64,000 bases of DNA, from positions 1 through 64,000 of the forward strand of contig NZ_JADQTO010000037.1 of NCBI RefSeq assembly GCF_015704865.1, in the 5' to 3' direction. This DNA comes from Actinoplanes aureus (GTDB lineage Bacteria; Actinomycetota; Actinomycetes; Mycobacteriales; Micromonosporaceae). Made by a program: the position numbers and the translations under genes. Below are positions 1 through 64,000 of this stretch, one piece after another; position 1 is the stretch's first letter, and each line of letters starts with the position of its first letter. The notes below the pieces were generated by a model. The model was given only the letters and a program-made list of their open reading frames with translations. It was not told where the DNA came from and did no database searches.

Positions 1-74
1 CGCTCGTCGTGCACGACACGCGTGATGAGCAGCCGTCGGCCGTGCACGGTCAGTCGGGCGTTACGGTGGGCCAT
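1..74 (-). CDS. IS481-family transposase, N-terminus only (cut by window edge)
   Basis: The reverse strand begins ATG at 74 and encodes MAHRNARLTVHGRRLL and a few more residues before the window ends. Such an N-terminus (M-[AS]-H-x-NARLT-x-GR-x-LL) is characteristic of IS481-type DDE transposases of actinobacteria, in which a helix-turn-helix follows directly. The start has a GGAGG Shine-Dalgarno four bases upstream. Only 24 complete codons are visible, so intactness of the element cannot be judged. This is the only mobile-element protein in the window. Confidence 0.72.
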   Translation of the reverse strand, partial: MAHRNARLTVHGRRLLITRVVHDE

Positions 75-127
75 GAGACCTCCGGTTCCGGTGAAAGCGT
101 CGCAACTTCCACCTCGCCGGAGGTCTC
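75..127 (-). promoter_or_regulatory. Inverted repeat that would bury the transposase ribosome-binding site
   Basis: GAGACCTCCGG at 75-85 is repeated in perfect inverse as CCGGAGGTCTC at 117-127, 31 bases apart. On the transposase strand the downstream arm holds the GGAGG ribosome-binding site immediately before the ATG, so a transcript containing both arms could fold and hide it. Other insertion sequences (IS10, IS50) use this logic against read-through transcription. The outer element end may lie near 133, where the reverse strand reads TGTGAGGAGAC; that is a guess. Confidence 0.5.
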
Positions 128-179
128 CTCACATCTCAAGCAGCCACGCCGCAGTCAACAACGCTCATGGTCATTACAG

Positions 180-746
180 CTAGGGGCCGGTGAAGTCGTC
201 GCCGAGCAGTGCCCGCAAGCGGCTCAGCGCGCGGGCGTTGCGCATCTTCACCGCCGAGGTGGACAGACCGAGGATCGCCGCCGCGCTCTCCACGCTGTGG
301 TCCTCGGCGTGGCGCAGCACCAGGACCGCCCGGTCCTCGACCGTCAGGCGGGCCAGCGCCTCGGCCAGGTCCACGCGCAGCTCCGGCGTCGCGGGCGGAG
401 TCCCGTCCGGCCGGTCCGGCAGCTCACCCAGCACGATCTCGGATCCGCTGCGCCGCCGGTTCTGGTCGAACACCGCGTTCATCAGCACCCGCCTGCTGTA
501 CGCCTCCAGGTTCGTACCGGTACGGATCCGGCCCCAGACCGCGTACATCTTGGCGAACGTGTGCTGGGTCAGGTCCTGGGCGAGGTGCCAGTCCCGGCAC
601 ATCAGGTACGCGGTACGGCGCAACCGGGTGCCGGCGGACTCCACGAACGCGGTGAACTCCTCGTCGCGGGCGGCCTTGGCGCGCCTGCGGGACGCACTCC
701 AGCCGGTGAGCACGCCGGCCGGGGTCGCGATGCCGGTTTCGGTCAC
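180..746 (-). CDS. SigE-family RNA polymerase sigma factor (ECF type)
   Basis: This 188-residue protein directs RNA polymerase to a set of promoters not identified here. Region 2 lies around residues 30-95 (DLTQHTFAKMYAVW) and region 4 around 125-180 (ALARLTVEDRAVLVLRH, then AAAILGLSTSAVKMRNARAL, a helix-turn-helix). Length and layout match the actinobacterial SigE-like ECF family. The GTG start at 746 lies inside the stop of the upstream membrane-protein gene (GTGA overlap), so the two are translationally coupled. The partner is therefore the likely membrane-bound regulator, although the usual order is sigma gene first. No anti-sigma zinc motif is visible. Confidence 0.88.
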   Translation of the reverse strand: MTETGIATPAGVLTGWSASRRRAKAARDEEFTAFVESAGTRLRRTAYLMCRDWHLAQDLTQHTFAKMYAVWGRIRTGTNLEAYSRRVLMNAVFDQNRRRSGSEIVLGELPDRPDGTPPATPELRVDLAEALARLTVEDRAVLVLRHAEDHSVESAAAILGLSTSAVKMRNARALSRLRALLGDDFTGP

Positions 747-1357
747 AGGGTCCCTCCGACCGGGGCATCCGCACTGCACCGGCGGCCCACGATGCTGTTG
801 ACGCCGTCCGCCGTCACGTACTCCGAGCGGAAGGCGGTGTACTGCTCGGGCGTCTTCAGGCGCAGCCGGATCGACTCGGGGAACGAGCCGACGTCGACCG
901 CCGCGAGGAAGTCGGGGTCCTTCGCCCACCGGATCCGGAACTTCTGGTACGCCTCCTCGCGACTCTCGAAGGCCACAGCCGCGATGCGCGGATCGTCCTC
1001 CAGCGTCGCCAGGAGCCTGGTCCGCTGCCGGTCGGTCGTGCCATGGCCGAGGAAGACGGCCGCGTCGGTGGCGCCGGTCTCCACCGGCTTCTCCTGGCAC
1101 GACGGAGCCGACACCGGCATCATCGCCGCCGCGATCGTCGCCTGGGGCTCCGCCGGTTCCGGCAACAGGTTCAGGCCGGCCACCGCGCCGATCACCGCGA
1201 CCACCCCGGCGGCCACGGCCGGCACGGCCAGCCGGGTGCGCCGGTTCCGGCGAATCTGCCCACCCTCGACCATGGCGGCCTGCGCCAGATCACCGAGCGC
1301 GAAGCCGGGATCGTCGCTCACCGCCTGTTCGAAGTGCTCCCTCAGATTCCGTTCCAC
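743..1357 (-). CDS. Membrane protein with FtsX-like extracellular domain
   Basis: This 204-residue protein has a cytoplasmic N-terminus (about 1-42), one membrane segment (about 43-66) and an outer domain matching the FtsX extracellular domain: VFLGHGTTDRQRTRLLATLEDDP, FESREEAYQKF, and an LPES-like loop (SFPESIRLRLKTPE). In FtsX this domain contacts cell-wall hydrolases, but the four-helix permease core is absent here. The GTG start has a GAGGAG site. The gene is first in a two-gene operon and overlaps the sigma gene, so it may sense envelope state and control that sigma factor. That role is inferred. Confidence 0.75.
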   Translation of the reverse strand: MERNLREHFEQAVSDDPGFALGDLAQAAMVEGGQIRRNRRTRLAVPAVAAGVVAVIGAVAGLNLLPEPAEPQATIAAAMMPVSAPSCQEKPVETGATDAAVFLGHGTTDRQRTRLLATLEDDPRIAAVAFESREEAYQKFRIRWAKDPDFLAAVDVGSFPESIRLRLKTPEQYTAFRSEYVTADGVNSIVGRRCSADAPVGGTL

Positions 1358-1544
1358 CAGGCTCTCCTCGTTGTCCGGTCCGGGTCTCTGCCGGTAATGA
1401 CTCGGTGGACACCCGATCCGGTCACACCCGCGAACGATATTGGAGTGCGGGGCTCCGGCCGGCTCCCGTACGCTCCCGCACAGAGGCCTAGCCCGGGCAT
1501 ACTTCGACTCTTTCTTGGTGAACTCGCCCGGGCACTCTCCTCAC

Positions 1545-1569
1545 ATCGGCGCCGCATCGCGGCGCCGAT
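1545..1569 (+). promoter_or_regulatory. Perfect 10-bp hairpin in the leader of the TerD-like gene
   Basis: ATCGGCGCCG (1545-1554) and CGGCGCCGAT (1560-1569) form a perfect stem with a five-base loop, ending 23 bases before the chosen start at 1593. There is no U-tract, so it is not a classical terminator. It could be an operator or a leader hairpin affecting translation. Confidence 0.35.
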
Positions 1570-1592
1570 TCCCATTTCGAGCGGGGGTGCAC

Positions 1593-3758
1593 GTGGACGC
1601 GCTGGAGCGCATCGGATTCGACCGCCTGGGACTGGTCGTGACGCCGGGGAGCGTCACCACCCCCGGGGTGTCCGCGCCGCTGCTCGCCGAGTTCGCGCAC
1701 GTGGGCGTGCGGTTCGCCAACCCGGAGGCGATCACCGACGGCCTGGCCGGGCCGCACCGCGAGCTGATCGCGCACGTGCGGGCCGGGCGCGGCGGGTCGG
1801 GTACGTACGCGCCGCTGTTCCCGGGATTCCCGGAGCGGCTGCCGTGGTTCGACGACGCGGTGTTCCGGTTCGTCGTCGCCCGCGCGCGGATGGCCGGCAA
1901 CGACTGGTCGGAGCGGGCCTGGCGGGACGCGCTGGACTTCAGCCGGATCGGCTGGTGGCCGGCGTCCTCGATCCCGCAGGACCGGGACCGCGCGGAAGCC
2001 GACCGGCGCGCGCAGCGGCTGCTCCCGCGCGACAGCCGGATCGAGTGGATCACCGTGCGGCTGGTGGAGGCCGGCGAGCTCGAGACTCGGCTGCGCGACT
2101 GGATGCGGGACTGCTTCACGAGCGCCGCGTCGCTGCGCGAGGACGTGCAGAACGACCTCGGCGTGCTGGTGAACCGGCTCGGGCTGGACGGCGTCGAGGT
2201 CGGCGACGTCCGCTTCCGGGAGAACCGCACCCTGCTGTTCGAGCTGATCTGGGCGTTCGATCGCAAGCGTCTGCCGTACACCGGGGCCACCCCGGACGAC
2301 CTGCTGCGCCTGTTCGCGAAGCTGGCCGGCGGCGACGTCAGCCTCACCGCGCCGGTGACGTTCCCGCGTCTGTCCCGCGCCGACCGCCGCGTCGTGGTGA
2401 ACACCCTGGAGGCGAGCGACCGGCTCGGCGACGTCTTCCGCCGGCGCGGGCTGTGGCTGGCGATCGACCGTGGCCTGCACGTCGGCGAGTTCCGCGCGCC
2501 CCGGGTGCGGGAGACGCTCGCCGTGTTGCGGGAGAGCCGCCACGACTACACCTCGTTCCCGTCCCGGTTCGAGCGTGCCCTGGCCCAGGACCACACCGCG
2601 GCGGTACGCCTGGCCGCCGCCGAGGCACCCGGGCTGCTCGGCCGTGGCCTGCGCCGGCTCGCCGCCCTGGCCACCGGGCCGGAGCAGCGGGCCGCGCTGG
2701 TCGGCGCGCTCACCGACAGCCGGGAGCGGATTCCGCTGCGGGTGCTGCTGGCCGCCGGGGCACAGCTGGCCGACAACGGTCGCACGTACCCCCGGGTGGT
2801 TTTCGGCAAGGACGGATCGGCGCTGCCGATCGTGCGCGAGCGCGGCCACCTCGCCGTGCCGAAGGAGTTCCGCGAGGACCTGCTCGGCGCGGTCGACGCG
2901 GCGGTGGACGCGCGGATCGCGGCCAAGGGCGATTGGCACGGCGAGTCCGTGTGGGTGGAGCCGGGCCTGGACCGCCTGCTGCTGCCCGACCAGCTCCGCG
3001 CCACGGCCGCCGGCCTGGTCCAGGTGGAGCGGGGCAGCCGGCTGCCGGTCGGGGAGGCCGAGGTGGTGCGGCTGTTCGTCCACTGGCGGGAGGCCGACCG
3101 GACCAGCGACCTCGATCTGTCCTGCATCGCGCTGGACGCCGGGTTCCGCATCGCCGACCAGGTGTCCTGGACCAATCTCGGCAACGGGGTGATGACGCAC
3201 TCCGGTGACCTCACCTCCGCGCCGGACGGCGCCGAGGAGTTCCTCGACATCAACCTGGCGAAGGCGGCCCGGATGGCGCGCCGGAAGGGCTGGCGCTACC
3301 TGGTGCCGGTGATCTTCCGCTATGCCGGGCCGGCGTTCGAGGCGCTCGCCGAGGCGTACACGGGGTGGATGTCGCGCAACGACGCGACCAGCCGGGTACG
3401 CGTGTTCGACCCGGCCACGGTGGCGAACGCGTTCCCGCTGACCGGCCGCAAGCGCTACGCCGTACCGATGCTCCTGGACCTGGACACCCACGAGATCCTG
3501 TACGTGGACGTCTACCTGAACGGGCGGCCGCGGGCGCGGGTCGAGCAGGACGGGAACGACATCGCGACGCTGGTGTCCGCGGTGGCCGGCCGCCGCGACA
3601 CCAAGGTCAGCGTCGCGGACCTGGCCATGCGTCATGTCCGGGCCCGCGGTGCGACGCTCGTCGACGACCGGTCGCGGGCGACGATCACCTTCGGTACGGG
3701 CGGAGGCTGCACGTACGACGTCCTGCGCCCGGAGAAGCTCCTGGCCGACCTCCTATGA
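1593..3758 (+). CDS. Large protein with TerD-like C-terminal domain
   Basis: This is a 721-residue soluble protein. Residues about 505-690 resemble the TerD/tellurium-resistance fold: DLDLSCIALD, a GDLTSAPDGAEEFLDINL segment similar to the calcium-binding SGDNxTGxGxGDDE strand region, and YLVPVIFRYAGPAF. The first 500 residues are helical and match nothing I recognise. I recall large actinobacterial proteins of the SCO0854 type that combine a TerD-like tail with a long N-terminus, and this looks related. The GTG at 1593 was chosen because GGGG lies five bases upstream; GTG at 1587 is the alternative. The gene stands alone and its 3' end overlaps the convergent next gene by six bases. Function unknown. 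Confidence 0.6.
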   Translation: MDALERIGFDRLGLVVTPGSVTTPGVSAPLLAEFAHVGVRFANPEAITDGLAGPHRELIAHVRAGRGGSGTYAPLFPGFPERLPWFDDAVFRFVVARARMAGNDWSERAWRDALDFSRIGWWPASSIPQDRDRAEADRRAQRLLPRDSRIEWITVRLVEAGELETRLRDWMRDCFTSAASLREDVQNDLGVLVNRLGLDGVEVGDVRFRENRTLLFELIWAFDRKRLPYTGATPDDLLRLFAKLAGGDVSLTAPVTFPRLSRADRRVVVNTLEASDRLGDVFRRRGLWLAIDRGLHVGEFRAPRVRETLAVLRESRHDYTSFPSRFERALAQDHTAAVRLAAAEAPGLLGRGLRRLAALATGPEQRAALVGALTDSRERIPLRVLLAAGAQLADNGRTYPRVVFGKDGSALPIVRERGHLAVPKEFREDLLGAVDAAVDARIAAKGDWHGESVWVEPGLDRLLLPDQLRATAAGLVQVERGSRLPVGEAEVVRLFVHWREADRTSDLDLSCIALDAGFRIADQVSWTNLGNGVMTHSGDLTSAPDGAEEFLDINLAKAARMARRKGWRYLVPVIFRYAGPAFEALAEAYTGWMSRNDATSRVRVFDPATVANAFPLTGRKRYAVPMLLDLDTHEILYVDVYLNGRPRARVEQDGNDIATLVSAVAGRRDTKVSVADLAMRHVRARGATLVDDRSRATITFGTGGGCTYDVLRPEKLLADLL

Positions 3759-4715
3759 GAGGACGGCCACGTCGTCCTCGATCAGGCTGCCCAGGGCGAT
3801 CGTCCCGTTGTGCTCGGCGACCGAGGTGACGAACCCGTAGGAGCCGTCCGTGGTGCGCAGGTCGTGAACGAGCTTGCCGTCGAGGTCGAAGGCCATCACC
3901 CAGGCGAGGATGGTGGCCTTCGGGCGTACCGCCTCGGGCAGGTTCCACACCAGCACCCGCAGGAAGCCGGGTAGCGGGAGCAGGCGGTCGAGCAGCGGGT
4001 TGCGCGGCGCCACGATGCCGACCCAGAGCAGGCCGTCGGTTCCCAGGTACATGTTGTCGGGGAAGCCGGCCAGGTTCTCGATCAGCACCTCGGTACGGCC
4101 GGCGTCCGGCCCGCTCAGCCAGTGCCGCCGGATCCGGTAGCCGGCGGTCTCCGCGAACAGCAGGTACGACTCGTCCGGCGCCAGGACCAGCCCGTTGCCG
4201 AACTTCAGGTCGTCCAGCAGCGTGGTGACGGTGCCGTCGGGGTCGCGGCGCAGCAGCCGGCCGGTGCAGGAGTGCTCGAAGACGTCCCCCAGGTGGTTGT
4301 CGAGGTCCCAGCGCAGCGACGACGAGGTGAACCAGATGGTGTCGTCGGCGCCCTGCACGACGTTGCTCGGGAAGGGGGTCGCCACCAGCACCTCGACGGT
4401 GCCGTCCGGGCGTACCTCAAGAAGGCCCTTGTCGTGGTCGCAGACCAGCACGCCGCCGTCGGCGCGGGCGTGCAGGCCCAGCGGGCGCCCGCCGGTCTCG
4501 GCCAGCACCGTGCGCTCGCCGGTGGCCGGATCGATGCGCACGATGCGCCCGTCAGCGGTGCCGGCGATGATCCGCCCGGCGTGGTCGAAGACCACGTCCT
4601 CGGGTCCGTGCCCGCCGGTGGGCAGCCGGCGCGACACGCGCAACGGGCCGGTCGGCCCGCTGTCGGAGAGTGCCGGCGGCGTCCACCGGCGCGGCTTGAT
4701 CAGGCGACGAGCCAT
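3753..4715 (-). CDS. SMP-30/strictosidine synthase-like beta-propeller protein
   Basis: This 320-residue protein has repeated strand signatures of a six-bladed propeller: GPEDVVFDHAGRIIAGTADGRIVRID, GRPLGLHARADGGVLVCD, FGNGLVLAPDESYLLFAET and GFPDNMYLGTDGLLWVG. These are typical of the strictosidine-synthase/APMAP-like branch of SMP-30 proteins, which are often lactonases or arylesterases. No signal peptide is evident. It is the last gene of the six-gene operon running from 9182 and starts 16 bases after the phosphatase gene. A hydrolytic role on a lipid or lactone substrate is inferred. Confidence 0.75.
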   Translation of the reverse strand: MARRLIKPRRWTPPALSDSGPTGPLRVSRRLPTGGHGPEDVVFDHAGRIIAGTADGRIVRIDPATGERTVLAETGGRPLGLHARADGGVLVCDHDKGLLEVRPDGTVEVLVATPFPSNVVQGADDTIWFTSSSLRWDLDNHLGDVFEHSCTGRLLRRDPDGTVTTLLDDLKFGNGLVLAPDESYLLFAETAGYRIRRHWLSGPDAGRTEVLIENLAGFPDNMYLGTDGLLWVGIVAPRNPLLDRLLPLPGFLRVLVWNLPEAVRPKATILAWVMAFDLDGKLVHDLRTTDGSYGFVTSVAEHNGTIALGSLIEDDVAVLS

Positions 4716-4731
4716 CCGGTCCTCCAGGGGG

Positions 4732-5436
4732 TCAGCGGTAGGTCAGCAGGCGCGGATCGGATTCCAGGTGGGTGTGCTCGTTGAAGGTGGACATCCACAG
4801 CCCGCGCCGCCCGGAGACGAGCTTGGTGACGCCGGTGTTGACGGTGACCCGGTTGAGCGCGGCCCAGATCGCCGGGTTTGCGTCGCGGCCGGCGGTCAGC
4901 TGCGCCACGGCCATCGCGATCGGCCCGCCCGAGCTGACCACCACCACGTCTCGGTGCTGCTGCCGCAGCAGCTCGCCGCCGCGTTCAAGGGCGTCCGCGA
5001 CGCGCTCGCGGAAGGCCGGGAACGACTCGGTGTACTCGGTGTCGAAGTCACCGGAACACCAGCGGCCGGTGGCCGCCTCGAAGATCTCCTGGAAGGCGCG
5101 CGCCGGCTGGTCACTGCGCGCCAGCTCCGCCGTGAGGTACGCCCGATCGCGGTACGCCGGCTGATGGACCTCGACGACGTGCTGGAAGTCGAACTCGTCC
5201 CAGCCCGGGTCGGCACTCACCGGGACGGTCTGGTCGCCGAGTCCTTCGAGGATCCCGGCGGCCGTCGCCTCCTGACGGCGCAGCGACCCGCACAGCACCA
5301 GATCCGGCCGCAACCCCCGTCCCGCCAACGATTTGCCGAGCACCCGGGCCTGTTCCGCGCCCAGCTCGGACAGCGCGTCGTAGTCGTCCGCGCCGAACGA
5401 CGCCTGACCGTGCCGGACCAGCAACAGCCGCCCCAC
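4732..5436 (-). CDS. Histidine phosphatase (phosphoglycerate mutase-like) family protein
   Basis: This 234-residue protein has the RHG catalytic motif at residues 8-10 (LLVRHGQASFG) and later SSGGPIAMAVAQL, a variant of the usual GHG/SHG strand with the second catalytic histidine not obvious. DDYDALSELGAEQARVLG is the standard first helix. Its substrate cannot be told. Phosphatases of this kind often sit beside acyl-CoA dehydrogenase and APH-like kinase genes in actinobacterial lipid-degradation clusters, as here. It starts three bases after the kinase gene, so cotranslation is likely. Confidence 0.8.
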   Translation of the reverse strand: MGRLLLVRHGQASFGADDYDALSELGAEQARVLGKSLAGRGLRPDLVLCGSLRRQEATAAGILEGLGDQTVPVSADPGWDEFDFQHVVEVHQPAYRDRAYLTAELARSDQPARAFQEIFEAATGRWCSGDFDTEYTESFPAFRERVADALERGGELLRQQHRDVVVVSSGGPIAMAVAQLTAGRDANPAIWAALNRVTVNTGVTKLVSGRRGLWMSTFNEHTHLESDPRLLTYR

Positions 5437-5439
5437 GCC

Positions 5440-6459
5440 CTACCTCCCCGCCCGGCGGATGATGCGCCGGCACCGCGCCTCCAGCATCAGGCTCGCCACC
5501 CAGAAGTGCCGGAACGCCGGGTTGCGGGTCTGCCGGTGGTGGTAGCGGTAGTAGATCTGCTGCACGATCACCGCCAGCCGGAACAGCCCGAAAACCTCGT
5601 AGAACGCCCACTGCCGGTCGGAGAGATCGATGCCCCTGCGCGTGCAGTAGTAGTCGACGACCTCCCGCCGCGTCAACATCCCGGGTGTGTGCGTGGGCTG
5701 CCGGCGGAACGCGCGGAACAGCCGCCCGTCGTCGGCCTGCACCCAGTAGGCGAGGGCGCCGCCGAGATCCATCAGCGGATCGCCGAGGGTGGCCATCTCC
5801 CAGTCGAGCAGCGCCACCGGCCGCGCTTCGCCCGGGTCGAGGACGATGTTGTCGAAGCGGAAGTCGTTGTGGATCAGGCAGGTGCCCCGATCGGCGGGCT
5901 GATTGTCGCGCAGCCACGCCATCACGGTCTCGAACGAGCCCACGTTCCGGGTGCGTGCCGCCCGGTAGCGGCGGCTCCAGCCGTCGACCTGGCGGGACAC
6001 GTATCCGGCGCCCTTGCCCAGGTCGGCGAGGCCGGCGGCGGCCGGGTCGACCGAGTGCAGGTCCACTAGCAGGTCGAGCACGCCGGTGCAGAGCTGCCGG
6101 ACCTTGTCCGGCGGGAGATCGAGACCGAGTTCCTTGCGCGGGATGTGCCCGTCGACCCGCTTCATCACGTAGAACTCCGAGCCGATCACCGACTCGTCGT
6201 CGCAGTAGGCGACCATCTCCGGCACGTACCGGAAGACCGGCGCGAGCCCCGACTGGATGCGGTACTCGCGGCCCATGTCGTGGGCGCTCTTCGCCTTCGT
6301 CCCGGCCGGCGGGCGGCGCAGGATGAGGTCGTCGCCGAGCAGGTAGGTCAGGTTCGAGGCGCCGCCGGAGAACTGCCGGACCTCCGGGACGTCGATACCC
6401 AGCCAGGCGGCGACCGCGGCGACGTCGAAGGCGTCCTCGGCGCGTACCGGCGCGGTCAA
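5440..6459 (-). CDS. Phosphotransferase (APH/choline-kinase fold), ACAD10-type
   Basis: This 339-residue protein has the aminoglycoside-phosphotransferase fold: FSGGASNLTYLL (nucleotide loop, about 30-41), LIHNDFRFDNIVLD (Brenner motif, catalytic Asp in HND) and ALLDWEMATLGDPLMDL (metal-binding DWE). Proteins of this branch accompany acyl-CoA dehydrogenases (compare human ACAD10/11, which phosphorylate 4-hydroxy fatty acyl groups). The TTG start overlaps the upstream SDR stop (TTGA) and has GGAG six bases before it. A longer in-frame version from 6519 would overlap the SDR by 60 bases and lacks a site. Together with the dehydrogenase it suggests hydroxy-acyl-CoA degradation. Confidence 0.85.
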   Translation of the reverse strand: MTAPVRAEDAFDVAAVAAWLGIDVPEVRQFSGGASNLTYLLGDDLILRRPPAGTKAKSAHDMGREYRIQSGLAPVFRYVPEMVAYCDDESVIGSEFYVMKRVDGHIPRKELGLDLPPDKVRQLCTGVLDLLVDLHSVDPAAAGLADLGKGAGYVSRQVDGWSRRYRAARTRNVGSFETVMAWLRDNQPADRGTCLIHNDFRFDNIVLDPGEARPVALLDWEMATLGDPLMDLGGALAYWVQADDGRLFRAFRRQPTHTPGMLTRREVVDYYCTRRGIDLSDRQWAFYEVFGLFRLAVIVQQIYYRYHHRQTRNPAFRHFWVASLMLEARCRRIIRRAGR

Positions 6460-7193
6460 ACCATTCTCCGGACCACGGACATCGGCAGGGTGCGCATCGC
6501 GACGCCGATCGGCACCCACGGCCAGGCCGGGACGTACGCCTTCGTCTTGCGCTTCTCGATCGCGGCGACCATCGCGCGTACGCCGGTCGGGGTGTCCACC
6601 ATGAACCGGGTCTTCTGCTGGACGTGCGCGTTCATCTCGGAGCGGATGTAGCCCGGGAAGATCACCGACACGTCGACGCCGCGGATCCGCTCGGACCGGA
6701 CGCCCTCGGCGATCGCGGCCACCCCGGCCTTGGTGGCCGCGTAGGTGGTCATCGACTTACGCATGCCGCGCAGCGCGGACATCGACGAGATCAGCACGAG
6801 GTGGCCGCGCTGCTGGGCCCGGAAGATCTCGAGCGCCGCCTCGGTCTGTGCGAGCGCACCCACGAAGTTGACCATCGCGGTGGCCCGGTTGGCGTCCCAC
6901 CGGCCGCTGCCCAGCGGCGCGCCCTTGCCGAGGCCGGCGTTCACGACCACCCGGTCGATGGTGCCGAACTCCGCCGCGAACTCGCGGAACACGGTGAACA
7001 CGGCCTCGTCGTCGGTGACGTCGAGCTGGCGTACGCTCACCCGGCTGCCGCTGAGCTCGTCCTTCAGGGCCAGGAGCCGGTCGGTGCGGCGTGCGCAGAG
7101 CGCCAGGTCGTAACCGAGCGCGGCGAACTGCCGCGCCATCTCCTCACCCAGTCCGGCGCTCGCACCGGTGATGAGGACGACGCCCTTACCCAT
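6456..7193 (-). CDS. Short-chain dehydrogenase/reductase
   Basis: This 245-residue classical SDR has TGASAGLG (residues 9-16, cofactor), NAG (about 87-89), catalytic Ser in ISSMSAL, and YAATK (Tyr-x-x-x-Lys). CARRTDRL after strand 2 suggests NADP(H). It begins eight bases before the end of the preceding SDR gene and is followed by an overlapping kinase gene. The C-terminal tail KAYVPAWPWVPIG is hydrophobic and may touch the membrane. Likely oxidises or reduces an acyl-chain hydroxyl or keto group. Confidence 0.85.
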   Translation of the reverse strand: MGKGVVLITGASAGLGEEMARQFAALGYDLALCARRTDRLLALKDELSGSRVSVRQLDVTDDEAVFTVFREFAAEFGTIDRVVVNAGLGKGAPLGSGRWDANRATAMVNFVGALAQTEAALEIFRAQQRGHLVLISSMSALRGMRKSMTTYAATKAGVAAIAEGVRSERIRGVDVSVIFPGYIRSEMNAHVQQKTRFMVDTPTGVRAMVAAIEKRKTKAYVPAWPWVPIGVAMRTLPMSVVRRMV

Positions 7194-7965
7194 CAGAGGA
7201 CTCCATGATCTTCCGGCCGGTGGCGATCATCCGGCGGTCGTACAGGACACGCGCGAGCCGCTTGGTCCAGAAGGCGATCCGGGCCGGGCGGTCCGGCATG
7301 ATCAGGAACTTGCGCGCGTCGACGTCGCGCAGCACCCGGGCGGCGATCTCGTCGGCGCCGAGCGGTGCGCGGTTGATGAGCTTGGTGGCGACCTGCACCA
7401 TCATCGGGTCGTCACCGGACATCGACGCCGCCAGGTTGGTGCGGAAGAACGTGGGGCAGACGACCGAGACGTGTACGCCCCACGGCCCCAGCTCGTGACG
7501 CAGCGTCTCGGACAGGGCCACGACGGCCGCCTTCGAAGCGTTGTACGAGCTCATCGCGGGCGCGTGCACCAGCCCGGCGGCCGAGGCCACGTTCACCAGC
7601 CGGCCGCCGCGCTGCTCCTTGAACAGCGGGGTGAAGACGCGGCAGCCGTTGACCGCGCCGAGCACGTTGACGGTCAGCACCCGCTGCCAGTGGTCGGCGC
7701 CGAGCCGGTCGATGCGGCCCCCGGCGGCGATGCCCGCGTTGTTGACCAGCACGTCCAGGCCGTCGTAGTCCGCGCGTACCCGGTCCAGCGCCGCCGCCCA
7801 GTCGTCCTCGGAGGTGATGTCCAGCTTCTGGAAGGCGGCGCCGTCCGGCAGGGCGGCCGGCTCGGTCACGTCGGTGACCAGCACCTGGTCGCCGCGGGCC
7901 GCGCAGCGGGCGGCGAGGGCGGCGCCCAGGCCGGAGGCGCCGCCGGTGATCAGTACCCGGCTCAT
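7186..7965 (-). CDS. Short-chain dehydrogenase/reductase
   Basis: This 259-residue SDR has TGGASGLG (residues 7-14), LDIT, NNAGIAAGG, the Ser in VASAAG and YNASK. VTDVTEP at strand 2 has an Asp after the second strand, favouring NAD(H). Its ATG overlaps the acyl-CoA dehydrogenase stop (ATGA). It shares domain order with the next SDR, including a hydrophobic C-terminus (MPDRPARIAFWTKRLARVLYDR), but the two are clearly divergent paralogues. Confidence 0.85.
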   Translation of the reverse strand: MSRVLITGGASGLGAALAARCAARGDQVLVTDVTEPAALPDGAAFQKLDITSEDDWAAALDRVRADYDGLDVLVNNAGIAAGGRIDRLGADHWQRVLTVNVLGAVNGCRVFTPLFKEQRGGRLVNVASAAGLVHAPAMSSYNASKAAVVALSETLRHELGPWGVHVSVVCPTFFRTNLAASMSGDDPMMVQVATKLINRAPLGADEIAARVLRDVDARKFLIMPDRPARIAFWTKRLARVLYDRRMIATGRKIMESSDG

Positions 7966-9182
7966 CGGGACGCTCCGTGCTGGGCGAGTTCGATACGGGC
8001 GATGACGCCGCGGTGCACCTCGTCCGGGCCGTCGGCGAGGCGGATCGCCCGGGCCGCGGTCCAGGCGCTGGCGAGGGGGAAGTCGCTGGACAGCCCGGCG
8101 CCGCCGTGGATCTGCATGGCGAAGTCGATGACCTGCTGGGCCACGTTGGGCGCGGCCACCTTGATCTGGCTCACCTCCGACATCGACGCGAGCGGTCCCT
8201 CGGTGTCGAGCTTCCACGCCGCGTGCATGATCAGCAGCCGCAGCGAGTTGATGGCGATCCGGGCCTCGGCGATGCGCTCCCGGTTGCCGCCCAGATTGAC
8301 CAGCGGCTTGCCGAACGCGATCCGGGACAGGCCGCGCTCGCAGGCCAGGTACAGGGCGCGTTCGGCGAGCCCGACCAGGCGCATGGCGTGATGCACGCGG
8401 CCCGGGCCGAGACGGCCCTGCGCGATCTCGAAGGCGCGGCCGGGGCCGGCGATGACGTTCGACAGCGGCACGCGTACGTCGGTGAAGGACACCTCGCCGT
8501 GCCCGAACGGCTCGTCGAAGAACCCCATCGTGTCCAGCATCCGTTCCACCCGCACGCCCGGGGTGTCGAGCGGGACGAGGACCATCGAGTGCCGGGCGTG
8601 CTTGTCCGCGTCCGGGTCGGTCAGGCCCATCACGATCAGCACCGCGCAGTCCGGATGGCCGACGCCGGTGGTCCACCACTTGCGGCCGTTGAGCACCATC
8701 CGGTCGCCGTCGACGACCGCGGTGAGCTGCATGTTGGTGGCGTCCGAGGAGGCCACCTCCGGCTCGGTCATCGCGAACCCGCTGCGGATCCGCCCGTCGA
8801 GCAGCGGGTCGAGCCAGCGGTCCCGCTGCTCCGGCGAGCCGTAGCGGAGCAGCACCTCGGCGTTGCCGGTGTCCGGGGCGTTGCAGTTGAAGACGTAGGG
8901 CGCCAGGTGTGACCAGCCGGTCGCCTCGGCCACCGGCGCGTAGTCGACGTTCGACAGGCCGGTGCCGTACCGGTCGTCGTCGTGCCCGGCCGGCAGGAAC
9001 AGGTTCCACAGACCCTGGGCGCGGGCCTTGTGCCGCAACTCGCGTACCTCTTCGGGTACCTGCCAGCGGTCGTCGCCGCCGGCGCGCCGCAGCCGCTGCT
9101 CGACCGGCTCGATCTCGTCGCGGACGAAGGCCCGGACCGCCTCGGTCAGCTCGGCCGCCCGCTCGGAAGGGGTGAAGTCCAT
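7962..9182 (-). CDS. Acyl-CoA dehydrogenase family protein
   Basis: This 406-residue flavoenzyme should catalyse alpha,beta-dehydrogenation of an acyl-CoA. It has the N-terminal helical domain, the FAMTEPEVASSDATN signature (about 138-152), WWTTGVGHPDCAVL in the middle beta-domain, and a C-terminal helical domain ending QIHGGAGLSSDFPLA, typical of medium/long-chain and ACAD10/11-like members. It is the first gene of a leftward six-gene operon. TAGCGT lies six bases before the ATG, so the mRNA may be leaderless, and two direct repeats sit just upstream. Confidence 0.9.
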   Translation of the reverse strand: MDFTPSERAAELTEAVRAFVRDEIEPVEQRLRRAGGDDRWQVPEEVRELRHKARAQGLWNLFLPAGHDDDRYGTGLSNVDYAPVAEATGWSHLAPYVFNCNAPDTGNAEVLLRYGSPEQRDRWLDPLLDGRIRSGFAMTEPEVASSDATNMQLTAVVDGDRMVLNGRKWWTTGVGHPDCAVLIVMGLTDPDADKHARHSMVLVPLDTPGVRVERMLDTMGFFDEPFGHGEVSFTDVRVPLSNVIAGPGRAFEIAQGRLGPGRVHHAMRLVGLAERALYLACERGLSRIAFGKPLVNLGGNRERIAEARIAINSLRLLIMHAAWKLDTEGPLASMSEVSQIKVAAPNVAQQVIDFAMQIHGGAGLSSDFPLASAWTAARAIRLADGPDEVHRGVIARIELAQHGASR

Positions 9183-9187
9183 GCGGA

Positions 9188-9254
9188 CACGCTAGGGGGT
9201 GGCGATGGGTTGCGCTTGATCATCGGCGACAAGCATTTGATCGTACGCGACAAG
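9188..9254 (-). promoter_or_regulatory. Promoter and 21-bp-spaced direct repeats upstream of the acyl-CoA operon
   Basis: On the plus strand TTGATC-N4-GCGACAAG occurs at 9216-9233 and again at 9237-9254. The copies match at 14 of 18 fixed positions or better and are exactly 21 bp apart, two helical turns. On the operon strand they lie 34-72 bases before the ATG, overlapping and upstream of the expected -35. A -10-like TAGCGT (complement of 9188-9193) ends six bases before ATG 9182. This spacing suits a dimeric or AraC-type regulator. No regulator gene is adjacent. Confidence 0.5.
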
Positions 9255-9259
9255 ATGTC

Positions 9260-9352
9260 TCACATCCGGCGAACGCCGAACCACGCGGCCGCGAGGAACG
9301 CGCCGACGACGCCGAGACAGACGAACAGATGCCAAAGCTTCAATGCCACCAT
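9260..9352 (-). CDS. Possible 30-residue single-pass membrane protein
   Basis: A short frame from ATG 9352 encodes MVALKLWHLFVCLGVVG, then AFLAAAWFGVRRM and TGA. One hydrophobic helix is followed by two arginines, and G/C prevails at third codon positions. It lies between the GGDEF-EAL gene and the acyl-CoA operon on the same strand. The ribosome-binding site is weak (GGGAG about 20 bases upstream), so the call is tentative. It could be a small membrane peptide or a chance frame. Confidence 0.35.
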   Translation of the reverse strand: MVALKLWHLFVCLGVVGAFLAAAWFGVRRM

Positions 9353-9413
9353 GACGGCGCACTGTAGCCGCTCCCGGCGCCGGTTGGCGCCCGCGGCACG
9401 CGGTACGAATCGA

Positions 9414-11636
9414 TCAAGCCGCCTGGCGGCTGTCCGCCTGCTCGATCATGGCGTCGATCTCGGTGGCCGGCATCGGCCGGGCGAAGTAGAAGCCCTGGGC
9501 CAGCCGGTAGCCGAGCTCCACCAGGCGCCGGGCCTGCGCCTCGGTCTCCACGCCCTCGGCCACCAGGTCCAGCCGCATGGTCGCGGCGATACCGGCCAGC
9601 GCGGTGACGATGGCCTCCTGCTGCGGGCTGCCGCCCAGCCCGTCGACGAACGATTTGTCGACCTTGATGATGTCCACCGGGCAGGTGCGCAGCAGGCCCA
9701 GCGACGAGTGGCCGGTGCCGAAGTCGTCGAGGGCGATGGTGATGCCCTGCGCCGACAGGGCGGCCACCGTGGCCAGCGCGTGCCCGCCACCGAAGACGGC
9801 GGTCTCGGTGACCTCGACGGTGAGGCCGTCGGGACGCAGGCCGTACCGGTCCAGGACGGCGGCGACGGTGGCCGGCAGGCGCGGGTCGAGCAGCTGCCGG
9901 GCGGACACGTTCACGCCGACCCGGGGAGCCGCACCGCCGTGCCGCCGCTGCCAGGCGGCGGCCTGCGCGCAGGCCGTCTCCAGGACCCACGCGCCGAGAT
10001 CGGTGATGGCGCCGGTGTCCTCGGCGACCGGGATGAACTCGGCCGGGGAGACCACCCGGCCGTCCGCCCGGGTCCACCGGATCAGGGCCTCCACGCTGGA
10101 GATGCGACCGTCCGGCAGCGCGACGATCGGCTGGTACAGCAGGTGGAACTCGCCCTCGGCCAGTGCGCGGCGCAGGTCGGCGGCCATCTGGCTGCGCCGG
10201 GTCACCTGCTGCTCCAGCGCGGCGTCGTAGCGGACGACGGTGGGTCCGACCCCGGCCATGGCGGCACGCAGCGCGATGCCGGCCCGCCGGTACAGGTCGC
10301 CGGCCTCGGCGTCGCCACCGTCGGCGACACCGACCGCCACGTCGATCAGCACCTCCTGGCCGTCGACGTGCAGCGGCTCCCGCCCGAGGGCGAGCAGCCG
10401 GTCGAGCGGGGCCAGGCCGGCCGGGCCGGGCAGCAGCAGCCCGAACTCGTCGCCGCCGACCCGGGCGACCACGGCCGCGCTGCCGGCGACCTCGGTGATC
10501 CGCGCGGCGAAGGCGGTCAGCAGCTTGTCGCCGGCGGTGGTGCCGAGGCTCTCGTTGACCGACCGGAAACCGATCAGGTCGATCTGCGCCACGGTGCGCG
10601 GACCCGTGCGGTCGGTGATGGCGGCGGCCAGGTGGCGGCGGTTGTACAGGCCGGTCAGCTCGTCGTGCTCGGCGTGGTGGGTGACCGCGTTGAGCAGGAT
10701 GGTGTTGTCCGCCAGCGCGAACGCCTGCCGGACGGCGACCAGCACCAGCATCGTCGCCGCACCGGACACCAGCATGCCGCCGACGTGACCGGTCTTGGCG
10801 TACACCGTCACGATCAGCGCGCCGGCGAGGGCACTGGCCAGCAGCGGCACGACGGTGCCCCGCCGGTACGACAGCTGCGGGTCCGCCGGCAGCGGCGAAC
10901 GGCTGGTCAGGCGGGCCGAGAGCGAGCACATCAGGCCGGCGGCCGGCAGCACGGCGGCGCTGCCGTTGAGGTACGGCCACGGCCGCAACACCTCGATCAG
11001 GAGCACCGACAGCGGCGCCGCCAGGGCGATCGGGCTGAGGAACCACAGAGCCGGCCACGGCATCGGGTTGGTCCGCGTCATCATGGCCTTGAGCACGATG
11101 ACGACGCCCGCGGTGGTGATCGCCAGCACCGCGATGTTCAGGCGTTCCGCCGCCGGCTCGCCGGCCAGGTGACGGCCGAACCAGCCCAGGTACTCCGAGC
11201 CGGCCATGCCGGCCGCCAGGGCGACGACGGCGACGTCCAGGACCGCGGTGGCCCGCTGCCGCCACGTGCGCCGGCCGGCCGGCAGACGGACCGTGGCGGT
11301 GGCGGCGACGGCCGAGGCGATGATGTAGATCAGCATCGTGCGGTAGCTGACCGGCGGCACGCCGGTGTTCGGGAGGGTCAGGACGTCGATGGCCTGGCTG
11401 ATCGCGGCGGTCAGCATGCCGGTCACCGCGAGCGACAGCCGCCGCCAGAAGGCGCTCAGCGGGCCGTCGACGGTACGGGCGGTGTGGCGGCAGATGAGCA
11501 GGGCGACGACCAGACCGACCGCGGCCGGGATCCACACCAGCACCTTCGGAAGCCCAACCTGGGTGCCGAGGGCGATCAGGCCGAGCTCCGCCAGCATCGA
11601 CGCTGCGGCGGCCACGGCAGCCGCACCGACCCTCAT
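9414..11636 (-). CDS. Membrane-bound GGDEF-EAL protein (cyclic di-GMP turnover)
   Basis: This 740-residue protein has about nine hydrophobic segments in residues 1-310, then a GGDEF domain (about 320-480; intact VGGDEF near 393) and an EAL domain (about 485-735). The EAL catalytic set is present: EAL near 516, NVSARQ, EVTE near 608, DDFGTG near 637, KVD near 658 and AEGVE. The phosphodiesterase half looks active. No RxxD inhibitory site precedes GGDEF. The ATG has AGGAG. It follows a second GGDEF gene by 74 bases, probably in one operon, which suggests local c-di-GMP signalling in development or motility. Confidence 0.92.
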   Translation of the reverse strand: MRVGAAAVAAAASMLAELGLIALGTQVGLPKVLVWIPAAVGLVVALLICRHTARTVDGPLSAFWRRLSLAVTGMLTAAISQAIDVLTLPNTGVPPVSYRTMLIYIIASAVAATATVRLPAGRRTWRQRATAVLDVAVVALAAGMAGSEYLGWFGRHLAGEPAAERLNIAVLAITTAGVVIVLKAMMTRTNPMPWPALWFLSPIALAAPLSVLLIEVLRPWPYLNGSAAVLPAAGLMCSLSARLTSRSPLPADPQLSYRRGTVVPLLASALAGALIVTVYAKTGHVGGMLVSGAATMLVLVAVRQAFALADNTILLNAVTHHAEHDELTGLYNRRHLAAAITDRTGPRTVAQIDLIGFRSVNESLGTTAGDKLLTAFAARITEVAGSAAVVARVGGDEFGLLLPGPAGLAPLDRLLALGREPLHVDGQEVLIDVAVGVADGGDAEAGDLYRRAGIALRAAMAGVGPTVVRYDAALEQQVTRRSQMAADLRRALAEGEFHLLYQPIVALPDGRISSVEALIRWTRADGRVVSPAEFIPVAEDTGAITDLGAWVLETACAQAAAWQRRHGGAAPRVGVNVSARQLLDPRLPATVAAVLDRYGLRPDGLTVEVTETAVFGGGHALATVAALSAQGITIALDDFGTGHSSLGLLRTCPVDIIKVDKSFVDGLGGSPQQEAIVTALAGIAATMRLDLVAEGVETEAQARRLVELGYRLAQGFYFARPMPATEIDAMIEQADSRQAA

Positions 11637-11710
11637 GCCTTCTCCTGGTTCACTCGTACCGAATCATGCGATCGGAATATCGGCCAACGGACTTTCCGGT
11701 TGAGGAAAGG

Positions 11711-13129
11711 TCAGGCGGCGCGGGCGCTCTTTCCGGCGTACATGGCCGTGTCGGCGCGGGCGATCAACGTGGCCCGGTCGGCGGCGTCGCCCGGCCGGGC
11801 GTGCGCGGTGCCGACGGTCACGCCGACCGAGACCGGCCCGGCCGACAGGATCATCGGCTCGTGCAGCGCGTCGTGGATGCGCCCCACCAGGTCACCGGCG
11901 CTCGCGTTGCGGCGGACCACGAGGAACTCGTCGCCGCCGAGCCGCGCCACCAGGTCGTCCGGCGAGGTGACGGCGGTCAGCCGCTGGGCCACCACCTGGA
12001 GGGCCTCGTCGCCGACGAGGTGCCCGAAGCGGTCGTTGATCGGCTTGAACCCGTCCAGGTCGCAGAGCAGGACGCTCAACCCGGTCAGATCACCGCCGGC
12101 GAGCCGGTCCAGCGCGTGGTCGATCTCGGCCAGGGCGTGCCGCCGGTTGTGCAGGCCGGTCAGTTCGTCGTGGGACGCCTGGTACGCCAGCGTCTGCTCG
12201 GCGCGCTCCCGCTGGGTGGTGAGCCGGCGGATCCGGACCACCACGAGCGGGATGACCAGCAGGGTGCCGATCGGCAGCAGCAGGTTGGCGGACTCGCTGC
12301 CGCGCAGTGTCTGCACCGCGGCGAGCAGCGGGTTCGCGCTGAGCGCGGCGGCCAGCCAGCCGAGGTGGGCGCGGTCGCGGCCGGAACCGGCGGCGCCGTG
12401 CGGTTCGGTCACCGCGAACGCGCCCGGGTGCAGCGGGGCGGTGGCCAGGAACAGGAAGGCGAGCAGCCACAGGTAGGCGGTCGCGTCGCGGCCCTGGGTG
12501 CTGCTGCTGATCGCCGCCAGCGTCAGGATCGCGGTGAGCGCCAGGTAGAGGATCGGTCCGCGACCGGGACCGCCGGCGGTGGCCATGCGCAGGAAGCAGC
12601 CGATCACCCCGGACAGCGTGAGCACGTCGATCAACAGCATGATCTCGCCGAAGGCGGAGACGTCCGCGGCCAGGTGCGGCTGGATCAGCCACACCCACAC
12701 CGGTCCGCCGGCGCAGAGGCCGAGCAGGGCCGCGTCGACGATCCCGGCGATGTCCTGCGCCAGCCGCCGGCGCAGCGCCATGGCGGTACCGACCAGGAAC
12801 AGGCCGTGTGCGGCGGAGAGCGTGAGGTCGGTGATCCCGCCCGCGCCCCGGCCCAGGTGCCCGTCGCGGATCCAGGCCGGCCAGAGCGCCTGCGCGACCA
12901 GCAGCAGGACCAGACCGCCCACCGCGGCCAGCCACGGCCGCCGGTGCGCCAGATGCCCGGTGGCCAGCGCCAGCGCGAACGCGGCGGCCGGGATCGCGGC
13001 GACCACCGTCTGCACGAAGGGGCGCCCGGCGTGGCCGGCGAGGTGGTACGCGACCATGGCGACGACCGAGACGGCCAGGCAGAGGACGTGCACGGGCCAG
13101 GCCGGTGCAGTGGCTCGTGGCCAGCGCAT
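11711..13129 (-). CDS. Membrane-bound GGDEF diguanylate cyclase
   Basis: This 472-residue protein has about nine transmembrane segments through residue 300, a short coiled segment (RIRRLTTQRERAEQTLAYQ) and a C-terminal GGDEF domain: HDELTGLHNRRH, LLCDLDGFKPINDRFGH and ARLGGDEFLVV. It lacks an EAL domain and an RxxD site, so it should make c-di-GMP without classical product inhibition. The ATG at 13129 follows GAGGAG, which decides it over a start 12 codons upstream. Its architecture resembles the N-terminal two thirds of the downstream GGDEF-EAL protein, suggesting duplication. Confidence 0.9.
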   Translation of the reverse strand: MRWPRATAPAWPVHVLCLAVSVVAMVAYHLAGHAGRPFVQTVVAAIPAAAFALALATGHLAHRRPWLAAVGGLVLLLVAQALWPAWIRDGHLGRGAGGITDLTLSAAHGLFLVGTAMALRRRLAQDIAGIVDAALLGLCAGGPVWVWLIQPHLAADVSAFGEIMLLIDVLTLSGVIGCFLRMATAGGPGRGPILYLALTAILTLAAISSSTQGRDATAYLWLLAFLFLATAPLHPGAFAVTEPHGAAGSGRDRAHLGWLAAALSANPLLAAVQTLRGSESANLLLPIGTLLVIPLVVVRIRRLTTQRERAEQTLAYQASHDELTGLHNRRHALAEIDHALDRLAGGDLTGLSVLLCDLDGFKPINDRFGHLVGDEALQVVAQRLTAVTSPDDLVARLGGDEFLVVRRNASAGDLVGRIHDALHEPMILSAGPVSVGVTVGTAHARPGDAADRATLIARADTAMYAGKSARAA

Positions 13130-13191
13130 GCGTTCTCCTCTCCGGCGGCTCCGACGAGGTCCCATCGGCGGCTGGCGGCCGGAGTTGAGGA

Positions 13192-14097
13192 TCAGCCGGT
13201 CTTCCGGGCCAGCGCCTCGGTCAGATGACGCAGCAGATGCTGGACCGCGGGGGAGCGGCCGCCGGTCCGGGTGGTCGCCCAGATCTGCCGGGCCAGCCCG
13301 CTGGGCCGGGCGATCGGCAGGTAACCGACACCACGCTGGGCGGTGGCCGCGAGCTGCGGCACGAGGGCCACCCCGAACCCGGCGGCCACCATGGCGAGCA
13401 CCATCGGGTAGCTGTGCACCCGGATGCTGATCCGGGGCTCGAACCCGGCGGCACGGCAGGCCATCTCGGTGACCGCCTGGAAGCCGGTGCTGGTGAGCGC
13501 CGCCACCCAGTCGGTGCCGGCGAAGTCGGCCAGCACGGCCGGAGCCGGCTCAGCCGGGCGCAGCCGCCGCGGCACGGCCAGCAGCAGCGGCTCGCGGTAG
13601 AGCGGCCGCTGGGTGAGACCCCGCAGATCGGGGCGGGACAGCGGCGCGTACTCGTGGGTGACGGCGAGGTCGATCTCGCCGGCCCGCACCCGGGGCAGCG
13701 CCTCGTCCGACTCCAGCTCGGTGAAGTGCAACTCGACGTCCGGATGCCGGCGGCGGAACCCGGTGAGCGCCGGGATGACGAAGCTGGTGCCGGCCGTGGC
13801 GAACGCCGCCACACGCAGCGTCCCGCCGCGCAGCCCGGCCACGTCGCGGACCGCCCGCTCCGCCTCGGCGAGCGAGGCCAGCAGCGGTTCGGCGTGCTCG
13901 GCCAGGACGCGGCCGGCCTCGGTGAGCCGGACACTGCGCGCCGAGCGTTCCAGCAGCGCCGTACCGAGATCGCGTTCGAGCGCCGAGAGCTGCTGCGAGG
14001 CCGCGGCCGCGGTGCAACCGGCCCGGACGGCGGCGGCCGCGATGGTGCCGGTGACCGCCACGTCGCGCAGCAGGCTCAAGCGACGGGAATCCAGCAT
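13192..14097 (-). CDS. LysR-family transcriptional regulator
   Basis: This 301-residue protein has an N-terminal winged helix (LSLLRDVAVTGTIAAAAVRAGCTAAAASQQLSALE split by a turn, residues 6-45) and a periplasmic-binding-like effector domain (about 90-295). It diverges from an amino-acid exporter gene and probably controls it. The AAAVRAGCTAAAASQQLSALE helix and the LTEAG following are family hallmarks. The mRNA may be leaderless: TAAGTT lies six bases before ATG. Confidence 0.88.
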   Translation of the reverse strand: MLDSRRLSLLRDVAVTGTIAAAAVRAGCTAAAASQQLSALERDLGTALLERSARSVRLTEAGRVLAEHAEPLLASLAEAERAVRDVAGLRGGTLRVAAFATAGTSFVIPALTGFRRRHPDVELHFTELESDEALPRVRAGEIDLAVTHEYAPLSRPDLRGLTQRPLYREPLLLAVPRRLRPAEPAPAVLADFAGTDWVAALTSTGFQAVTEMACRAAGFEPRISIRVHSYPMVLAMVAAGFGVALVPQLAATAQRGVGYLPIARPSGLARQIWATTRTGGRSPAVQHLLRHLTEALARKTG

Positions 14098-14109
14098 AAG
14101 GAGAACTTA
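14097..14109. promoter_or_regulatory. LysR-type box in the lysR/lysE spacer
   Basis: TAAG-GAGAA-CTTA is a T-N11-A inverted repeat of the kind bound by LysR proteins. It overlaps the start codon of the lysR gene, which would give autorepression. The 69-bp spacer separates this regulator from the divergent exporter. Confidence 0.5.
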
Positions 14110-14166
14110 CGCTGAGCCGTTGAGACACGCATTGATGCCAGGCTGGGACTCGGGCAGCCTGGCAGC

Positions 14167-14796
14167 GTGCCACTCGATCCGCGGTTGCTCGCCGCCTTCA
14201 CCGTCGCCACGATCGTCGCCACCCTCGCGCCCGGCCCGGACATGCTGTTCGTGCTGAGCTGCGGGATGCGCGGCGGCCCCCGCGCCGGGCTGCTAGCCAC
14301 GGCCGGGATCGCCACCGGCGAGGCGGTCCACGTCCTGCTCGCCGCCGCCGGGCTCAGCGCGCTGTTCACCGCGGTGCCCGAGGCCTTCACCGCGCTGCGC
14401 GTCGCCGGCGCGGTCTACCTCGCCTACCTGGGCGTGCAGATGATCCGCCGGCGTGGCGACCTGTCGCTGGGAAACCCCGGCGGCCCGGCGCTCTCCGACC
14501 GCCGCGCCTACCTCACCGGATTTCTGACCAACCTGTCCAACCCGAAGATGATCGCCTTCTCGGTGGCGTTCCTGCCGCAGTTCGTAGACCCGGCCCTCGG
14601 CGCGGTATGGGTGCAGTTCGCCGTGCTCGGCGTGATCCTGATCGTCCTGGAGTTCCTGATCGACGGCGCGGTAGGTGTGTTCGCCGGCCGGATCGGCGGA
14701 TGGCTGCGGCACCGCCGCACCCTCAGCCGTCGCGTCGACGCCGCCACCGGCGGCATCCTCATCGCCCTCGGCTTCCGCCTCGCCGTGGAGCAGTGA
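14167..14796 (+). CDS. LysE/RhtB-family amino-acid exporter
   Basis: This 209-residue protein has five to six membrane segments and the family N-terminus LAPGPDMLFVLSCGMRGGPRAGLLATAG, LAYLGVQMIRRRG after helix 3 and LTNLSNPKMIAFSVAFLPQF in the middle. Members export basic or neutral amino acids or homoserine lactones. The start is GTG. The neighbouring divergent LysR gene is the usual regulator for this family (compare LysG/LysE). Confidence 0.88.
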   Translation: MPLDPRLLAAFTVATIVATLAPGPDMLFVLSCGMRGGPRAGLLATAGIATGEAVHVLLAAAGLSALFTAVPEAFTALRVAGAVYLAYLGVQMIRRRGDLSLGNPGGPALSDRRAYLTGFLTNLSNPKMIAFSVAFLPQFVDPALGAVWVQFAVLGVILIVLEFLIDGAVGVFAGRIGGWLRHRRTLSRRVDAATGGILIALGFRLAVEQ

Positions 14797-15231
14797 GCCT
14801 TTCGAGCGTTCGCGGGCAAAGCACGCCCACCACCCGAAGCGCGCCGGCGGCCAACAGGGTCGCCACCGCTTCAGCCAGGCCCCTCACCGCGCGGCCGGCG
14901 AGCATGGCCGCCCTCTCGTGCACGATGCCCTCGAACGGCGAACGCGGTCCGCCGTTCGGTGCCCGTCGTCTGCTCGCTGACCAGCGCGTTCACGGCGGCG
15001 ATCCCGACCGGCACGGCCAGCCCGCCGGCCGCCGCGCCGACGCCCACGACGGTTGCGGAGCCGGCGCCCGCCGCCAGCGCCGCGCCAGCACGATCCAGCT
15101 CACCACCGCCGAGGGCAGGGCCTGCAGTCGGATGCGGCGAACGGCGCTAGAGGGCTTCCGTAGTCAGGGTCCCTAAGCGGTGATCTTGCTTGGCCCTCGC
15201 TCACGGCTGTCTCACCGCGTTTCGCTTCCTT
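14797..15231. other. Gene-free stretch, possibly a decayed gene on the minus strand
   Basis: No convincing frame spans this interval. On the minus strand a hydrophobic run ending AAVNALVSEQTTG is followed in another frame by HERAAMLAGRAVRGLAEAV and TLLAAGALRV, as if a membrane-protein gene had been broken by a frameshift. There is no start, site or identifiable family. It may equally be ordinary noncoding DNA. Confidence 0.25.
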
Positions 15232-15328
15232 TTAAGTACGGGGTTGGCAGTCTCCGGAAAAGAGACCGTCCCCGCGGTCCCGCGCGACCCCCTGCCTGGT
15301 CCCGGCCGCACCGCGACCGCCGGGACCA
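15232..15328 (-). repeat. Dispersed intergenic repeat, copy 1
   Basis: Read on the minus strand this begins CCTGGTCCCGGCGGTCGCGG, has GGTCGCGCGGGACCGCGGGGACGG in the middle (split here for length: GGTCGCGCGG, GACCGC, GGGGACGG) and ends near CCCCGTACTT. The same head, middle and tail recur in six other intergenic places in this window. The head can fold: CCTGGTCCCGG pairs with CCGGGACCAGG. It faces away from copy 2. Confidence 0.6.
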
Positions 15329-15441
15329 GGCAGTGGTCACGCGGGCTGCCAAAGCGCGCATCGCGGTTCGCCGGGCCGGTCGCGGTGGGCGGTTAGCCGC
15401 CCGACGACCCGGGCTCTCCTCGCTGCCCTGCCGGCGTGCCG

Positions 15442-15544
15442 TTTCCCGGCGGTCGCGGTGGGGCCGCGCGTGGCGGTCCGATCGCGTGGGGAGAGCGGGG
15501 ACGGGTGGCTCCGGCGGGGCGACCGGTCACGCGTACCTCGAAAG
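15442..15544 (+). repeat. Dispersed intergenic repeat, copy 2
   Basis: The head is TTTCCCGGCGGTCGCGG, the middle GGGGAGAGCGGGGACGG, and the tail ACCGGTCACGCGTACCTCG. It is closest to the copies at 37839 and 38627. GGTCGC in the head can pair with GCGACC near the tail, so a long-range stem is possible. Confidence 0.65.
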
Positions 15545-15545
15545 A

Positions 15546-15690
15546 GCGTGCGTGGGAGGCGGAGAGCGACCACTGGATTGCGTGCGTGGAAGGCGGAGAG
15601 CGACCACGGGATTGCGTGCGTGGGAGGCGGAGAGCGGCCCCGGGATTGCGTGCGTGGGAGGCGGAGAGTGACCGGGATTGCGTGCGTGGG
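15546..15690 (+). repeat. Four-copy 34-bp tandem repeat
   Basis: Units begin GCGTGCGTGGGAGGCGGAGA and end GGGATT (or TGGATT). Copies are at 15546-15579, 15580-15613, 15614-15647 and 15648-15679 (two bases shorter), followed by a partial unit to 15690. It directly abuts the dispersed repeat and lies 20 bases beyond the haloperoxidase stop codon. Frames through it are open, but nothing suggests translation. Confidence 0.85.
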
Positions 15691-15710
15691 CGGCGGCGAC
15701 CTCCGGGCGT

Positions 15711-16982
15711 TCAGCGGGGGCAGGCGCCGAAGTGGGTGGGGCCGGTGCGGCGGAGCAGCTCGGTGCTGAGGACCTCGCCGGCGACGCCGTGGCCGACGCC
15801 GAGACCGGCCTGGTTGCTGAACTCGAAGTGCTGGCCGCCGTAGACCCGGGACCGTCCCGCCTCCGCGGCGGCGGCCGCGAAGCCCGGATAGCCGCGCGCC
15901 GCGCCGCCCGGGGCCGAGTCGGTGGCGTGGTGGAAGGGGATGGCGTCGCTGCAGAAGAAGCCGGCCAGTACGGCCGCGCCGGCACCGCTGTACGAGCTGT
16001 GCCCCGACACGTACTCCGGTGTGCCGCCGACGCTGCCGGCCCGGGCGGACCAGGCCGGGTTCGGCGCGGTGGCCGGGTTTCCGTCGGTGTCGGCCTCGCG
16101 GATCGCGGTGGTCGGCCGCCAGTGCCGGTACGTGTACTTGGTGCGGACCGTGGCCACCGTCGTGTCGGCGAGCGCCATCGTGAGCAGCGCGGCCAGCCGG
16201 GCCTGATCGGCCAGTGGCAGGTGCCGGTCGGCGGCGACGGTGAGGCCGATCCGCAGCCACTCGCCGGGCGGCTGGCCGGAGCCGGCGGGCAGTGACCAGA
16301 ACTGGTAGGTGGCTAGCAGGTCCGGTTCGGGCAGCGCGGCATCGCCGAGGATCGCGACCTCGGCGAAGGCGGCGGCGTACTGGAGGCTGGTCAGCGCCGG
16401 GGGAGGGCCGGGGACGTGCCGCGCGGGGTCGGCGACGGCGAACGGGCGCACGTTGCGGTACTGCACGCCCGCCCACGCCGCGCGGAAGACGCCGGGTCCG
16501 GTGCCGGCCCCTTGGGTCTCCACCGGGGTGGAGCCGTCGCCGGCGCGGGCGGTGACCACAGCCTGGCCGACCTCGCGGCCCCACCGGGCGCCGGTCTCGC
16601 CGCCGGGGAGGCGGGCCAGGTCGGCGTCGAGGCGGGTGTCGTAGGTGGCGGTGCGAGCCGGGTCCAGGCGGACCAGCACCGCGTGCGCCGCGGCGGCGGC
16701 GGCCGCCTGTGGGTCGCCGTCGCGTGGTCCCGGGCCCGGCACCAGGGCGTGGGTGCGGCGGTCCCGGCTGCCGGCTAGGCCGTTGACCGCGTCGTAGATC
16801 GCGACGTTGACCATCGCGTAGAGGCGGGCGGCGTCGGCATCGGTGGCGCGGGTGGCGCGTACGGCGTCGAGCGCGAACCCGTTCCACACCCGTACGGCGT
16901 CGATGTCGGTGTGGGCGTGCTCGGTAACCGGAACGCTCACGCCGGCCAGGCTCAGAACGGCGACGAACAGAAGCTTGCTCAC
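15711..16982 (-). CDS. Secreted vanadium-dependent haloperoxidase/PAP2-like protein
   Basis: This 423-residue protein has a signal peptide (VSKLLFVAVLSLAGVSVP) and the PAP2/vanadium haloperoxidase pocket: KYTYRHWRP (Lys and Arg, about 285), EYVSGHSSYSGAGA (Ser-Gly-His, about 335) and RVYGGQHFEFSNQAG (Arg and His, about 385). Members oxidise halides with peroxide or act as acid phosphatases; the sequence does not decide. The GTG at 16982 was preferred because GGTGG precedes it; an ATG lies five codons upstream. The gene is monocistronic and is followed by the 34-bp repeat array. Confidence 0.82.
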   Translation of the reverse strand: MSKLLFVAVLSLAGVSVPVTEHAHTDIDAVRVWNGFALDAVRATRATDADAARLYAMVNVAIYDAVNGLAGSRDRRTHALVPGPGPRDGDPQAAAAAAAHAVLVRLDPARTATYDTRLDADLARLPGGETGARWGREVGQAVVTARAGDGSTPVETQGAGTGPGVFRAAWAGVQYRNVRPFAVADPARHVPGPPPALTSLQYAAAFAEVAILGDAALPEPDLLATYQFWSLPAGSGQPPGEWLRIGLTVAADRHLPLADQARLAALLTMALADTTVATVRTKYTYRHWRPTTAIREADTDGNPATAPNPAWSARAGSVGGTPEYVSGHSSYSGAGAAVLAGFFCSDAIPFHHATDSAPGGAARGYPGFAAAAAEAGRSRVYGGQHFEFSNQAGLGVGHGVAGEVLSTELLRRTGPTHFGACPR

Positions 16983-17040
16983 GGCACCACCCTGCACCGC
17001 ATCGCATCGGAAGTCGTCAATGCGTCCTCGATCGGACGCC

Positions 17041-17586
17041 TCAGCCGCCGAGCGTCCTGCCCTGGAAGCCGTACACGGTGCCGGTCTCGCCGACCTCCTC
17101 GACGTCGACGTCGACGTTCACCCGGCCGCCGCGGACACTGTCGATCCGGGCCGCGACGAGTAGCCCGTCCACCCGCTTCGCGGTGGCGACCACGTCCACC
17201 TGGCTGCCGGCCGGCTCGCGCTCCTCGCCGCGGAACGTGATCCGCTGCCGGTACGCCAGCTCCAGCAGCGAACGCAACGCCTCCACCTGGGCGATCAGCT
17301 CGGTGTTCGCCGGGTCGACCGGGCGGATCCCGTGCACGTACGACCCGAGCCGCTCGGTCAGCGTGATCAGCTCCTCGTCGCGCTCCTCGAGGACCCGCTC
17401 GTCCACCGGCACCGGCTCGAGGCGGCCGGCCAGCACCGGATCGTCCGCCGCCGGCGTCACCAGCGCGGCCTGATCCTTGCGTTCGCGGCGTCGTTTGAGC
17501 AGCTCCGTGGCCTGGCCGTAGAGGAACGTGATGCCCTCGGTCAGGACGGCCGCGCCGAGCACCGCCAGGGTCACCGGTTCCGCCAT
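17041..17586 (-). CDS. Hypothetical protein with N-terminal hydrophobic helix
   Basis: This 181-residue protein is not recognised by family. It begins MAEPVTLAVLGAAVLTEGI, TFLYGQATELLKRRRERK, a pattern seen at the start of several uncharacterised actinobacterial proteins, followed by a charged helix and a C-terminal half rich in beta-strand residues (VNVDVDVEEVGETGTVYG). There are no cysteines and no signal peptide. It lies between the haloperoxidase and TetR genes with no obvious partner. Confidence 0.7.
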   Translation of the reverse strand: MAEPVTLAVLGAAVLTEGITFLYGQATELLKRRRERKDQAALVTPAADDPVLAGRLEPVPVDERVLEERDEELITLTERLGSYVHGIRPVDPANTELIAQVEALRSLLELAYRQRITFRGEEREPAGSQVDVVATAKRVDGLLVAARIDSVRGGRVNVDVDVEEVGETGTVYGFQGRTLGG

Positions 17587-17653
17587 CGTCGTCTCCTCGA
17601 CCAGGACGCTACGCCGGCCGCCGCCGGGTCTCTGTCGCGTCGCCGACAGCCTG

Positions 17654-18310
17654 TCACCCGCCGGGGCGCAGCAGGTACCGGGTGACCATGATGGTCAGGT
17701 CGCGCAGGAAGTCCTCGTCGGTCCCGGTGGCCGCGGCGAAGCCCGGCCCGTACGCGGTACGCAGCACCAGGGTGGAGAACACTGTGTCGAAGGCTGCTCG
17801 AATCGCGCCCCCCGGATCGGGCTGATCGATCTCGACGCCGGTTTCCAGAATCAGGGCGGTGAACTGGTCGCCCAGCTCCCGGCTGTACCGCCGGCCCCGG
17901 CGGTGGACCTCCGGATGCACGCCGGAGATCAGGATCACCGCTCGGAGCAGGGCGGCGTGCCGGTCGAAGACCCCGGCGACCAGCCGGACCGCCTCCGCGA
18001 CGATCCGCTCGGCTGGCACACCCCGCCACCGGTCACGCTCGTCGAGCACGGCCTGGTCCGCGCGGACCCGGGCGAGACCGTGCTCGTAGACGGCGAGGAA
18101 CAGGGCGTCCTTGTTGTCGACGCGGGCGTAGAGGGCGCGCGGCGGCACCTGGGCGCGCTCGCAGACGGCGGCGATGGTGAACGCCTCGTACCCACCCTCC
18201 TCCAAGATCGTCACCCCGGCGTCGAGGACCCGCTGCCAGGCCTCCCGGCTGCGCTGCTGGAGCGGCGGCCGGATCTCCAGGGACTCGGCGGGCGTCGTCA
18301 TGCGCTCCAT
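17654..18310 (-). CDS. TetR-family transcriptional regulator
   Basis: This 218-residue protein has the TetR helix-turn-helix in residues about 14-60 (WQRVLDAGVTILEEGGYEAFTIAAVCERAQVPPRALYARVDNKDALF in pieces) and a variable ligand domain with a short FxxVFSTLVLRTAYG segment. It diverges from a flavin monooxygenase gene with a 100-bp spacer that holds a good TetR-type palindrome. It should repress that gene and itself. Confidence 0.88.
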   Translation of the reverse strand: MERMTTPAESLEIRPPLQQRSREAWQRVLDAGVTILEEGGYEAFTIAAVCERAQVPPRALYARVDNKDALFLAVYEHGLARVRADQAVLDERDRWRGVPAERIVAEAVRLVAGVFDRHAALLRAVILISGVHPEVHRRGRRYSRELGDQFTALILETGVEIDQPDPGGAIRAAFDTVFSTLVLRTAYGPGFAAATGTDEDFLRDLTIMVTRYLLRPGG

Positions 18311-18329
18311 CCTCGCTGATCCGCGGGGG

Positions 18330-18392
18330 TTGACAGCCGGGTGACCCGGACCACATCCTCATCTGCACCGAAACCGTAGCGCCCACTACGGT
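18330..18392. promoter_or_regulatory. Promoter element and TetR-type operator
   Basis: TTGACA at 18330-18335 is a good -35 for the rightward gene, but no strong -10 follows. ACCGTAG-N6-CTACGGT at 18373-18392 is a perfect inverted repeat of TetR-operator size. It lies between the -10 region and the ribosome-binding site AAGGAG, where binding would block the monooxygenase gene. Confidence 0.6.
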
Positions 18393-18410
18393 CTTTCCCA
18401 AGGAGTACCC

Positions 18411-19637
18411 ATGTCCGCTGTTCGCCGTGGCCGCGTCGCCGTCATCGGTGCCGGGCCCGCCGGGATGGCCACCGCACTCTCCGTCCACCAGGCCGGCCAC
18501 GAGGTCCTGTTGCTGGAGCGCTACCCCCGGGCCCGCCCGGCGGGCAACATCCTCAATCTGTGGCCACCGCCGATCAAGGCGCTCGGCCTGCTCGGCGTCG
18601 ACACCACCGACCTCGGCGCGCCCTGCTACACCGAGTTCCGCAGCGCCGCCGGCCGCACCCGCGTCCGGGTCAACCTGCCCGGCGACGTCGTGCGCGACTA
18701 CGGCGGCGGCTTCATCGGCCTGCTCCGCCCCGACCTGTACGCGCGGCTGCTCGCCGCCCTGCCGCCGGGTGTCCTCCAGGTCAACCGCACGGTCGACAGC
18801 TTCGACCAGGACGAGACCGGGGTACGGCTGCGGATGGTCGGCGGCGAGACGATCGAGGTGGACGTGGTCGTCGGCGCCGACGGCATCGACTCCCTGGTCC
18901 GCCGCACGCTCTGGGGTGACACCCCGAAACGCGAGCACCACCTGCACATCTTCGGCGGCTACACGTTCGACGACACGGTCACCGCCGAGCGCGGCCTGTG
19001 CCTGCTGTCGCACAGCCGGACCGTGCAGGGCAGCTGGACCGCGATCCGGGACAAGGGCCGGGACGGCTTCCAATGGTGGGTTCTCGGCGCCCACGACGCG
19101 CGCACCGAGTTCACCGGGGATCCGCACGCCACCGCCGCCCGGATGGGCGCCGGGTTCGCCGCCCCGCTGCCGCAGCTGATCGCCGCCACCGACCCGGCCC
19201 ACGTGCAGCGGTGGGTGCTGCGCGACCGCAAGCCGCTGAAGCGGTGGTCCAAGGGCCGGGCCACGCTGGTCGGCGACGCTGCGCACCCGACCAGCCCGTA
19301 CGCCGCTTACGGCGCGGGCATGGCCACCGAGGACGGCTACTTCCTCGGCCGGCGGCTGGCCGGCGTCGACCTCTCCGACCACTCGGCGGTGCGAGCGGCG
19401 CTGGAAGCGTTCGAGGGCCCACGCAAGCCGCACACCGCTCGGCAAGTGCAGCAGGCGTACGCCCTCGGCAAGATTTTCCACCACGCGCCCGCCCCGCTGC
19501 GACCGCTGCGCGACGCGTTGCTGGACCGCACCCCGTTTCTGCAGAAGGTTGTCGGTGACTCGTCACCCGGTGAGATCGTCGCGCAGATCGCGGCCATCGA
19601 CGAGACGGAGGCGCGGTTCCGCGCGATCACGGCGTGA
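18411..19637 (+). CDS. FAD-dependent monooxygenase (PHBH fold)
   Basis: This 408-residue protein belongs to the aromatic-hydroxylase/epoxidase group. It has the dinucleotide motif GAGPAG (about 13-18), LLERYPRARPAG, the DG motif VVGADGIDSLVRR and the GD motif ATLVGDAAHPTSPYAAYGA. It uses NAD(P)H and oxygen to hydroxylate or epoxidise a substrate I cannot identify. The ATG has AAGGAG upstream. It is controlled most likely by the divergent TetR regulator. Confidence 0.88.
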   Translation: MSAVRRGRVAVIGAGPAGMATALSVHQAGHEVLLLERYPRARPAGNILNLWPPPIKALGLLGVDTTDLGAPCYTEFRSAAGRTRVRVNLPGDVVRDYGGGFIGLLRPDLYARLLAALPPGVLQVNRTVDSFDQDETGVRLRMVGGETIEVDVVVGADGIDSLVRRTLWGDTPKREHHLHIFGGYTFDDTVTAERGLCLLSHSRTVQGSWTAIRDKGRDGFQWWVLGAHDARTEFTGDPHATAARMGAGFAAPLPQLIAATDPAHVQRWVLRDRKPLKRWSKGRATLVGDAAHPTSPYAAYGAGMATEDGYFLGRRLAGVDLSDHSAVRAALEAFEGPRKPHTARQVQQAYALGKIFHHAPAPLRPLRDALLDRTPFLQKVVGDSSPGEIVAQIAAIDETEARFRAITA

Positions 19638-19726
19638 CCGTGCGGTTCGCCGTACCGTGCTCGGGGTTGGTCTTTCTCGTGCGCCGCCGCGTGCGGCGCG
19701 CGAGCTGACGGGAGGGCGGGCGAAGC

Positions 19727-20710
19727 ATGATCGTGTTGGACGGGCCGGACACCCGGGCCGCGCTGCCGATGGCCGACGCGGTCGAGTGCGCGCGCGAAGC
19801 CATGCGCGCCACCGCCGGTGAACATCTGCGCCAGCCGCTGCGGACGGTGATCAACGCCGGCCCGGCCGGCTTCCTCGCCGCCATGCCGGTCTGCGTGGCC
19901 GATCCGGCGGAGACCCTGTTCGGGATCAAGACGATCGTGGTGAAGCCCGGCAACGCGGCCCGCGGCCTGCCCTCGCACAACGGCCTTGTCGTGCTGTTCG
20001 ACGGTGACACCGGGCTGCCTACCGCCGCGGTCGACGCCGCGGTCATCACCGAGATCCGTACGGCGGCGGTCTCGGCCGTAGCTACCGGCGCGCTTGCGCG
20101 CGCCGACGCGGCCCGGCTCAGCATCATCGGCACCGGCGCGCAGGCACGCACGCATCTGGAGGCGATGCTTGAGGTACGGGAGATCGGCTCGGTACGGGTC
20201 TGGGGGCGTACGCCGGAGCGGGTCACCGAGTTCGCCGGGTGGGCGCGCACCCGGTTCGGCCTGCCGGTGACCGAGGCCGTCTCGCCGCGCGACGCGGCCG
20301 CCGGTGCCGACGTCGTCTGCACCGTGACGGCGTCCCCGGAACCGCTGTTGTCGGCGGCGGACGTCGCCCCCGGCGCGCACGTGAACGCGGTCGGCGCCAG
20401 CCAGCCGGGCTCCCGCGAGCTGGCGCCGGACCTGGTGGCGCGGTGCCGGGTGGTGGTGGACCGGCGCGAGTCCGCCGGTGCCGAGGCCGACGACCTGATC
20501 CTGTCGGCGGACCCGCCCCGCCGGGCGCCGGTGGCCGCGGAACTCGGCGAGGTGCTGCTCGGCCGGGCTGCCGGCCGGACCGGCCCGGAGGAGATCACCC
20601 TGTTCAAGTCGGTCGGCCTGGCGGTGCAGGACCTGTTCGCCGCCCGGGCCGCGGTGCGCCGGGCCGCCGGGACCGGCATCGGCAACCACGTGCCGATGCG
20701 CGCCGGCTGA
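19727..20710 (+). CDS. Ornithine cyclodeaminase/mu-crystallin family protein
   Basis: This 327-residue NAD(P)-binding protein has the family features GIKTIVVKPGN (conserved Lys), TEIRTAAVSAVAT, the cofactor loop IIGTGAQARTH, NAVGASQPGSREL and ITLFKSVGLAVQDL near the C-terminus. Members include ornithine cyclodeaminase, alanine dehydrogenase and siderophore-precursor enzymes. No amino-acid or siderophore genes lie nearby, so the substrate is open. It is followed by a strong bidirectional hairpin. Confidence 0.88.
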   Translation: MIVLDGPDTRAALPMADAVECAREAMRATAGEHLRQPLRTVINAGPAGFLAAMPVCVADPAETLFGIKTIVVKPGNAARGLPSHNGLVVLFDGDTGLPTAAVDAAVITEIRTAAVSAVATGALARADAARLSIIGTGAQARTHLEAMLEVREIGSVRVWGRTPERVTEFAGWARTRFGLPVTEAVSPRDAAAGADVVCTVTASPEPLLSAADVAPGAHVNAVGASQPGSRELAPDLVARCRVVVDRRESAGAEADDLILSADPPRRAPVAAELGEVLLGRAAGRTGPEEITLFKSVGLAVQDLFAARAAVRRAAGTGIGNHVPMRAG

Positions 20711-20736
20711 CTGTCTGCGGCGCGGTACCGGCGACG

Positions 20737-20775
20737 CGCGCCCCGTGACCGCCGCACCGGCGGTCACGGGGCGCG
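20737..20775. terminator. Bidirectional hairpin terminator
   Basis: A perfect 17-bp stem (arms around GCGCCCCGTGACCGCC and its inverse) with a five-base loop lies between two converging genes, 26 bases after the cyclodeaminase-family stop and 7 bases before the MFS stop. There is no U-tract, which is common for GC-rich actinobacteria. Confidence 0.7.
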
Positions 20776-20781
20776 ACGGGA

Positions 20782-22060
20782 TCAGCCTCGGGCCGAGGTC
20801 TCCTGCCGGTGCAGGCGCGGCAGGTGCGGTTCCCCGGGCTCCGGCGGCAGGTCGTCGACACCCGTGGCGACCGCATCCTCGTGGCGGCGGTGCGCGGACG
20901 GCAACGCGAGCGCGGCGACCGCGGCCAGCACGCCGACGCCCGCGCAGACCCAGAAGCCGGCGGTGAACGCGTCGTCGGTGGGCAGGCCCTGCGGGGTGCT
21001 GTGCGAGGAGAGCACCGCCGCGACGACAGCGGTGCCGATGCTGCTGCCGATGGTCCGGGCGATCGTGTTGACGCTGGTGGCCTCGCCGGTCTGGGCGGCC
21101 GGGACGCTCTCGATGATGGCGTTCGACATGACCGCGAAGGCCAGGCCGATGCCGGTGCCGGTGAAGATGCCGGAGAGCAGCACCTTCCCGACCTCGTCGT
21201 GGGTGACGGCGGGGACCGCGAACGCGACGACGACCGCGAGGGTGCCGAGGAACAGCTTCGGGCCGTACTTGCGGGTGAGCAGGCCGGCCAGCGGACCGAA
21301 GATCACCATCATCACGACGGTGGGCAGCAGGAACAGGCCGGACTGGGACACCGACTTGCCGAACCCGTAGCCGGTGGCGGCGGGCAGTTGGAGCAGCATC
21401 GGTACCAGGAGGAAGGTGCCGAACATCGCGAAGCCGAGCATCAGCGCCACCAGGTCGGTGGCCCAGACGCCACGGATCCGCATCAGGCGCATGTCCACCA
21501 GCGGCTCGGCGGTCCGCAGCTCCACCACGACGAAGACGGCCATCAGCACCGCGCCGGCGGCGAGCAGGCCGATGGTCTTGACGTCGATCCAGCCCCAGGC
21601 CTGGCCCTTGCTGATCGCCAGCAGGAGCGCGACCAGCGAGGTCGACAGCAGGACGGTGCCGAGGACGTCGAGCCTGCCGGGCGTACGCACCGGCGACTCC
21701 TTCATCCCGAAGATCGCACCGGCCAGCGCGATGATCACGAAGACCAGCGGCAGCCAGAACAGCCAGTGCCAGGACAGGTGCTCGACGATCGGGCCGGCCG
21801 CCACGATGCCGACGCCCGCGCCGACGCCGAAGATGGCCGACAGCAGGCCGACGATGACACCGACCCGCTCGCGGGGCAGTTCGTCGCGGACGATACCGAT
21901 CGACAGCGGCATGATCGCGCCGGCCGCGCCCTGCAGGACCCGGGCGACGATCAGCACCGACAGGTTCGGGGCGACCGCGGCCAGGACCGGGCCGGGCCGC
22001 CAGCGCCGCCAGCACGCCGATCAGGACGCGGCGTTTGCCGACCATGTCGCCGAGGCGGCC
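20782..22060 (-). pseudogene. DHA2-type MFS drug-efflux protein, 5' deleted and frameshifted
   Basis: The intact part (20782 to about 21985) encodes a typical 14-helix MFS exporter with VARVLQGAAGAIMPLSIGIVRDELP and VEHLSWHWLFWLPLVF. Upstream, the motif-A region GRLGDMVGKRRVLIGVLAALA continues in a different frame, so one base has been gained or lost near 21990. Above GRLGD (22060) homology stops, and the first two helices are missing. The sequence there becomes the end of a TetR gene on the other strand. The gene cannot make a full transporter. Confidence 0.75.
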
Positions 22061-22189
22061 CAGGTCGTCCTCTCGGCCGCCCTCGGCATCGTGCTGCTGC
22101 GCGCTTCCGGACTCCAGCCGCTCGCCGCTGCCGAACCCACCCAGCTGGCCGAGCCGTTGCGCAAGATGATCGGCGCCCTTCTATCGTGA
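22061..22189 (+). pseudogene. C-terminal remnant of a TetR-family regulator
   Basis: The frame QVVLSAALGIVLLRASGL, QPLAAAEPTQLAEPLRKMIGALLS, stop, looks like the last 42 residues of a TetR regulator (effector-domain end, ALL/R core, terminal helix). No helix-turn-helix or start precedes it. Instead it is joined directly, back to back, to the truncated MFS gene. The pair was presumably divergent before the region holding both 5' ends was lost. Confidence 0.55.
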
Positions 22190-22250
22190 CCCGGGTGCCG
22201 ATCACTCCGGTTATGACGACGAAGGCCTCGCGTACGACGGCGCGGCCCCC

Positions 22251-23186
22251 TCAGCCCGGGACGAGATTGGCCGGCGGCGGGATCACCTGCAGCCGGACCG
22301 AGTTGTCGTAGCCGATCACCCAGGTACGGCTGTCGCGGGTCCACGTCACCGGGGCCAGGAACAGCCGGCCGCCGGACTCGAGGATCAGCCGGAAGCCGCG
22401 ATAGCGGTAGCCGAAGCCGTCCTCGCCCGCGCCGGTCAGCCGCTGCTCGACGACGCCTTCGGGCAGTGCCGGCAGCGGCTCCCGGGTGTCCAGCACCACC
22501 TGGTAGGCCCGGCGCGGGTCGACCGCCTCGTCGTAGCTGCGGTTCAGCCCGAGGGTGAACGCCACCCGGTTGGTCGCCCAGAACAGCCCGGCCAGCGCGA
22601 GCACGACGATCGACACGACCGCCGCACGCCGTACCCGCCCGGCCTGGTCGGCCATGTACCACCGGTGCATCCGGCCGTGCGGGTCACGGGTGAGGATCTG
22701 CCCGGCGATCCAGCCGGCGTAAGCGAGCATCGCCGGCCCCACGCTCAGGGTGAGTGGAGTCAGAGCCGTGGACTCGTTGCGGTAGACGGCCGGGACCAGC
22801 AACCCGAGGACCGCGCGTGCCGTCAGGAGCAGGCCGATCAGCGCCACGCCAGCGGCGGTCAGCAGTCCGGCCGTGGTCCGGGACTCGTCAGAGAGCACCC
22901 AGGTGACGACCGCGTGGCCGGCCAGGGCTAGCACGACCGCGATCAGCAGCAGGGCGAGCGGGCCGAAGATCGCCTCGGTGCCGTAGATCACCAGGTCCTG
23001 AGTGGAGAGATCCGCCAGGCCGAGCTGGATGCCGTAGTAGGCGAGCCGGCCGTCGGTGTACACCGCGCCGAAGTAGATCAGCAGCGCGGTGATCACCGTG
23101 GTTGGGGCCAGGAAGTTGGCGATCTCGGCGAGACGGGCGCCGAGGGTGCGCTGCGGTGCGGCCGCCTCGTCCGGCGCCGCGGTCAT
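22251..23186 (-). CDS. Polytopic membrane protein of unknown function
   Basis: This 311-residue protein has about five hydrophobic segments: FLAPTTVITALLIYFG, PLALLLIAVVLALAGHAVV, AGVALIGLLLTARAVLGLLVP, SVGPAMLAYAGWIAGQI and AAVVSIVVLALAGLFWATN. A soluble C-terminal domain of about 115 residues follows, probably extracytoplasmic. Its ATG overlaps the stop of the preceding gene (ATGA), so both are made together. I do not recognise the family. Confidence 0.75.
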   Translation of the reverse strand: MTAAPDEAAAPQRTLGARLAEIANFLAPTTVITALLIYFGAVYTDGRLAYYGIQLGLADLSTQDLVIYGTEAIFGPLALLLIAVVLALAGHAVVTWVLSDESRTTAGLLTAAGVALIGLLLTARAVLGLLVPAVYRNESTALTPLTLSVGPAMLAYAGWIAGQILTRDPHGRMHRWYMADQAGRVRRAAVVSIVVLALAGLFWATNRVAFTLGLNRSYDEAVDPRRAYQVVLDTREPLPALPEGVVEQRLTGAGEDGFGYRYRGFRLILESGGRLFLAPVTWTRDSRTWVIGYDNSVRLQVIPPPANLVPG

Positions 23187-24034
23187 GACGAGGGCGACGC
23201 GGACGCGGAGGGGGAGGACTCCTCCGGTTTCGGCTCGTCCTTCTTGCCCTGCACCTTGAGCTCGCTGGTCGCCGTTTTCCATTCGACGGGCACGGGCCGG
23301 CTCTCGGACGGCTCCTCACGGGCGACCTTCTCCTCCGAACAGGGCGCCACGTCCGCCGACTCGCAGCTGCCGGCGAACACCAGTCCCACCCGCGCGCTGT
23401 AGGTCTGGGTCTCGCCTCCGTCGTCGCCCGGCCGCAACTCCTTCTCGAGCTGCACACCGGTGTAACAGGCCTGGCCGGTTGCGAGTCTCACACCGGGCAC
23501 GCACGGCTTCGCACCCGGAGGGAGGTCCTCGTTCGTGTCCAGCGGGCAATGTCCGGTGGCCCGGTACAACCCGGCATCGGCGGAGATCAGGAAGACCCTC
23601 TTCACCTTCATGGTGATGCCGAACTGGTTGACGAAGAACCGGCAGGAGTCCTCCATCGCGCCGCCACCCTGCGGCCCGTTGACGTTGACCGTCTTCGCCG
23701 GGCGCGGAGCCTTGTTGTCTTTCTTCTTCGTGGCCTCGCTCTCGGTCCGGGTTTCCTCCTCGCCTTCACCGCTGCCCGGCTGCTGCCCGGCGTCAGTTGC
23801 GGAGCCCGAGTCGGAGTCGGACGCAGACCCGGACCCCGGGTCGGAATCACCCGGTAGGGCGACGTCGTCCTGCGGGACACCGCCGTCGGTGGGCTCCGAC
23901 GTGGACGTGTCGCCGCTTGTCGGTGTGGTGTCGCCGGTGGTGGCCGCGGTACGCACGAGCCATCCCACGCCGAGAGCGAAGACCAGGGCGAACACCGCCA
24001 CGACGGCGACCAGAACCCGACGGTTGGCAAACAT
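23183..24034 (-). CDS. Membrane-anchored hypothetical protein with Ser/Asp-rich linker
   Basis: This 283-residue protein has an N-terminal anchor (VLVAVVAVFALVFALGVGWLV), a low-complexity linker of Ser, Asp, Gly, Glu and Thr (about 30-105) and a folded outer domain (about 110-250) with six cysteines that may form disulphides (SCRFF, GHCPL, KPCVPG, QACYTG, SCESAD, PCSEEK). The C-terminus is a second disordered tail. It is cotranscribed with the polytopic protein and may form a cell-surface complex with it. Confidence 0.72.
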   Translation of the reverse strand: MFANRRVLVAVVAVFALVFALGVGWLVRTAATTGDTTPTSGDTSTSEPTDGGVPQDDVALPGDSDPGSGSASDSDSGSATDAGQQPGSGEGEEETRTESEATKKKDNKAPRPAKTVNVNGPQGGGAMEDSCRFFVNQFGITMKVKRVFLISADAGLYRATGHCPLDTNEDLPPGAKPCVPGVRLATGQACYTGVQLEKELRPGDDGGETQTYSARVGLVFAGSCESADVAPCSEEKVAREEPSESRPVPVEWKTATSELKVQGKKDEPKPEESSPSASASPSS

Positions 24035-24140
24035 GGCCGCCCCCTCTCGTCAAGCACGGGCGTCCTGTCACCTTGAGTAGCACGCGCGTCACCCGCGCCC
24101 CAACCGGTTTTCGGCGCACCTCACATCGGCTGTTCGACAG

Positions 24141-24629
24141 CTATTTGAGGCAGTTGCTCAGGTGCGGCGCCGCGGACATGACCAGCTGGCGGCCGATCTT
24201 CTCGAGCTGCGCGACCTGCTCCGGGGTGAGCGCGTCGAAGACCAGGCGCCGGGCCTCACGGACGTGGCCCGGAGCGGTGGCCTCGATCATCGCCGTCCCG
24301 GCGTCGGTGAGGACCGCGACGACGCAGCGGGCCTCGGTGGTGTCCACGTTGCGGCGCTGCACCCACCCCTGGCGCTCCAGCCGGCTGACCGCGTGTGAGA
24401 GCCGGGAGAGCGACCCGGCGGCCAGGTGGGCGAGCTGGCTCATCCGGACCGTGTGGCCGGGCGCGTCGGACAGCGAGGAAAGGATCTGGTACTCGAAGAA
24501 GTTGATCCCGGCGTCCCGCTTGAGCTGGGCGTCGATGGCCGGCGGCAAGCTCATCAGCATCGCGGTGAGCGCCATCCAGGCGTGCCGTTCGTCGTCGGAG
24601 AGCCATGGGACGTCTGTGCTGTCGCTCAC
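24141..24629 (-). CDS. MarR-family transcriptional regulator
   Basis: This 162-residue protein has the MarR winged helix (EYQILSSLSDAPGHTVRMSQLA, GSLSRLSHAVSRLERQGWVQR, DTTEARCVVAVLTDAG) flanked by dimerisation helices. The GTG at 24629 is chosen for length against the family; upstream in-frame codons would run into the operator. It diverges from an FMN oxidoreductase gene, and the spacer has two identical palindromes. It likely represses both genes and is released by an electrophile or quinone. Confidence 0.85.
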   Translation of the reverse strand: MSDSTDVPWLSDDERHAWMALTAMLMSLPPAIDAQLKRDAGINFFEYQILSSLSDAPGHTVRMSQLAHLAAGSLSRLSHAVSRLERQGWVQRRNVDTTEARCVVAVLTDAGTAMIEATAPGHVREARRLVFDALTPEQVAQLEKIGRQLVMSAAPHLSNCLK

Positions 24630-24657
24630 GACTGAGCACGATACCTGACCAGCGCAC

Positions 24658-24702
24658 TTGAACATTCAACAAGAAGGTGCCACTCTCGTGTTGAACATTC
24701 AA
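24658..24702. promoter_or_regulatory. Twin MarR operators TTGAACATTCAA
   Basis: The 12-bp near-palindrome TTGAA-CA-TTCAA occurs identically at 24658-24669 and 24691-24702, 33 bp apart (three helical turns). Each lies close to one of the two divergent start codons. Identity and spacing point to one MarR dimer per site on one face of the DNA. Confidence 0.75.
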
Positions 24703-24726
24703 GTTCGCAGCCTGACAGGGAGAATC

Positions 24727-25362
24727 ATGGCCGTCCTGCGTATCGACGCCAGCATTCAGGGACCGCGCTCCGCGAGCACCGAGCTCGCCGATCTGGTCGA
24801 ACGCGAGTGGGTCGCCGCCCGCCCCGGCACCGAGATCGTGCGCCGTCACCTCGGCACCGACCCGTTGCCCGCCGACGCCTGGGCGAACGCGGTCCACGCC
24901 GGGTTCCTCCCGGCCGAGCAGCGCACCGGCGCCCACCACGGCGCTCTCACCCTCGCCGGTGAACTGGCCGGTGAGCTGCGCTCCGCCGACGCGGTGATCC
25001 TCGCGCTGCCGCTCTACAACTACGGCATCTCACAGCACGCCAAGGCCTGGATCGACCTGGTGCTCGCCGGCGGCGAGCACGGCGAGCGCCTGCTCGACGG
25101 CAAGCCGGCGGTGGTGCTCACCACCCGCGGCGGCGCGTACGGACCCGGCACGCCCCGCGAGGGCTGGGACCACAACACCGACTACCTGCGCCGCGTCGTC
25201 GCCGACATCTGGGGCGCCGAGCTGACCCTGATCGAGCGGGAGTTCACGCTGGTCGGCGTGAATCCGGCGCTGGACGCCTTCGCCGAGCACGCCGAGCTGA
25301 TGCGCAAGACCGCGCACGAGGCGGCCGCCGTCGCCGGGCGCACCCTGGCCCTCCGCGGCTGA
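24727..25362 (+). CDS. FMN-dependent NADH-azoreductase (flavodoxin fold)
   Basis: This 211-residue protein has the flavodoxin-like start AVLRIDASIQGPRSASTELAD (phosphate loop S-x-x-x-S), ALPLYNYGISQHAKAWIDLVL and LTTRGGAYGPGTPREGWDH, all typical of AzoR/AcpD flavoenzymes that reduce azo dyes and quinones. The ATG at 24727 follows GGGAG; a longer frame would begin inside the operator. It is probably induced by quinone-like stress through the divergent MarR. Confidence 0.85.
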   Translation: MAVLRIDASIQGPRSASTELADLVEREWVAARPGTEIVRRHLGTDPLPADAWANAVHAGFLPAEQRTGAHHGALTLAGELAGELRSADAVILALPLYNYGISQHAKAWIDLVLAGGEHGERLLDGKPAVVLTTRGGAYGPGTPREGWDHNTDYLRRVVADIWGAELTLIEREFTLVGVNPALDAFAEHAELMRKTAHEAAAVAGRTLALRG

Positions 25363-25368
25363 GGTCAC

Positions 25369-25399
25369 GGCCGGTTCCGCTGGTCAGTAGCGGAACCGG
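25369..25399. terminator. Hairpin terminator after the azoreductase gene
   Basis: GGCCGGTTCCGCT and AGCGGAACCGGCC form a 13-bp stem around a seven-base loop, starting seven bases after the azoreductase stop. It also covers the 3' end of the small minus-strand frame at 25384. Confidence 0.6.
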
Positions 25400-25503
25400 C
25401 CGACCAGCTCGCGGAACTCCGCCGAGATCGCCGCCAGACCGGCCGCCTCCCGGTTCTGCGCGCCGACGGCCAAGGCCACCAGGAAACGTCCTCGCTTCAT
25501 CAT
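25384..25503 (-). pseudogene. Short frame ending like a chemoreceptor C-terminus
   Basis: This 39-residue frame ends AAISAEFRELVGRFRY. The pattern LxxLVGRFR[YV] closes many methyl-accepting chemotaxis proteins in motile actinobacteria such as Actinoplanes. The first part (MMKRGRFLVALAVGAQNREA) does not fit a chemoreceptor. It may be the relic of one fused to unrelated sequence, or a coincidence. Confidence 0.3.
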
Positions 25504-25653
25504 CGGCACAGCCGTCCGGAGCCGGGAGCAATCGTCGAAGCGCTGACGTGTGTGACGGACGTGACGGATGTAGGCCGACACGTTTCCCGCCTGTGACTCG
25601 GTTTCGGTGCTGGAGTGGAAGTCCCCGCGCTTCCTTGTCGAGAGGACCACACC

Positions 25654-26145
25654 GTGCACGAGGACGACCTGATCCGGGCGGTCACGGCGGCGGTGGCGTT
25701 CGGGGTCATGCTCGCCGGGCACTACATCGGTGACCACTGGGTGCAGACCAGCGACCAGGCGAACGGCAAGTCCCTCGACGTGGCCGGTTGCGTCCGCCGG
25801 GCGGCCCTGTGGCACTGCGCCAAGCACGTGGCCTCGTGGACCGCCACCACCACGATCTTCCTGCTCGCCGCGTGCTGGTGGCTGCGTCTGCCGCTGCAAC
25901 CGGGCTGGCTCGTGGCCGGGATCCTTCTCAACGCGCTCACCCACTACATCGCCGACCTGCGCGTCCCGCTGATCCGTCTCGGCCGGCTGCTGGGCCGTGC
26001 CGGCTACATCGAGAACGTCGGCGTGGTCCGCCCGGCCGGCGCGGCCAGCACCGGCCCGGGCACCGCCCTCTTCGAACTCGACCAGGCCTGGCACATCGGC
26101 TGGCTCGCCGTCTCCGCCCTGCTGATCGCCGGCCCGCCCGCCTGA
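25654..26145 (+). CDS. Small membrane protein, DUF3307-like
   Basis: This 163-residue protein has three to four hydrophobic stretches and the motif GHYIGDHWVQTSDQANGKS near the N-terminus, resembling the GHxxxDxxLQxxxxAxxK start of DUF3307 proteins. HCAKHVASWTATTTIFLL and NALTHYIADLRVPLIRL follow. Conserved histidines and aspartates within membrane helices suggest a metal site. The GTG follows AGAGGA by eight bases. Function unknown. Confidence 0.7.
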   Translation: MHEDDLIRAVTAAVAFGVMLAGHYIGDHWVQTSDQANGKSLDVAGCVRRAALWHCAKHVASWTATTTIFLLAACWWLRLPLQPGWLVAGILLNALTHYIADLRVPLIRLGRLLGRAGYIENVGVVRPAGAASTGPGTALFELDQAWHIGWLAVSALLIAGPPA

Positions 26146-26175
26146 CATCCGCGACCGGGCTTGACCCGGCTCATG

Positions 26176-26282
26176 GGCCCGGCGGTCGCGCTGGGGCCCG
26201 GTGCGGCTGCTGCTCGCGGGGGAGAGCGGGGACGGTCTCGTTCCGGCGGGACGGCCGGAACCCGTACCCCAAAGCCCGAAAG
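26176..26282 (+). repeat. Dispersed intergenic repeat, copy 3
   Basis: The head is GGCCCGGCGGTCGCGCTGGG, the middle GGGGGAGAGCGGGGACGG, and the tail GGCCGGAACCCGTACCCC. It lies between two converging genes, 30 bases after one stop and directly against the other, where a terminator would be expected. Confidence 0.7.
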
Positions 26283-26284
26283 GA

Positions 26285-26947
26285 TTAAAGCGGGACCGAT
26301 GCGGAGCGTGCGGGCATTGCCTGCGGGAGCCGGACGGCGAGGGCGGCCGTTGCGACGGCCAGCAGGAAGCCGGCGATCGGCTGGGCGAGCTGCAGGGTGA
26401 AGCCGGCGAGCACGAAGATCGGGATCAGTACGGCGTAGGCGATCCCGTGCCAGCGCAGCCCGCGACTGGTGCGGGCGATGGCCGTGCCGAGCACGATCGC
26501 GGCCACGATCAGCAGGAACGCCGCGGACAGTGCGGTGGCGAACAGGGCCGGCCCGTAGGCGGTGTCGTCGTTGAGCGCGGGCATCCCGGGGGTTCCGGCG
26601 AGGTGGGCGCGGCCGATGCCGGGCTGGACGAAGGCGGCGCTGCCGAACGCCGCGGCCAGGAAGACGTTGGAGATCGTGGTGAGCGCCAGGCCGGTGATCG
26701 CGCTGCCCGCGGCGCGGCCGGCGGTGAGGAACGTGGTGACGGCGACGGCGCCGAGGATCGCCAGTGCGGCGCCGAGGACGCTGGCGCCGAGGTGGCTGAC
26801 CAGGAAGATGTCGGTGGTGACGTAGCGGGCGTAGGCGTCGAAGTCGTCGGTGGACGGCTGATGCGTGACGGTGCTCAGGCCCAGCAGGAGGCCGTAGGCG
26901 GGCAGTGCCCACAGGCCGGCCCTCGCGGCTCGCGTCGTCGTTGACAT
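26285..26947 (-). CDS. Six-helix membrane protein of unknown function
   Basis: This 220-residue protein has six hydrophobic segments, including LWALPAYGLLLGLSTV, LVSHLGASVLGAALAILGAV, GLALTTISNVFLAAAFG, ALFATALSAAFLLIVAAIVLG, IAYAVLIPIFVLAGF and IAGFLLAVATAALAV. No transporter motif was identified. It starts 53 bases after the azoreductase stop and probably belongs to that MarR-controlled operon. Confidence 0.75.
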   Translation of the reverse strand: MSTTTRAARAGLWALPAYGLLLGLSTVTHQPSTDDFDAYARYVTTDIFLVSHLGASVLGAALAILGAVAVTTFLTAGRAAGSAITGLALTTISNVFLAAAFGSAAFVQPGIGRAHLAGTPGMPALNDDTAYGPALFATALSAAFLLIVAAIVLGTAIARTSRGLRWHGIAYAVLIPIFVLAGFTLQLAQPIAGFLLAVATAALAVRLPQAMPARSASVPL

Positions 26948-27000
26948 GGTGGTCTTCCTCCCCGGCGCCGGGCGTCCTCGGTGAGTGGGTGACGAACCGA

Positions 27001-27633
27001 CTATGCGATGAACTGCTTGGCGACGTCGCGTGCCCGTTCGTGCGCCAGGCGACGACCGGTCTCCGCGTCGCCGGTCGCCAGATTGGGGCGGAAGTGGATC
27101 GCCTCGATCTCTTCGACGCCGGCCCAGCGCAGCCATCCCTCGAAGTACGGTGCCTGGAAGTCGGCGCCGAAGGCGGGACCGCGGTCCGGGCCGTACACCG
27201 CGCTGGTGTAGATGACGGCGGCACGCTTGCCGCGCAGCAGGCCGCGGTAGCCGCTCTCCGGGTCGAACCCGAAGATCAGGCCGGGCTGGCTGATCACATC
27301 GATGAACTGCTTGAGGATGTACGGCACCCCGGCGTTCCACATCGGGACGCTGAACAGGTAGCGGTCGGCGGCGTCGAAGCGGTGGAACGTGGCGATGGCC
27401 GCGGCCCACGCGTCAGCGGCCGCGCCCTGCGGCTCCTCACCGGCGAAGATCGCCATCTTGGCCGTCGCGGCGTCCGGCCCGAACGGCGGCAGGGTGCCGT
27501 CCCACAGGTCGTACTCCTCGATCGGCAGGCCGGGATCCAGCTCGCGCGCCGTGTCGAGGAAGGTGCCGGCGATCGCCAGGGACTCGGACTTCGGGCCGCG
27601 GGGCGAGGCCGAGATGTGCAGCAGCTTGCTCAT
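27001..27633 (-). CDS. FMN-dependent NADH-azoreductase
   Basis: This 210-residue protein has SASPRGPKSESLAIAG (FMN phosphate loop, residues 8-23), PMWNAGVPYILKQFIDVI and IYTSAVYGPDRGPAFGADFQ, diagnostic of the AzoR family of two-electron quinone/azo reductases. The ATG follows GGAG. It is only distantly related to the flavoenzyme at 24727. A divergent MarR gene and twin palindromes lie upstream; a membrane-protein gene follows. Confidence 0.9.
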   Translation of the reverse strand: MSKLLHISASPRGPKSESLAIAGTFLDTARELDPGLPIEEYDLWDGTLPPFGPDAATAKMAIFAGEEPQGAAADAWAAAIATFHRFDAADRYLFSVPMWNAGVPYILKQFIDVISQPGLIFGFDPESGYRGLLRGKRAAVIYTSAVYGPDRGPAFGADFQAPYFEGWLRWAGVEEIEAIHFRPNLATGDAETGRRLAHERARDVAKQFIA

Positions 27634-27658
27634 GGGAACTCCGTCGCTAGAAGTCGAA

Positions 27659-27717
27659 TGCGTGCGCACGCACATTTCTACGCCAGTGCGTGCGCACGCA
27701 CAAGAATTGGCTAGGCT
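27659..27717. promoter_or_regulatory. Twin perfect MarR palindromes within two overlapping promoters
   Basis: TGCGTGCGCACGCA occurs at 27659-27672 and 27687-27700, both perfect 14-bp palindromes 28 bp apart. Leftward, TTGTGC (complement of 27698-27703), a 17-base spacer and TAGAAA (complement of 27675-27680) form a promoter, with one palindrome in the spacer. Rightward, TAGGCT at 27712-27717 is a -10 six bases before ATG 27724, implying a leaderless marR mRNA. Confidence 0.75.
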
Positions 27718-27723
27718 GACGTG

Positions 27724-28158
27724 ATGAGTGACACCGACGTGGCCGCGTGGGCGGCCCTGCTGCGGGTCCACGCCGCGCTGGTCCCGCTGCTGGACCGGGA
27801 GCTGCAGTCCGCCTGCGGGTTGCCGCTGACCTGGTACGACGTACTGCTGGAACTGAACTACGCCCCGGACCGGCGGCTGAGCATGGGTGAGCTGGGCCAG
27901 AAGGCGGTGGTCAGCCGGACCCGGGTCAGCCGGGTCGTCGACGCCCTCGCCGACGCCGGCCTGGCCACCCGGGAGAGCAACCCGGACGACCGGCGGTCCG
28001 CGTACGCGACGATCACCGAGGCCGGCCGGGAGCGGCTGCGTGGTGCCGCACCGGTCTATCTGGAGGGGATCCGGAAGCACTTCACCTCGCAGATGACCGC
28101 CGAGGAGTCCCGCGTCGTGGCCGGCGCGCTGGAGAAGGTCCTGAAGCGTCAGTTGTAG
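27724..28158 (+). CDS. MarR-family transcriptional regulator
   Basis: This 144-residue protein has a winged helix-turn-helix: LTWYDVLLELNYAPDRRLSM, GELGQKAVVSRTRVSRVVDAL, ADAGLATRESNPDDRRSAY, TITEAG. It diverges from the azoreductase at 27633. A GTG directly precedes the chosen ATG, but the promoter position favours the ATG. It probably binds the twin palindromes and responds to a redox-active or electrophilic compound. Confidence 0.88.
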   Translation: MSDTDVAAWAALLRVHAALVPLLDRELQSACGLPLTWYDVLLELNYAPDRRLSMGELGQKAVVSRTRVSRVVDALADAGLATRESNPDDRRSAYATITEAGRERLRGAAPVYLEGIRKHFTSQMTAEESRVVAGALEKVLKRQL

Positions 28159-28171
28159 AGGCGATCGCTAC

Positions 28172-28191
28172 ATCTGGTAGCCGCTAGATGG
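28172..28191. promoter_or_regulatory. Short inverted repeat upstream of the GAF-PucR regulator gene
   Basis: CATCT, ten bases, AGATG, about 50 bases before the start codon of the next gene. It could be an autoregulatory site for a PucR-type protein; support is only its symmetry and place. Confidence 0.25.
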
Positions 28192-28238
28192 CGGAACCGC
28201 ACATATGGCGAACGGCCGATTCGCTCTAGGGTGTCGCC

Positions 28239-30158
28239 ATGACGTCGCGGGGATTGGAGTATCTGGACCTGCTCGCCCGCGAAGCCGCGCTCGTCGAGTT
28301 CGAGCGCCCGCTCGTGGCCGCCCGCACGGCCGGGGCGACCGGCGCCGAACTCGACGAACTCGAACAGGCCAAACTGCTCGCCCTGCGGGTGCGCACGCTG
28401 CTGGAACGCCGGCGCCGGCGGGAGGAGGAGCTGTCCGCGCTGTACGACACGGCCGGCGACCTGGCCGGGCTGCGTGACGTGGACGCCGTGCTGCGGGCCA
28501 TCGTGCACCGGGTACGGACGCTGCTCAACGTGGACGTCTCGTACATGACCCTGAACGACCCGGAACGCGGGGACACGTACATGCGGGTCACCGACGGGTC
28601 GGTGGCGGCCAGTTTTCAGAAACTGCGGCTGCCGCCCGGTGCCGGGCTGGGCGGGCTGGTCGCGCTCACCGGGACCCCGTACGCGACCGCGAACTATCCG
28701 ACCGACAGCCGGTTCCAGCACACCACCGACATCGACCAGGGGGTCGGTGACGAGGGTCTGGTCGCGATTCTGGGCGTACCCATGCGGTTGGGATCCGCCG
28801 TGATCGGCGTGCTGTTCGCGGCGAACCGCGCCGAACGGCCGTTCGCCCGCGAAGAGGTCGCGCTGCTGTTGTCGCTGGCGGCGCACGCCGCGGTAGCGCT
28901 GGACACGGCCCGGCTGCTCAGCGAGATGCAGACCGCCCTCGCCGAGCTGTCCACGGCCAACTCGGTCATCCAGGCACACAGCGAGTCGGTGGAACGTGCC
29001 GCCGCGGCCCACGACCGGATGACCGCGGTGGTGCTGCGCGGCGGCGGCGTGGACGACGTCGCCGCCGACCTGGTCGGCGTCCTGCACGGCTCGCTGCTGG
29101 TCATCGACGCGCAGGGCCGCACGCTGGCCACGGCACGGACGCCGGACTGCGACGCGGAACTGCCCGAACCGGCCGGTGCCACGGTGGGCGAGGCGGTCGC
29201 GGCCTCGCGCGGGGAGGGCCGCAGCGTACGCCGGGGCGACCTGATCATCGCGGCCGTGGTCGCCGGCGCCGACAACCTCGGTGCCCTGGTCTTCCGCCCG
29301 GCCCGGCCCCTGGAAGACGTGGACCAGCGCATCCTCGAACGCGCCGCACAGGTCACCGCGCTGCTGCTGCTGTTCCGGCGTACCGTCGCCGAAGCCGAGG
29401 CGCAGGTCCGCGGCGACCTGCTCGACGACCTGATCAGCCGCCCGGTACGCGACCCGGACGCGGTCCGCTCCCGGGCCGGGCGCCTCGGGCTCGACGTGGA
29501 CGCGTCCTATGTCGTGGTGGCCGCCGGTGACGAGAGCGGGGACGGGCTCGGGCAGCGGGCCGTCTCGTGGGCCCGCACGTTCGCCGCGAGCCGGCGCGGG
29601 CTGGCGATGAGCCGGGACAGCCGGGTCGCGCTGCTGCTGCCGGGCGAGGATCCGGCGGAGACCGCGCGGATCGTCGCGAAGGAGCTGAGCCGCAGCCTCG
29701 GGCGGCCGGTGACCGCCGGCGGGGCCGGGCCGGCTCGCGGTGCCGAGGGCGTGGCGCCCGCGTACCGGGAAGCGGACCAGTGCCTCAGCGCCCTGATCAC
29801 GCTGGGCCGCGCCGGGTGCGGTGCGGGGACCGCCGAACTCGGCTACGTCGGCCTGCTGCTCGGCGAGCGGCGCGACGTCGCCGGATTCGTGCACGGCGTG
29901 ATCGGACCGGTGATCGCGTACGACGAGCGCCGGGGCACCGCGCTGATCCGGACGCTCGAGGTCTACTTCGACGCCGGTTGCGGTCTCGCCAAGGCGGCCG
30001 AAGCCCTGCACGTGCACGTCAACACGGTCACCCAGCGCCTGGACCGGGTGGCGCAGCTGCTCGGCGACGACTGGCAGCACCCGCGGCGCGTACTCGATCT
30101 CCAGCTCGCCCTGCGGCTGCACCGGCTGCGCGGACCACTGGACGCCGACCACACCTAG
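28239..30158 (+). CDS. GAF-domain PucR/CdaR-type transcriptional regulator
   Basis: This 639-residue protein begins with a coiled coil (about 35-65), then a GAF domain (about 75-225: LSALYDTAGDLAGLRDVDAVLRAIVHRV, GVPMRLGSAVIGVLFAANR), a linker and a GGDEF-like CdaR region. A C-terminal helix-turn-helix follows (about 575-630: TLEVYFDAGCGLAKAAEALHVHVNTVTQRLDRV). That arrangement is typical of PucR-family activators of organic-acid or purine catabolism. The adjacent MHS transporter gene, 101 bases downstream on the same strand, is the likely target. Confidence 0.88.
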   Translation: MTSRGLEYLDLLAREAALVEFERPLVAARTAGATGAELDELEQAKLLALRVRTLLERRRRREEELSALYDTAGDLAGLRDVDAVLRAIVHRVRTLLNVDVSYMTLNDPERGDTYMRVTDGSVAASFQKLRLPPGAGLGGLVALTGTPYATANYPTDSRFQHTTDIDQGVGDEGLVAILGVPMRLGSAVIGVLFAANRAERPFAREEVALLLSLAAHAAVALDTARLLSEMQTALAELSTANSVIQAHSESVERAAAAHDRMTAVVLRGGGVDDVAADLVGVLHGSLLVIDAQGRTLATARTPDCDAELPEPAGATVGEAVAASRGEGRSVRRGDLIIAAVVAGADNLGALVFRPARPLEDVDQRILERAAQVTALLLLFRRTVAEAEAQVRGDLLDDLISRPVRDPDAVRSRAGRLGLDVDASYVVVAAGDESGDGLGQRAVSWARTFAASRRGLAMSRDSRVALLLPGEDPAETARIVAKELSRSLGRPVTAGGAGPARGAEGVAPAYREADQCLSALITLGRAGCGAGTAELGYVGLLLGERRDVAGFVHGVIGPVIAYDERRGTALIRTLEVYFDAGCGLAKAAEALHVHVNTVTQRLDRVAQLLGDDWQHPRRVLDLQLALRLHRLRGPLDADHT

Positions 30159-30259
30159 GCCGGCGTCAATGTGTGGATCCGATCCATGGGATCCGGCCCA
30201 CCCACGGCCGTAACGTCCCGTTCACCACCGCATCCCCCTGCGATCCAGGAAGGATCAGC

Positions 30260-31606
30260 ATGTCCATAACCTCCACGCCGGCCGCGGGCACCGAACGTGC
30301 CTCCGTCGTCAAGGTCGTTTTCGCCTCCCTGGTCGGCACCGCCGTGGAGTGGTACGACTTCTTCCTCTACGGCTCCGCGGCTGCCCTCGTCTTCGGCACC
30401 CTGTTCTTCCCCAGCTCAGACCCGGTGACCGGCACCCTCCTGGCGTTCGGCACGTACGCCCTCGGCTTCGTCGCCCGCCCGCTCGGCGGCATCGTGTTCG
30501 GCCACTTCGGTGACCGGGTGGGCCGCAAGAAGATGCTCGTCGTCTCCCTCATGCTGATGGGCGGGGCGACCATCGCGATCGGCCTGCTGCCGACGTACGC
30601 GACCATCGGCCTCGCCGCCCCGATCCTGCTGCTCACCTGCCGGCTGCTCCAGGGCTTCGCGGTCGGCGGCGAATGGGGCGGTGCGGTGCTGATGGCCGCC
30701 GAACACGGCGACGACGCCCGGCGCGGTTTCTGGTCCTCCTGGCCGCAGGCCGGCGTCGCCCTGGGCAACCTGCTCGCCACCGGTGTGCTGTGGCTGCTCG
30801 CGCTGGTGCAGCCGGACGAGCAGTTCGAGGCGTGGGGCTGGCGCATCCCGTTCCTGCTGAGCGCCGTCCTCGTGCTGGTCGGCCTCTGGGTGCGGCTCAG
30901 CGTCGAGGAGTCACCGGTCTTCAAGCAGGCGCGGGAGCGGCTCGGCGAGCGTAACCACCAGCCGCTGCTCGAGGTGCTCCGCCTCTACCCGCGCGAGGTG
31001 CTGCTCGCGATGGGCATGCGGCTGGCCGAGAACATCGGCTACTACATCGTCACGGTCATCTCGATCACCTACCTGACCACGTTCGCCGGCACCGCCGCCG
31101 ACAAGAGCCTGATCCTCACCGCGCTGCTGATCGGCTCGGCCGCACAGTTCGTGCTCATCCCGCTGATCGGCGCGCTCTCCGACCGGGTCGGCCGCCGGCC
31201 GATCTACCTGGTCGGCGCCGCCGGCATCGCGGTCTGGTCGTTCGTCTTCTTCGACCTGGTCGGCAGCCGCTCCGAGCCGAAGATCATCCTCGCGGTGGTG
31301 GTCGGCCTGTTCCTGCACGCCCTCATGTACGCCCCGCAGGCCGCCTTCTTCTCCGAGCTCTTCGGCACGTCGGTCCGCTACACCGGCGCGTCCGTCGGCT
31401 ACCAGCTCGCCTCGATCTTCGCCGGGGCGCTCGCCCCGATCATCGCGTTGAAGCTGCTCGGCGACGTCGACAACCCCAACACCACCGCCGTGGCGATCTA
31501 CATGACGCTCGCCTCGGTCATCACCATCGCCGCGGTCCTGCTGGCGAAGGAGACCGCGCGCACCTCGCTGCGCCACGACCGCACCCTGGACCAGGCCGCC
31601 GACTGA
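30260..31606 (+). CDS. MHS-family MFS metabolite:proton symporter
   Basis: This 448-residue, 12-helix protein matches the metabolite:H+ symporter group (ShiA, KgtP, ProP): GTAVEWYDFFLYGSAAALVF (helix 1), GHFGDRVGRKKMLV (motif A), CRLLQGFAVGGEWGGAVLM and GALSDRVGRRP. Substrates are typically dicarboxylates, shikimate, aromatic acids or compatible solutes. The ATG follows AGGA. GGATCC-containing symmetric sequence lies in the 101-bp leader (30176-30195). The GAF-PucR gene upstream probably regulates it. Confidence 0.9.
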   Translation: MSITSTPAAGTERASVVKVVFASLVGTAVEWYDFFLYGSAAALVFGTLFFPSSDPVTGTLLAFGTYALGFVARPLGGIVFGHFGDRVGRKKMLVVSLMLMGGATIAIGLLPTYATIGLAAPILLLTCRLLQGFAVGGEWGGAVLMAAEHGDDARRGFWSSWPQAGVALGNLLATGVLWLLALVQPDEQFEAWGWRIPFLLSAVLVLVGLWVRLSVEESPVFKQARERLGERNHQPLLEVLRLYPREVLLAMGMRLAENIGYYIVTVISITYLTTFAGTAADKSLILTALLIGSAAQFVLIPLIGALSDRVGRRPIYLVGAAGIAVWSFVFFDLVGSRSEPKIILAVVVGLFLHALMYAPQAAFFSELFGTSVRYTGASVGYQLASIFAGALAPIIALKLLGDVDNPNTTAVAIYMTLASVITIAAVLLAKETARTSLRHDRTLDQAAD

Positions 31607-31611
31607 GATCA

Positions 31612-31625
31612 CGGTTCCGGAACCG
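31612..31625. promoter_or_regulatory. 14-bp perfect palindrome CGGTTCCGGAACCG
   Basis: A perfect palindrome with a central CG, the style of LacI-family operators, lies 41 bases before the GH31 start and next to a -35-like TTGACA (31644-31649). It would suit carbohydrate control of the downstream glucosidase gene. It may also act as a small terminator hairpin for the transporter gene. Confidence 0.4.
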
Positions 31626-31665
31626 GATATAGACCTCGGTCCATTGACACGGTGTCCCGCACGGC

Positions 31666-34600
31666 GTGACGCTCGTCCTCGTGTGGACACGTGTCAGTGG
31701 CCGAGGTCTGCTGGTTCTGCTGCTCCTGCTGTTCGCCACGCCGGGCGCGGCGCTCGCCGCGCCGCCCGCGCCGCGGATCCACGGGCAGACCGTCCGGGCC
31801 GGACACCTGCGGGTGCAGGTGCTCAGTCCCACCCTGTTGCGGCTGGAGTACGCGGCCGACGACTCCTTCGAGGACCGGCCGACCTTCAACGCCGTCGCCC
31901 GCCATCCCCGGCGTACCTGGTTCACCGCCTCGACCGGCAACGGTGAACTGCGCGTCCGCACGAGTGCCGTGACCCTGCGGTACCGGCTGGACAGCGGACC
32001 GGTCACCCCCGTGAACACCACCCTCCGGACGAGTGCCGGCACCGCGCACCCGGCGTTCGGCTCGCCGGCCCGCGACGACACGCTGGGCGGCTGGTACCGC
32101 GGCATGGACTTCTACGAGGGCCAGGCCGGACCCGTCGATCAGCTCACCCTGCACCCCGGCATGCTCAACCGCGGCGGCTGGTACCTGCTCGACGACACGA
32201 ACACCGCGATCCGTACGAGCACCGGCTGGGTCACCGCGCGTCCCGCCCGCACGGGGGCCTACCAGGACGGATACCTCTTCGGGTACGGCCACGACTACCC
32301 GCGCGGCCTGGCCGACCTGCGGACCCTGACCGGCCCGTCGCTGCTGCCGCCGAAGTGGGCGTTCGGCACCTGGTTCTCCAAGTATCAGGCGTACAGCGCC
32401 GAGGACTACGAGACAGAGATCCTGCCGGCCTTCCGCGAGCACGACGTCCCGCTCGACTCGCTGGTGATCGACACCGACTGGAAGGCGCCCAACCAGTGGG
32501 CCGGCTGGAACTGGAACACCGGCCTGTTCCCTAAACCGGACGAGTTCCTCGACGACCTGAGCCGGCGGGGCATCGCCTCGGTCCTCAACATCCACGCCGC
32601 GATCTCCGGCGACGATCCCCGCTTCGCCGAGGCGCAGGGGGTCGCGAAGGGCAAGCTCACACCGGCGACCAGCAGCTTCGCGCCGAACCCGTACCGCTTC
32701 GACTGGGCCGACCCGGACCAGGCCCGAGCCTACGACCAACTGCACAAACCGTTCGAAAACCAGGGGGTACGGCAGTGGTGGCTCGACTACTGCTGCGACG
32801 ACAGCTTCGTGGGCACACCCGGCCTCACCGCCGACAGCTGGGTCAACGAGCTGTACCGGCGAAACGGGGAGGCTCGCGGGCAGCGCGGGTTCTCGCTGTC
32901 CCGGATCGGCGCGTCGTTCCCGGCCTACACCACCATCGGGCCGTCCGGGCCGTGGGGTGAGCACCGCAGCACGGTGCACTTCACCGGCGACACCCGGCCG
33001 GACTGGGCGAGCCTGGCGTTCGCCGCGAAGATGACCCCGGCCGAGGCGGCCATCGGCATGTCCTACGTCAGCCACGACATCGGCAGCTTCGCCGGCAAGC
33101 ACCTGCCCGACGACCTCTACCTGCGATGGGTGCAGCTCGGCGCGTTCCAGCCGATCCTGCGGCTGCACTCCGACCACGGCGACCGGCTGCCCTGGGAGTA
33201 CGCGGACACCGTCGGCGAGCCGGCCGAGGACTTCCTGCGGCTGCGCGAGTCGCTGGTGCCCTACCTGTACACGGCGGCACGGCAGACGTACGACACCGGG
33301 CTGCCGATGGCCCGGCCGCTGTACCTGAGCTGGCCGGAGCTGGACGAGGCGTACCGGCACGACACCCAGTACCTGCTCGGCGACTCGTTGCTGGTCGCGC
33401 CGGTGACCACGCCCGGGCTCAGCGCAGCCGTCCCGGTCTGGTTCCCGCCGGGCATCTGGACCGACATCTTCACCGGCACGACGTTCCGCGGCCCGGCCAC
33501 GCGTACCGTCGCCGCGACACCGGACCACATGCCCGTCTACGCCCGCGCGGGCGGCATCGTGGCCGGAGCGCACCCGGCCGCCAACATCGCCGCGCAGCCG
33601 CGCGACCGGCTCCGGCTGACCGTCTACCCGCACGCCTCAGGTGGTACCACCGTCTACGACGACGCGGGCGACGGGCTCGGCTACCGCGACGGCCAGTACC
33701 AGCGGATCCCGGTCCGCTACGACGAGGGCCGCCGCTCGACGCTGACCGTCGGCCCGGTCGCCGGCGGCTATCCGGGTGCGCCCGCCACCCGCCGCTACAC
33801 CGCCGAGTTCGCCGGCGTCTCCCGCCCGAACCTCGTCACCGTCGCCGGCCGGACCGCGCCGTTCTCCTATGACAGCGCGAAACGCCTGCTCACCGTGGAG
33901 GTGCCGGCGAACGCGGCCGGCCGCCGGGTGGCCGTCAGCCACGACGGACGGCCGCTCACCGTGGCGCAGCAGCCGGCTGTCGAGCTGACCCTGACGGCAC
34001 CCGACGGCCTGCAGTCAGGTGCGACCAGCCGCCTGGTCAGCACCGCCCGCAACCTCGGACCGGGCACGATCACCGAGCTGGCGGCGAGTGTGACCGCGCC
34101 GGACGGCTGGGTGATCACCCCGCGGACTCCGGTCACCTCGGCGTCGCTCGCGCCCGGCGAGACCTTCACGGTCACGTACGACGTGACACCGGCCGGGGCG
34201 TCGCCGCGCACCGCGAACGTGGTGGGCCGGCTCGCGTACCGCGATCCCGACGGCAGCCGGGTGAGCCTGCCGGCCGCCCTCACCGTCCCGGTCCGCCCGG
34301 TCGAGGTCACGTTCCGGGTGCTCGCCCCGCCGGGCATGCCACCCGACGCGACGCTGTACGTGCCCGGCAACATCACCGAGCTGGGGCCGTGGGACCCCGG
34401 CAAGCTGGCCATGACGCACCGGGGCGGCGGCGTCTGGGAGGCCACGATCACCGTGCTGGACGGTACCGACATCCAGTACAAGTACACCCGCGGCACGTGG
34501 GAGACGGTCGAGGAGTGGGGCTCGATCACCGGCACCAACAACCGCAACGTCACGGTGGACGGCGGCATCACCCGCACCATGCTGGTCGACGACACCTCCA

Positions 34601-34947
34601 CGGCATGGGACACGCCCGGTGTGCCGGACACCCACCTGGCCGTCCGGTACTGGCGTGACCCGCTGGTCGTCGCCACCGTCGCGACGGCGAGCGCGGTGAC
34701 CGTGACGTTCCAGCGCGACATCCAGCCCACCGGCGCGGACTACACCGGCTCGGTGACCGTCACCGGTCCGGGCGGCGCGGTGCCGGGCACGGTCGCCGAA
34801 CCCGCACCGGGAACGCTGGTGTGGACACCGGCGGCCCCGCTCGGTGCTGGGTCGTACACGTTGACGGTGGCGGGGGTGAGCAGCACGGGACCGGCCGGCG
34901 TGCCGATTCGTACGCCGTACACGTCCACCTTCACCGTGCCGTCATGA
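31666..34947 (+). CDS. Secreted GH31 alpha-glucosidase-type enzyme with CBM20
   Basis: This 1093-residue protein has a signal peptide (GLLVLLLLLFATPGAALA), a GH31 beta-sandwich and barrel (about 40-690) with nucleophile Asp near 374 in QWWLDYCCDD and acid/base Asp near 441 in HFTGDTRPDW. An NPCBM-associated/Ig-like domain (about 755-870), a CBM20 starch-binding domain (about 879-975: ATLYVPGNITELGPWDP, TDIQYKYTRGTW) and a C-terminal Big_5-like Ig domain follow. It should act outside the cell on alpha-glucans, as hydrolase or transglucosylase. Start is GTG 31666; GTG 31681 is possible. Confidence 0.88.
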   Translation: MTLVLVWTRVSGRGLLVLLLLLFATPGAALAAPPAPRIHGQTVRAGHLRVQVLSPTLLRLEYAADDSFEDRPTFNAVARHPRRTWFTASTGNGELRVRTSAVTLRYRLDSGPVTPVNTTLRTSAGTAHPAFGSPARDDTLGGWYRGMDFYEGQAGPVDQLTLHPGMLNRGGWYLLDDTNTAIRTSTGWVTARPARTGAYQDGYLFGYGHDYPRGLADLRTLTGPSLLPPKWAFGTWFSKYQAYSAEDYETEILPAFREHDVPLDSLVIDTDWKAPNQWAGWNWNTGLFPKPDEFLDDLSRRGIASVLNIHAAISGDDPRFAEAQGVAKGKLTPATSSFAPNPYRFDWADPDQARAYDQLHKPFENQGVRQWWLDYCCDDSFVGTPGLTADSWVNELYRRNGEARGQRGFSLSRIGASFPAYTTIGPSGPWGEHRSTVHFTGDTRPDWASLAFAAKMTPAEAAIGMSYVSHDIGSFAGKHLPDDLYLRWVQLGAFQPILRLHSDHGDRLPWEYADTVGEPAEDFLRLRESLVPYLYTAARQTYDTGLPMARPLYLSWPELDEAYRHDTQYLLGDSLLVAPVTTPGLSAAVPVWFPPGIWTDIFTGTTFRGPATRTVAATPDHMPVYARAGGIVAGAHPAANIAAQPRDRLRLTVYPHASGGTTVYDDAGDGLGYRDGQYQRIPVRYDEGRRSTLTVGPVAGGYPGAPATRRYTAEFAGVSRPNLVTVAGRTAPFSYDSAKRLLTVEVPANAAGRRVAVSHDGRPLTVAQQPAVELTLTAPDGLQSGATSRLVSTARNLGPGTITELAASVTAPDGWVITPRTPVTSASLAPGETFTVTYDVTPAGASPRTANVVGRLAYRDPDGSRVSLPAALTVPVRPVEVTFRVLAPPGMPPDATLYVPGNITELGPWDPGKLAMTHRGGGVWEATITVLDGTDIQYKYTRGTWETVEEWGSITGTNNRNVTVDGGITRTMLVDDTSTAWDTPGVPDTHLAVRYWRDPLVVATVATASAVTVTFQRDIQPTGADYTGSVTVTGPGGAVPGTVAEPAPGTLVWTPAAPLGAGSYTLTVAGVSSTGPAGVPIRTPYTSTFTVPS

Positions 34948-34954
34948 TGAAGCG

Positions 34955-35237
34955 TTGACCGAGGACGGGCATTTCGTCGTCATCTCCGGCCGCCGCTGGC
35001 GGGCGACCGACCCGGCCATCGGCGGAGGACGTGGCGGCGACCCTGCGCCGTGCCCTGATGGCCGCACGGCGCGACCTCGGGACCGCCCTGCGCGCGGGCC
35101 GTGACCCGGCATCCGCACGCGCCCGGGTGCAGGTGGCCAAGGTGGCACTCGGCGAACGCGGCGTTCCCTGGTGGGAGCAGACCCTCGACCAGCGGCGCGA
35201 GCGATGGGAGCACGGGCTGCGTGAGCTGACCGGCTAG
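34955..35237 (+). pseudogene. Short conserved actinobacterial protein, frameshifted
   Basis: TTG at 34955 opens TEDGHFVVISGRRWRATDPAI, after which the similarity continues in another frame as EDVAATLRRALMAARRDLGT, AKVALGERGVPWWEQTLDQRRERWE. I recall intact proteins with the order GRRWRxxDP, LMAARR, AKxALGERGxPWWE in actinobacteria (sometimes called biopolymer transporter Tol). The break is at about 35018-35026 and needs one base less or two more. The product would be truncated unless the sequence is in error. Confidence 0.6.
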
Positions 35238-35983
35238 CCGTCGCGGAGCATCCGGTAGCCGAGGGCCGGGGTCACCCGCATGAGGGCGGGCAGCAGCCGG
35301 GCCTTGCCGACGTAGATCTCCGGGGAGTCGCGGCGCAGCCCGTCGAGCACCGCCCGGGCGGCCGCCGAGGCGGTGATCTTGCCGGTGCCCCGGCCGCGGG
35401 TCATGTCGGTGTCGACCAGCGGCATCATCGCCTCGGACACCCGCACGTGCGGTGCGCCCCGCTCGCACTGGTAGCGCAGGGCGCGGGTGAATGTGCGTAC
35501 TCCGGCTTTGGTGGCGCAGTAGACCGGGGCCGCGCGCTTGGGCGCCATGGCGAGCCCGGTCGTGAGATTGATGATCGCGGCAGCGGGACGCTGCCGCAGA
35601 AGCGGCAGCAGGCCGGTGGAGATCGCGACGACCGCGTCCAGGTTGACCGCGATCTCGCGGCGCAGAGCCGGGCGGATCCGGTACGCGTCACCGGCCAGAA
35701 AGTCGGTGTGCGCCTGCGTCGCCGCGTTGTTGATCACGATGGTGAGCTCCGGGTGCCGCTCGACCACCGCGTCGAGCAGAGCGTCGACGGCGGCCGGGTC
35801 GGCCAGATCGGCGTGGTACGGGACGACCCGGTCCCCGTGGCCGGCGGTCAGCGCGGCGAGCCGGTCTCGATCGCGGCCGACGGCTAGGACCCGCGCGCCG
35901 TCGGCGATGAGCTGATCGGTCAGGGCCCGGCCGATGCCGCGCGTCGCACCGGTGATCAGCGCGGTCTGCTTCTCGATGTTCAT
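35234..35983 (-). CDS. Short-chain dehydrogenase/reductase
   Basis: This 249-residue SDR has TGATRGIG (residues 11-18), AVGRDRDRL, INNAATQ (Ala variant of NNAG), Thr in INLTTGLAM in place of the usual catalytic Ser, and YCATK. A Thr at the Ser position is unusual but may function. Its ATG overlaps the stop of the upstream AraC regulator gene, so it is the regulator's operon partner. It overlaps the pseudogene's end by four bases. Confidence 0.85.
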   Translation of the reverse strand: MNIEKQTALITGATRGIGRALTDQLIADGARVLAVGRDRDRLAALTAGHGDRVVPYHADLADPAAVDALLDAVVERHPELTIVINNAATQAHTDFLAGDAYRIRPALRREIAVNLDAVVAISTGLLPLLRQRPAAAIINLTTGLAMAPKRAAPVYCATKAGVRTFTRALRYQCERGAPHVRVSEAMMPLVDTDMTRGRGTGKITASAAARAVLDGLRRDSPEIYVGKARLLPALMRVTPALGYRMLRDG

Positions 35984-36945
35984 GGGTGCCTCTCCGGTTT
36001 CTCGGGCTTCTCCGGCCTCTCCGGTGCGAAGGCCGACCGGTACTGGCCGGGTGTCATGGCGGTGCGCCGTCGGAATTCCCGGGTGAAATGCGGCTGGTCG
36101 GCGTAACCGCAGGTGAACCCGATGACGCTGAGCGGATGCACGCCGGCGCGCAGCAGCTCGGCGGCAGCCTCAGCGCGGACGGTGGCGAGCAGCCAGGTGA
36201 AGCCGCCCACGCCGTGCAGTGCGCGTTGCAGGCTGCGGGACGACACGGCCAGGTCACCGGCGAGCTGACTCAGGGCCCAGTGGCGGGCGAGATCGCTCGC
36301 GAGCATCTGCCGGGCCCGGGCCGCCAGGCCGGTGCCGGCGGCCGGCTCCGCAGCCCGCGGTTCCAGCGACGACCAGGTGAAACACCAGCGTGCGGTGTCG
36401 GTGCCCGGGCTGCGGAAGGTGCCGTCGGCGTAGACGACCTCGGCGCCCGCCGTGACCGTGAGGCCGCGGGCACCGGCGGCACCCATCAGGCCGGTGAGCA
36501 GGCCGAGGATCACCGCGTCCTCGGCCGGCCACGGTGGCTCGCCGGGCGGTCCGGCATGCTCGGCGACCAGACGATCAGAACCGATCTCGGACACGACGAC
36601 CCGGTGCCGGGAGTGCGTGAAGCGTTCCAGCCGGCCCCACCGGTCGAACAGGTCGGCCGGGCCGCTCGCGGCACACAGGGCCGCCAGCATCGGATCGGAT
36701 CGTTCCCGCAGCACGGCTGCCCCGGCCCGGAGCAGCGGGAGCAGAGCGACACCGGCCAGCAGGGTGCGCTTGACCGTCAGCGGCACCAGCGCGGTGCGGG
36801 GCGTCGCTTCCACCGCCACGCCGTCGTCGGCCAGGGCCCGCCGCACCGCCGCGACCAGCGCCCCGCTCGCGAAATCGTCCACCACGCGCCCACGGTAGGC
36901 GTGCCGCCGCAGCGCGGTCTTGAACGCTCGCGCCAGCCGGTGCAC
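35980..36945 (-). CDS. AraC-family transcriptional regulator
   Basis: This 321-residue protein has a C-terminal AraC double helix-turn-helix (about 225-305: ALSQLAGDLAVSSRSLQRALHGVGGF, HPLSVIGFTCGYADQPHFTREFRRRTAMTPGQYR in pieces) and an N-terminal ligand domain resembling the arabinose-binding-like AraC group. GTG 36945 is chosen: GGGAG lies eight bases upstream, and a longer frame would abut the divergent L,D-transpeptidase start and leave no promoter. The SDR gene follows with an ATGA overlap and is its likely target. Confidence 0.82.
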   Translation of the reverse strand: MHRLARAFKTALRRHAYRGRVVDDFASGALVAAVRRALADDGVAVEATPRTALVPLTVKRTLLAGVALLPLLRAGAAVLRERSDPMLAALCAASGPADLFDRWGRLERFTHSRHRVVVSEIGSDRLVAEHAGPPGEPPWPAEDAVILGLLTGLMGAAGARGLTVTAGAEVVYADGTFRSPGTDTARWCFTWSSLEPRAAEPAAGTGLAARARQMLASDLARHWALSQLAGDLAVSSRSLQRALHGVGGFTWLLATVRAEAAAELLRAGVHPLSVIGFTCGYADQPHFTREFRRRTAMTPGQYRSAFAPERPEKPEKPERHP

Positions 36946-37002
36946 CGCGTTTGCTCCCGCCGAGTGCTGCCGTGCCGCCGCTGGGCGGCCGATCTGCGGC
37001 AC

Positions 37003-37824
37003 ATGGCGGTGAGGTCTGGATCGGATGCGGTGGCGTGGCTGGTGGGAGCCGCGGCGGTGGCGGGCGTCGTGGTGTCCGCCGGATTGGTCGACGTGAGCGG
37101 GATGCTCCGGCCCGCCGCGCCGGCTCCCGTGGCCGCGCCGGCGCCCGCGGCGACGAGCGCGCCGCCCTTCGTCAAGGTGGTCAAGGCCGCCGAACCCGCC
37201 GCGGTGCGGTCAGGTTCGGCCGGCTGTGGCGGCGGCCGCCACCAGCGCGAGATCGAGCGGAACCTCGCCACGCTGGGCGCCTACCGTGACGTCACCGTGG
37301 ACGGCGAGTCCTCGGCCGCCGACTGTGCCGCCATCCGCGCCTTCCAGCAGCGCTACGGCGTCCGTCCGGCGCGCGGCCAGGCCGACGCGACCACCGCGGA
37401 CGTCGCCCGCCGCATCGCGACCGCCTCAGCCCCGGCGAACCTCGCGCGGTGCCAGATCTCGGACGGCGTGACCGCCTGTGTAGACCTCACCACGCAGACC
37501 ACCTGGGTAGTACGCGACGGCGCCGTCGTCTTCGGCCCGACCGTGGTCCGCACGGGTTACCGCGGCCACGCCACACCCGCCGGCACCTACACGATCAACA
37601 AGCGCGCGAAGCGGGAGTGGTCGAATCCGTACGAGGTCTGGCTCCCGTTCTGGCAGCGCTTCGTCGGTGGGATCGGCTTCCACGAGACGACCACCTATTT
37701 GCACGACAAGGCCCGCGGCTCGCATGGCTGCGTGAACCTGCTGCCCGCGGACGCGGCCGCGATGTGGGACCAGCTGGAGACCGGCACCGAGGTCCACACC
37801 TTCGGCCGCCGGCCCGGCACCTAG
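37003..37824 (+). CDS. L,D-transpeptidase with peptidoglycan-binding-like domain
   Basis: This 273-residue protein has an N-terminal membrane anchor or signal (AVAWLVGAAAVAGVVVSAGLV), an Ala/Pro linker, a PG_binding_1-like helix bundle (about 85-140, IRAFQQRYGVRPARGQAD) and a YkuD domain (about 150-270). The active site is in HDKARGSHGCVN, with catalytic Cys and His. It would form 3,3 cross-links in peptidoglycan outside the membrane. It diverges from the AraC regulator gene. Confidence 0.87.
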   Translation: MAVRSGSDAVAWLVGAAAVAGVVVSAGLVDVSGMLRPAAPAPVAAPAPAATSAPPFVKVVKAAEPAAVRSGSAGCGGGRHQREIERNLATLGAYRDVTVDGESSAADCAAIRAFQQRYGVRPARGQADATTADVARRIATASAPANLARCQISDGVTACVDLTTQTTWVVRDGAVVFGPTVVRTGYRGHATPAGTYTINKRAKREWSNPYEVWLPFWQRFVGGIGFHETTTYLHDKARGSHGCVNLLPADAAAMWDQLETGTEVHTFGRRPGT

Positions 37825-37838
37825 AGTAGCCGGTCCGG

Positions 37839-37945
37839 CTTCTTCGAGGTACGCGTGACCGGCGTCCCGCCGAAGCCGACGCGTGCCCGCTCTCCCGGCG
37901 CGAGCCCGGCTGTCCGTCACCGCCCCCGCGCGACCGCCGGGAAAC
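37839..37945 (-). repeat. Dispersed intergenic repeat, copy 4
   Basis: On the minus strand the head is GTTTCCCGGCGGTCGCGC, the middle CGCGCCGGGAGAGCGGGCAC, and the tail GACGCCGGTCACGCGTACC followed by TCGAAGAAG. It is the closest relative of the copy at 38627; CCGGCG in the head and CGCCGG in the tail are complementary. It lies 15 bases after the transpeptidase stop. Confidence 0.72.
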
Positions 37946-37982
37946 ACCAGTCCGTCGCGCTGCGGGGCTGACCGGGTGTGGG

Positions 37983-38126
37983 TGCTCGCCACGCGGCTGG
38001 GCTGCTTGCTCGGGGTTGCGGGGCCGGGGGCGGTTTCGTTGTGGTTGCTCGTCACGCGGCCGGCGTGCCTGCGCGGGGGTTGCGGGCCCGGGTGCGGTTT
38101 CGTCGTGGTCGCTGGTCACACGGCCG
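37983..38126 (+). repeat. Imperfect 63-64-bp tandem repeat
   Basis: Units start TGCTCG(C/T)CACGCGGC and continue with TTGCGGG, CCGGG, GCGGTTTCGT, GTGGT. Copies are 37983-38045 and 38046-38109 with a partial third to 38126. A further diverged copy lies at 38369-38432. Confidence 0.7.
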
Positions 38127-38223
38127 GGCGCGGCTCGGGGCGGCGCGGCTCGGGGCGGCCCCGGGAGGCGGTGACAGCCATCAGGCACAGCCCGGCCCGC
38201 CTTTTTCGGCCTATTTGATCGCT

Positions 38224-38279
38224 CGGCTGTGCACCAGGGCTGCCCCCAAGGCCGTCCAAGCAGCCCTAGCGCACAGCCG
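38224..38279. terminator. Long interrupted hairpin
   Basis: CGGCTGTGC and AGGGCTGC on the left are matched by GCAGCCCT and GCACAGCCG on the right, with a three-base internal loop and a 16-base terminal loop. The two stems are eight and nine bp. It lies midway in the gene-free region, far from either gene, so a terminator role is doubtful. Confidence 0.5.
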
Positions 38280-38368
38280 GCCCGCAGAACCCCGCCTTGT
38301 CGATCACCGAGCTAGCAGCAGCGGCTGTTCCGCTGATCAACACCACACCCGCCACGCTCGGCCGCAGC

Positions 38369-38432
38369 TGCTCGCCACGCGGCCGGGCTACCTGCCCAGG
38401 GGTTTGCGGGGTCGGGCGCGGTTCGTCGCGGT
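38369..38432 (+). repeat. Diverged extra copy of the 63-64-bp repeat
   Basis: It begins TGCTCGCCACGCGGCCGGGC and ends GCGGTTCGTCGCGGT, matching the tandem units at 37983 through the shared TTGCGGGG and GCGGTT cores. It is separated from them by the long hairpin. Confidence 0.6.
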
Positions 38433-38460
38433 TGCTTGCCAGCGCCTCGGGTCCCGGGCC

Positions 38461-38520
38461 GCGGACTGCTGAGCCGCGGACTGCTGAGCCGCGGACTGCT
38501 GAGCCGCGGACTGCTGAGCC
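38461..38520 (+). repeat. Four perfect 15-bp tandem repeats
   Basis: GCGGACTGCTGAGCC is repeated four times without a mismatch, then degenerates into GCGGACGGCCGGGCC-like units to about 38570. The unit length is a multiple of three, but TGA in one frame and context argue against coding. Confidence 0.92.
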
Positions 38521-38626
38521 GCGCGGCCGGGCCGCGGACGGCCGGGCCGCGGACTGCCGGGCCGAAGACGGCGCGCCGCAGGCCGCCAATGCTCGCGTTC
38601 GTCGCCGTAACCGTCAGGTGACGCTG

Positions 38627-38735
38627 TTTCCCGGCGGTCGCACTGGGGCCGTGAGGGAAGGCCTGGCTCGCGCCGGGGGAGCGGGGACAGGGTCGGCTTC
38701 GGCGGGACGCCGGTTACGCGTACCCCGAAGAAGCG
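38627..38735 (+). repeat. Dispersed intergenic repeat, copy 5
   Basis: The head is TTTCCCGGCGGTCGCACTGG, the middle CGGGGGAGCGGGGACAGG, and the tail CGCCGGTTACGCGTACCCCG followed by AAGAAGCGG. It lies just beyond the stop of the leftward TPR-protein gene, oriented against it. With copy 4 it brackets the gene-free region. Confidence 0.72.
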
Positions 38736-38747
38736 GAACCGGCAGGG

Positions 38748-39707
38748 TTAGATCTTGTTCTGGGAGGCGCGGGCCCCCGCGATCAACTCGGCCGGCAGGC
38801 CCGGGCCGGCGACGGCGCACTCGATGAGGTGGTCGCGGTATCCCGGGTCCAGGTCCGGCGCCAGCGACACCAGCAGATCGAGGTCCTCGGCCGCACCGGT
38901 CGCCCGGGCTCGGTAGGCGGCCCCGGCCGCCCGCAGGCTCGCCTCGTGCGGCTCGTGCTCCAGGCCCCGGCTGACCAGGGCGGCCGCTTCCGCGAATTCT
39001 CCGTCCTCGGCGGACTGGTCGGCCAGGTCTAGGAAGAGCGACCAGTTCGCCGGGTCGAGCGCGAGGGCCCGCTCGAACGCGGCCCGGGCCTGCGACCGGT
39101 CACCGAGCTTGCGCCACGTTCCGCCGCGCACCACCTCGGTCAGCATGACCCGCTCCACCTCGTCGGCGCGGTCGCACAGGGTGAGCGATTCCGCCGTGCG
39201 CCCACAGGCTCGCAGCAGGATCGCCATGTGGGCCATGGCCTGCGGGTCCGGCTGGCGGGCACAGACCACGTCGATGAGCTCGAACCACGGGCGCAGCCGT
39301 TCCCGGGTGATGTCGTCGTCGTGGACGTGGCCGTACATGCCGATGTTCGCGGTCGCGCCGGCCAGGCCCTGCGGCGTCACGCCGGCCCGGAACCGCGGAT
39401 CGGTGAACCAGGGTGCCGCCGTCCAGGCGACGTCCGGCTGGTATCCGGTGAGCATTCCGAGGGCGGTCGCGGCCCGGTCCATGTCACCGTCCAGGAAGCG
39501 GACGTAGGACGCGATGATGTACGCCCACGGCGAGTCCGGCTCGGTGACGTCCGGCCGGAGTTGCTCGATCAGCTGGTACGGCTCGGTGGCGGCGGGATCG
39601 TCGGCGACGGCTCTGGCGATGTACCGCATCGCCTCCTCGGGGGCGCCGCCGCAGTGCGCCAGAACCCGGGCCAGGGCGATATCGGCTGACTTCGACACGT
39701 CCGGCAC
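38748..39707 (-). CDS. TPR-like helical repeat protein
   Basis: This 319-residue soluble protein has tetratricopeptide-type helices. A clear unit is WRKLGDRSQARAAFERALALDP followed by ANWSLFLDLADQSAEDGEFAEAAALVSRGLEHEP (about 200-255); weaker units lie upstream (EEAMRYIARAVADDP). Such proteins act as scaffolds and no enzymatic domain is present. It diverges from a methyltransferase gene with only 15 bases between the start codons. Confidence 0.75.
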   Translation of the reverse strand: MPDVSKSADIALARVLAHCGGAPEEAMRYIARAVADDPAATEPYQLIEQLRPDVTEPDSPWAYIIASYVRFLDGDMDRAATALGMLTGYQPDVAWTAAPWFTDPRFRAGVTPQGLAGATANIGMYGHVHDDDITRERLRPWFELIDVVCARQPDPQAMAHMAILLRACGRTAESLTLCDRADEVERVMLTEVVRGGTWRKLGDRSQARAAFERALALDPANWSLFLDLADQSAEDGEFAEAAALVSRGLEHEPHEASLRAAGAAYRARATGAAEDLDLLVSLAPDLDPGYRDHLIECAVAGPGLPAELIAGARASQNKI

Positions 39708-39722
39708 CGTACCGTCCGGGCC

Positions 39723-40484
39723 ATGGATCCGACGACCCGGGTGAACCGCGACGCGTGGGAGAGCGCCTCGCGGAAGTACGTCCGTGAGGACGCGGAGATG
39801 CTGGCGGTCGCGACCTCCGGCGCGTCGCTGCTGCCGACCGAACGCGACCTCCTCGGCGCCGTGCTGCGCACGTCACCGCGGGTGGTGCACCTGCAGAGTG
39901 GCAACGGCACGGACGATGTCGCGCTCGTGCGCGCCGGTGCGCGCTCGGTGGTGGGTGTCGATTACAGCGCGGTGACCGTACGCGCGGCGCAGCGCCGTGC
40001 CGACGCGATCGGGGTGGCCTGCCGCTACGTCGTCGGTGCTCTGCCCGGCGCGCCGCTGGCCGACGGCTGCGCTGATCTGGTCTACACCGGCAAGGGCGCC
40101 CTGATCTGGATCCCCGATCTGCCGGCCTGGGCCCGCGACGTCGTCCGGTTGCTGCGCCCGGGCGGGCATCTGTTCATCCACGAGGAGCACCCGGCGGCGC
40201 CACTGTGGACGTGGGACGAGGACGAGCCGCGGATCCGCGCCGATCGCAGCTACTTCGCGGCGAGCCACGTCAACGACTCGTTCCCGGCCGGCGGGGCGGT
40301 CCAGGTGCAGCACACCCTCGGCGGGATCGTCACCGCTCTGACGGCGGCCGGTCTGCGGATCCACCAGCTGCACGAGTACGCCGAACCGTTCTGGCGGATG
40401 GGCGGCGTGACCGCCGCGGCCTGGAACGGCCGCCTGCCGAACGCGTACGCCCTGCTCGCCTCCCGGCCCGCGCACGTGGGATGA
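39723..40484 (+). CDS. Class I SAM-dependent methyltransferase
   Basis: This 253-residue protein has VVHLQSGNGTDDVALVRAGA as motif I (SAM loop, with SGNGT replacing GCGxG), VVGVDYSA, GALPGAPLADGCADLVYTGK (motif II) and LLRPGGHLFIHEEHP (motif III). It is in the Methyltransf_11/25 group of small-molecule methylases. The substrate is unknown. A cytochrome P450 gene starts 47 bases later, so the two may be co-expressed tailoring enzymes, although no biosynthetic core gene is near. Confidence 0.82.
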   Translation: MDPTTRVNRDAWESASRKYVREDAEMLAVATSGASLLPTERDLLGAVLRTSPRVVHLQSGNGTDDVALVRAGARSVVGVDYSAVTVRAAQRRADAIGVACRYVVGALPGAPLADGCADLVYTGKGALIWIPDLPAWARDVVRLLRPGGHLFIHEEHPAAPLWTWDEDEPRIRADRSYFAASHVNDSFPAGGAVQVQHTLGGIVTALTAAGLRIHQLHEYAEPFWRMGGVTAAAWNGRLPNAYALLASRPAHVG

Positions 40485-40531
40485 GGCGGGCATGATGGAG
40501 GCTTCGCGGCCGTCGATGGGGAGGCACGGGG

Positions 40532-41716
40532 ATGGACTTCGAGACTGCGCTGGGTTCGCTCTTCTCGCCGGAGGGGCGCCTCGATCCGTACCCCGCCTAT
40601 GACGTGCTCCGCGCGCACGCGCCGATCTTCCAGGCGATCGACGGCCGCTGGTTCGTCACGACCCACGCGCTCACCAACCGGCTGCTGCGCGACTCGACCC
40701 TGCGCGTCGCCGACGCCGGCGACTACGACGGCTTCTGGCCGGACTGGCGGGAGAACCGCGGGGTCGCGTCGATCGTGCAGTCCATGTTGCAGAACAACGC
40801 GCCGGACCACACCCGGGTACGCCGCGCGGCCGCGGCCACCTTCACCGCCCGCCGGGTCGCCGCGCTGCGCGATGTCATCGCCGAGCAGTCCGCCGAACTG
40901 ATCAAGGCGATGCCGGAGCGCACCGACTTCGTGAGCGCGTTCGCGTACCCGTTGCCGATCGCCGTGATCTGCGCGCTGCTCGGCGTGCCGGACGCGGACC
41001 GGCCCTGGTTCCGGCAGCGGGCCGCGGACCTGACCGTGGTGCTGGAGCCGATCAGCACCGAGGAGGAGATGGGGCGCGCCGACGTGGCCGGCCGCGAGCT
41101 GGAGGACTACTTCATCGGCCTGGTGGCCGAGCGCCGGCGGGAGCCGCGGGAGGATCTGACCAGCGCGCTTGCCGGCGACTCCGGGCTCACCGGTGCCGAG
41201 CTGCTGGCCAACCTGGTGCTGCTGCTGGTCGCCGGGTTCGAGACCACCACCAACCTGCTCGGCACCGGCCTGCGGATCCTGCTGGACCGGCCGGAACTGG
41301 CGGACCGGCTTCGCGCCGCCCCGGAGCTCGCGCCGGCGTTCGTCGAGGAGATCCTGCGGTACGACTCGCCGGTGCAGCTGACCAGCCGGTACACCAGCGT
41401 CCCGCTGGATCTCGGCGACGGGCGACGGCTGGCCGGCGGCGCCTCGCTGAACCTGCTGCTCGGCTCCGCCAACCGGGACCCGGAACGCTATCCGGACCCG
41501 CACCGATTCGACCCGGACCGGCCGAACATCCAGCCGGTGTCGTTCGGCGGCGGCGCGCACTACTGCCTCGGCGCCCCGCTGGCCCGGCTCGAGGCGCAGG
41601 TCGCGTTCCCGCTGCTGCTGAGCATGTTGCCGCGGCTCGCGCTGGACGGCCCGCCGGTGCTGCGGGACCGCCTGGTGCTGCGCGGTTACGCCAGCCTGCC
41701 GGTGTCCACCGGATGA
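40532..41716 (+). CDS. Cytochrome P450
   Basis: This 394-residue soluble bacterial P450 has an I-helix AGFETTT (about 234-240, acid-alcohol pair replaced by Glu-Thr), ExxR in EEILRYD (Glu 273, Arg 276), and the haem loop FGGGAHYCLGAPLAR with Cys near 345. It needs a ferredoxin and reductase, neither of which is nearby. Length and motifs suggest a CYP105/107-like class, with substrate unknown. The ribosome-binding site GGGGAG is good. Confidence 0.93.
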   Translation: MDFETALGSLFSPEGRLDPYPAYDVLRAHAPIFQAIDGRWFVTTHALTNRLLRDSTLRVADAGDYDGFWPDWRENRGVASIVQSMLQNNAPDHTRVRRAAAATFTARRVAALRDVIAEQSAELIKAMPERTDFVSAFAYPLPIAVICALLGVPDADRPWFRQRAADLTVVLEPISTEEEMGRADVAGRELEDYFIGLVAERRREPREDLTSALAGDSGLTGAELLANLVLLLVAGFETTTNLLGTGLRILLDRPELADRLRAAPELAPAFVEEILRYDSPVQLTSRYTSVPLDLGDGRRLAGGASLNLLLGSANRDPERYPDPHRFDPDRPNIQPVSFGGGAHYCLGAPLARLEAQVAFPLLLSMLPRLALDGPPVLRDRLVLRGYASLPVSTG

Positions 41717-41720
41717 CCGG

Positions 41721-41993
41721 TCACGAGTCCTTGACCCGGTCGCGCTTACGCAGTACCAGGCCGATCGTGAGGGTGACGGTGCTGACCGTGAAGGCCAGGA
41801 TGTTGGGGACGACCAGCGGCCAGTCGGAGCGGGTCCAGCCGTAGGCGATCCAGAGCGCGAATCCGGGCAGCAGCAGGCCGAAGTAGCCGAGGGAGACATC
41901 GGCGGAGGACCGCTTCTTGATCATCCGGTGGATCTGGAGGACCGGGGCGAGTGCCATCACCACACCCCAGAGGGAAGCCACCACACCGAGCAT
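41721..41993 (-). CDS. SemiSWEET-type PQ-loop sugar transporter
   Basis: This 90-residue protein has three membrane helices and a PQ-loop-like segment (APVLQIHRMIKKRSSADVSL) after helix 1, as in SemiSWEET half-transporters, which dimerise to move sugars down a gradient. The following GYFGLLLPGFALWIAYGW and PNILAFTVSTVTLTIGLVL fit helices 2 and 3. It converges on the P450 gene with four bases between the stops. Confidence 0.75.
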   Translation of the reverse strand: MLGVVASLWGVVMALAPVLQIHRMIKKRSSADVSLGYFGLLLPGFALWIAYGWTRSDWPLVVPNILAFTVSTVTLTIGLVLRKRDRVKDS

Positions 41994-42138
41994 CGATCAC
42001 CTCGCGAGATTGAGGCGCTCGGCCGGGCGGGCCGCGTCGACCTGAGGTCGGGAGCGCGAACGCGACCACTGGCGATTCTACGGCGGATCCGGTGAACCCG
42101 CGGCGGCGGGACGCGAACGCCCCGCCGCCGCCCGAGGA

Positions 42139-43302
42139 TCAGCAGCGGCCGAGGTCCTGCCACTGCTCGGTCCAGCCGGGTTCCGAACCCTGTGTCCAGT
42201 ACCTGGCCTTCCACAGACGGACGCCGTCGCCGGACTTCGGCCCGGACGGGTCGCCGTACTTGCTCTTCTCGTGCTTCACGACGCTGCCGCCGGTGTAGAC
42301 GCTCCCGAACTGCCAGGCCGGCGCGCTGGAACAGTCACCAGCCGGTGGCGGGGTGGAGGACGCCGACGGTGACGGCGAGGACGGCGTCGGGTTCGTGCAC
42401 GGTCCCGACGAGGCGACCGAGTCGTGGAACGCGGTGCCCGACGACCGGTAGGAACCCGCCTGGGACGAGACCTGTCCCGGCGACAGCACCTGGTTCTTGG
42501 CGAACAGCACCCAGTCGACCTGCTCGATGTAGGTGGACAGCCCGCCGGTGTGCGTCGCGGTGTCGATGAACCAGAGGTTCCAGTTGATGGTCATTGTCTG
42601 CCGCGGGAAGTACTTGCCGCCGTGGTCACCCACCTGCACGCCGTCGATGTAGTAGACGACGTGCCCGTTGGCGACCTGGGCCACCAGGTCGTGCCAGCCG
42701 TCCAGGCTGGACCGCTGCGACGAGTGCAGGTTGTCGGCGTACCAGGGGTCGGCGCGGTACGTGTACCAGGTGGTCTGGTAGTTGATCGGCCCGGTCTCGC
42801 CCCAGCCGCCGTTCGGCAGGTACTCGGAGATGTCCAGCTCGCTGTAGGTGGGGTCCATGTCCCCGTTGAGCGGGCTGATCGTGAAGAACGTCTGGTTGAT
42901 GTGGTCGCCGTCGTTGCCGCTGACCGGTGCGTCGGTGAACCGGACCCGGCTGGCGTAGGTGCCTTCCAGGTAGCGCTTCTGGGTGGAGTAGAGCTCGGCG
43001 TGGCTGGTCCCGGCGGCGGTGCCGTCGGTGGAGGCGGTCAGCTGCATGACCTTCTGGCCGCCGGAGGTGGGGAACGTGATGGCCGACGGCGACCAGTTGG
43101 CACCCGGCACGCCGGGTCCGCCCTGGTAGCTGCGCGGGGTCCAGCCGTTGGCGTTCAGGGACGGGTCCGACGACGAGGTGTAGTGGAAGTCGTCGAAGAG
43201 GTAGCCGCAGTCGGCGGCCGAGGCTGGGCCCGATGTCAGGGCAACGGTCCCGGTGGCGACGGCCAGTATGGCCGCGCCGATCCAAGCAAATCGATGTCTC
43301 AC
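42139..43302 (-). CDS. Secreted GH16 endo-glucanase-like enzyme with C-terminal CBM5/12-like module
   Basis: This 387-residue protein has a signal peptide (WIGAAILAVATGTVALTSGPASA), a GH16 jelly-roll with the catalytic ELDISE (ExDxxE, about 155-160), a Pro/Ser/Thr linker and a C-terminal Trp-rich module (about 325-387: APAWQFGSVYTGGSVV, KARYWTQGSEPGW) typical of chitin-binding CBM5/12. GH16 enzymes cut beta-1,3/1,4-glucans or related polymers. GTG 43302 follows GGGAGGAG. It starts 37 bases after the permease gene and probably belongs to that operon. Confidence 0.85.
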   Translation of the reverse strand: MRHRFAWIGAAILAVATGTVALTSGPASAADCGYLFDDFHYTSSSDPSLNANGWTPRSYQGGPGVPGANWSPSAITFPTSGGQKVMQLTASTDGTAAGTSHAELYSTQKRYLEGTYASRVRFTDAPVSGNDGDHINQTFFTISPLNGDMDPTYSELDISEYLPNGGWGETGPINYQTTWYTYRADPWYADNLHSSQRSSLDGWHDLVAQVANGHVVYYIDGVQVGDHGGKYFPRQTMTINWNLWFIDTATHTGGLSTYIEQVDWVLFAKNQVLSPGQVSSQAGSYRSSGTAFHDSVASSGPCTNPTPSSPSPSASSTPPPAGDCSSAPAWQFGSVYTGGSVVKHEKSKYGDPSGPKSGDGVRLWKARYWTQGSEPGWTEQWQDLGRC

Positions 43303-43339
43303 GGACGGACTCCTCCCGGGGGAAGGGGACATAGGGGTG

Positions 43340-44215
43340 TTACCGGACCGCGCCGGCGGTCATCCCGGCGCGGATGTGCCTCTGGAACGCGACGTAGGCG
43401 ACGAGCACCGGCAGCATGGCGATGGTCAAGCCGGCGAACAGGCCGCTCCAGTCACTGTCGTAGCCCTGGCTGACCGACAGGGCGGCCAATCCCTGCGCCA
43501 GGACATATCGGTCCGGGTCGGGGTTCAGCACCAGCGGCAGCAGGTACTGGTTCCACAGCCCCAGAAAATTGAAGACGCCGACCGCGACCAGCCCTGGCCG
43601 GGCGAGCGGCAGCATCACGCGGAAGAACACCGCGCCGTGCGAGCACCCATCGAGGAAGGCCGCTTCCGCGACCTCGGTGGGCAGCGTGCGGAAGAAGGAA
43701 TGCAGGAAAAAGACCGTGAAGGGTACGGCGTAAGCCGTGTAAACCAGGATCAGCCCGGGGTACGTGCCGAGCAGCCCGAGTTGCCGCACCACGAAGAACA
43801 GCGGTACGAGCGCCAGGAACACCGGGAAGAACATGGCCGCGACGAAGGTGTAGTAGACGAGCCGGTTGCCCCGGAACTGGTACCGCGCTACGGCGTAGGC
43901 CACCAGTGACCCGAGCAGCATGGTCAGCAGCAGCGCCCCGCCGACCACGATCAGGCTGTTGAAGAAGTACCGCCCGATGCTGGCCGTCGTCCAAGCCCGC
44001 GCCCAGTTCTCGAACTGCGGCGAAGCCGGCGGCGACCACGGATGGTTGAGGATCTCCTCGTCCGTCTTCAGTGAGCTCATCACCGCCCAGATCAGCGGCA
44101 ACGCCGTCACCACGGCCCACGCGAGCATCGCGAGGTGCGGCAGCGGATTGGGCCGGGAGACCGGCGGAGCCGCGTCGGAGACACGAACCGGGGGACGTTG
44201 CATGAGAGCCGTCAT
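43340..44215 (-). CDS. ngcG: Carbohydrate ABC transporter permease (MalG/NgcG type)
   Basis: This 291-residue inner-membrane protein has six helices and the permease cytoplasmic loop EVAEAAFLDGCSHGAVFFRVMLPLARPGL (EAA motif). It pairs with the preceding permease to import a sugar. Its ATG overlaps that gene's stop (ATGA). The symbol rests on the NgcE-like binding protein in the same operon; no ATPase is encoded, as is usual when the shared MsiK-type ATPase serves such systems. Confidence 0.85.
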   Translation of the reverse strand: MTALMQRPPVRVSDAAPPVSRPNPLPHLAMLAWAVVTALPLIWAVMSSLKTDEEILNHPWSPPASPQFENWARAWTTASIGRYFFNSLIVVGGALLLTMLLGSLVAYAVARYQFRGNRLVYYTFVAAMFFPVFLALVPLFFVVRQLGLLGTYPGLILVYTAYAVPFTVFFLHSFFRTLPTEVAEAAFLDGCSHGAVFFRVMLPLARPGLVAVGVFNFLGLWNQYLLPLVLNPDPDRYVLAQGLAALSVSQGYDSDWSGLFAGLTIAMLPVLVAYVAFQRHIRAGMTAGAVR

Positions 44216-45105
44216 GCCATCTCCACCTGGTTGCGCCGGCCCCATCGCAGGGCGAACACCGCGAGGGTGAGCGTGGCGAAGAACAGCGCCACCCCCATCG
44301 CCGTGGCGTAACCGAACTTCCCGTACGTGAACGCGGTCCGATAGAGCGACAACCCGACCACCTCGGTCGCCCCGTCCGGCCCGCCCGGCCCGACCGTCAT
44401 GACCTGCACCAGCACGAACCCGTCGAGCGCCACGATGCCCAGGTAGACGAAGGCGACCTGCACGCTCTCCCGCACGAGCGGCAGCGTCACCCCCCGAAAC
44501 GTCGCCCACCGTCCGGCACCGTCCAGCGTCGCCGCTTCGAAGAGTTCGCGAGGGATCCCGTCGATCGCCGCGCTGAACAGCACCACGTAGAACCCGACCG
44601 ACGACCAGATGACCACCGCCATCACCGCGATCAGCGCCCATGACGGCTCGCCGAGCCAGCTCTGCGTCAGCGACGACAGCCCGGCCGCCCGCAGCCCGGA
44701 GTTGAGCAGCCCGTTGTTGGGGCTGTAGACGAACGCCCAGAGCACCCCGATGATCACCAGCGAGAGCATCTGCGGGAAGAAATAGACGATCTGGTACGCC
44801 GACGCGCCGCGTACCGGCCGGCGGCCGTTCAGCATGCTCGCCAGGAACAGCGCGATCGCGATCGTCACGACCGGTACGACCACCAGCATCACGGCGTTGT
44901 TGCGTACGGCGTCGAGGAACAGCGAGTCGCCGCCGAGGCGGGCGAAGTTGTCCGTCCCGACGAAGTGCGCCTCGCCGGCCACCCCGGTCCAGTCCGTCAG
45001 CGACAGATAGAACGCCTGGGCGTACGGCGAGAGCACGAAGACGACGTGCAGCACCAGCGCCGGCACGAGCGCGGCGAGCAGGAACCGCCACCGGCCGTGT
45101 TTCAT
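44212..45105 (-). CDS. ngcF: Sugar ABC transporter permease (MalF/NgcF type)
   Basis: This 297-residue permease has six predicted helices, FYLSLTDWTGVAGEAHFVGTDNF near the N-terminus and the EAA loop FEAATLDGAGRWATFRGVTLPLVRES. It forms the import channel with the second permease. Its start overlaps the binding-protein stop by one base (TGATG). Confidence 0.87.
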   Translation of the reverse strand: MKHGRWRFLLAALVPALVLHVVFVLSPYAQAFYLSLTDWTGVAGEAHFVGTDNFARLGGDSLFLDAVRNNAVMLVVVPVVTIAIALFLASMLNGRRPVRGASAYQIVYFFPQMLSLVIIGVLWAFVYSPNNGLLNSGLRAAGLSSLTQSWLGEPSWALIAVMAVVIWSSVGFYVVLFSAAIDGIPRELFEAATLDGAGRWATFRGVTLPLVRESVQVAFVYLGIVALDGFVLVQVMTVGPGGPDGATEVVGLSLYRTAFTYGKFGYATAMGVALFFATLTLAVFALRWGRRNQVEMA

Positions 45106-46523
45106 CAGCGGGTGTACTTGACGACGGTGGAGTCCTTCGCGAGGGCGTCGGACGCCTTCTGGATCCGGGTGGACCAGTCGGCGACGCTGATCCGCCGGTT
45201 CACCAGTTCACCCGTGGCGTCGTCGATCGCCTTCGCGAGGGGCGCGTACCACGTACGGAATCGGTAGTTGAAGGCGTCCGGACCGGCGGCCGTGACCGCG
45301 TCGCGGACCGAGCCCAGCCCACTGGAGAGCGTGAGCCCTTCGGTGGCGCCGGCCACCGCCGGCAGGGTGCTGTTGGCCTGGGCGAAGTCCTTCGCGGAGG
45401 CGAGCGAGAAGAGGATCCGCAGGTACTCCTGGCCGCCGGCGACGTTCTTCGCCTTCGCCGGGACCAGGTACGACTCGCTGCTGGCCGCCTGCACCGCGGT
45501 GACCGGCATCTTGGCGGCGGGAAGTGCGGGCACCGTGCCCAGGACCATGTCGAAACCGGCCGGGGTGACGTCCTTCTGCTCGCTCTCCAGCCACGACCCG
45601 CACGGGATGAACGCGGCCTTCTTCTGGCACCAGGCGGCCTGCGCCTCGGTGTGCGACAGCGCCTCCGAGCCGGACATCAGGTAACCCTTGCCGGCCAGTT
45701 CGGCGAACGCCTCGGCGGCCTGGGTGAGGCCCGGCTGCTTCCAGGCGTCCGGCTGCAGGTTGTCGACCGCCTTGACCAGGTCCAGGCCGCCGGCCTTGGC
45801 GGCCATGGTGAGCAGCGGGTCGTTGATGTACTCCGGGTATTTGCCCTGGTAGGTCCAGGGCGCGATGCCGGCCTTCTTGATCGTCTCGCAGAGGGCGAGC
45901 ATGTCGGCCCACGTCGTCGGGTAGATCCAGCCGCGCTCGGCGAACAGGGACTTCGAGTACCAGACGCCCCAGACCGTGTAGGTGAAGTTCAGCGCGACCG
46001 GGCTGCCGCCGAACGTGCCGTCGTCGACGACGCCGGGCAGCAGGGTGTCGCGGACCTTCTTGCCGGGCTGGTCGAAGGCCGGTGCGTCGAGCAGCTCGGC
46101 GAGATCGGTGACCTGCTTCGCGCTGACCAGGGTGGCCATGTCCAGGCGTCCGGCACCGGTGTTGTCGACGACGTCCGGTGGGTTCCCGGCGACGAAGCGG
46201 GGCTGCATCGCCTCGCCGACCTTCTGCAGTCCCTTGTGGTCGATCTTGGCTTGCGGGTACTTCTCGGTGTACTTCGCCTCGGCCTTGATCGCGTACTCGT
46301 CGCCGTACCCCCCTTTGAAGACGACCACCTCGAGGGGTGCGTCGGCCCTGACGCCCAGGGGGTTCTCGGTGCTCTTGGCGCCGCCGGTGTCAGCCGGCTC
46401 GTCACCGTCGCCGGAGTTGGTGACGCACGCTGCGAGCAGGGGCACGCCGGCAGCCGCGGCTCCGGCCGTTTTCAGCAGGCTTCGCCTGGTGGGGTACGGT
46501 CTGTGCGGGTTCTCCGGGTTCAT
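45105..46523 (-). CDS. ngcE: N-acetylglucosamine/chitobiose-type solute-binding lipoprotein (NgcE-like)
   Basis: This 472-residue lipoprotein has a twin-arginine-like leader (TRRSLLKTAGAAAAG) and lipobox LLAAC. The mature start ENPLGVRADAPLEVVVFKGG, then YGDEYA, and the segments PPDVVDNTGAGRLDM and WYSKSLFAERGW, closely follow what I remember of Streptomyces NgcE, the binding protein for GlcNAc and chitobiose. The neighbouring SIS protein and sugar kinase agree with amino-sugar use. Direct proof of ligand is not available from sequence. Confidence 0.82.
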   Translation of the reverse strand: MNPENPHRPYPTRRSLLKTAGAAAAGVPLLAACVTNSGDGDEPADTGGAKSTENPLGVRADAPLEVVVFKGGYGDEYAIKAEAKYTEKYPQAKIDHKGLQKVGEAMQPRFVAGNPPDVVDNTGAGRLDMATLVSAKQVTDLAELLDAPAFDQPGKKVRDTLLPGVVDDGTFGGSPVALNFTYTVWGVWYSKSLFAERGWIYPTTWADMLALCETIKKAGIAPWTYQGKYPEYINDPLLTMAAKAGGLDLVKAVDNLQPDAWKQPGLTQAAEAFAELAGKGYLMSGSEALSHTEAQAAWCQKKAAFIPCGSWLESEQKDVTPAGFDMVLGTVPALPAAKMPVTAVQAASSESYLVPAKAKNVAGGQEYLRILFSLASAKDFAQANSTLPAVAGATEGLTLSSGLGSVRDAVTAAGPDAFNYRFRTWYAPLAKAIDDATGELVNRRISVADWSTRIQKASDALAKDSTVVKYTR

Positions 46524-46540
46524 GTCAGTGGGCTCGCTTC

Positions 46541-47284
46541 CTATGCGGTACGCCGGATGCGCCCGGCGTACCGCGCCTCGAGTTCCGCGTTGTGTTCCTT
46601 GCCGCCGGGCACGTTGTCCGACAGATAGACCGGCGGGGTGATCCCGGCCGCGAGCAGACGGGCGACCACCTCGGTGACGATCTGCTGAGCCAGCAGCGCG
46701 GCGGTGATCGAGGAGACGGCCCCGACCGCGCCACCACCGGGCAGGGGGATCGTCGCGTCCCCGTACGGAGCTCCGTTGTCCAGCACCACGTCGGCGATGT
46801 CGCCGAGCTTGCGCCCGCTCGGGTGGCGCGAGGCGACGCCCGCCGAGTGCTCCGCCGAGGTGACCGCGACCAGCGGGTGACCGCGCTCCTTGACCAGCAG
46901 GGCCATCTCCACGACCGCCCCGTTGATGCCGGAGTTGGAGGCGATCACGAAGGCGTCGTCGGGTTTGACCGGGGCGAGCTGGTAGAGCCGGTGGGCGATC
47001 TCCGGGTTGCGTTCGACGGCCGGGTCGGCGAGCACGTCCAGGGGCTCGCCGCCGTAGAGGACGATGTCGCGCAGGGCGATCCGGTTGGTCGGGACCAGGC
47101 CGCCGGCCCGGCCGGCGATCTCCATGGCCAGCGCCTCGGAGTGCCCGCAGCCGAACGCCTGGATGACGCCGCTGTTCTTGATCGAGGCGAACAGCAGCTC
47201 GGCCGCCCGGGACTTCGCCTCCTGCTGGCCCCGGCCCACCCGGGCCACCAACTCTTCGATCTTGGATAGGTAGTCCCCGGTCAC
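46541..47284 (-). CDS. SIS-domain sugar-phosphate-binding protein
   Basis: This 247-residue protein has a SIS (sugar isomerase) domain: IQAFGCGHSEALAMEIAGRAGG (about 41-62) and FVIASNSGINGAVVEMALLVKERGHPLVAVTS. This branch resembles the UPF0309/YfiR-like SIS proteins that sit beside NgcEFG-type transporters and GlcNAc kinases. It probably acts on an N-acetylhexosamine phosphate. The GTG start has AAAGGA. It is the first gene of the leftward operon. Confidence 0.82.
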   Translation of the reverse strand: MTGDYLSKIEELVARVGRGQQEAKSRAAELLFASIKNSGVIQAFGCGHSEALAMEIAGRAGGLVPTNRIALRDIVLYGGEPLDVLADPAVERNPEIAHRLYQLAPVKPDDAFVIASNSGINGAVVEMALLVKERGHPLVAVTSAEHSAGVASRHPSGRKLGDIADVVLDNGAPYGDATIPLPGGGAVGAVSSITAALLAQQIVTEVVARLLAAGITPPVYLSDNVPGGKEHNAELEARYAGRIRRTA

Positions 47285-47363
47285 GGTGTTCCTTTCTCCG
47301 GCCGCCGCTTGCGGGTCGGCACCTCTTCCGGCAATCGGTGTGTGCCACGGCGCGTGGTCATCC

Positions 47364-47392
47364 TTTTCATCAAACGCTGTTGTCGATGAAAA
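47364..47392. promoter_or_regulatory. Inverted repeat in the spacer between the uptake operon and the kinase gene
   Basis: TTTTCATC (47364-47371) and GATGAAAA (47385-47392) are perfect inverses 13 bases apart, in an AT-rich patch between two divergent transcription units. This is the likely binding site of a sugar-responsive repressor (ROK, GntR or LacI type). I did not see a canonical DasR box (ACTGGTCTAGACCAGT). Confidence 0.55.
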
Positions 47393-47447
47393 TTACGACC
47401 ATCGAGTGAGCTAGTCAACAATGAATTTCTGTGTTTCGATCCTCGCC

Positions 47448-48374
47448 ATGAACCTCGTGGTAGGCGTCGACGCCGGCGGCACCGCCTCCCGGGCGGTGGT
47501 CGCCACAGTGGACGGCACCGTCGTGGGTCGCGGGCGGGCCGGCCCCGGCAATCCACTCGCGGCGGGACCGGCCGCTGCTCAGGCCATCGGTTCCGCCCTT
47601 CGGCAGGCGCTGTCCGGAGTGCGCCCGGAAGCCGTCGAGGCCGGGGTGCTCGGCCTGGCCGGGGATTCCGCCTGCGCCGATCCGGCGATCCGCGCGTCGC
47701 TCGGCGCCGCATGGACCGCGGCCGGCCTGACCTGCGGCTGGACCGTCGTCGGCGACGCGGTGACCGCCTTCGCCGCCGGCACCTGCGCACCGACCGGCGC
47801 GGTCCTCATCGCGGGCACCGGCGCGGTCGCCGCGGCCATCAAGGATCATGAGATCGTACGGGTGGCCGACGGTCTCGGCTGGCTACTCGGTGACGAAGGA
47901 TCCGGCCACTGGTTCGGCATCAGTGCTCTGCGCGCGGCCGTCCGCTCCTGGCCGTCACCGTTCGCCGCGGTGGTCGCCGCCCACGCCGGCGTCGGCGGCC
48001 GCGACCAGCTGATCCATTGGGCGCAGCGGCTGCCGCACGCCCGCATCGCCGCGCTCGCCCCGATCGTCTGCGCCCAGGCCCGGACCGGCGACCCGGAAGC
48101 CGCCGCGATCGTCGCCGACGCCGTCCGCAAGCTCACCGCCACCCTGGACAGCCTCGGCGCGGACGGCCCGGTGGTCCTGGCCGGTGGCCTGCTCACTTCT
48201 TCGGACTCCCCGGTCCGCGACGGTCTGCTCGCGGTCCTCGACGCCCGTGGCACCACGGTCCTGATCAGCCGTGACCCGGCCGCGGCCGCCGCCTGGCTGG
48301 CCGCACGCACCCGGCCCGGAGTCCCGTCACCGGCCGACCTGCACCGCGCTCTGCTCGGCGCCCCGGGCGGGTGA
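47448..48374 (+). CDS. N-acetylglucosamine kinase (BadF/BadG/BcrA/BcrD ATPase family)
   Basis: This 308-residue sugar kinase of the ASKHA fold has VGVDAGGTASRAVVATVDG (phosphate 1 loop, residues 4-22), VVGDAVTAFAAGTC (phosphate 2), LIAGTGAVAAAI (adenosine/glucose region) and GWLLGDEGSGHWFGISAL, which is typical of GlcNAc kinase. It diverges from the uptake operon and would phosphorylate the imported amino sugar. Confidence 0.86.
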   Translation: MNLVVGVDAGGTASRAVVATVDGTVVGRGRAGPGNPLAAGPAAAQAIGSALRQALSGVRPEAVEAGVLGLAGDSACADPAIRASLGAAWTAAGLTCGWTVVGDAVTAFAAGTCAPTGAVLIAGTGAVAAAIKDHEIVRVADGLGWLLGDEGSGHWFGISALRAAVRSWPSPFAAVVAAHAGVGGRDQLIHWAQRLPHARIAALAPIVCAQARTGDPEAAAIVADAVRKLTATLDSLGADGPVVLAGGLLTSSDSPVRDGLLAVLDARGTTVLISRDPAAAAAWLAARTRPGVPSPADLHRALLGAPGG

Positions 48375-48568
48375 CCGCAGCGCGTCGTATCCGGCTGCCG
48401 CGCCTCACGGCGTTCCGGGTCGTCGCGGCTCATCAGCCGGACGGCCCGGAACGAGTAGTACGTCATCGCGGAGGCGAACGAGGCGACGGCGAACCAGGCA
48501 ACCGCCGGTTCCCATGCCAGTACCCCGTCCGCGAGCAGAACGCACACCGGGACAGTGCGCATGACCAT
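48375..48568 (-). other. Possible small membrane-protein reading frame
   Basis: From ATG 48568 a frame encodes MVMRTVPVCVLLADGVLAW, EPAVAWFAVASFASAMTYYSF and RAVRLMSRDDPERRE, with coding-like third positions for about 55 codons. It then runs on without a stop into the antisense of the kinase gene. It may be a small one- or two-helix protein whose end is broken, or chance. There is no ribosome-binding site. Confidence 0.25.
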
Positions 48569-48621
48569 CCCGGTGTGTGTCCGCTGACCTGACCTACCGC
48601 GTCAATCGGACGCGGGACCGC

Positions 48622-49311
48622 TCAGTTGAGCCCCTTGGCGTCGATGTCGAACTCCACGACCTGGGACTTGTCCTTGTTCCACTTGGCCACCCGGTGCATG
48701 AGGTACGCGAAGGTGGTACCCGGCTCCCACACGATCGTGGTCCGCCCCTTCGCCCCGCCCGACGCCTTCGTGCTGATCCGCAGCTTGGCGCCGAGCACCT
48801 CGGCCTCGATGTCGGAGGCCTTGGTGCCGGACGCGGCGAACGACTCGGCGACCTTGGCCTCCACCACGACCCAGATCGTCGAGACGATCCGGCCGTCGCG
48901 ACCCTCCTGTGCGAGGAACTTGCGGGCCGCGGTGGCCTCGTTGTTCACCATGTTCAACAGCGGACCCTCGTCGATCATGAACTTGGCCAGCTTCAGCTTC
49001 GCGGTCTTCGCCCTCTCGTACGAGAAGGTCGCGGCCGTCTCGGCGCTCGCCACGAAGTACTTCAGCCCGCCGTTGACCTCGACGTCCGCCTTGGCCTGCC
49101 GGGACCAGTCGATGTCCGCGGTGGTGACGTAGCGGACCCGGCCCTTCAGGTCCGACCGGTCGACGTGGTGGAAGACGTTGAGGCTGGCCTTCGTGCCCAG
49201 CGGGTCCTCCTTCTCGCCGTACGAGCACATCAGTACGTCCTCGGCCTTGTCCCGGAAGTACCGCTCGCCGCCGTAGACGAAGGTGTGCTTGGCGACTCGT
49301 GACTCGGGCAT
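48622..49311 (-). CDS. Hypothetical protein
   Basis: This 229-residue soluble protein is of unknown family. It is rich in Lys and Glu with alternating strands (KHTFVYGGERYFRDKAEDVLMCSYG, SDLKGRVRYVTTADIDWSRQAKADVEVNGGL in pieces), has one cysteine, and lacks a signal peptide or membrane segment. The ATG at 49311 follows a G/A-rich stretch. It diverges from the SARP-like regulator gene with a 144-bp spacer, so that regulator may control it. Confidence 0.7.
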   Translation of the reverse strand: MPESRVAKHTFVYGGERYFRDKAEDVLMCSYGEKEDPLGTKASLNVFHHVDRSDLKGRVRYVTTADIDWSRQAKADVEVNGGLKYFVASAETAATFSYERAKTAKLKLAKFMIDEGPLLNMVNNEATAARKFLAQEGRDGRIVSTIWVVVEAKVAESFAASGTKASDIEAEVLGAKLRISTKASGGAKGRTTIVWEPGTTFAYLMHRVAKWNKDKSQVVEFDIDAKGLN

Positions 49312-49455
49312 GTTTCTTTCCCCCCTGTTCGGCGGATTGTTCCGCTGGGGCCCAGCTTCGTGAGCCGCCGTTAGCCGTCCGCTAGCCACGAAGCCGTCAG
49401 TCCGCTACGCGACTGCGCGGTTGTTCCCGGTCCCGTCCAGGCCCCAGATGGGGGA

Positions 49456-52400
49456 GTGCGAGCATTTGCCCGCCGGCTCGACGGGCCACCCCGGCCGATC
49501 GGCGGCGAGATCCTGCGGACCTCCCTGATCGACCGTCTGGCGGCGCGCTGGGACGTGCCGGTGATCACCGTGGTGGCCGGTGCGGGCTTCGGTAAGTCGA
49601 CCGCCCTGGCCCAGGCCACCCGGCTGCACGCCGCCGACCCGCGGGGCCTGGAGGCGTGGGTGACCTGCGAACCCGGTGACGAGGACGCCCAGCGCCTGGC
49701 CGAGGCGATCTGCCGGGCGTTCGGCGTCGAACCCGCCGCGGTCGCCCCGCTGGACACGGTCCTGGAGGCGTTGCGGGCCGGCTCACCGATCGAGTCCTGC
49801 CTGATCCTCGACGACGTGCACGAGGTGGCCCGCGGCTCCTCGGGACACCGGCTGATCGCGGAGCTCGTGCCGCGGCTGCCGGCCGGTGCCCACCTGGTGC
49901 TGGCCGGCCGTACCCTGCCGCCGTTGCCGCTGGCCCGGCTGCACGCCGCCGAGCGGATCCGCTGCCTCGGCGAGTGCGACCTCGCCTTCGGCCGTGGTGA
50001 GCTGGACCGGGCCGCGGCGAACGCGGACCGCCCGGTCGCCGACGTGACCGGCCTGGGCGGCTGGCCCGCCCTGGTCCGGCTGACCCTGGCCGCACCGCAC
50101 GGCATCGCCCGCGACTATCTGTGGGACGAGGTCGTCTCCCGGCTGCCCGAGGCCGACCGGGACGTGCTGCTGCACCTGGCCGTCCTCGGCTCGGCGGACG
50201 CCGCCACCCTGCAGGCCCTGGCCGGGGTGACGGCCGACGTCGGCCGGCTCGCCCAGCGGGTGCCGCTGGTGGCGCGGTTCGGCGACGGTGGGATCCGGGC
50301 ACACCCGTTGTGGATCGACGCGCTGGTCCGGCTGCTGCCCGCCGACCGGGTCGCGGCCGTACGCGCCCGGGCTGCCGACCTGCTGCTGGACCGGGGCGAC
50401 CCGCTGCGAGCCGGCTCCATCGCGATCACCGCCGGCGACGTGGCCCTGCTCGACCGGGCCGCGACGGAACTGGTCGCCTCGACCCTGGCCACGTTCCCGC
50501 ACGACACCGGGGTGCGCTGGCTGGCCGCCGTGCCGGAGGTCGAGCACGTCCGGCCCGGCCTGTCGCTGCTCACCGCCGCCACCCGGTACGCGAACCGCGC
50601 CGGCGACCCCGGCGTGGACGCCATGCTGGACACCGCCGCGCGGGCCGCGCGCGAGGCCGGTGATCTGCGGGCCGAGAGCACGGCGGCCAGCCTGGCCACC
50701 ATCGCGGCGCACGCCCGCGGCGACGAGAGCCGCCTGGCCGAGCTGTTCCAGCAGGTGCTCGAGCTGCCCGGCGCCGAGCGGGAGCCGACCCTGCGGCTGT
50801 TGCTCGCCGGGGTCCGCGGAGCCATCTTCGAGCTGATGGGCTCGATCGAGGACGCCCTCGCGGTCGTGGAGTCGTTGTCCCCGGAGGACATCGAGCAGCA
50901 ACCGGGCAAGATCATCGTCCGGTTCCACGTCTATCTGCTGCTCCTGGCGGGCCGCGCGGACGAGGCGGCCGCGGTCGCCGGGGCGCACCTGGACTCCTCG
51001 CCGTACGCGCACGTGCGCCGGATGCCGCAGTTCGCCCGCTGGATGGCCGGCCACCCCGCCGACTTCCTGCCTGATGCCCGCGACGCTGACAAACCGCCCT
51101 ACCTGCCGGAATCCGACGCCAACGACCGCTACCGGTTCAACTTCCTGGCGTTCGCCGCGGTGGTCGCCGCCTCCGTGGGCGACCACGCGGCCCTGCGTCA
51201 CGTGTCCGGGCAGCTGGAGGCCAGCGGTCTGGGCGCCGACACCCGCGACGCCGCCATGCTGGTGGTCGCGGCGGCCGCCAAAGCCGTCCTGCTGGGCGAC
51301 GAGGGCGCCGCCCGGGCGGCGATCGGCGAGTTCGTGGCCGAGAATCCGCTGAGCGATCCGGTCGCGGCCGTCCACCTGCGGCGGTTCCTCGCGTACGGGT
51401 ACGTGCTCTCACCCGAGGCGCGGGAACTCTGGGACACCCAGCCGCTCGGCCCGTCCCAGCACCGGGTCCGCGAGGCCGCCCGGCTGCTGCTGGCCGCCCG
51501 CGCGGGACGCCTGTCCGGCACCGGCCAGGTCACCCCGGAAACCGTGCTGATCTCCTTCCCGCTGCCGTGGTCGGTCGAGCTCGCGGCGTACGCCGAGGCC
51601 GCCGGCCTGCCGTTCGGCCGCGAGCTGCTGCAATGGCTCGCCGACCAGCTGGGCCGGCGCGCCCACGACGCGCTGCACCGGCTGGCCAAGGATCCTCGTG
51701 CCGCCCTGGCCGCCGGCGCGCGCCGCCTGCTCGGCGCGGTACCGGCCACCCCGGAGGGCCGGATCCGCGTCGAGGTTCTCGGACCGCTGCGGGTGCTCGC
51801 CGACGGCACCGAGACCCATCCGGCCGGCCTGCGCCGCCGCCGGGTCCGCCAGCTGCTCACCGTGCTCGCGGTGCACGGCGAGATGGACCGTTCCCGGCTC
51901 ATGGACCTGCTCTGGCCAGAACTCGACCCGGACGCCGCCGCACGCAACCTGCGGGTCACGCTCACCTATCTGCGCCGGATCCTCGACGGGCACGTGCGCA
52001 GTGACCGTGGCCGGGTGCGGCTGGTCCGGTCGAAGGGCCTCACCGTCGACGTCACCGAGCTGCGCGAACAGCTCGACGAGGCGCGGCGGGCACGCACCCG
52101 GGGCGACCCGGCGGCGGCCGATGCCGCCCTGGCCGGGGCGGTCCGGTTGTGGCGCGGCGAACCGCTCGCCGACCTGCCGGACCGGGAGAACGCGGCGGCG
52201 GCGTTGCGCGCGGAACTCACCGAGGCGGCCCTGACGCTCGGCGAGCGCCGGCTGGCACAGGGGGACACCGCGGCCGCCGGGGAACTGGCCCGGCGGGCGC
52301 TCACCGCCGAGCCGTACGCCGAGCGCGGCATGCGACTGCTGCTGGCGGTGGAGACCCAGCGCCGGGACCCGAGCGGCCTGGAACGCGCGGTCCGCCGGGT

Positions 52401-52509
52401 CCGGGAGGCGCTGACCGCGCTCGGCGCCAAGCCCGAGCCGGCCACCGCGATCGTGCTGCGGCAGGCCCATCTGACACGCGTTCGCGTCGCAGCGAGCTCG
52501 TTCATCTGA
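49456..52509 (+). CDS. Large STAND/BTAD (SARP-like) transcriptional regulator
   Basis: This 1017-residue protein has an N-terminal NTPase (P-loop GAGFGKST near 43-50, Walker B LILDDVHE near 118) and a long helical TPR-like middle. A C-terminal OmpR-type winged helix (from about 770: RIRVEVLGPLRVLADG, RRRRVRQLLTVLAVHGEMDRSRLMDLLWPE in pieces) and a bacterial transcriptional activation domain (about 865-1005) follow. Large SARP regulators usually have the DNA-binding domain first; here it is last, as in MalT/LuxR-type inverted layouts. Start is GTG. Targets unknown. Confidence 0.85.
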   Translation: MRAFARRLDGPPRPIGGEILRTSLIDRLAARWDVPVITVVAGAGFGKSTALAQATRLHAADPRGLEAWVTCEPGDEDAQRLAEAICRAFGVEPAAVAPLDTVLEALRAGSPIESCLILDDVHEVARGSSGHRLIAELVPRLPAGAHLVLAGRTLPPLPLARLHAAERIRCLGECDLAFGRGELDRAAANADRPVADVTGLGGWPALVRLTLAAPHGIARDYLWDEVVSRLPEADRDVLLHLAVLGSADAATLQALAGVTADVGRLAQRVPLVARFGDGGIRAHPLWIDALVRLLPADRVAAVRARAADLLLDRGDPLRAGSIAITAGDVALLDRAATELVASTLATFPHDTGVRWLAAVPEVEHVRPGLSLLTAATRYANRAGDPGVDAMLDTAARAAREAGDLRAESTAASLATIAAHARGDESRLAELFQQVLELPGAEREPTLRLLLAGVRGAIFELMGSIEDALAVVESLSPEDIEQQPGKIIVRFHVYLLLLAGRADEAAAVAGAHLDSSPYAHVRRMPQFARWMAGHPADFLPDARDADKPPYLPESDANDRYRFNFLAFAAVVAASVGDHAALRHVSGQLEASGLGADTRDAAMLVVAAAAKAVLLGDEGAARAAIGEFVAENPLSDPVAAVHLRRFLAYGYVLSPEARELWDTQPLGPSQHRVREAARLLLAARAGRLSGTGQVTPETVLISFPLPWSVELAAYAEAAGLPFGRELLQWLADQLGRRAHDALHRLAKDPRAALAAGARRLLGAVPATPEGRIRVEVLGPLRVLADGTETHPAGLRRRRVRQLLTVLAVHGEMDRSRLMDLLWPELDPDAAARNLRVTLTYLRRILDGHVRSDRGRVRLVRSKGLTVDVTELREQLDEARRARTRGDPAAADAALAGAVRLWRGEPLADLPDRENAAAALRAELTEAALTLGERRLAQGDTAAAGELARRALTAEPYAERGMRLLLAVETQRRDPSGLERAVRRVREALTALGAKPEPATAIVLRQAHLTRVRVAASSFI

Positions 52510-52533
52510 ACCCGTACCGCCCGCGACGACCGT

Positions 52534-52707
52534 TCAGCGGCGGACTACATGGCTGGTCTTCGCGCCGGGGTGGCGGGACAGCAGGCGGACGTCGGGGCTC
52601 TCGGACTCCGGCTCCTCGTCCCGGCCCTGGTCCGCGTGCGCGAACGCCTCGGCCAGTTTGTCGCCGTGGATCTTCTTCGACTCTGCTGGGATGTGTTGTT
52701 CTGCCAT
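52534..52707 (-). CDS. Small acidic hypothetical protein
   Basis: This 57-residue protein starts MAEQHIPAESKKIHGDKLAE and ends PGAKTSHVVRR. Codon third positions are strongly G/C, the composition is charged and hydrophilic, and there is no membrane segment. It lies downstream of the DUF1648 gene on the same strand. It resembles the small unannotated proteins common in actinobacteria, with no function assigned. Confidence 0.6.
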   Translation of the reverse strand: MAEQHIPAESKKIHGDKLAEAFAHADQGRDEEPESESPDVRLLSRHPGAKTSHVVRR

Positions 52708-52759
52708 CTCCCCATCGTCGTCCAGCCCGCCGCGATGCGACGTGGATTCGGGATGTGGG

Positions 52760-53698
52760 TCAGTCGGGGATGCGTGACTGCAAGGCGGTGAGCAGCGCGG
52801 CCGGGGTTCGTGGGTGGTCGAGGGTCACGGCGAACCGGTGGCCGTCGCGCAGGTGCAGGACCAGAGCCGGGCCGCCGCGCAGCACCAGGGCGGCGCGGCC
52901 GGGGAGCACCCGGTAGCCCCAGCCGCCCCACTCCAGGGGGTTGATGTCGGCGGCTTCGGCGGTGGCGATGTCGGTCAGCGGGATGTGCTTCAGCGGTACG
53001 CCGACCAGTCCCGCCACCAGCCGCAGGCCGCGCCGGTCGGCGGTGACCCGGATCCGCCCGAACGTCAGGCCCGCCAGCAAGGGGATCGCGGCCACCAGCC
53101 ACAGGCCGGGCTGGACTGTTGCGGCGAGCACCGCGACAAGTGCGGCGGAGGCCAGCGTCACGCCGGTGATGAGAGGGGAACGCAAGGTTGTGCTGTAGGC
53201 CGCGCGCTCCGTCGGGCCCAGGTCGAGCGGATCGACACCGGGTGCGGCGGGTAGCACCGGCCGGGAGAAGCGGCCGGCTGCGGCGCGCACCACCAGGCCC
53301 CAGGCGAGGCCGGCCACGAACCAGAGGAAACGCCAGCCCAGCCGTGGATCGGCCGGGTTCGCGAGGGCCGCGGTCGCGGTGGCCACCCACATCCCGGCCA
53401 CGGCGCCGGCGGCGGCGCCTGCCCCGATCAGCAGGAACCTGGCCACGTCTGCTTCGGCCGGGGCGCCGGCGCGCAGCGTGGCGACGGCCGCGGTGAGGGC
53501 GGTCAACCCGGCCACGATCCCGATCGCCAGCAGGGTCACCCAGAAGCCGGTGGTGGAGCTGAACCGGTCGGGTGCGCCCGACGTGCCCCAGTGCGTGGCC
53601 ACCCGGGTCGGCAACTCGCCGGACCACATCGCCCAGGTGGCCGCGATGACGGCCACGGGCAGCCAGACCAGGGCTGCGGCTGCCAGAAGTCTTCTCAC
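52760..53698 (-). CDS. DUF1648-containing membrane protein
   Basis: This 312-residue protein has an N-terminal DUF1648 segment ([20 protein letters not shown], about 29-48) and six to seven hydrophobic helices, ending in a PH-like domain (about 215-305: [19 protein letters not shown]). It is cotranslated with a GntR/YtrA regulator (overlap ATGA), the usual partner of DUF1648 proteins in Gram-positives. A role in envelope stress is inferred from that pairing only. Confidence 0.78.
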
Positions 53699-54048
53699 GG
53701 TTGTGCCTCCTTCATGATCGCGATCATCTCCGCCTCGGCCAGGCCCTGCCGCCTGGCCTCGCGGACGAACTGCCGGGCCAGCTCGACGAGCCGCAGCCGC
53801 GTCGCGTCGGCGTCGCCGCGCACCACGGCGCCGCGGCCCCGGCGCAGCTCGATCAGCTCTTCGTCACGAAGCTGGGCGTACGCGCGCAGCACGGTGTGCA
53901 GGTTGACGTCGAGCACCTCGGCCAGCTCCCGGGCCGAGGGCAGGCGCTCGCCCGGCGTCACGTCACCGCGCATGATGCCGCCGCGCACCTGTGCGGCGAT
54001 CTGATCGGCGAGCGGCTCGGCCGCCGCCACGTCTACCCGGAACAACAT
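53695..54048 (-). CDS. GntR-family regulator, YtrA subfamily
   Basis: This 117-residue protein has the GntR winged helix ([48 protein letters not shown], about 12-60) and only a short dimerisation tail, as in YtrA. TAGAAT (complement of 54055-54060) lies six bases before the ATG, implying a leaderless mRNA. It probably represses itself and the DUF1648 gene. Confidence 0.87.
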
Positions 54049-54146
54049 GTTTGCATTCTACTATAACAATGTCCAGCCCGCGCAGACCGATAGGGTGGCC
54101 GTCGCATTCACGGACAATGTGGACGGCTCTCGGCGAGGTGACGCAG

Positions 54147-55004
54147 GTGCAGAAGGAAAGCCCAGGCCAGGTACGGGTCCCGCGGCGGGGGCGGCGGCCC
54201 GCGCGGCCGAACCCCGAGTCGGGGCCGCTGGGTGCCTTCGCGGACCGGCTGTGGCGGTTGAAGCAGGAGGCGGGCGATCCGTCGTACGAGGAGATGGCGG
54301 CCAAGCTCGGCGCGGCCGCCTCGAAGTCGTCGCTGGCCGCGGCGGCGCAAGGACGTGTCCTGCCCAGCTGGGAGACCACCTGGGAGTTCGTACGGGTGCT
54401 CGCCGTGGACCGGCTGGGGCGCGACGCCCGGGAGACTGAACAGGAGTGGCGGGAGCACTGGTCGCGGGCCGGAGCGGCGGACGAACCGGAGACCGAGCCC
54501 GGCACGGCGGGCGCCGACCAGGTGAAGGCGGCACGCGGGCGGCTGACCGCCATCGTGGTGGCGGTGGCGGCCGCGGTCGTCGGCGTGACTCTCGGGCTGG
54601 TGGTGGTCGGGTCGCGCGACGGCCGGGACGCGGAGCAACCGGCGGCCGGGCCGGTGGCGGAGCACGACGACTCGCTGTTCGAAGGGGACATCACCTACCC
54701 GGACGGGACGATCGTGCCGCCGAACTCGTCGTTCACCAAGACCTGGCGGCTGCGGAACACCGGCACGGTGGTCTGGGCCAACCGGTTCCTGGCCCGGGCG
54801 AACGAGCAACCCTGCGAGGCGCCGGTCCTGGTCGCGATCCCGCAGACCAGGCCGGGGGAGAGCGTGGACATCTCGGTGCCGGTGCGCACGCCGGACGGCC
54901 CGGCGGCCTGCAAGATCTACTGGAAGATGGCCGACGAGCAGGGGCGGACGTTCTTCCCGGCCAAGCGGCCGATCTTCCTCGACGTGCGGGTGAGCGAACG
55001 GTGA
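54147..55004 (+). CDS. Membrane protein with NBR1-type Ig-like domain
   Basis: This 285-residue protein has an N-terminal helical region resembling a degenerate helix-turn-helix (GPLGAFADRLWRLKQEAG, DPSYEEMAAKLGAAASKSSLAAAAQG), one membrane helix (about 135-157) and an extracytoplasmic domain (about 185-285). The latter has FTKTWRLRNTGTVVWANRF, QTRPGESVDISVPVRTPDGP and CKIYWKMADEQG, the NBR1 FW/Ig-like fold found in many actinobacterial surface proteins. GTG 54147 is a choice; ATG 54117 is possible. Confidence 0.75.
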   Translation: MQKESPGQVRVPRRGRRPARPNPESGPLGAFADRLWRLKQEAGDPSYEEMAAKLGAAASKSSLAAAAQGRVLPSWETTWEFVRVLAVDRLGRDARETEQEWREHWSRAGAADEPETEPGTAGADQVKAARGRLTAIVVAVAAAVVGVTLGLVVVGSRDGRDAEQPAAGPVAEHDDSLFEGDITYPDGTIVPPNSSFTKTWRLRNTGTVVWANRFLARANEQPCEAPVLVAIPQTRPGESVDISVPVRTPDGPAACKIYWKMADEQGRTFFPAKRPIFLDVRVSER

Positions 55005-55034
55005 GGCCCGCGGGCCCCACCGTTCAGTCCGGGG

Positions 55035-55433
55035 TCAGCCGCAGTTGGTGCCGCGCTTGCCGCCCTCGGTGCCGCTGATCCGGCCCATCCAGTCCACGCA
55101 CTTGTCGGCCGCGGACAGGTAGAGCGGTCCGGCGTACGAGGTGTAGTAGCCACCGTCGAACTTGGGCCAGTGAGTGCCGACCGGGTGGATCGCCAGGCCG
55201 GCCTCGACCAGGACCGCCGAGCCGGTGCTGTTGCGCTTCGCCACCACGCAGTTGTAGCCGTTCGACGCGTTGTACGTCAGGAACACCGTCCCCTTGGATC
55301 CGATGGCCGCCGAGTTCACGACGCCGTAGCCGGACCCGCACTCACCGCCGTAGCTGGCCGCCTGCGCCGGGGTGGCGGAGGCGAGAACCGCGGCCGCCGT
55401 CACCGCGAAGGTCGTTGCTGCGATCTTCTTCAT
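55035..55433 (-). CDS. Spore-associated protein A (SapA)-family secreted protein
   Basis: This 132-residue protein has a signal peptide (MKKIAATTFAVTAAAVLASATPAQA) and a compact mature domain with CGSGYGVVNS, GTVFLTYNASNGYNCVV, YYTSYAGPLYLSAADKCVDW and a terminal NCG. Four conserved cysteines suggest two disulphides. Streptomyces SapA of the same pattern is found on spores. A paralogue lies directly upstream. Confidence 0.8.
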   Translation of the reverse strand: MKKIAATTFAVTAAAVLASATPAQAASYGGECGSGYGVVNSAAIGSKGTVFLTYNASNGYNCVVAKRNSTGSAVLVEAGLAIHPVGTHWPKFDGGYYTSYAGPLYLSAADKCVDWMGRISGTEGGKRGTNCG

Positions 55434-55446
55434 GATCGGGTTCCTC

Positions 55447-55857
55447 TCAGCCGCAGTTGGTGCTGTAACGGGTCTTCGACGCGGTGCCGATCGTGCCGCC
55501 CCAGTCGACGCACGATCCGGCCGCCGACACGTAGACCGGACCGGCGTACGTGGTGAAGTTGCCGCTGTCCTTCACGTACGACGAGGCACCAGAGCGGCGC
55601 AGGTACGCCTCCATGAGGGTCGCGGTGCCCGGCCGCTCCCGGAGGGTCACGACGCAGTTCTTCCCGGTGGACGCGTTGTAGGTGAGGTACACCGTGCCCC
55701 GCAGGTCGGGAAGGTCGATCAGGTTGACGACGCCGTAACCGGAGCCGCACTGCCCGCCGTAGAGCGCGGCCTGTGCGGGAGCCGCCCCCATGGTCACGCC
55801 GGCCGCGGTGGCGGCGGCGGTGAGCCCGAGTGCGGCGATCTTCTGTGAAACTCGCAC
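55447..55857 (-). CDS. Spore-associated protein A (SapA)-family secreted protein
   Basis: This 136-residue protein has a signal peptide (KIAALGLTAAATAAGVTMGAAPAQA) and mature domain CGSGYGVVNL, GTVYLTYNASTGKNCVVTL, FTTYAGPVYVSAAGSCVDWGG, TNCG. It is roughly half identical to the downstream paralogue, with cysteines in the same places. The GTG at 55857 precedes the signal peptide and follows GGGAA. The two genes are 13 bases apart, a tandem duplication. Confidence 0.8.
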   Translation of the reverse strand: MRVSQKIAALGLTAAATAAGVTMGAAPAQAALYGGQCGSGYGVVNLIDLPDLRGTVYLTYNASTGKNCVVTLRERPGTATLMEAYLRRSGASSYVKDSGNFTTYAGPVYVSAAGSCVDWGGTIGTASKTRYSTNCG

Positions 55858-55991
55858 GAGCGAAGTTCCCTTTCTGTCGGAGGTCGTTGCCGCGATGACG
55901 CTGGCACGCTCCGGCCCGCGGCGACAGAAGATCGCCGTCCATGGAAAGTCCGCTGGAGAATTCGGAGAAATCCCGGTCGCTCCGGTGCTGG

Positions 55992-56600
55992 TCAGGCGAG
56001 CCGCCAGCCGGACTCGACCGAGCGCCGGCAGCTGGACGGGTCGTCCCCGCAGCTCACGTACAGAGCGGTGAGGATGGGCGCGCCGTGGCCGAGCGCGGCG
56101 CGGGGCAGCGGTCCGGTGGTGACCAGCGAGGCGAGCCCGTGACCGATGGCCCAGCTCTGGGTGGCCAGGGTCAGCGGGTCGACGTCGGCGCGGAACCGGC
56201 CCCGCTCCTTCGCCCGCTCGGCCGCCCGGACCAGCGTGTGCAGGGACTCGTCGGCGGCGGCCGGGTCCTCCAGGTCGAAGCCGGCGTCGAACATGACCCG
56301 GTAGAGGTCCGGGTTGGCCACCGCGTTGGCCAGGTAGGCGGATCCGAGGGCGGCCAGGTCGCGGACCGGATCGGCGGACAGCGGGACGGTGGCGAGCTGG
56401 GCCGCCAGGCGGCTGAAACCCTCCTGGCGCATGGCCCGCCACAGCCCGTCCATGCCACCGAAGTACGTGTACACCGCCATCGTCGACACGCCGGTGCCGG
56501 CCACGACGGCGCGCAGCGTGACCGGCTCCCGGGCCCGCAGCATCTGCGCGGCCCGCTCGATCAGCAGGGTGCGAACAGCCGGGTCCTTCGTTCTGGCCAT
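55992..56600 (-). CDS. TetR-family transcriptional regulator
   Basis: This 202-residue protein has the TetR DNA-binding domain (residues about 6-55: RTLLIERAAQMLRAREPVTLRAVVAGTGVSTMAVYTYFGGMDGLW in pieces) and a TetR_C_33/WHG-like effector domain. ATG 56600 is chosen; the upstream codons lie in the operator region. It diverges from a frameshifted RidA gene. Confidence 0.85.
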   Translation of the reverse strand: MARTKDPAVRTLLIERAAQMLRAREPVTLRAVVAGTGVSTMAVYTYFGGMDGLWRAMRQEGFSRLAAQLATVPLSADPVRDLAALGSAYLANAVANPDLYRVMFDAGFDLEDPAAADESLHTLVRAAERAKERGRFRADVDPLTLATQSWAIGHGLASLVTTGPLPRAALGHGAPILTALYVSCGDDPSSCRRSVESGWRLA

Positions 56601-56607
56601 GGCGCAA

Positions 56608-56632
56608 CTATACATAGCAGTGCTATACATAG
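56608..56632. promoter_or_regulatory. Repeated CTATACATAG in the tetR/ridA spacer
   Basis: CTATACATAG is present at 56608-56617 and 56623-56632, direct copies 15 bp apart in an otherwise GC-rich sequence; each half is nearly self-complementary (CTAT-AC-ATAG). It lies against both start codons and is the likely TetR operator. AT-rich -10 elements for either direction could be contained in it. Confidence 0.6.
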
Positions 56633-56635
56633 GCC

Positions 56636-57044
56636 ATGGCTGTGACCCTGATGAACCCGGACGGACTGCCCAAGCCGGATGTGTACCGGCAGATGTCGAT
56701 CGCCACCGGATCCCGGATGGTGTTCCTCGCGGGGCCAGGTGGCCCGCGACGCCGACGGCAAGCCGGTCGGCCCCGGAGACCTGGCCGCGCAGGTCGAGCA
56801 GGCCTACCTCAACATCGGGACGGCGATGGCCGCCGCCGGTGGATCGTTCGACGACGTGGCGAAGCTGACGATCTACGTCGTCGACTGGTCGCCGGAGAAA
56901 TACCCGCTGCTCGGTGCGGGCGTGGCCCGGGCCGCCGAGAGACTGGGCGTCGACCCGGTCAAGCCCATCACGCTGCTCGGCGTGGCCGCGCTCGGCGAGC
57001 CCGACCTGCTCGTCGAGGTGGAAGCGGTCGCCGTCCTCGCATAG
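56636..57044 (+). pseudogene. RidA-family protein with a frameshift
   Basis: The frame MAVTLMNPDGLPKPDVYRQM, SIATGSRMVFLAG is interrupted at GGGGCC (56731-56736) by one extra base. It resumes as GQVARDADGKPVGPGDLAAQ, VEQAYLNIGTAMAAAGGSFDDVAKLTIYVVD to the stop at 57044. Read together it is a normal RidA/YjgF enzyme (reactive imine deaminase) of about 135 residues. The arginine that normally binds substrate follows in the second part only in part. It may be a real mutation or a sequence error. Confidence 0.78.
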
Positions 57045-57073
57045 GCGGCTGCACCGGGGGTACGCGTCGTTAC

Positions 57074-57238
57074 ATGACTGCTAACCAGCCCAAGGAGCCG
57101 CCCGACTACGAGCGGCCGATCGATCTGACCGACACGCCGGACGGAAAGAGCCGGCCGGCACCGATTCCGGAGCACCATCCGGACGACAACGACATACCCG
57201 GCCGCGTCACTGGGCCGGACACGCCGCCGCGGACCTGA
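57074..57238 (+). CDS. Small Pro/Asp-rich hypothetical protein
   Basis: This 54-residue protein starts MTANQPKEPPDYERPIDLTD and ends PGRVTGPDTPPRT. It is disordered-looking, very hydrophilic, and lacks cysteine and membrane segments. Coding bias is fair, but the ribosome-binding site is weak. It lies between the RidA relic and the kinase gene. Confidence 0.5.
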   Translation: MTANQPKEPPDYERPIDLTDTPDGKSRPAPIPEHHPDDNDIPGRVTGPDTPPRT

Positions 57239-57301
57239 TTTCGTTCATGGTGTGAGATCCCGGGGATGCGGAATGTCAACAATCGCGGCAGACTGCCGTG
57301 A

Positions 57302-58822
<1,521 letters not shown>

Positions 58823-58845
58823 CATCACGGCCCGGGGGAGGCGAC

Positions 58846-59112
58846 GTGGACTCCACGCGCGAACTGCGCTGGTCGGTCGGACTCTTCCTGATCTTCCTGG
58901 CCGTCGTTCCGGTGCTCGGCAGCGCCATGGTGTACGACGCCTGGCTCCCGGTACTGGTCGCCGTCCCGATCAACACGGCCGGTGCCGCCCTCGCCGCCGT
59001 CGGCATGGGATCCCGCGACCCGGACACCTCGGCACGGCGCCTCCTGCTCGCCGCCGCGCTGATCCTGCTCGGCGACGCCGCCCTCTACGGCCTGCGAGCC
59101 GCCGTCACCTGA
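58846..59112 (+). CDS. Small three-helix membrane protein
   Basis: This 88-residue protein has hydrophobic stretches VGLFLIFLAVVPVLGSAMV, LPVLVAVPINTAGAALAAVG and LLLAAALILLGDAALYGL. The GTG follows GGGGGAGG. It starts 23 bases after the kinase stop and may be cotranscribed with it. Family not recognised. Confidence 0.65.
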   Translation: MDSTRELRWSVGLFLIFLAVVPVLGSAMVYDAWLPVLVAVPINTAGAALAAVGMGSRDPDTSARRLLLAAALILLGDAALYGLRAAVT

Positions 59113-59183
59113 CGGCGGCCGCCCGATCCCGGCGAAAAGCGATAGCGTATCCAGCAGGGTGAATCCCCACGGAAGGATCGACG

Positions 59184-60305
59184 ATGACGCTTCGTGACAC
59201 CCCGCCGTTCCGGGCCGACCACGTCGGCAGCCTGCTCCGCCCGCCGCGCCTGCTCAAGGCGCGTGAGCAGAAGGCCACCGGCGAGATCAGCGCGGACGAG
59301 CTGCGCGCGATCGAGGACGACGCCATCCGCGAGGTGGTCCGGATGCAGCGTGACGTGGGCCTGCGCTCGGCCACCGACGGCGAGTTCCGCCGCACCTCGT
59401 GGCACATGGACTTCATCTACCGCCTCGGTGGTGTGCACCCCACCGACGAGAAGATCCAGGTCCACTTCCGCAACGCCGACGGCGAGCTCGACTTCGAAGC
59501 GGCGGCCCTCGCCATCGACGAGCCGATCCGGCTCCGGGAGACGATCTTCGGCGACGACTTCGCCTTCCTGGCGGACCAGGTGGACGACGGTGTCACCGCG
59601 AAACTCACCATCCCGTCGCCCAGCATGGTCCACTACCGGGGCGGCCGGGCGGCCATCGATCCCGGGGTCTACCCGGACGAGGAGCAGTTCTGGGCCGATC
59701 TCAGCGCCGCCTACGCCGAGCAGGTGCGCCGGGTCGCCGACCTCGGCTGCCGTTACCTCCAGCTCGACGACACCAGCCTCGCCTACCTGAACGATCCCGC
59801 CCAGCGCCGCCTGCTCGACGAGCGCGGCGACGACGCCGAGCACCAGCACCTGCGTTACATCCGGCAGATCAACGCCGCGATAGCCGGCCGCCCAGCCGGC
59901 CTGTCCGTCACCACGCACATGTGCCGCGGCAACTTCCGCTCGTCCTGGGCCGCCGAGGGCGGCTACGACTTCGTCGCCGAGGCACTGTTCAGCGAGCTCG
60001 CCGTGGACGGCTTCTTCCTCGAGTACGACGACGAGCGTTCCGGCGGCTTCGCACCGCTGCGGTTCGTGCCACCCGGCAAGATGGTCGTCCTCGGCCTGGT
60101 CACCACGAAGAAGGGCGCCCTGGAGTCCAAGGACACCCTCAAGCGCCGCATCGACGAGGCCGCCGAGTACGTACCGCTCGACCAGATCTGCCTCTCCCCG
60201 CAGTGCGGCTTCTCCTCGACGGTCGAGGGCAACGTCCTCACCTACGAGGAGGAGGTCGCCAAACTCCGGCTGATCGCCGAAACCGCGGAGGAGATCTGGG
60301 GCTGA
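59184..60305 (+). CDS. MetE C-terminal-like methionine synthase family protein
   Basis: This 373-residue protein resembles the catalytic half of cobalamin-independent methionine synthase (as in YxjG/YxjH): ADHVGSLLRP, DGEFRRTSWHMDF, YLQLDDTSLAYLND, VTTHMCRGNFRSSW (metal-binding His and Cys) and LSPQCGFSSTVEGN (second Cys). Such short forms transfer methyl groups to homocysteine or act on related thiols. The N-terminal half of full MetE is absent by family design. ATG start with AAGGA upstream. Confidence 0.86.
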   Translation: MTLRDTPPFRADHVGSLLRPPRLLKAREQKATGEISADELRAIEDDAIREVVRMQRDVGLRSATDGEFRRTSWHMDFIYRLGGVHPTDEKIQVHFRNADGELDFEAAALAIDEPIRLRETIFGDDFAFLADQVDDGVTAKLTIPSPSMVHYRGGRAAIDPGVYPDEEQFWADLSAAYAEQVRRVADLGCRYLQLDDTSLAYLNDPAQRRLLDERGDDAEHQHLRYIRQINAAIAGRPAGLSVTTHMCRGNFRSSWAAEGGYDFVAEALFSELAVDGFFLEYDDERSGGFAPLRFVPPGKMVVLGLVTTKKGALESKDTLKRRIDEAAEYVPLDQICLSPQCGFSSTVEGNVLTYEEEVAKLRLIAETAEEIWG

Positions 60306-60320
60306 CCGCGAACGCTCTTT

Positions 60321-60421
60321 CGGGCGTACGGGTGACCGGCCGTCCCCAGAAACCCGGACCGTCCCCGGGAGCCGCGCGACCGGGCAGCACCCGGGGCCCC
60401 AGCGCGGCCGCCGGGCCCGGG
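60321..60421 (-). repeat. Dispersed intergenic repeat, copy 6
   Basis: On the minus strand the head is GGGCCCGGCGGCCGCGCTGG, the middle CGGCTCCCGGGGACGGTCC, and the tail GGACGGCCGGTCACCCGTAC. It lies between two converging genes, starting 16 bases after the MetE-like stop, and is more diverged in the middle than the other copies. Confidence 0.6.
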
Positions 60422-60435
60422 TGCCGGGAGATCTC

Positions 60436-61338
60436 TCACCGGCGGCTCAGCCGCCCGAGTTCCTTGCCGCCGCCGTCCACCAGCACCAGCTCCGCGCCGT
60501 CGAGACCGGCCCGGCTCGCCTCGCTCAGCCAGGCGCCGACCGGTACGTTGGCGCACCCGATCAGTGTGGTCGGGCCCGCGAGGGCGAGAAACGAACCGGC
60601 CGCGCCGGCGGTCCAGCGGCCGCCTTCGCCGTTGCAGCCGTCGCTGCCGGTCCACTGTCCGTTCGCCTTGAACTCGACGTAGGCGCCCACGTCCTTGCCC
60701 GCCGGCTGCCACCGGCCCAGCAGCGTCCCCGTGGTGGCCGGCTGCAGCGGCGACGGCAGTGGTACGGCGACGGCGCGGAGCTGCTCGCGGATCTCGTCGG
60801 TGACGACCGGCACCCCGGTCATCTCGGGCAGCAGGTCCGACCGCGGCGTCGGCACAGCGCCCGGCATCAGCCGCGCGACCGTCGCACCGCTCTGGTCCAG
60901 CAGGAGGCGCTCCTTGCCGTCGACCCGGAAACCGGCGACGCGTCCCAGCCAGGCGGGCATGAAGTCGGCATCGGTGGGCTGCTTCCCGGCGAGCGGGCAC
61001 TCGCGGATCCGGGCGTTGACGCTGAACCCGTTGAGATTTCCGAGGAACTGGCCCTCCGTGTTCGCCTGCCAGGAACCGGTGAGCGACGTGCACCGCCCGA
61101 ACACCGCGAGGTCGCCTTCGCCGCTGACGCGCAGCACGGTGTCCTCCGGCTCGCCGTCGACCGCCAGTTTCCAGAGCCCGACCAGGGCGACCGGATCGGC
61201 CCGCACCGAGGCCGACGGCCCCACCGCGGACGCACCCGGCGGAAGCGGCGTCTCGGCCCGTGGCACGGCGGGTGATTGACCGCCGCACCCGGCCAGGAAC
61301 GCCCCTGCCAGTACCAAGCCGACCACCCGCAACCGCAT
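60436..61338 (-). CDS. Lipoprotein with META-like domain
   Basis: This 300-residue lipoprotein has signal VVGLVLAGAFLAGC (lipobox LAGC). It contains two related halves of about 130 residues: LVGLWKLAVDGEPEDTVLRV with FGRCTSLTGSW, and LLGRWQPAGKDVGAYVEFKANGQW with SDGCNGEGGRWTAG. The WxSDGCNG pattern and following FLALAG, TTLIGC match META/HslJ folds. A surface protein of unknown role; it may bind small ligands or metal. Confidence 0.75.
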   Translation of the reverse strand: MRLRVVGLVLAGAFLAGCGGQSPAVPRAETPLPPGASAVGPSASVRADPVALVGLWKLAVDGEPEDTVLRVSGEGDLAVFGRCTSLTGSWQANTEGQFLGNLNGFSVNARIRECPLAGKQPTDADFMPAWLGRVAGFRVDGKERLLLDQSGATVARLMPGAVPTPRSDLLPEMTGVPVVTDEIREQLRAVAVPLPSPLQPATTGTLLGRWQPAGKDVGAYVEFKANGQWTGSDGCNGEGGRWTAGAAGSFLALAGPTTLIGCANVPVGAWLSEASRAGLDGAELVLVDGGGKELGRLSRR

Positions 61339-61597
61339 GAGAAGACCTCCGTCCGGCTCGGCCGCCGTTCAGCCGATGCCGGTAGGACGCCGTCCCCGCC
61401 GCGCCGGTTCCTGGGCGACGGCGAAATGCCTCCGTCCGCGGCTTGGACACGGATTGTGCACGAGCTGTGGGGTCCAGGGCTGTTCCGGTGCTGTCGGATG
61501 GCAAGATCGGGTCCCGTGATCGTTGATCTTGAATTGTCCGGCACGCATGGCGTGGTGGGTACGCCGTGAGTAGTCCGGATCTCGTGGAGGCTCGTCC

Positions 61598-62701
61598 GTG
61601 AGGGCGGTCATCGTCGCGGCGGCGGTCGCGTTCGTCATCTCCCTGTTCGGCACGCCGGTGGCGATCCGGGTCTTCACCGCGCTCAAGGCCGGGCAGCCGA
61701 TCCGTTCCCTCGGGCTCGCCTCGAACGAGGGCAAGAGGGGCACCCCCGCGATGGGTGGCGTCGTGTTCATCGTGGCGACCCTCTTCGCCTACGTCGCCGG
61801 GCACGTGGCGCTGACCACGCTGCCCGAGCGGCAGATCGCCCAGGAACAGCCGACCATGACGGCCCTCGTCCTGCTCGGTCTCCTGGTCTTCTGCGGCGCG
61901 GTCGGCTTCGTCGACGACTTCCTCAAGGTCCGCAAGCGCAACTCCGACGGCCTGTCCGCCAAGGGCAAGCTGCTCGGCCAGGCGATCATCGGCACCGGGT
62001 TCGGCATCGCCGCGCTCTATGTGGCGAGCACCAACGGCCAGACCGTGGCCAGCGAGCACATCTCGTTCATCCAGGACATCAGCTGGCTGAACGTCGGCAA
62101 GGTCGGCTCGGTGATCGTGTTCGTCTTCGTGATCACGGCGATGTCGAACGGCGTGAACCTCACCGACGGCCTCGACGGCCTGGCCACCGGCGCGTCGACC
62201 CTGGTGCTCGGCGCGTACGCGCTGATCGGGTACTGGCAATACCGGCACTGGTGCGCCGACGACACGTACGCCCGCGCCAGCGACTACTGCTACCAGGTCC
62301 GTGATCCGCTCGAGATCGCCATGATCGCGGCGGCGGCCGCCGGCGCCTGCGTGGGCTTCCTGTGGTGGAACACGTCCCCGGCGCGGATCTTCATGGGCGA
62401 CGTGGGCTCGCTCGGGCTCGGCGCCCTGATCGGCGGGCTCGCGGTGGCAACCCGTACCACGCTGCTGTCGATCCTGATCGGCGGTCTCTTCTTCATCATC
62501 ACGGTCACCTGGGTGATCCAGATCGTGTCGTTCCGGACCACCGGCAGGCGTGTCTTCCGGATGGTGCCGCTGCACCACCACTTCGAGCTGGCCGGGTGGA
62601 GCGAGGTCAACATCGTGGTCCGGTTCTGGACCGTGGCCGGTGTCTGCGTGGCGGTCGGCCTGGGCCTGTTCTACTCGGACTTCTTGGCGGCCGTCGGATA
62701 G
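61598..62701 (+). CDS. mraY: Phospho-N-acetylmuramoyl-pentapeptide transferase (MraY), outside the dcw cluster
   Basis: This 367-residue, ten-helix membrane enzyme transfers phospho-MurNAc-pentapeptide to undecaprenyl phosphate, making lipid I. Diagnostic motifs are [17 protein letters not shown] (catalytic Asp pair), [24 protein letters not shown] and VPLHHHFEL. None of the usual neighbours (murE, murF, murD, ftsW, murG) is adjacent, so it is probably a second copy. The GTG start is preceded by GGAGG. A separate copy in the cell-division cluster is expected but not visible here. Confidence 0.93.
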
Positions 62702-62738
62702 GGCCACGGCGTCGCGGGGTGAGCGTGCCCCGCTGCCC

Positions 62739-62820
62739 GGGCCCGGCGGTCGCGCTGGGGCCGGGACCGGGCAGCCGGTCGCGGGGGAGCGGCGGGACTG
62801 TTCGTGGACTCGTACCTCGC
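62739..62820 (+). repeat. Dispersed intergenic repeat, copy 7
   Basis: The head is GGGCCCGGCGGTCGCGCTGG, the middle GGTCGCGGGGGAGCGGCGGG, and the tail GGACTCGTACC. It is the shortest copy, lacking about 15 bases before the tail. It lies between the converging mraY and LacI-type genes, 38 bases after the mraY stop. Confidence 0.65.
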
Positions 62821-62839
62821 ATGGTTGTAACAGGGTGTT

Positions 62840-63763
62840 TCATGCCGGGCCGGTGGAATCGCGGATGATCAGGTCGGTGGCGAGCTCGACGTGCCGGGCG
62901 TCGAGATCGTGGAGGTTGATCATGCGGAGCAGGAGCGTGACGGCCATTCGGCCGAGTTCGGCGAGCGGCTGGCGCACGGTGGTGAGCATCGGGTCGGTGG
63001 CCCGGCTTATCTCGGCGTCGTCGAAGCCCGCGATGGAGAGGTCGGCCGGCACGCGAAGGCCGCGTTCCCGGGCGGCGCGCAACGCGCCCACCGCGATCTT
63101 GTCGTTGAAGCAGGCCAGCGCGGTGGGCCGGGCCGGGTGGTCGAGGAGTTCGGCGGCGGCGCGGTAGCCGAGCTGGACCGTCGGTTCGATGAAACGCAGC
63201 AGGTCCGGGGCGGGCAGGACGCCGACCTCGGCGAGTGCGGCGGCGTAGCCGGCCATCCGGGCGTCGGTGACCAGCCATTCGCGGGGGCCGGCGATGATGC
63301 CGACTCGCCGGTGGCCGTGCTGCACGAGATGGGTCATGAGGGCTCGGGCGCCGGTGAGGTGGGCGGCCGAGACGGCCGCTATGTCGGGCGGCGGGGGAGT
63401 GCGCGGGTCGAGTACCACGAACGGAAAGCCCTGGTCACGCAGCCGGCTCAGGTCGGCCGCGGACTCCGGCGGGAGGATCAGGATGCCACCGTCGATGCCT
63501 GACCGGCCCGGTCGGCCGCCGAGGACGGTGGTCAGGCCGTGCAGTTCGAGTGTGTCGACGATCGAGGAAACCATCGGGCCGAAGTACTCGTCGAGCGGGT
63601 ACGGGCAGTGGACGTGGACCGAGCCCGCGCGCGGCTGCCGGCCGGCCGCGCGCAGGACCAGGTCACGGGTGTGCGGGGCGACGTTGGCGTGACCGTTGAG
63701 CACCCGGGAGATCGTCGCGATCGACAGTCCGGTCTCGGCGGCCAGCTCACGTACCGTGCTCAC
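62840..63763 (-). CDS. LacI-family transcriptional regulator
   Basis: This 307-residue protein has the LacI headpiece (TVRELAAETGLSIATISRVLNGHANVAPHTRDLVL, residues 3-37, in pieces) and a sugar-binding effector domain (about 60-305: GILILPPESAADLSRL, RRVGIIAGPREW, ACFNDKIAVGALRAARERGLRVPADLSIAGFDD). The hinge segment is shortened (AAGRQPRAGSVHVH), so it is a compact member. GTG 63763 overlaps the stop of the upstream discoidin-domain gene (GTGA), so both are in one operon. Confidence 0.88.
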   Translation of the reverse strand: MSTVRELAAETGLSIATISRVLNGHANVAPHTRDLVLRAAGRQPRAGSVHVHCPYPLDEYFGPMVSSIVDTLELHGLTTVLGGRPGRSGIDGGILILPPESAADLSRLRDQGFPFVVLDPRTPPPPDIAAVSAAHLTGARALMTHLVQHGHRRVGIIAGPREWLVTDARMAGYAAALAEVGVLPAPDLLRFIEPTVQLGYRAAAELLDHPARPTALACFNDKIAVGALRAARERGLRVPADLSIAGFDDAEISRATDPMLTTVRQPLAELGRMAVTLLLRMINLHDLDARHVELATDLIIRDSTGPA

Positions 63764-64000
63764 CGGTAGAGCCGCAGGTCGGCGACGCTCCACCAGTTCT
63801 CGCTCGCCGCGGTCGTGGTGATCCGCAGATGGCGGGCCCGGGTCAGGGGCAGGTCGACGTTCGTCAGCTGCCCGCTACCCTGCCCGGCGGCGACGGTCCG
63901 CCATCGGACGCCGTCGACGCTGACGGACAGTTCCCAGCCGCGGGCGTAGTCGCCGAGGTTGCCGCCGCTGTCGATCGCCACCCGGCGGAACTCGCGGACC
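63760..64000 (-). CDS. C-terminal end of a discoidin (F5/8 type C, CBM32-like) domain protein, cut by window edge
   Basis: The last 80 codons read VREFRRVAIDSGGNLGDYAR, GWELSVSVDGVRW, LTRARHLRITTTAASENWWSVADLRLYR, stop. This is the end of an F5/8 type C module (GWELSVSxDGxxW, and WWSVADLRLY as the last strand). Such modules terminate many actinobacterial glycoside hydrolases. The LacI gene that follows it probably regulates this carbohydrate enzyme. The rest is outside the window. Confidence 0.78.
   Translation of the reverse strand, partial: VREFRRVAIDSGGNLGDYARGWELSVSVDGVRWRTVAAGQGSGQLTNVDLPLTRARHLRITTTAASENWWSVADLRLYR

Follow-up and report, generated by a model that had tools for sequence, protein, structure and literature searches.

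A family of dispersed intergenic repeats of about 100 bp, probably mobile, in the genome of Actinoplanes aureus

REP/BIME elements are intergenic, present in high copy number and built of palindromic units in alternating orientation. Together with RAYT transposases they form one of the systems compared here (PMC2817692). In Pseudomonas fluorescens SBW25, the R0 and R2 repeats are reported to be 89-110 bp long, strictly intergenic and strain-variable, with 516-612 copies and inverted repeats of 24-43 bp, and a supplement legend of the same report gives the R families a site bias of gene tail-repeat-tail (PMC2718517). ERIC and other prokaryotic MITEs are described as non-coding intergenic sequences of about 100 bp with up to hundreds of copies (711 for ERIC in one genome), often without a linked transposase, and MITEs as AT-rich elements that carry inverted ends and, in young copies, direct repeats, and whose transcripts form stable stem-loops (PMC10969869).

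The family analysed here was like the SBW25 R families in size, number and tail-to-tail bias, a likeness of published description and not of sequence, whereas the inverted repeats reported for R0 and R2 had no counterpart above chance in this element. It was like the described ERIC and MITEs in its length of about 100 bp, non-coding nature, intergenic sites, copy number and the lack of a linked transposase among the genes inspected, but showed no inverted ends, AT-richness, stable stem-loop or consistent direct repeats. High copy number, intergenic sites and alternating units were shared with REP/BIME elements, and to that extent the earlier note was right to call the repeat REP-like; however, the element is about 100 bp long and not palindromic, its hairpin stability is ordinary and no Y1/RAYT transposase scored over the cut-off in its own genome. 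Overall, the many similar, intergenic and lineage-specific copies place the family among the dispersed bacterial intergenic repeats in the broad sense, since it has the features of this kind and lacks those that define a MITE or a REP/RAYT system; the defining features of a structured RNA were lacking as well. No description of this repeat family was found in the titles and opening abstract lines of the open-access literature searched.

The window is the whole stretch of 64,000 nucleotides that was analysed (G000:C41:1-64000) and belongs to a genome of 10.74 Mb in 108 contigs. All seven copies described earlier were recovered in it in place and on the same strands (Table 1), at five sites, each between convergent genes. 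That most of them stand just after stop codons held for five of the seven, with the tail at most 20 nt from the facing stop, but not for the pair at 15.2-15.5 kb, with tail gaps of 433 and 168 nt. A 34-bp tandem repeat at 15535-15670 begins at the tail of the 15442 copy and a 15-bp tandem repeat (CTGAGCCGCGGACTG) lies at 38439-38529, within the spacer of the second pair.

Table 1. Copies of the element and spacers of the paired copies in the window, with scores of R1, a sequence-only model built from 26 copies.
Feature	Position	Strand	Remarks
Element copy, GGT-headed, left member of first head-to-head pair	15224..15328	-	R1 45.4 bits; nhmmer 40.6 bits
Spacer of first head-to-head pair	15329..15441		Coverage 1 (itself only); absent elsewhere in the A. 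aureus sequence examined
Element copy, TTTCCCGG-headed, right member of first pair	15442..15554	+	R1 70.3 bits
Single element copy, GGGCCCGG-headed	26174..26294	+	R1 63.7 bits; almost fills a 139-bp convergent gap
Element copy, TTTCCCGG-headed, left member of second head-to-head pair	37830..37946	-	R1 96.8 bits; facing stop 18 nt from tail
Spacer of second pair	37947..38625		Without called gene; short tandem repeats and sequence common to other spacers
Element copy, TTTCCCGG-headed, right member of second pair	38626..38744	+	R1 101 bits; facing stop 18 nt from tail
Single element copy in a 130-bp convergent gap	60312..60421	-	R1 48.3 bits
Single shortened element copy in a 138-bp convergent gap	62737..62822	+	R1 33.6 bits

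A nucleotide HMM (nhmmer) found 92 copies in 1.264 Mb of the A. aureus genome, the same sample on which it had been iterated, and none in the reversed sequence, which showed that the family is real and has further copies. Each window copy matched another one far above 100 dinucleotide shuffles (weakest score 39.0, shuffle maximum 20.0), so the similarity goes beyond that of GC-matched sequence. Chance similarity of GC-rich sequence, which the GC content of 72% would favour, is refuted by these two results and can be set aside. R1 gave at least 150 matches genome-wide, the lowest among the matches listed having 49.5 bits, and the copy at 38627-38735 had 47 blastn matches in the genome at 80-100% identity. 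The least biased part of the sample was 400 kb of contig C1, chosen unseen, as the other sample contigs were picked for being hit-rich. It held 19 copies by R1 (E<1e-4) and 23 by the iterated nhmmer model, corresponding to about 620 per genome, while the whole sample corresponded to about 780, an upper figure that includes contigs chosen after seeing matches. The earlier estimate of around a thousand per genome was somewhat high.

In the core of about 100 bp, the head (CCCGGCGGYCGCG) was followed by a variable stretch and TCGCG, then after about ten bases by CGGGGAC, and a segment of varying length separated this from CGTACC. CCGG and CGTAC were invariant in an alignment of 32 rows, three of which were chosen by eye. 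The two head types seen in the window persisted in the larger sample (TTT-headed 61, GGG-like 30 and other 1 of the 92 copies) and the shared tail was retained, with CGTAC in 91/92 copies. The head-to-tail strand was G-rich, with a mean skew of 0.17 that was positive in 99% of 90 copies. Young copies had longer flanks on both sides, which were common among those copies. The complementarity of head and tail proposed earlier did not exceed chance: in 90 copies the head matched the reverse-complemented tail with a mean local score of 7.58, no better than shuffles did (7.04, sd 1.55), and no terminal inverted repeat was detected. A palindromic hairpin unit of the REP/BIME kind was also absent, with no palindrome above chance. 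The strict G-quadruplex motif was found at 0.12 in both copies and shuffles, and a loose motif at 0.51 against 0.28 in shuffles.

Gene calls in the A. aureus sample were made with a home-made gene caller, and all 92 copies lay outside the called genes, in agreement with the avoidance of genes noted earlier; 45 were in convergent, 38 in tandem and 9 in divergent contexts. Among gaps of 90-160 bp, a copy was present in 14/23 convergent, 3/86 tandem and 0/77 divergent ones. When the 100 bp before each start was left out, 36 convergent gaps were still occupied against 19.8 expected, which shows that promoter avoidance only partly explains the bias. In C1 alone, convergent gaps made up 12 of the 19 occupied gaps compared to about 4.2 expected from gap lengths. 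Very short junctions were occupied in 20/169 convergent cases compared to 7/401 tandem ones. The tail was closer than the head to its neighbouring gene in 37 of the 52 single copies. All gaps with two copies (20/20) held them head to head, which is the alternating orientation of neighbouring units known from REP/BIME elements, with spacers of -7 to 735 bp, and a three-copy gap outside the sample (L193) had the order -,-,+. No gene was common to the element-adjacent genes, the largest protein cluster having 3 of 144 members at no more than 42% identity. A gene carried inside paired elements was considered and rejected: in 20 loci taken from R1 matches, mostly pairs, the long spacers were non-coding or had ordinary genes. 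At C1:277706, the gene caller placed the stop codon of a gene inside the element tail, and insertion of the element may have supplied the end of this gene.

Comparison with G060, the closest of 67 genus genomes compared (93% identity over a 1009-residue protein), covered 11 A. aureus loci in the matching 400 kb whose two neighbouring genes are adjacent in G060. Both nhmmer and R2, a model built from diverse copies, detected a G060 copy at two of these loci (22 kb and 200 kb), and no copy was detectable at the other nine. A decayed copy was readable by eye in G060 at two of these nine (137 kb and 181 kb), which indicates that loss is also at work. At three others of the nine, A. aureus bears the element where the G060 genes overlap: a pair at 125 kb (overlap of 4 bp) and single copies at 190 kb (12 bp) and 204 kb (4 bp). 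By eye, the 12-bp overlap sequence of G060 at 190 kb flanks the A. aureus element on both sides, which would fit a duplication. Among copies in general there was no consistent pattern of target-site duplication: 10-mers that matched at 9 or more positions were seen in 25% of singles and in 12% of mismatched pairs, but they lay at scattered positions. In the reverse direction three of nine G060 copies were comparable, and one of the three had no A. aureus counterpart (gap of 1 bp). These presence and absence differences, including the one reverse case, show that the family is mobile or strongly turning over. Together with the copy counts they bear out the earlier reading of a dispersed, probably mobile family in the hundreds.

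The median nearest identity of A. aureus copies was 0.815 to nine random copies of the same genome (0.796-0.832 in 200 draws) and 0.75 to the nine G060 copies. Spread within the lineage is the simplest account of this likeness, which gene conversion among copies could also produce. Presence at matching loci at 22 kb, 200 kb and window 60.3 kb represents vertical persistence. After the gene at window 59184-60305, that is, at the site of the 60312..60421 copy, R2 also matched a diverged copy in G060 and in G071 (L112 and L136); the element was thus present in three of the 30 genomes examined, which indicates that some sites last. Variants picked by eye after the same gene in G013 and G019 are not claimed as members, as R2 matched only A. 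aureus, G060 and G071 at this site. No claim is made that G060 is poorer in copies, since nhmmer found 9 in 400 kb but R2 found 12 at E<1e-4. In G060, the locus matching the window 26-kb site (L202:18798-19838) is a convergent gap of about 1050 bp with 13-bp and 62-bp tandem repeats in which no element was detected.

R1 found the family in 7 of 23 relatives of the same genus and in none of 16 genomes of other families. In 400 kb of G020, R1 found no more than 3 copies at E<1e-4, from which it follows that this model misses diverged families. Among the matches listed, R2 found the family in 11 of 15 genomes of the genus, and four genomes from other genera had one marginal match each (E 3e-4 to 8e-4). 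Judged by sequence matches, other members of the genus carry diverged relatives of the family. When 84,980 named genomes were scanned for an exact pattern, the nine loci retrieved were all in Actinoplanes (italicus, sandaracinus, philippinensis, xinjiangensis and couchii). At the C1 204-kb site, variants in G044, G079, G068, G074, G057 and G081 seemed by eye to share the ends of the element but to differ in the middle; they were rejected because R2 found only the A. aureus copy among 30 loci, even though three of these variants were rows in the alignment of R2.

Overall, these sequences are probably best read as a genus-specific family of non-autonomous mobile repeats, about 100 bp long, asymmetric, non-palindromic and non-coding, which has spread through the genome. 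An enzyme encoded elsewhere would recognise the conserved ends of the element, CCGGCGG at the head and CGTAC at the tail, and move it in trans. Copies landing in genes or promoters would be lost while those at 3' ends would be tolerated or kept, and copies may also be slightly favoured as boundaries between converging transcripts, which would add to the site bias. No transposase was identified, no insertion was caught in the act and no terminal inverted repeat was detected, which counts against this reading, as do the inconsistent target duplication, the decayed copies and vertical persistence at some G060 loci, and the enrichment at very short convergent junctions, which exceeds what plain tolerance predicts. 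None of nine genes in or beside the pair loci matched a transposase in Pfam, and no multi-copy or shared neighbour gene within the 1.264-Mb sample pointed to a parent IS sharing the element ends. It is very unlikely that the family is either REP/BIME in the strict sense, with a RAYT (Y1) transposase as its driver, or a classical MITE that has inverted ends. The BIME-like copy number, intergenic sites and alternating orientation would agree with this, and Y1 transposases scored over the cut-off in 5 of 10 genus genomes searched. However, palindromes and inverted ends did not exceed chance, folding energy was ordinary and no Y1 match passed the cut-off in A. aureus (best 13.9 bits, cut-off 23; absent at E 0.01), G074 or G072, all of which carry the family, whereas G023 has one Y1 match over the cut-off and neither R1 nor R2 found the element there. 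A conserved structured RNA (riboswitch-like, sRNA or intrinsic terminator), as the earlier note had considered, would suit an asymmetric element at 3' ends with conserved blocks and variable stretches between them, but is highly improbable. Rfam gave no match at gathering in the window and nothing plausible at E up to 10, and folding stability was ordinary (mean z of -0.73 sense and -0.60 antisense in 90 copies against -0.81 in 23 convergent gaps without the element). The RNAalifold covariation term was -0.06 in A1 (26 sequences) and -0.04 in A4 (32 sequences), and mutual information in 174 sequences showed no coherent helix. A terminator scan gave no terminator overlapping a copy at the five window sites and, with the folding z-scores, showed no stable hairpin plus T-tract, so an intrinsic terminator was rejected.

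It is rather unlikely that the copies are functional 3'-end elements retained by selection, which terminate or insulate converging transcripts, for example by acting as C-rich Rho-loading sites or protein roadblocks. Where the tail abuts the stop codon, the transcript would read the C-rich strand, and a C-rich transcript at the tail would suit Rho. Within 70 nt of a stop, 57 cases were tail-facing and 20 head-facing, with pairs counted, and the skew (C-G)/(C+G) after stops was 0.18-0.19 with a tail-facing element compared to about 0 without. The convergent enrichment beyond promoter avoidance, the weak folding that a Rho-loading site would have, and the head-to-head pairs, which present a tail to each converging gene, also agree with this function. 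Against it, single tandem copies had the tail towards the upstream stop in only 12/18 cases (p=0.24, not significant), single convergent copies present the G-rich strand to the other gene, a Rho-loading site needs no conserved blocks, the skew was weaker (-0.03 to 0.15) in sequences of nine relatives chosen by eye, and most comparable G060 loci had no detectable copy. In addition, a separate hairpin-plus-T-tract terminator, identified by eye, is kept between the stop codon and the element at 22 kb and 48 kb of C1. The termination role raised earlier thus fits the position of the copies, but not as an intrinsic terminator, and at these two loci the genes' own terminators stand before the element. 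Less likely still is an asymmetric, non-palindromic transcription boundary that spreads like a transposon and prefers stop-to-stop junctions, where it would part converging genes that overlap and terminate the transcripts of both via a bound protein or Rho. If this were true, several hundred gene boundaries would have been acquired by invasion of a mobile element, via a transposition route not yet described. For the mobile-repeat reading preferred here, the family is surprising chiefly because neither of the best-known routes, IS-derived MITEs and RAYT-driven REPs, fits it. Families this large influence gene boundaries, complicate assembly and annotation and are usually a sign of a transposition system. 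The tight convergent sites and the natural presence/absence pairs between species make it directly testable how converging transcripts are terminated in GC-rich actinobacteria.

Finally, a second dispersed repeat was observed, a strong hairpin (CCCAACGTGGGTGCTGTCT..AGACAGC..) found for example at C13:10898 and C33:45544. Its exact core had 17 matches in 1.264 Mb, 4 of them less than 400 bp from an element. Some copies lay just past element tails, and a half copy was present in the window near 15180-15220. In G082 (L243), a row of similar GCTGTCTC..GAGACAGC-like hairpins, possibly related to this second repeat, follows the gene that bears the element in A. aureus.
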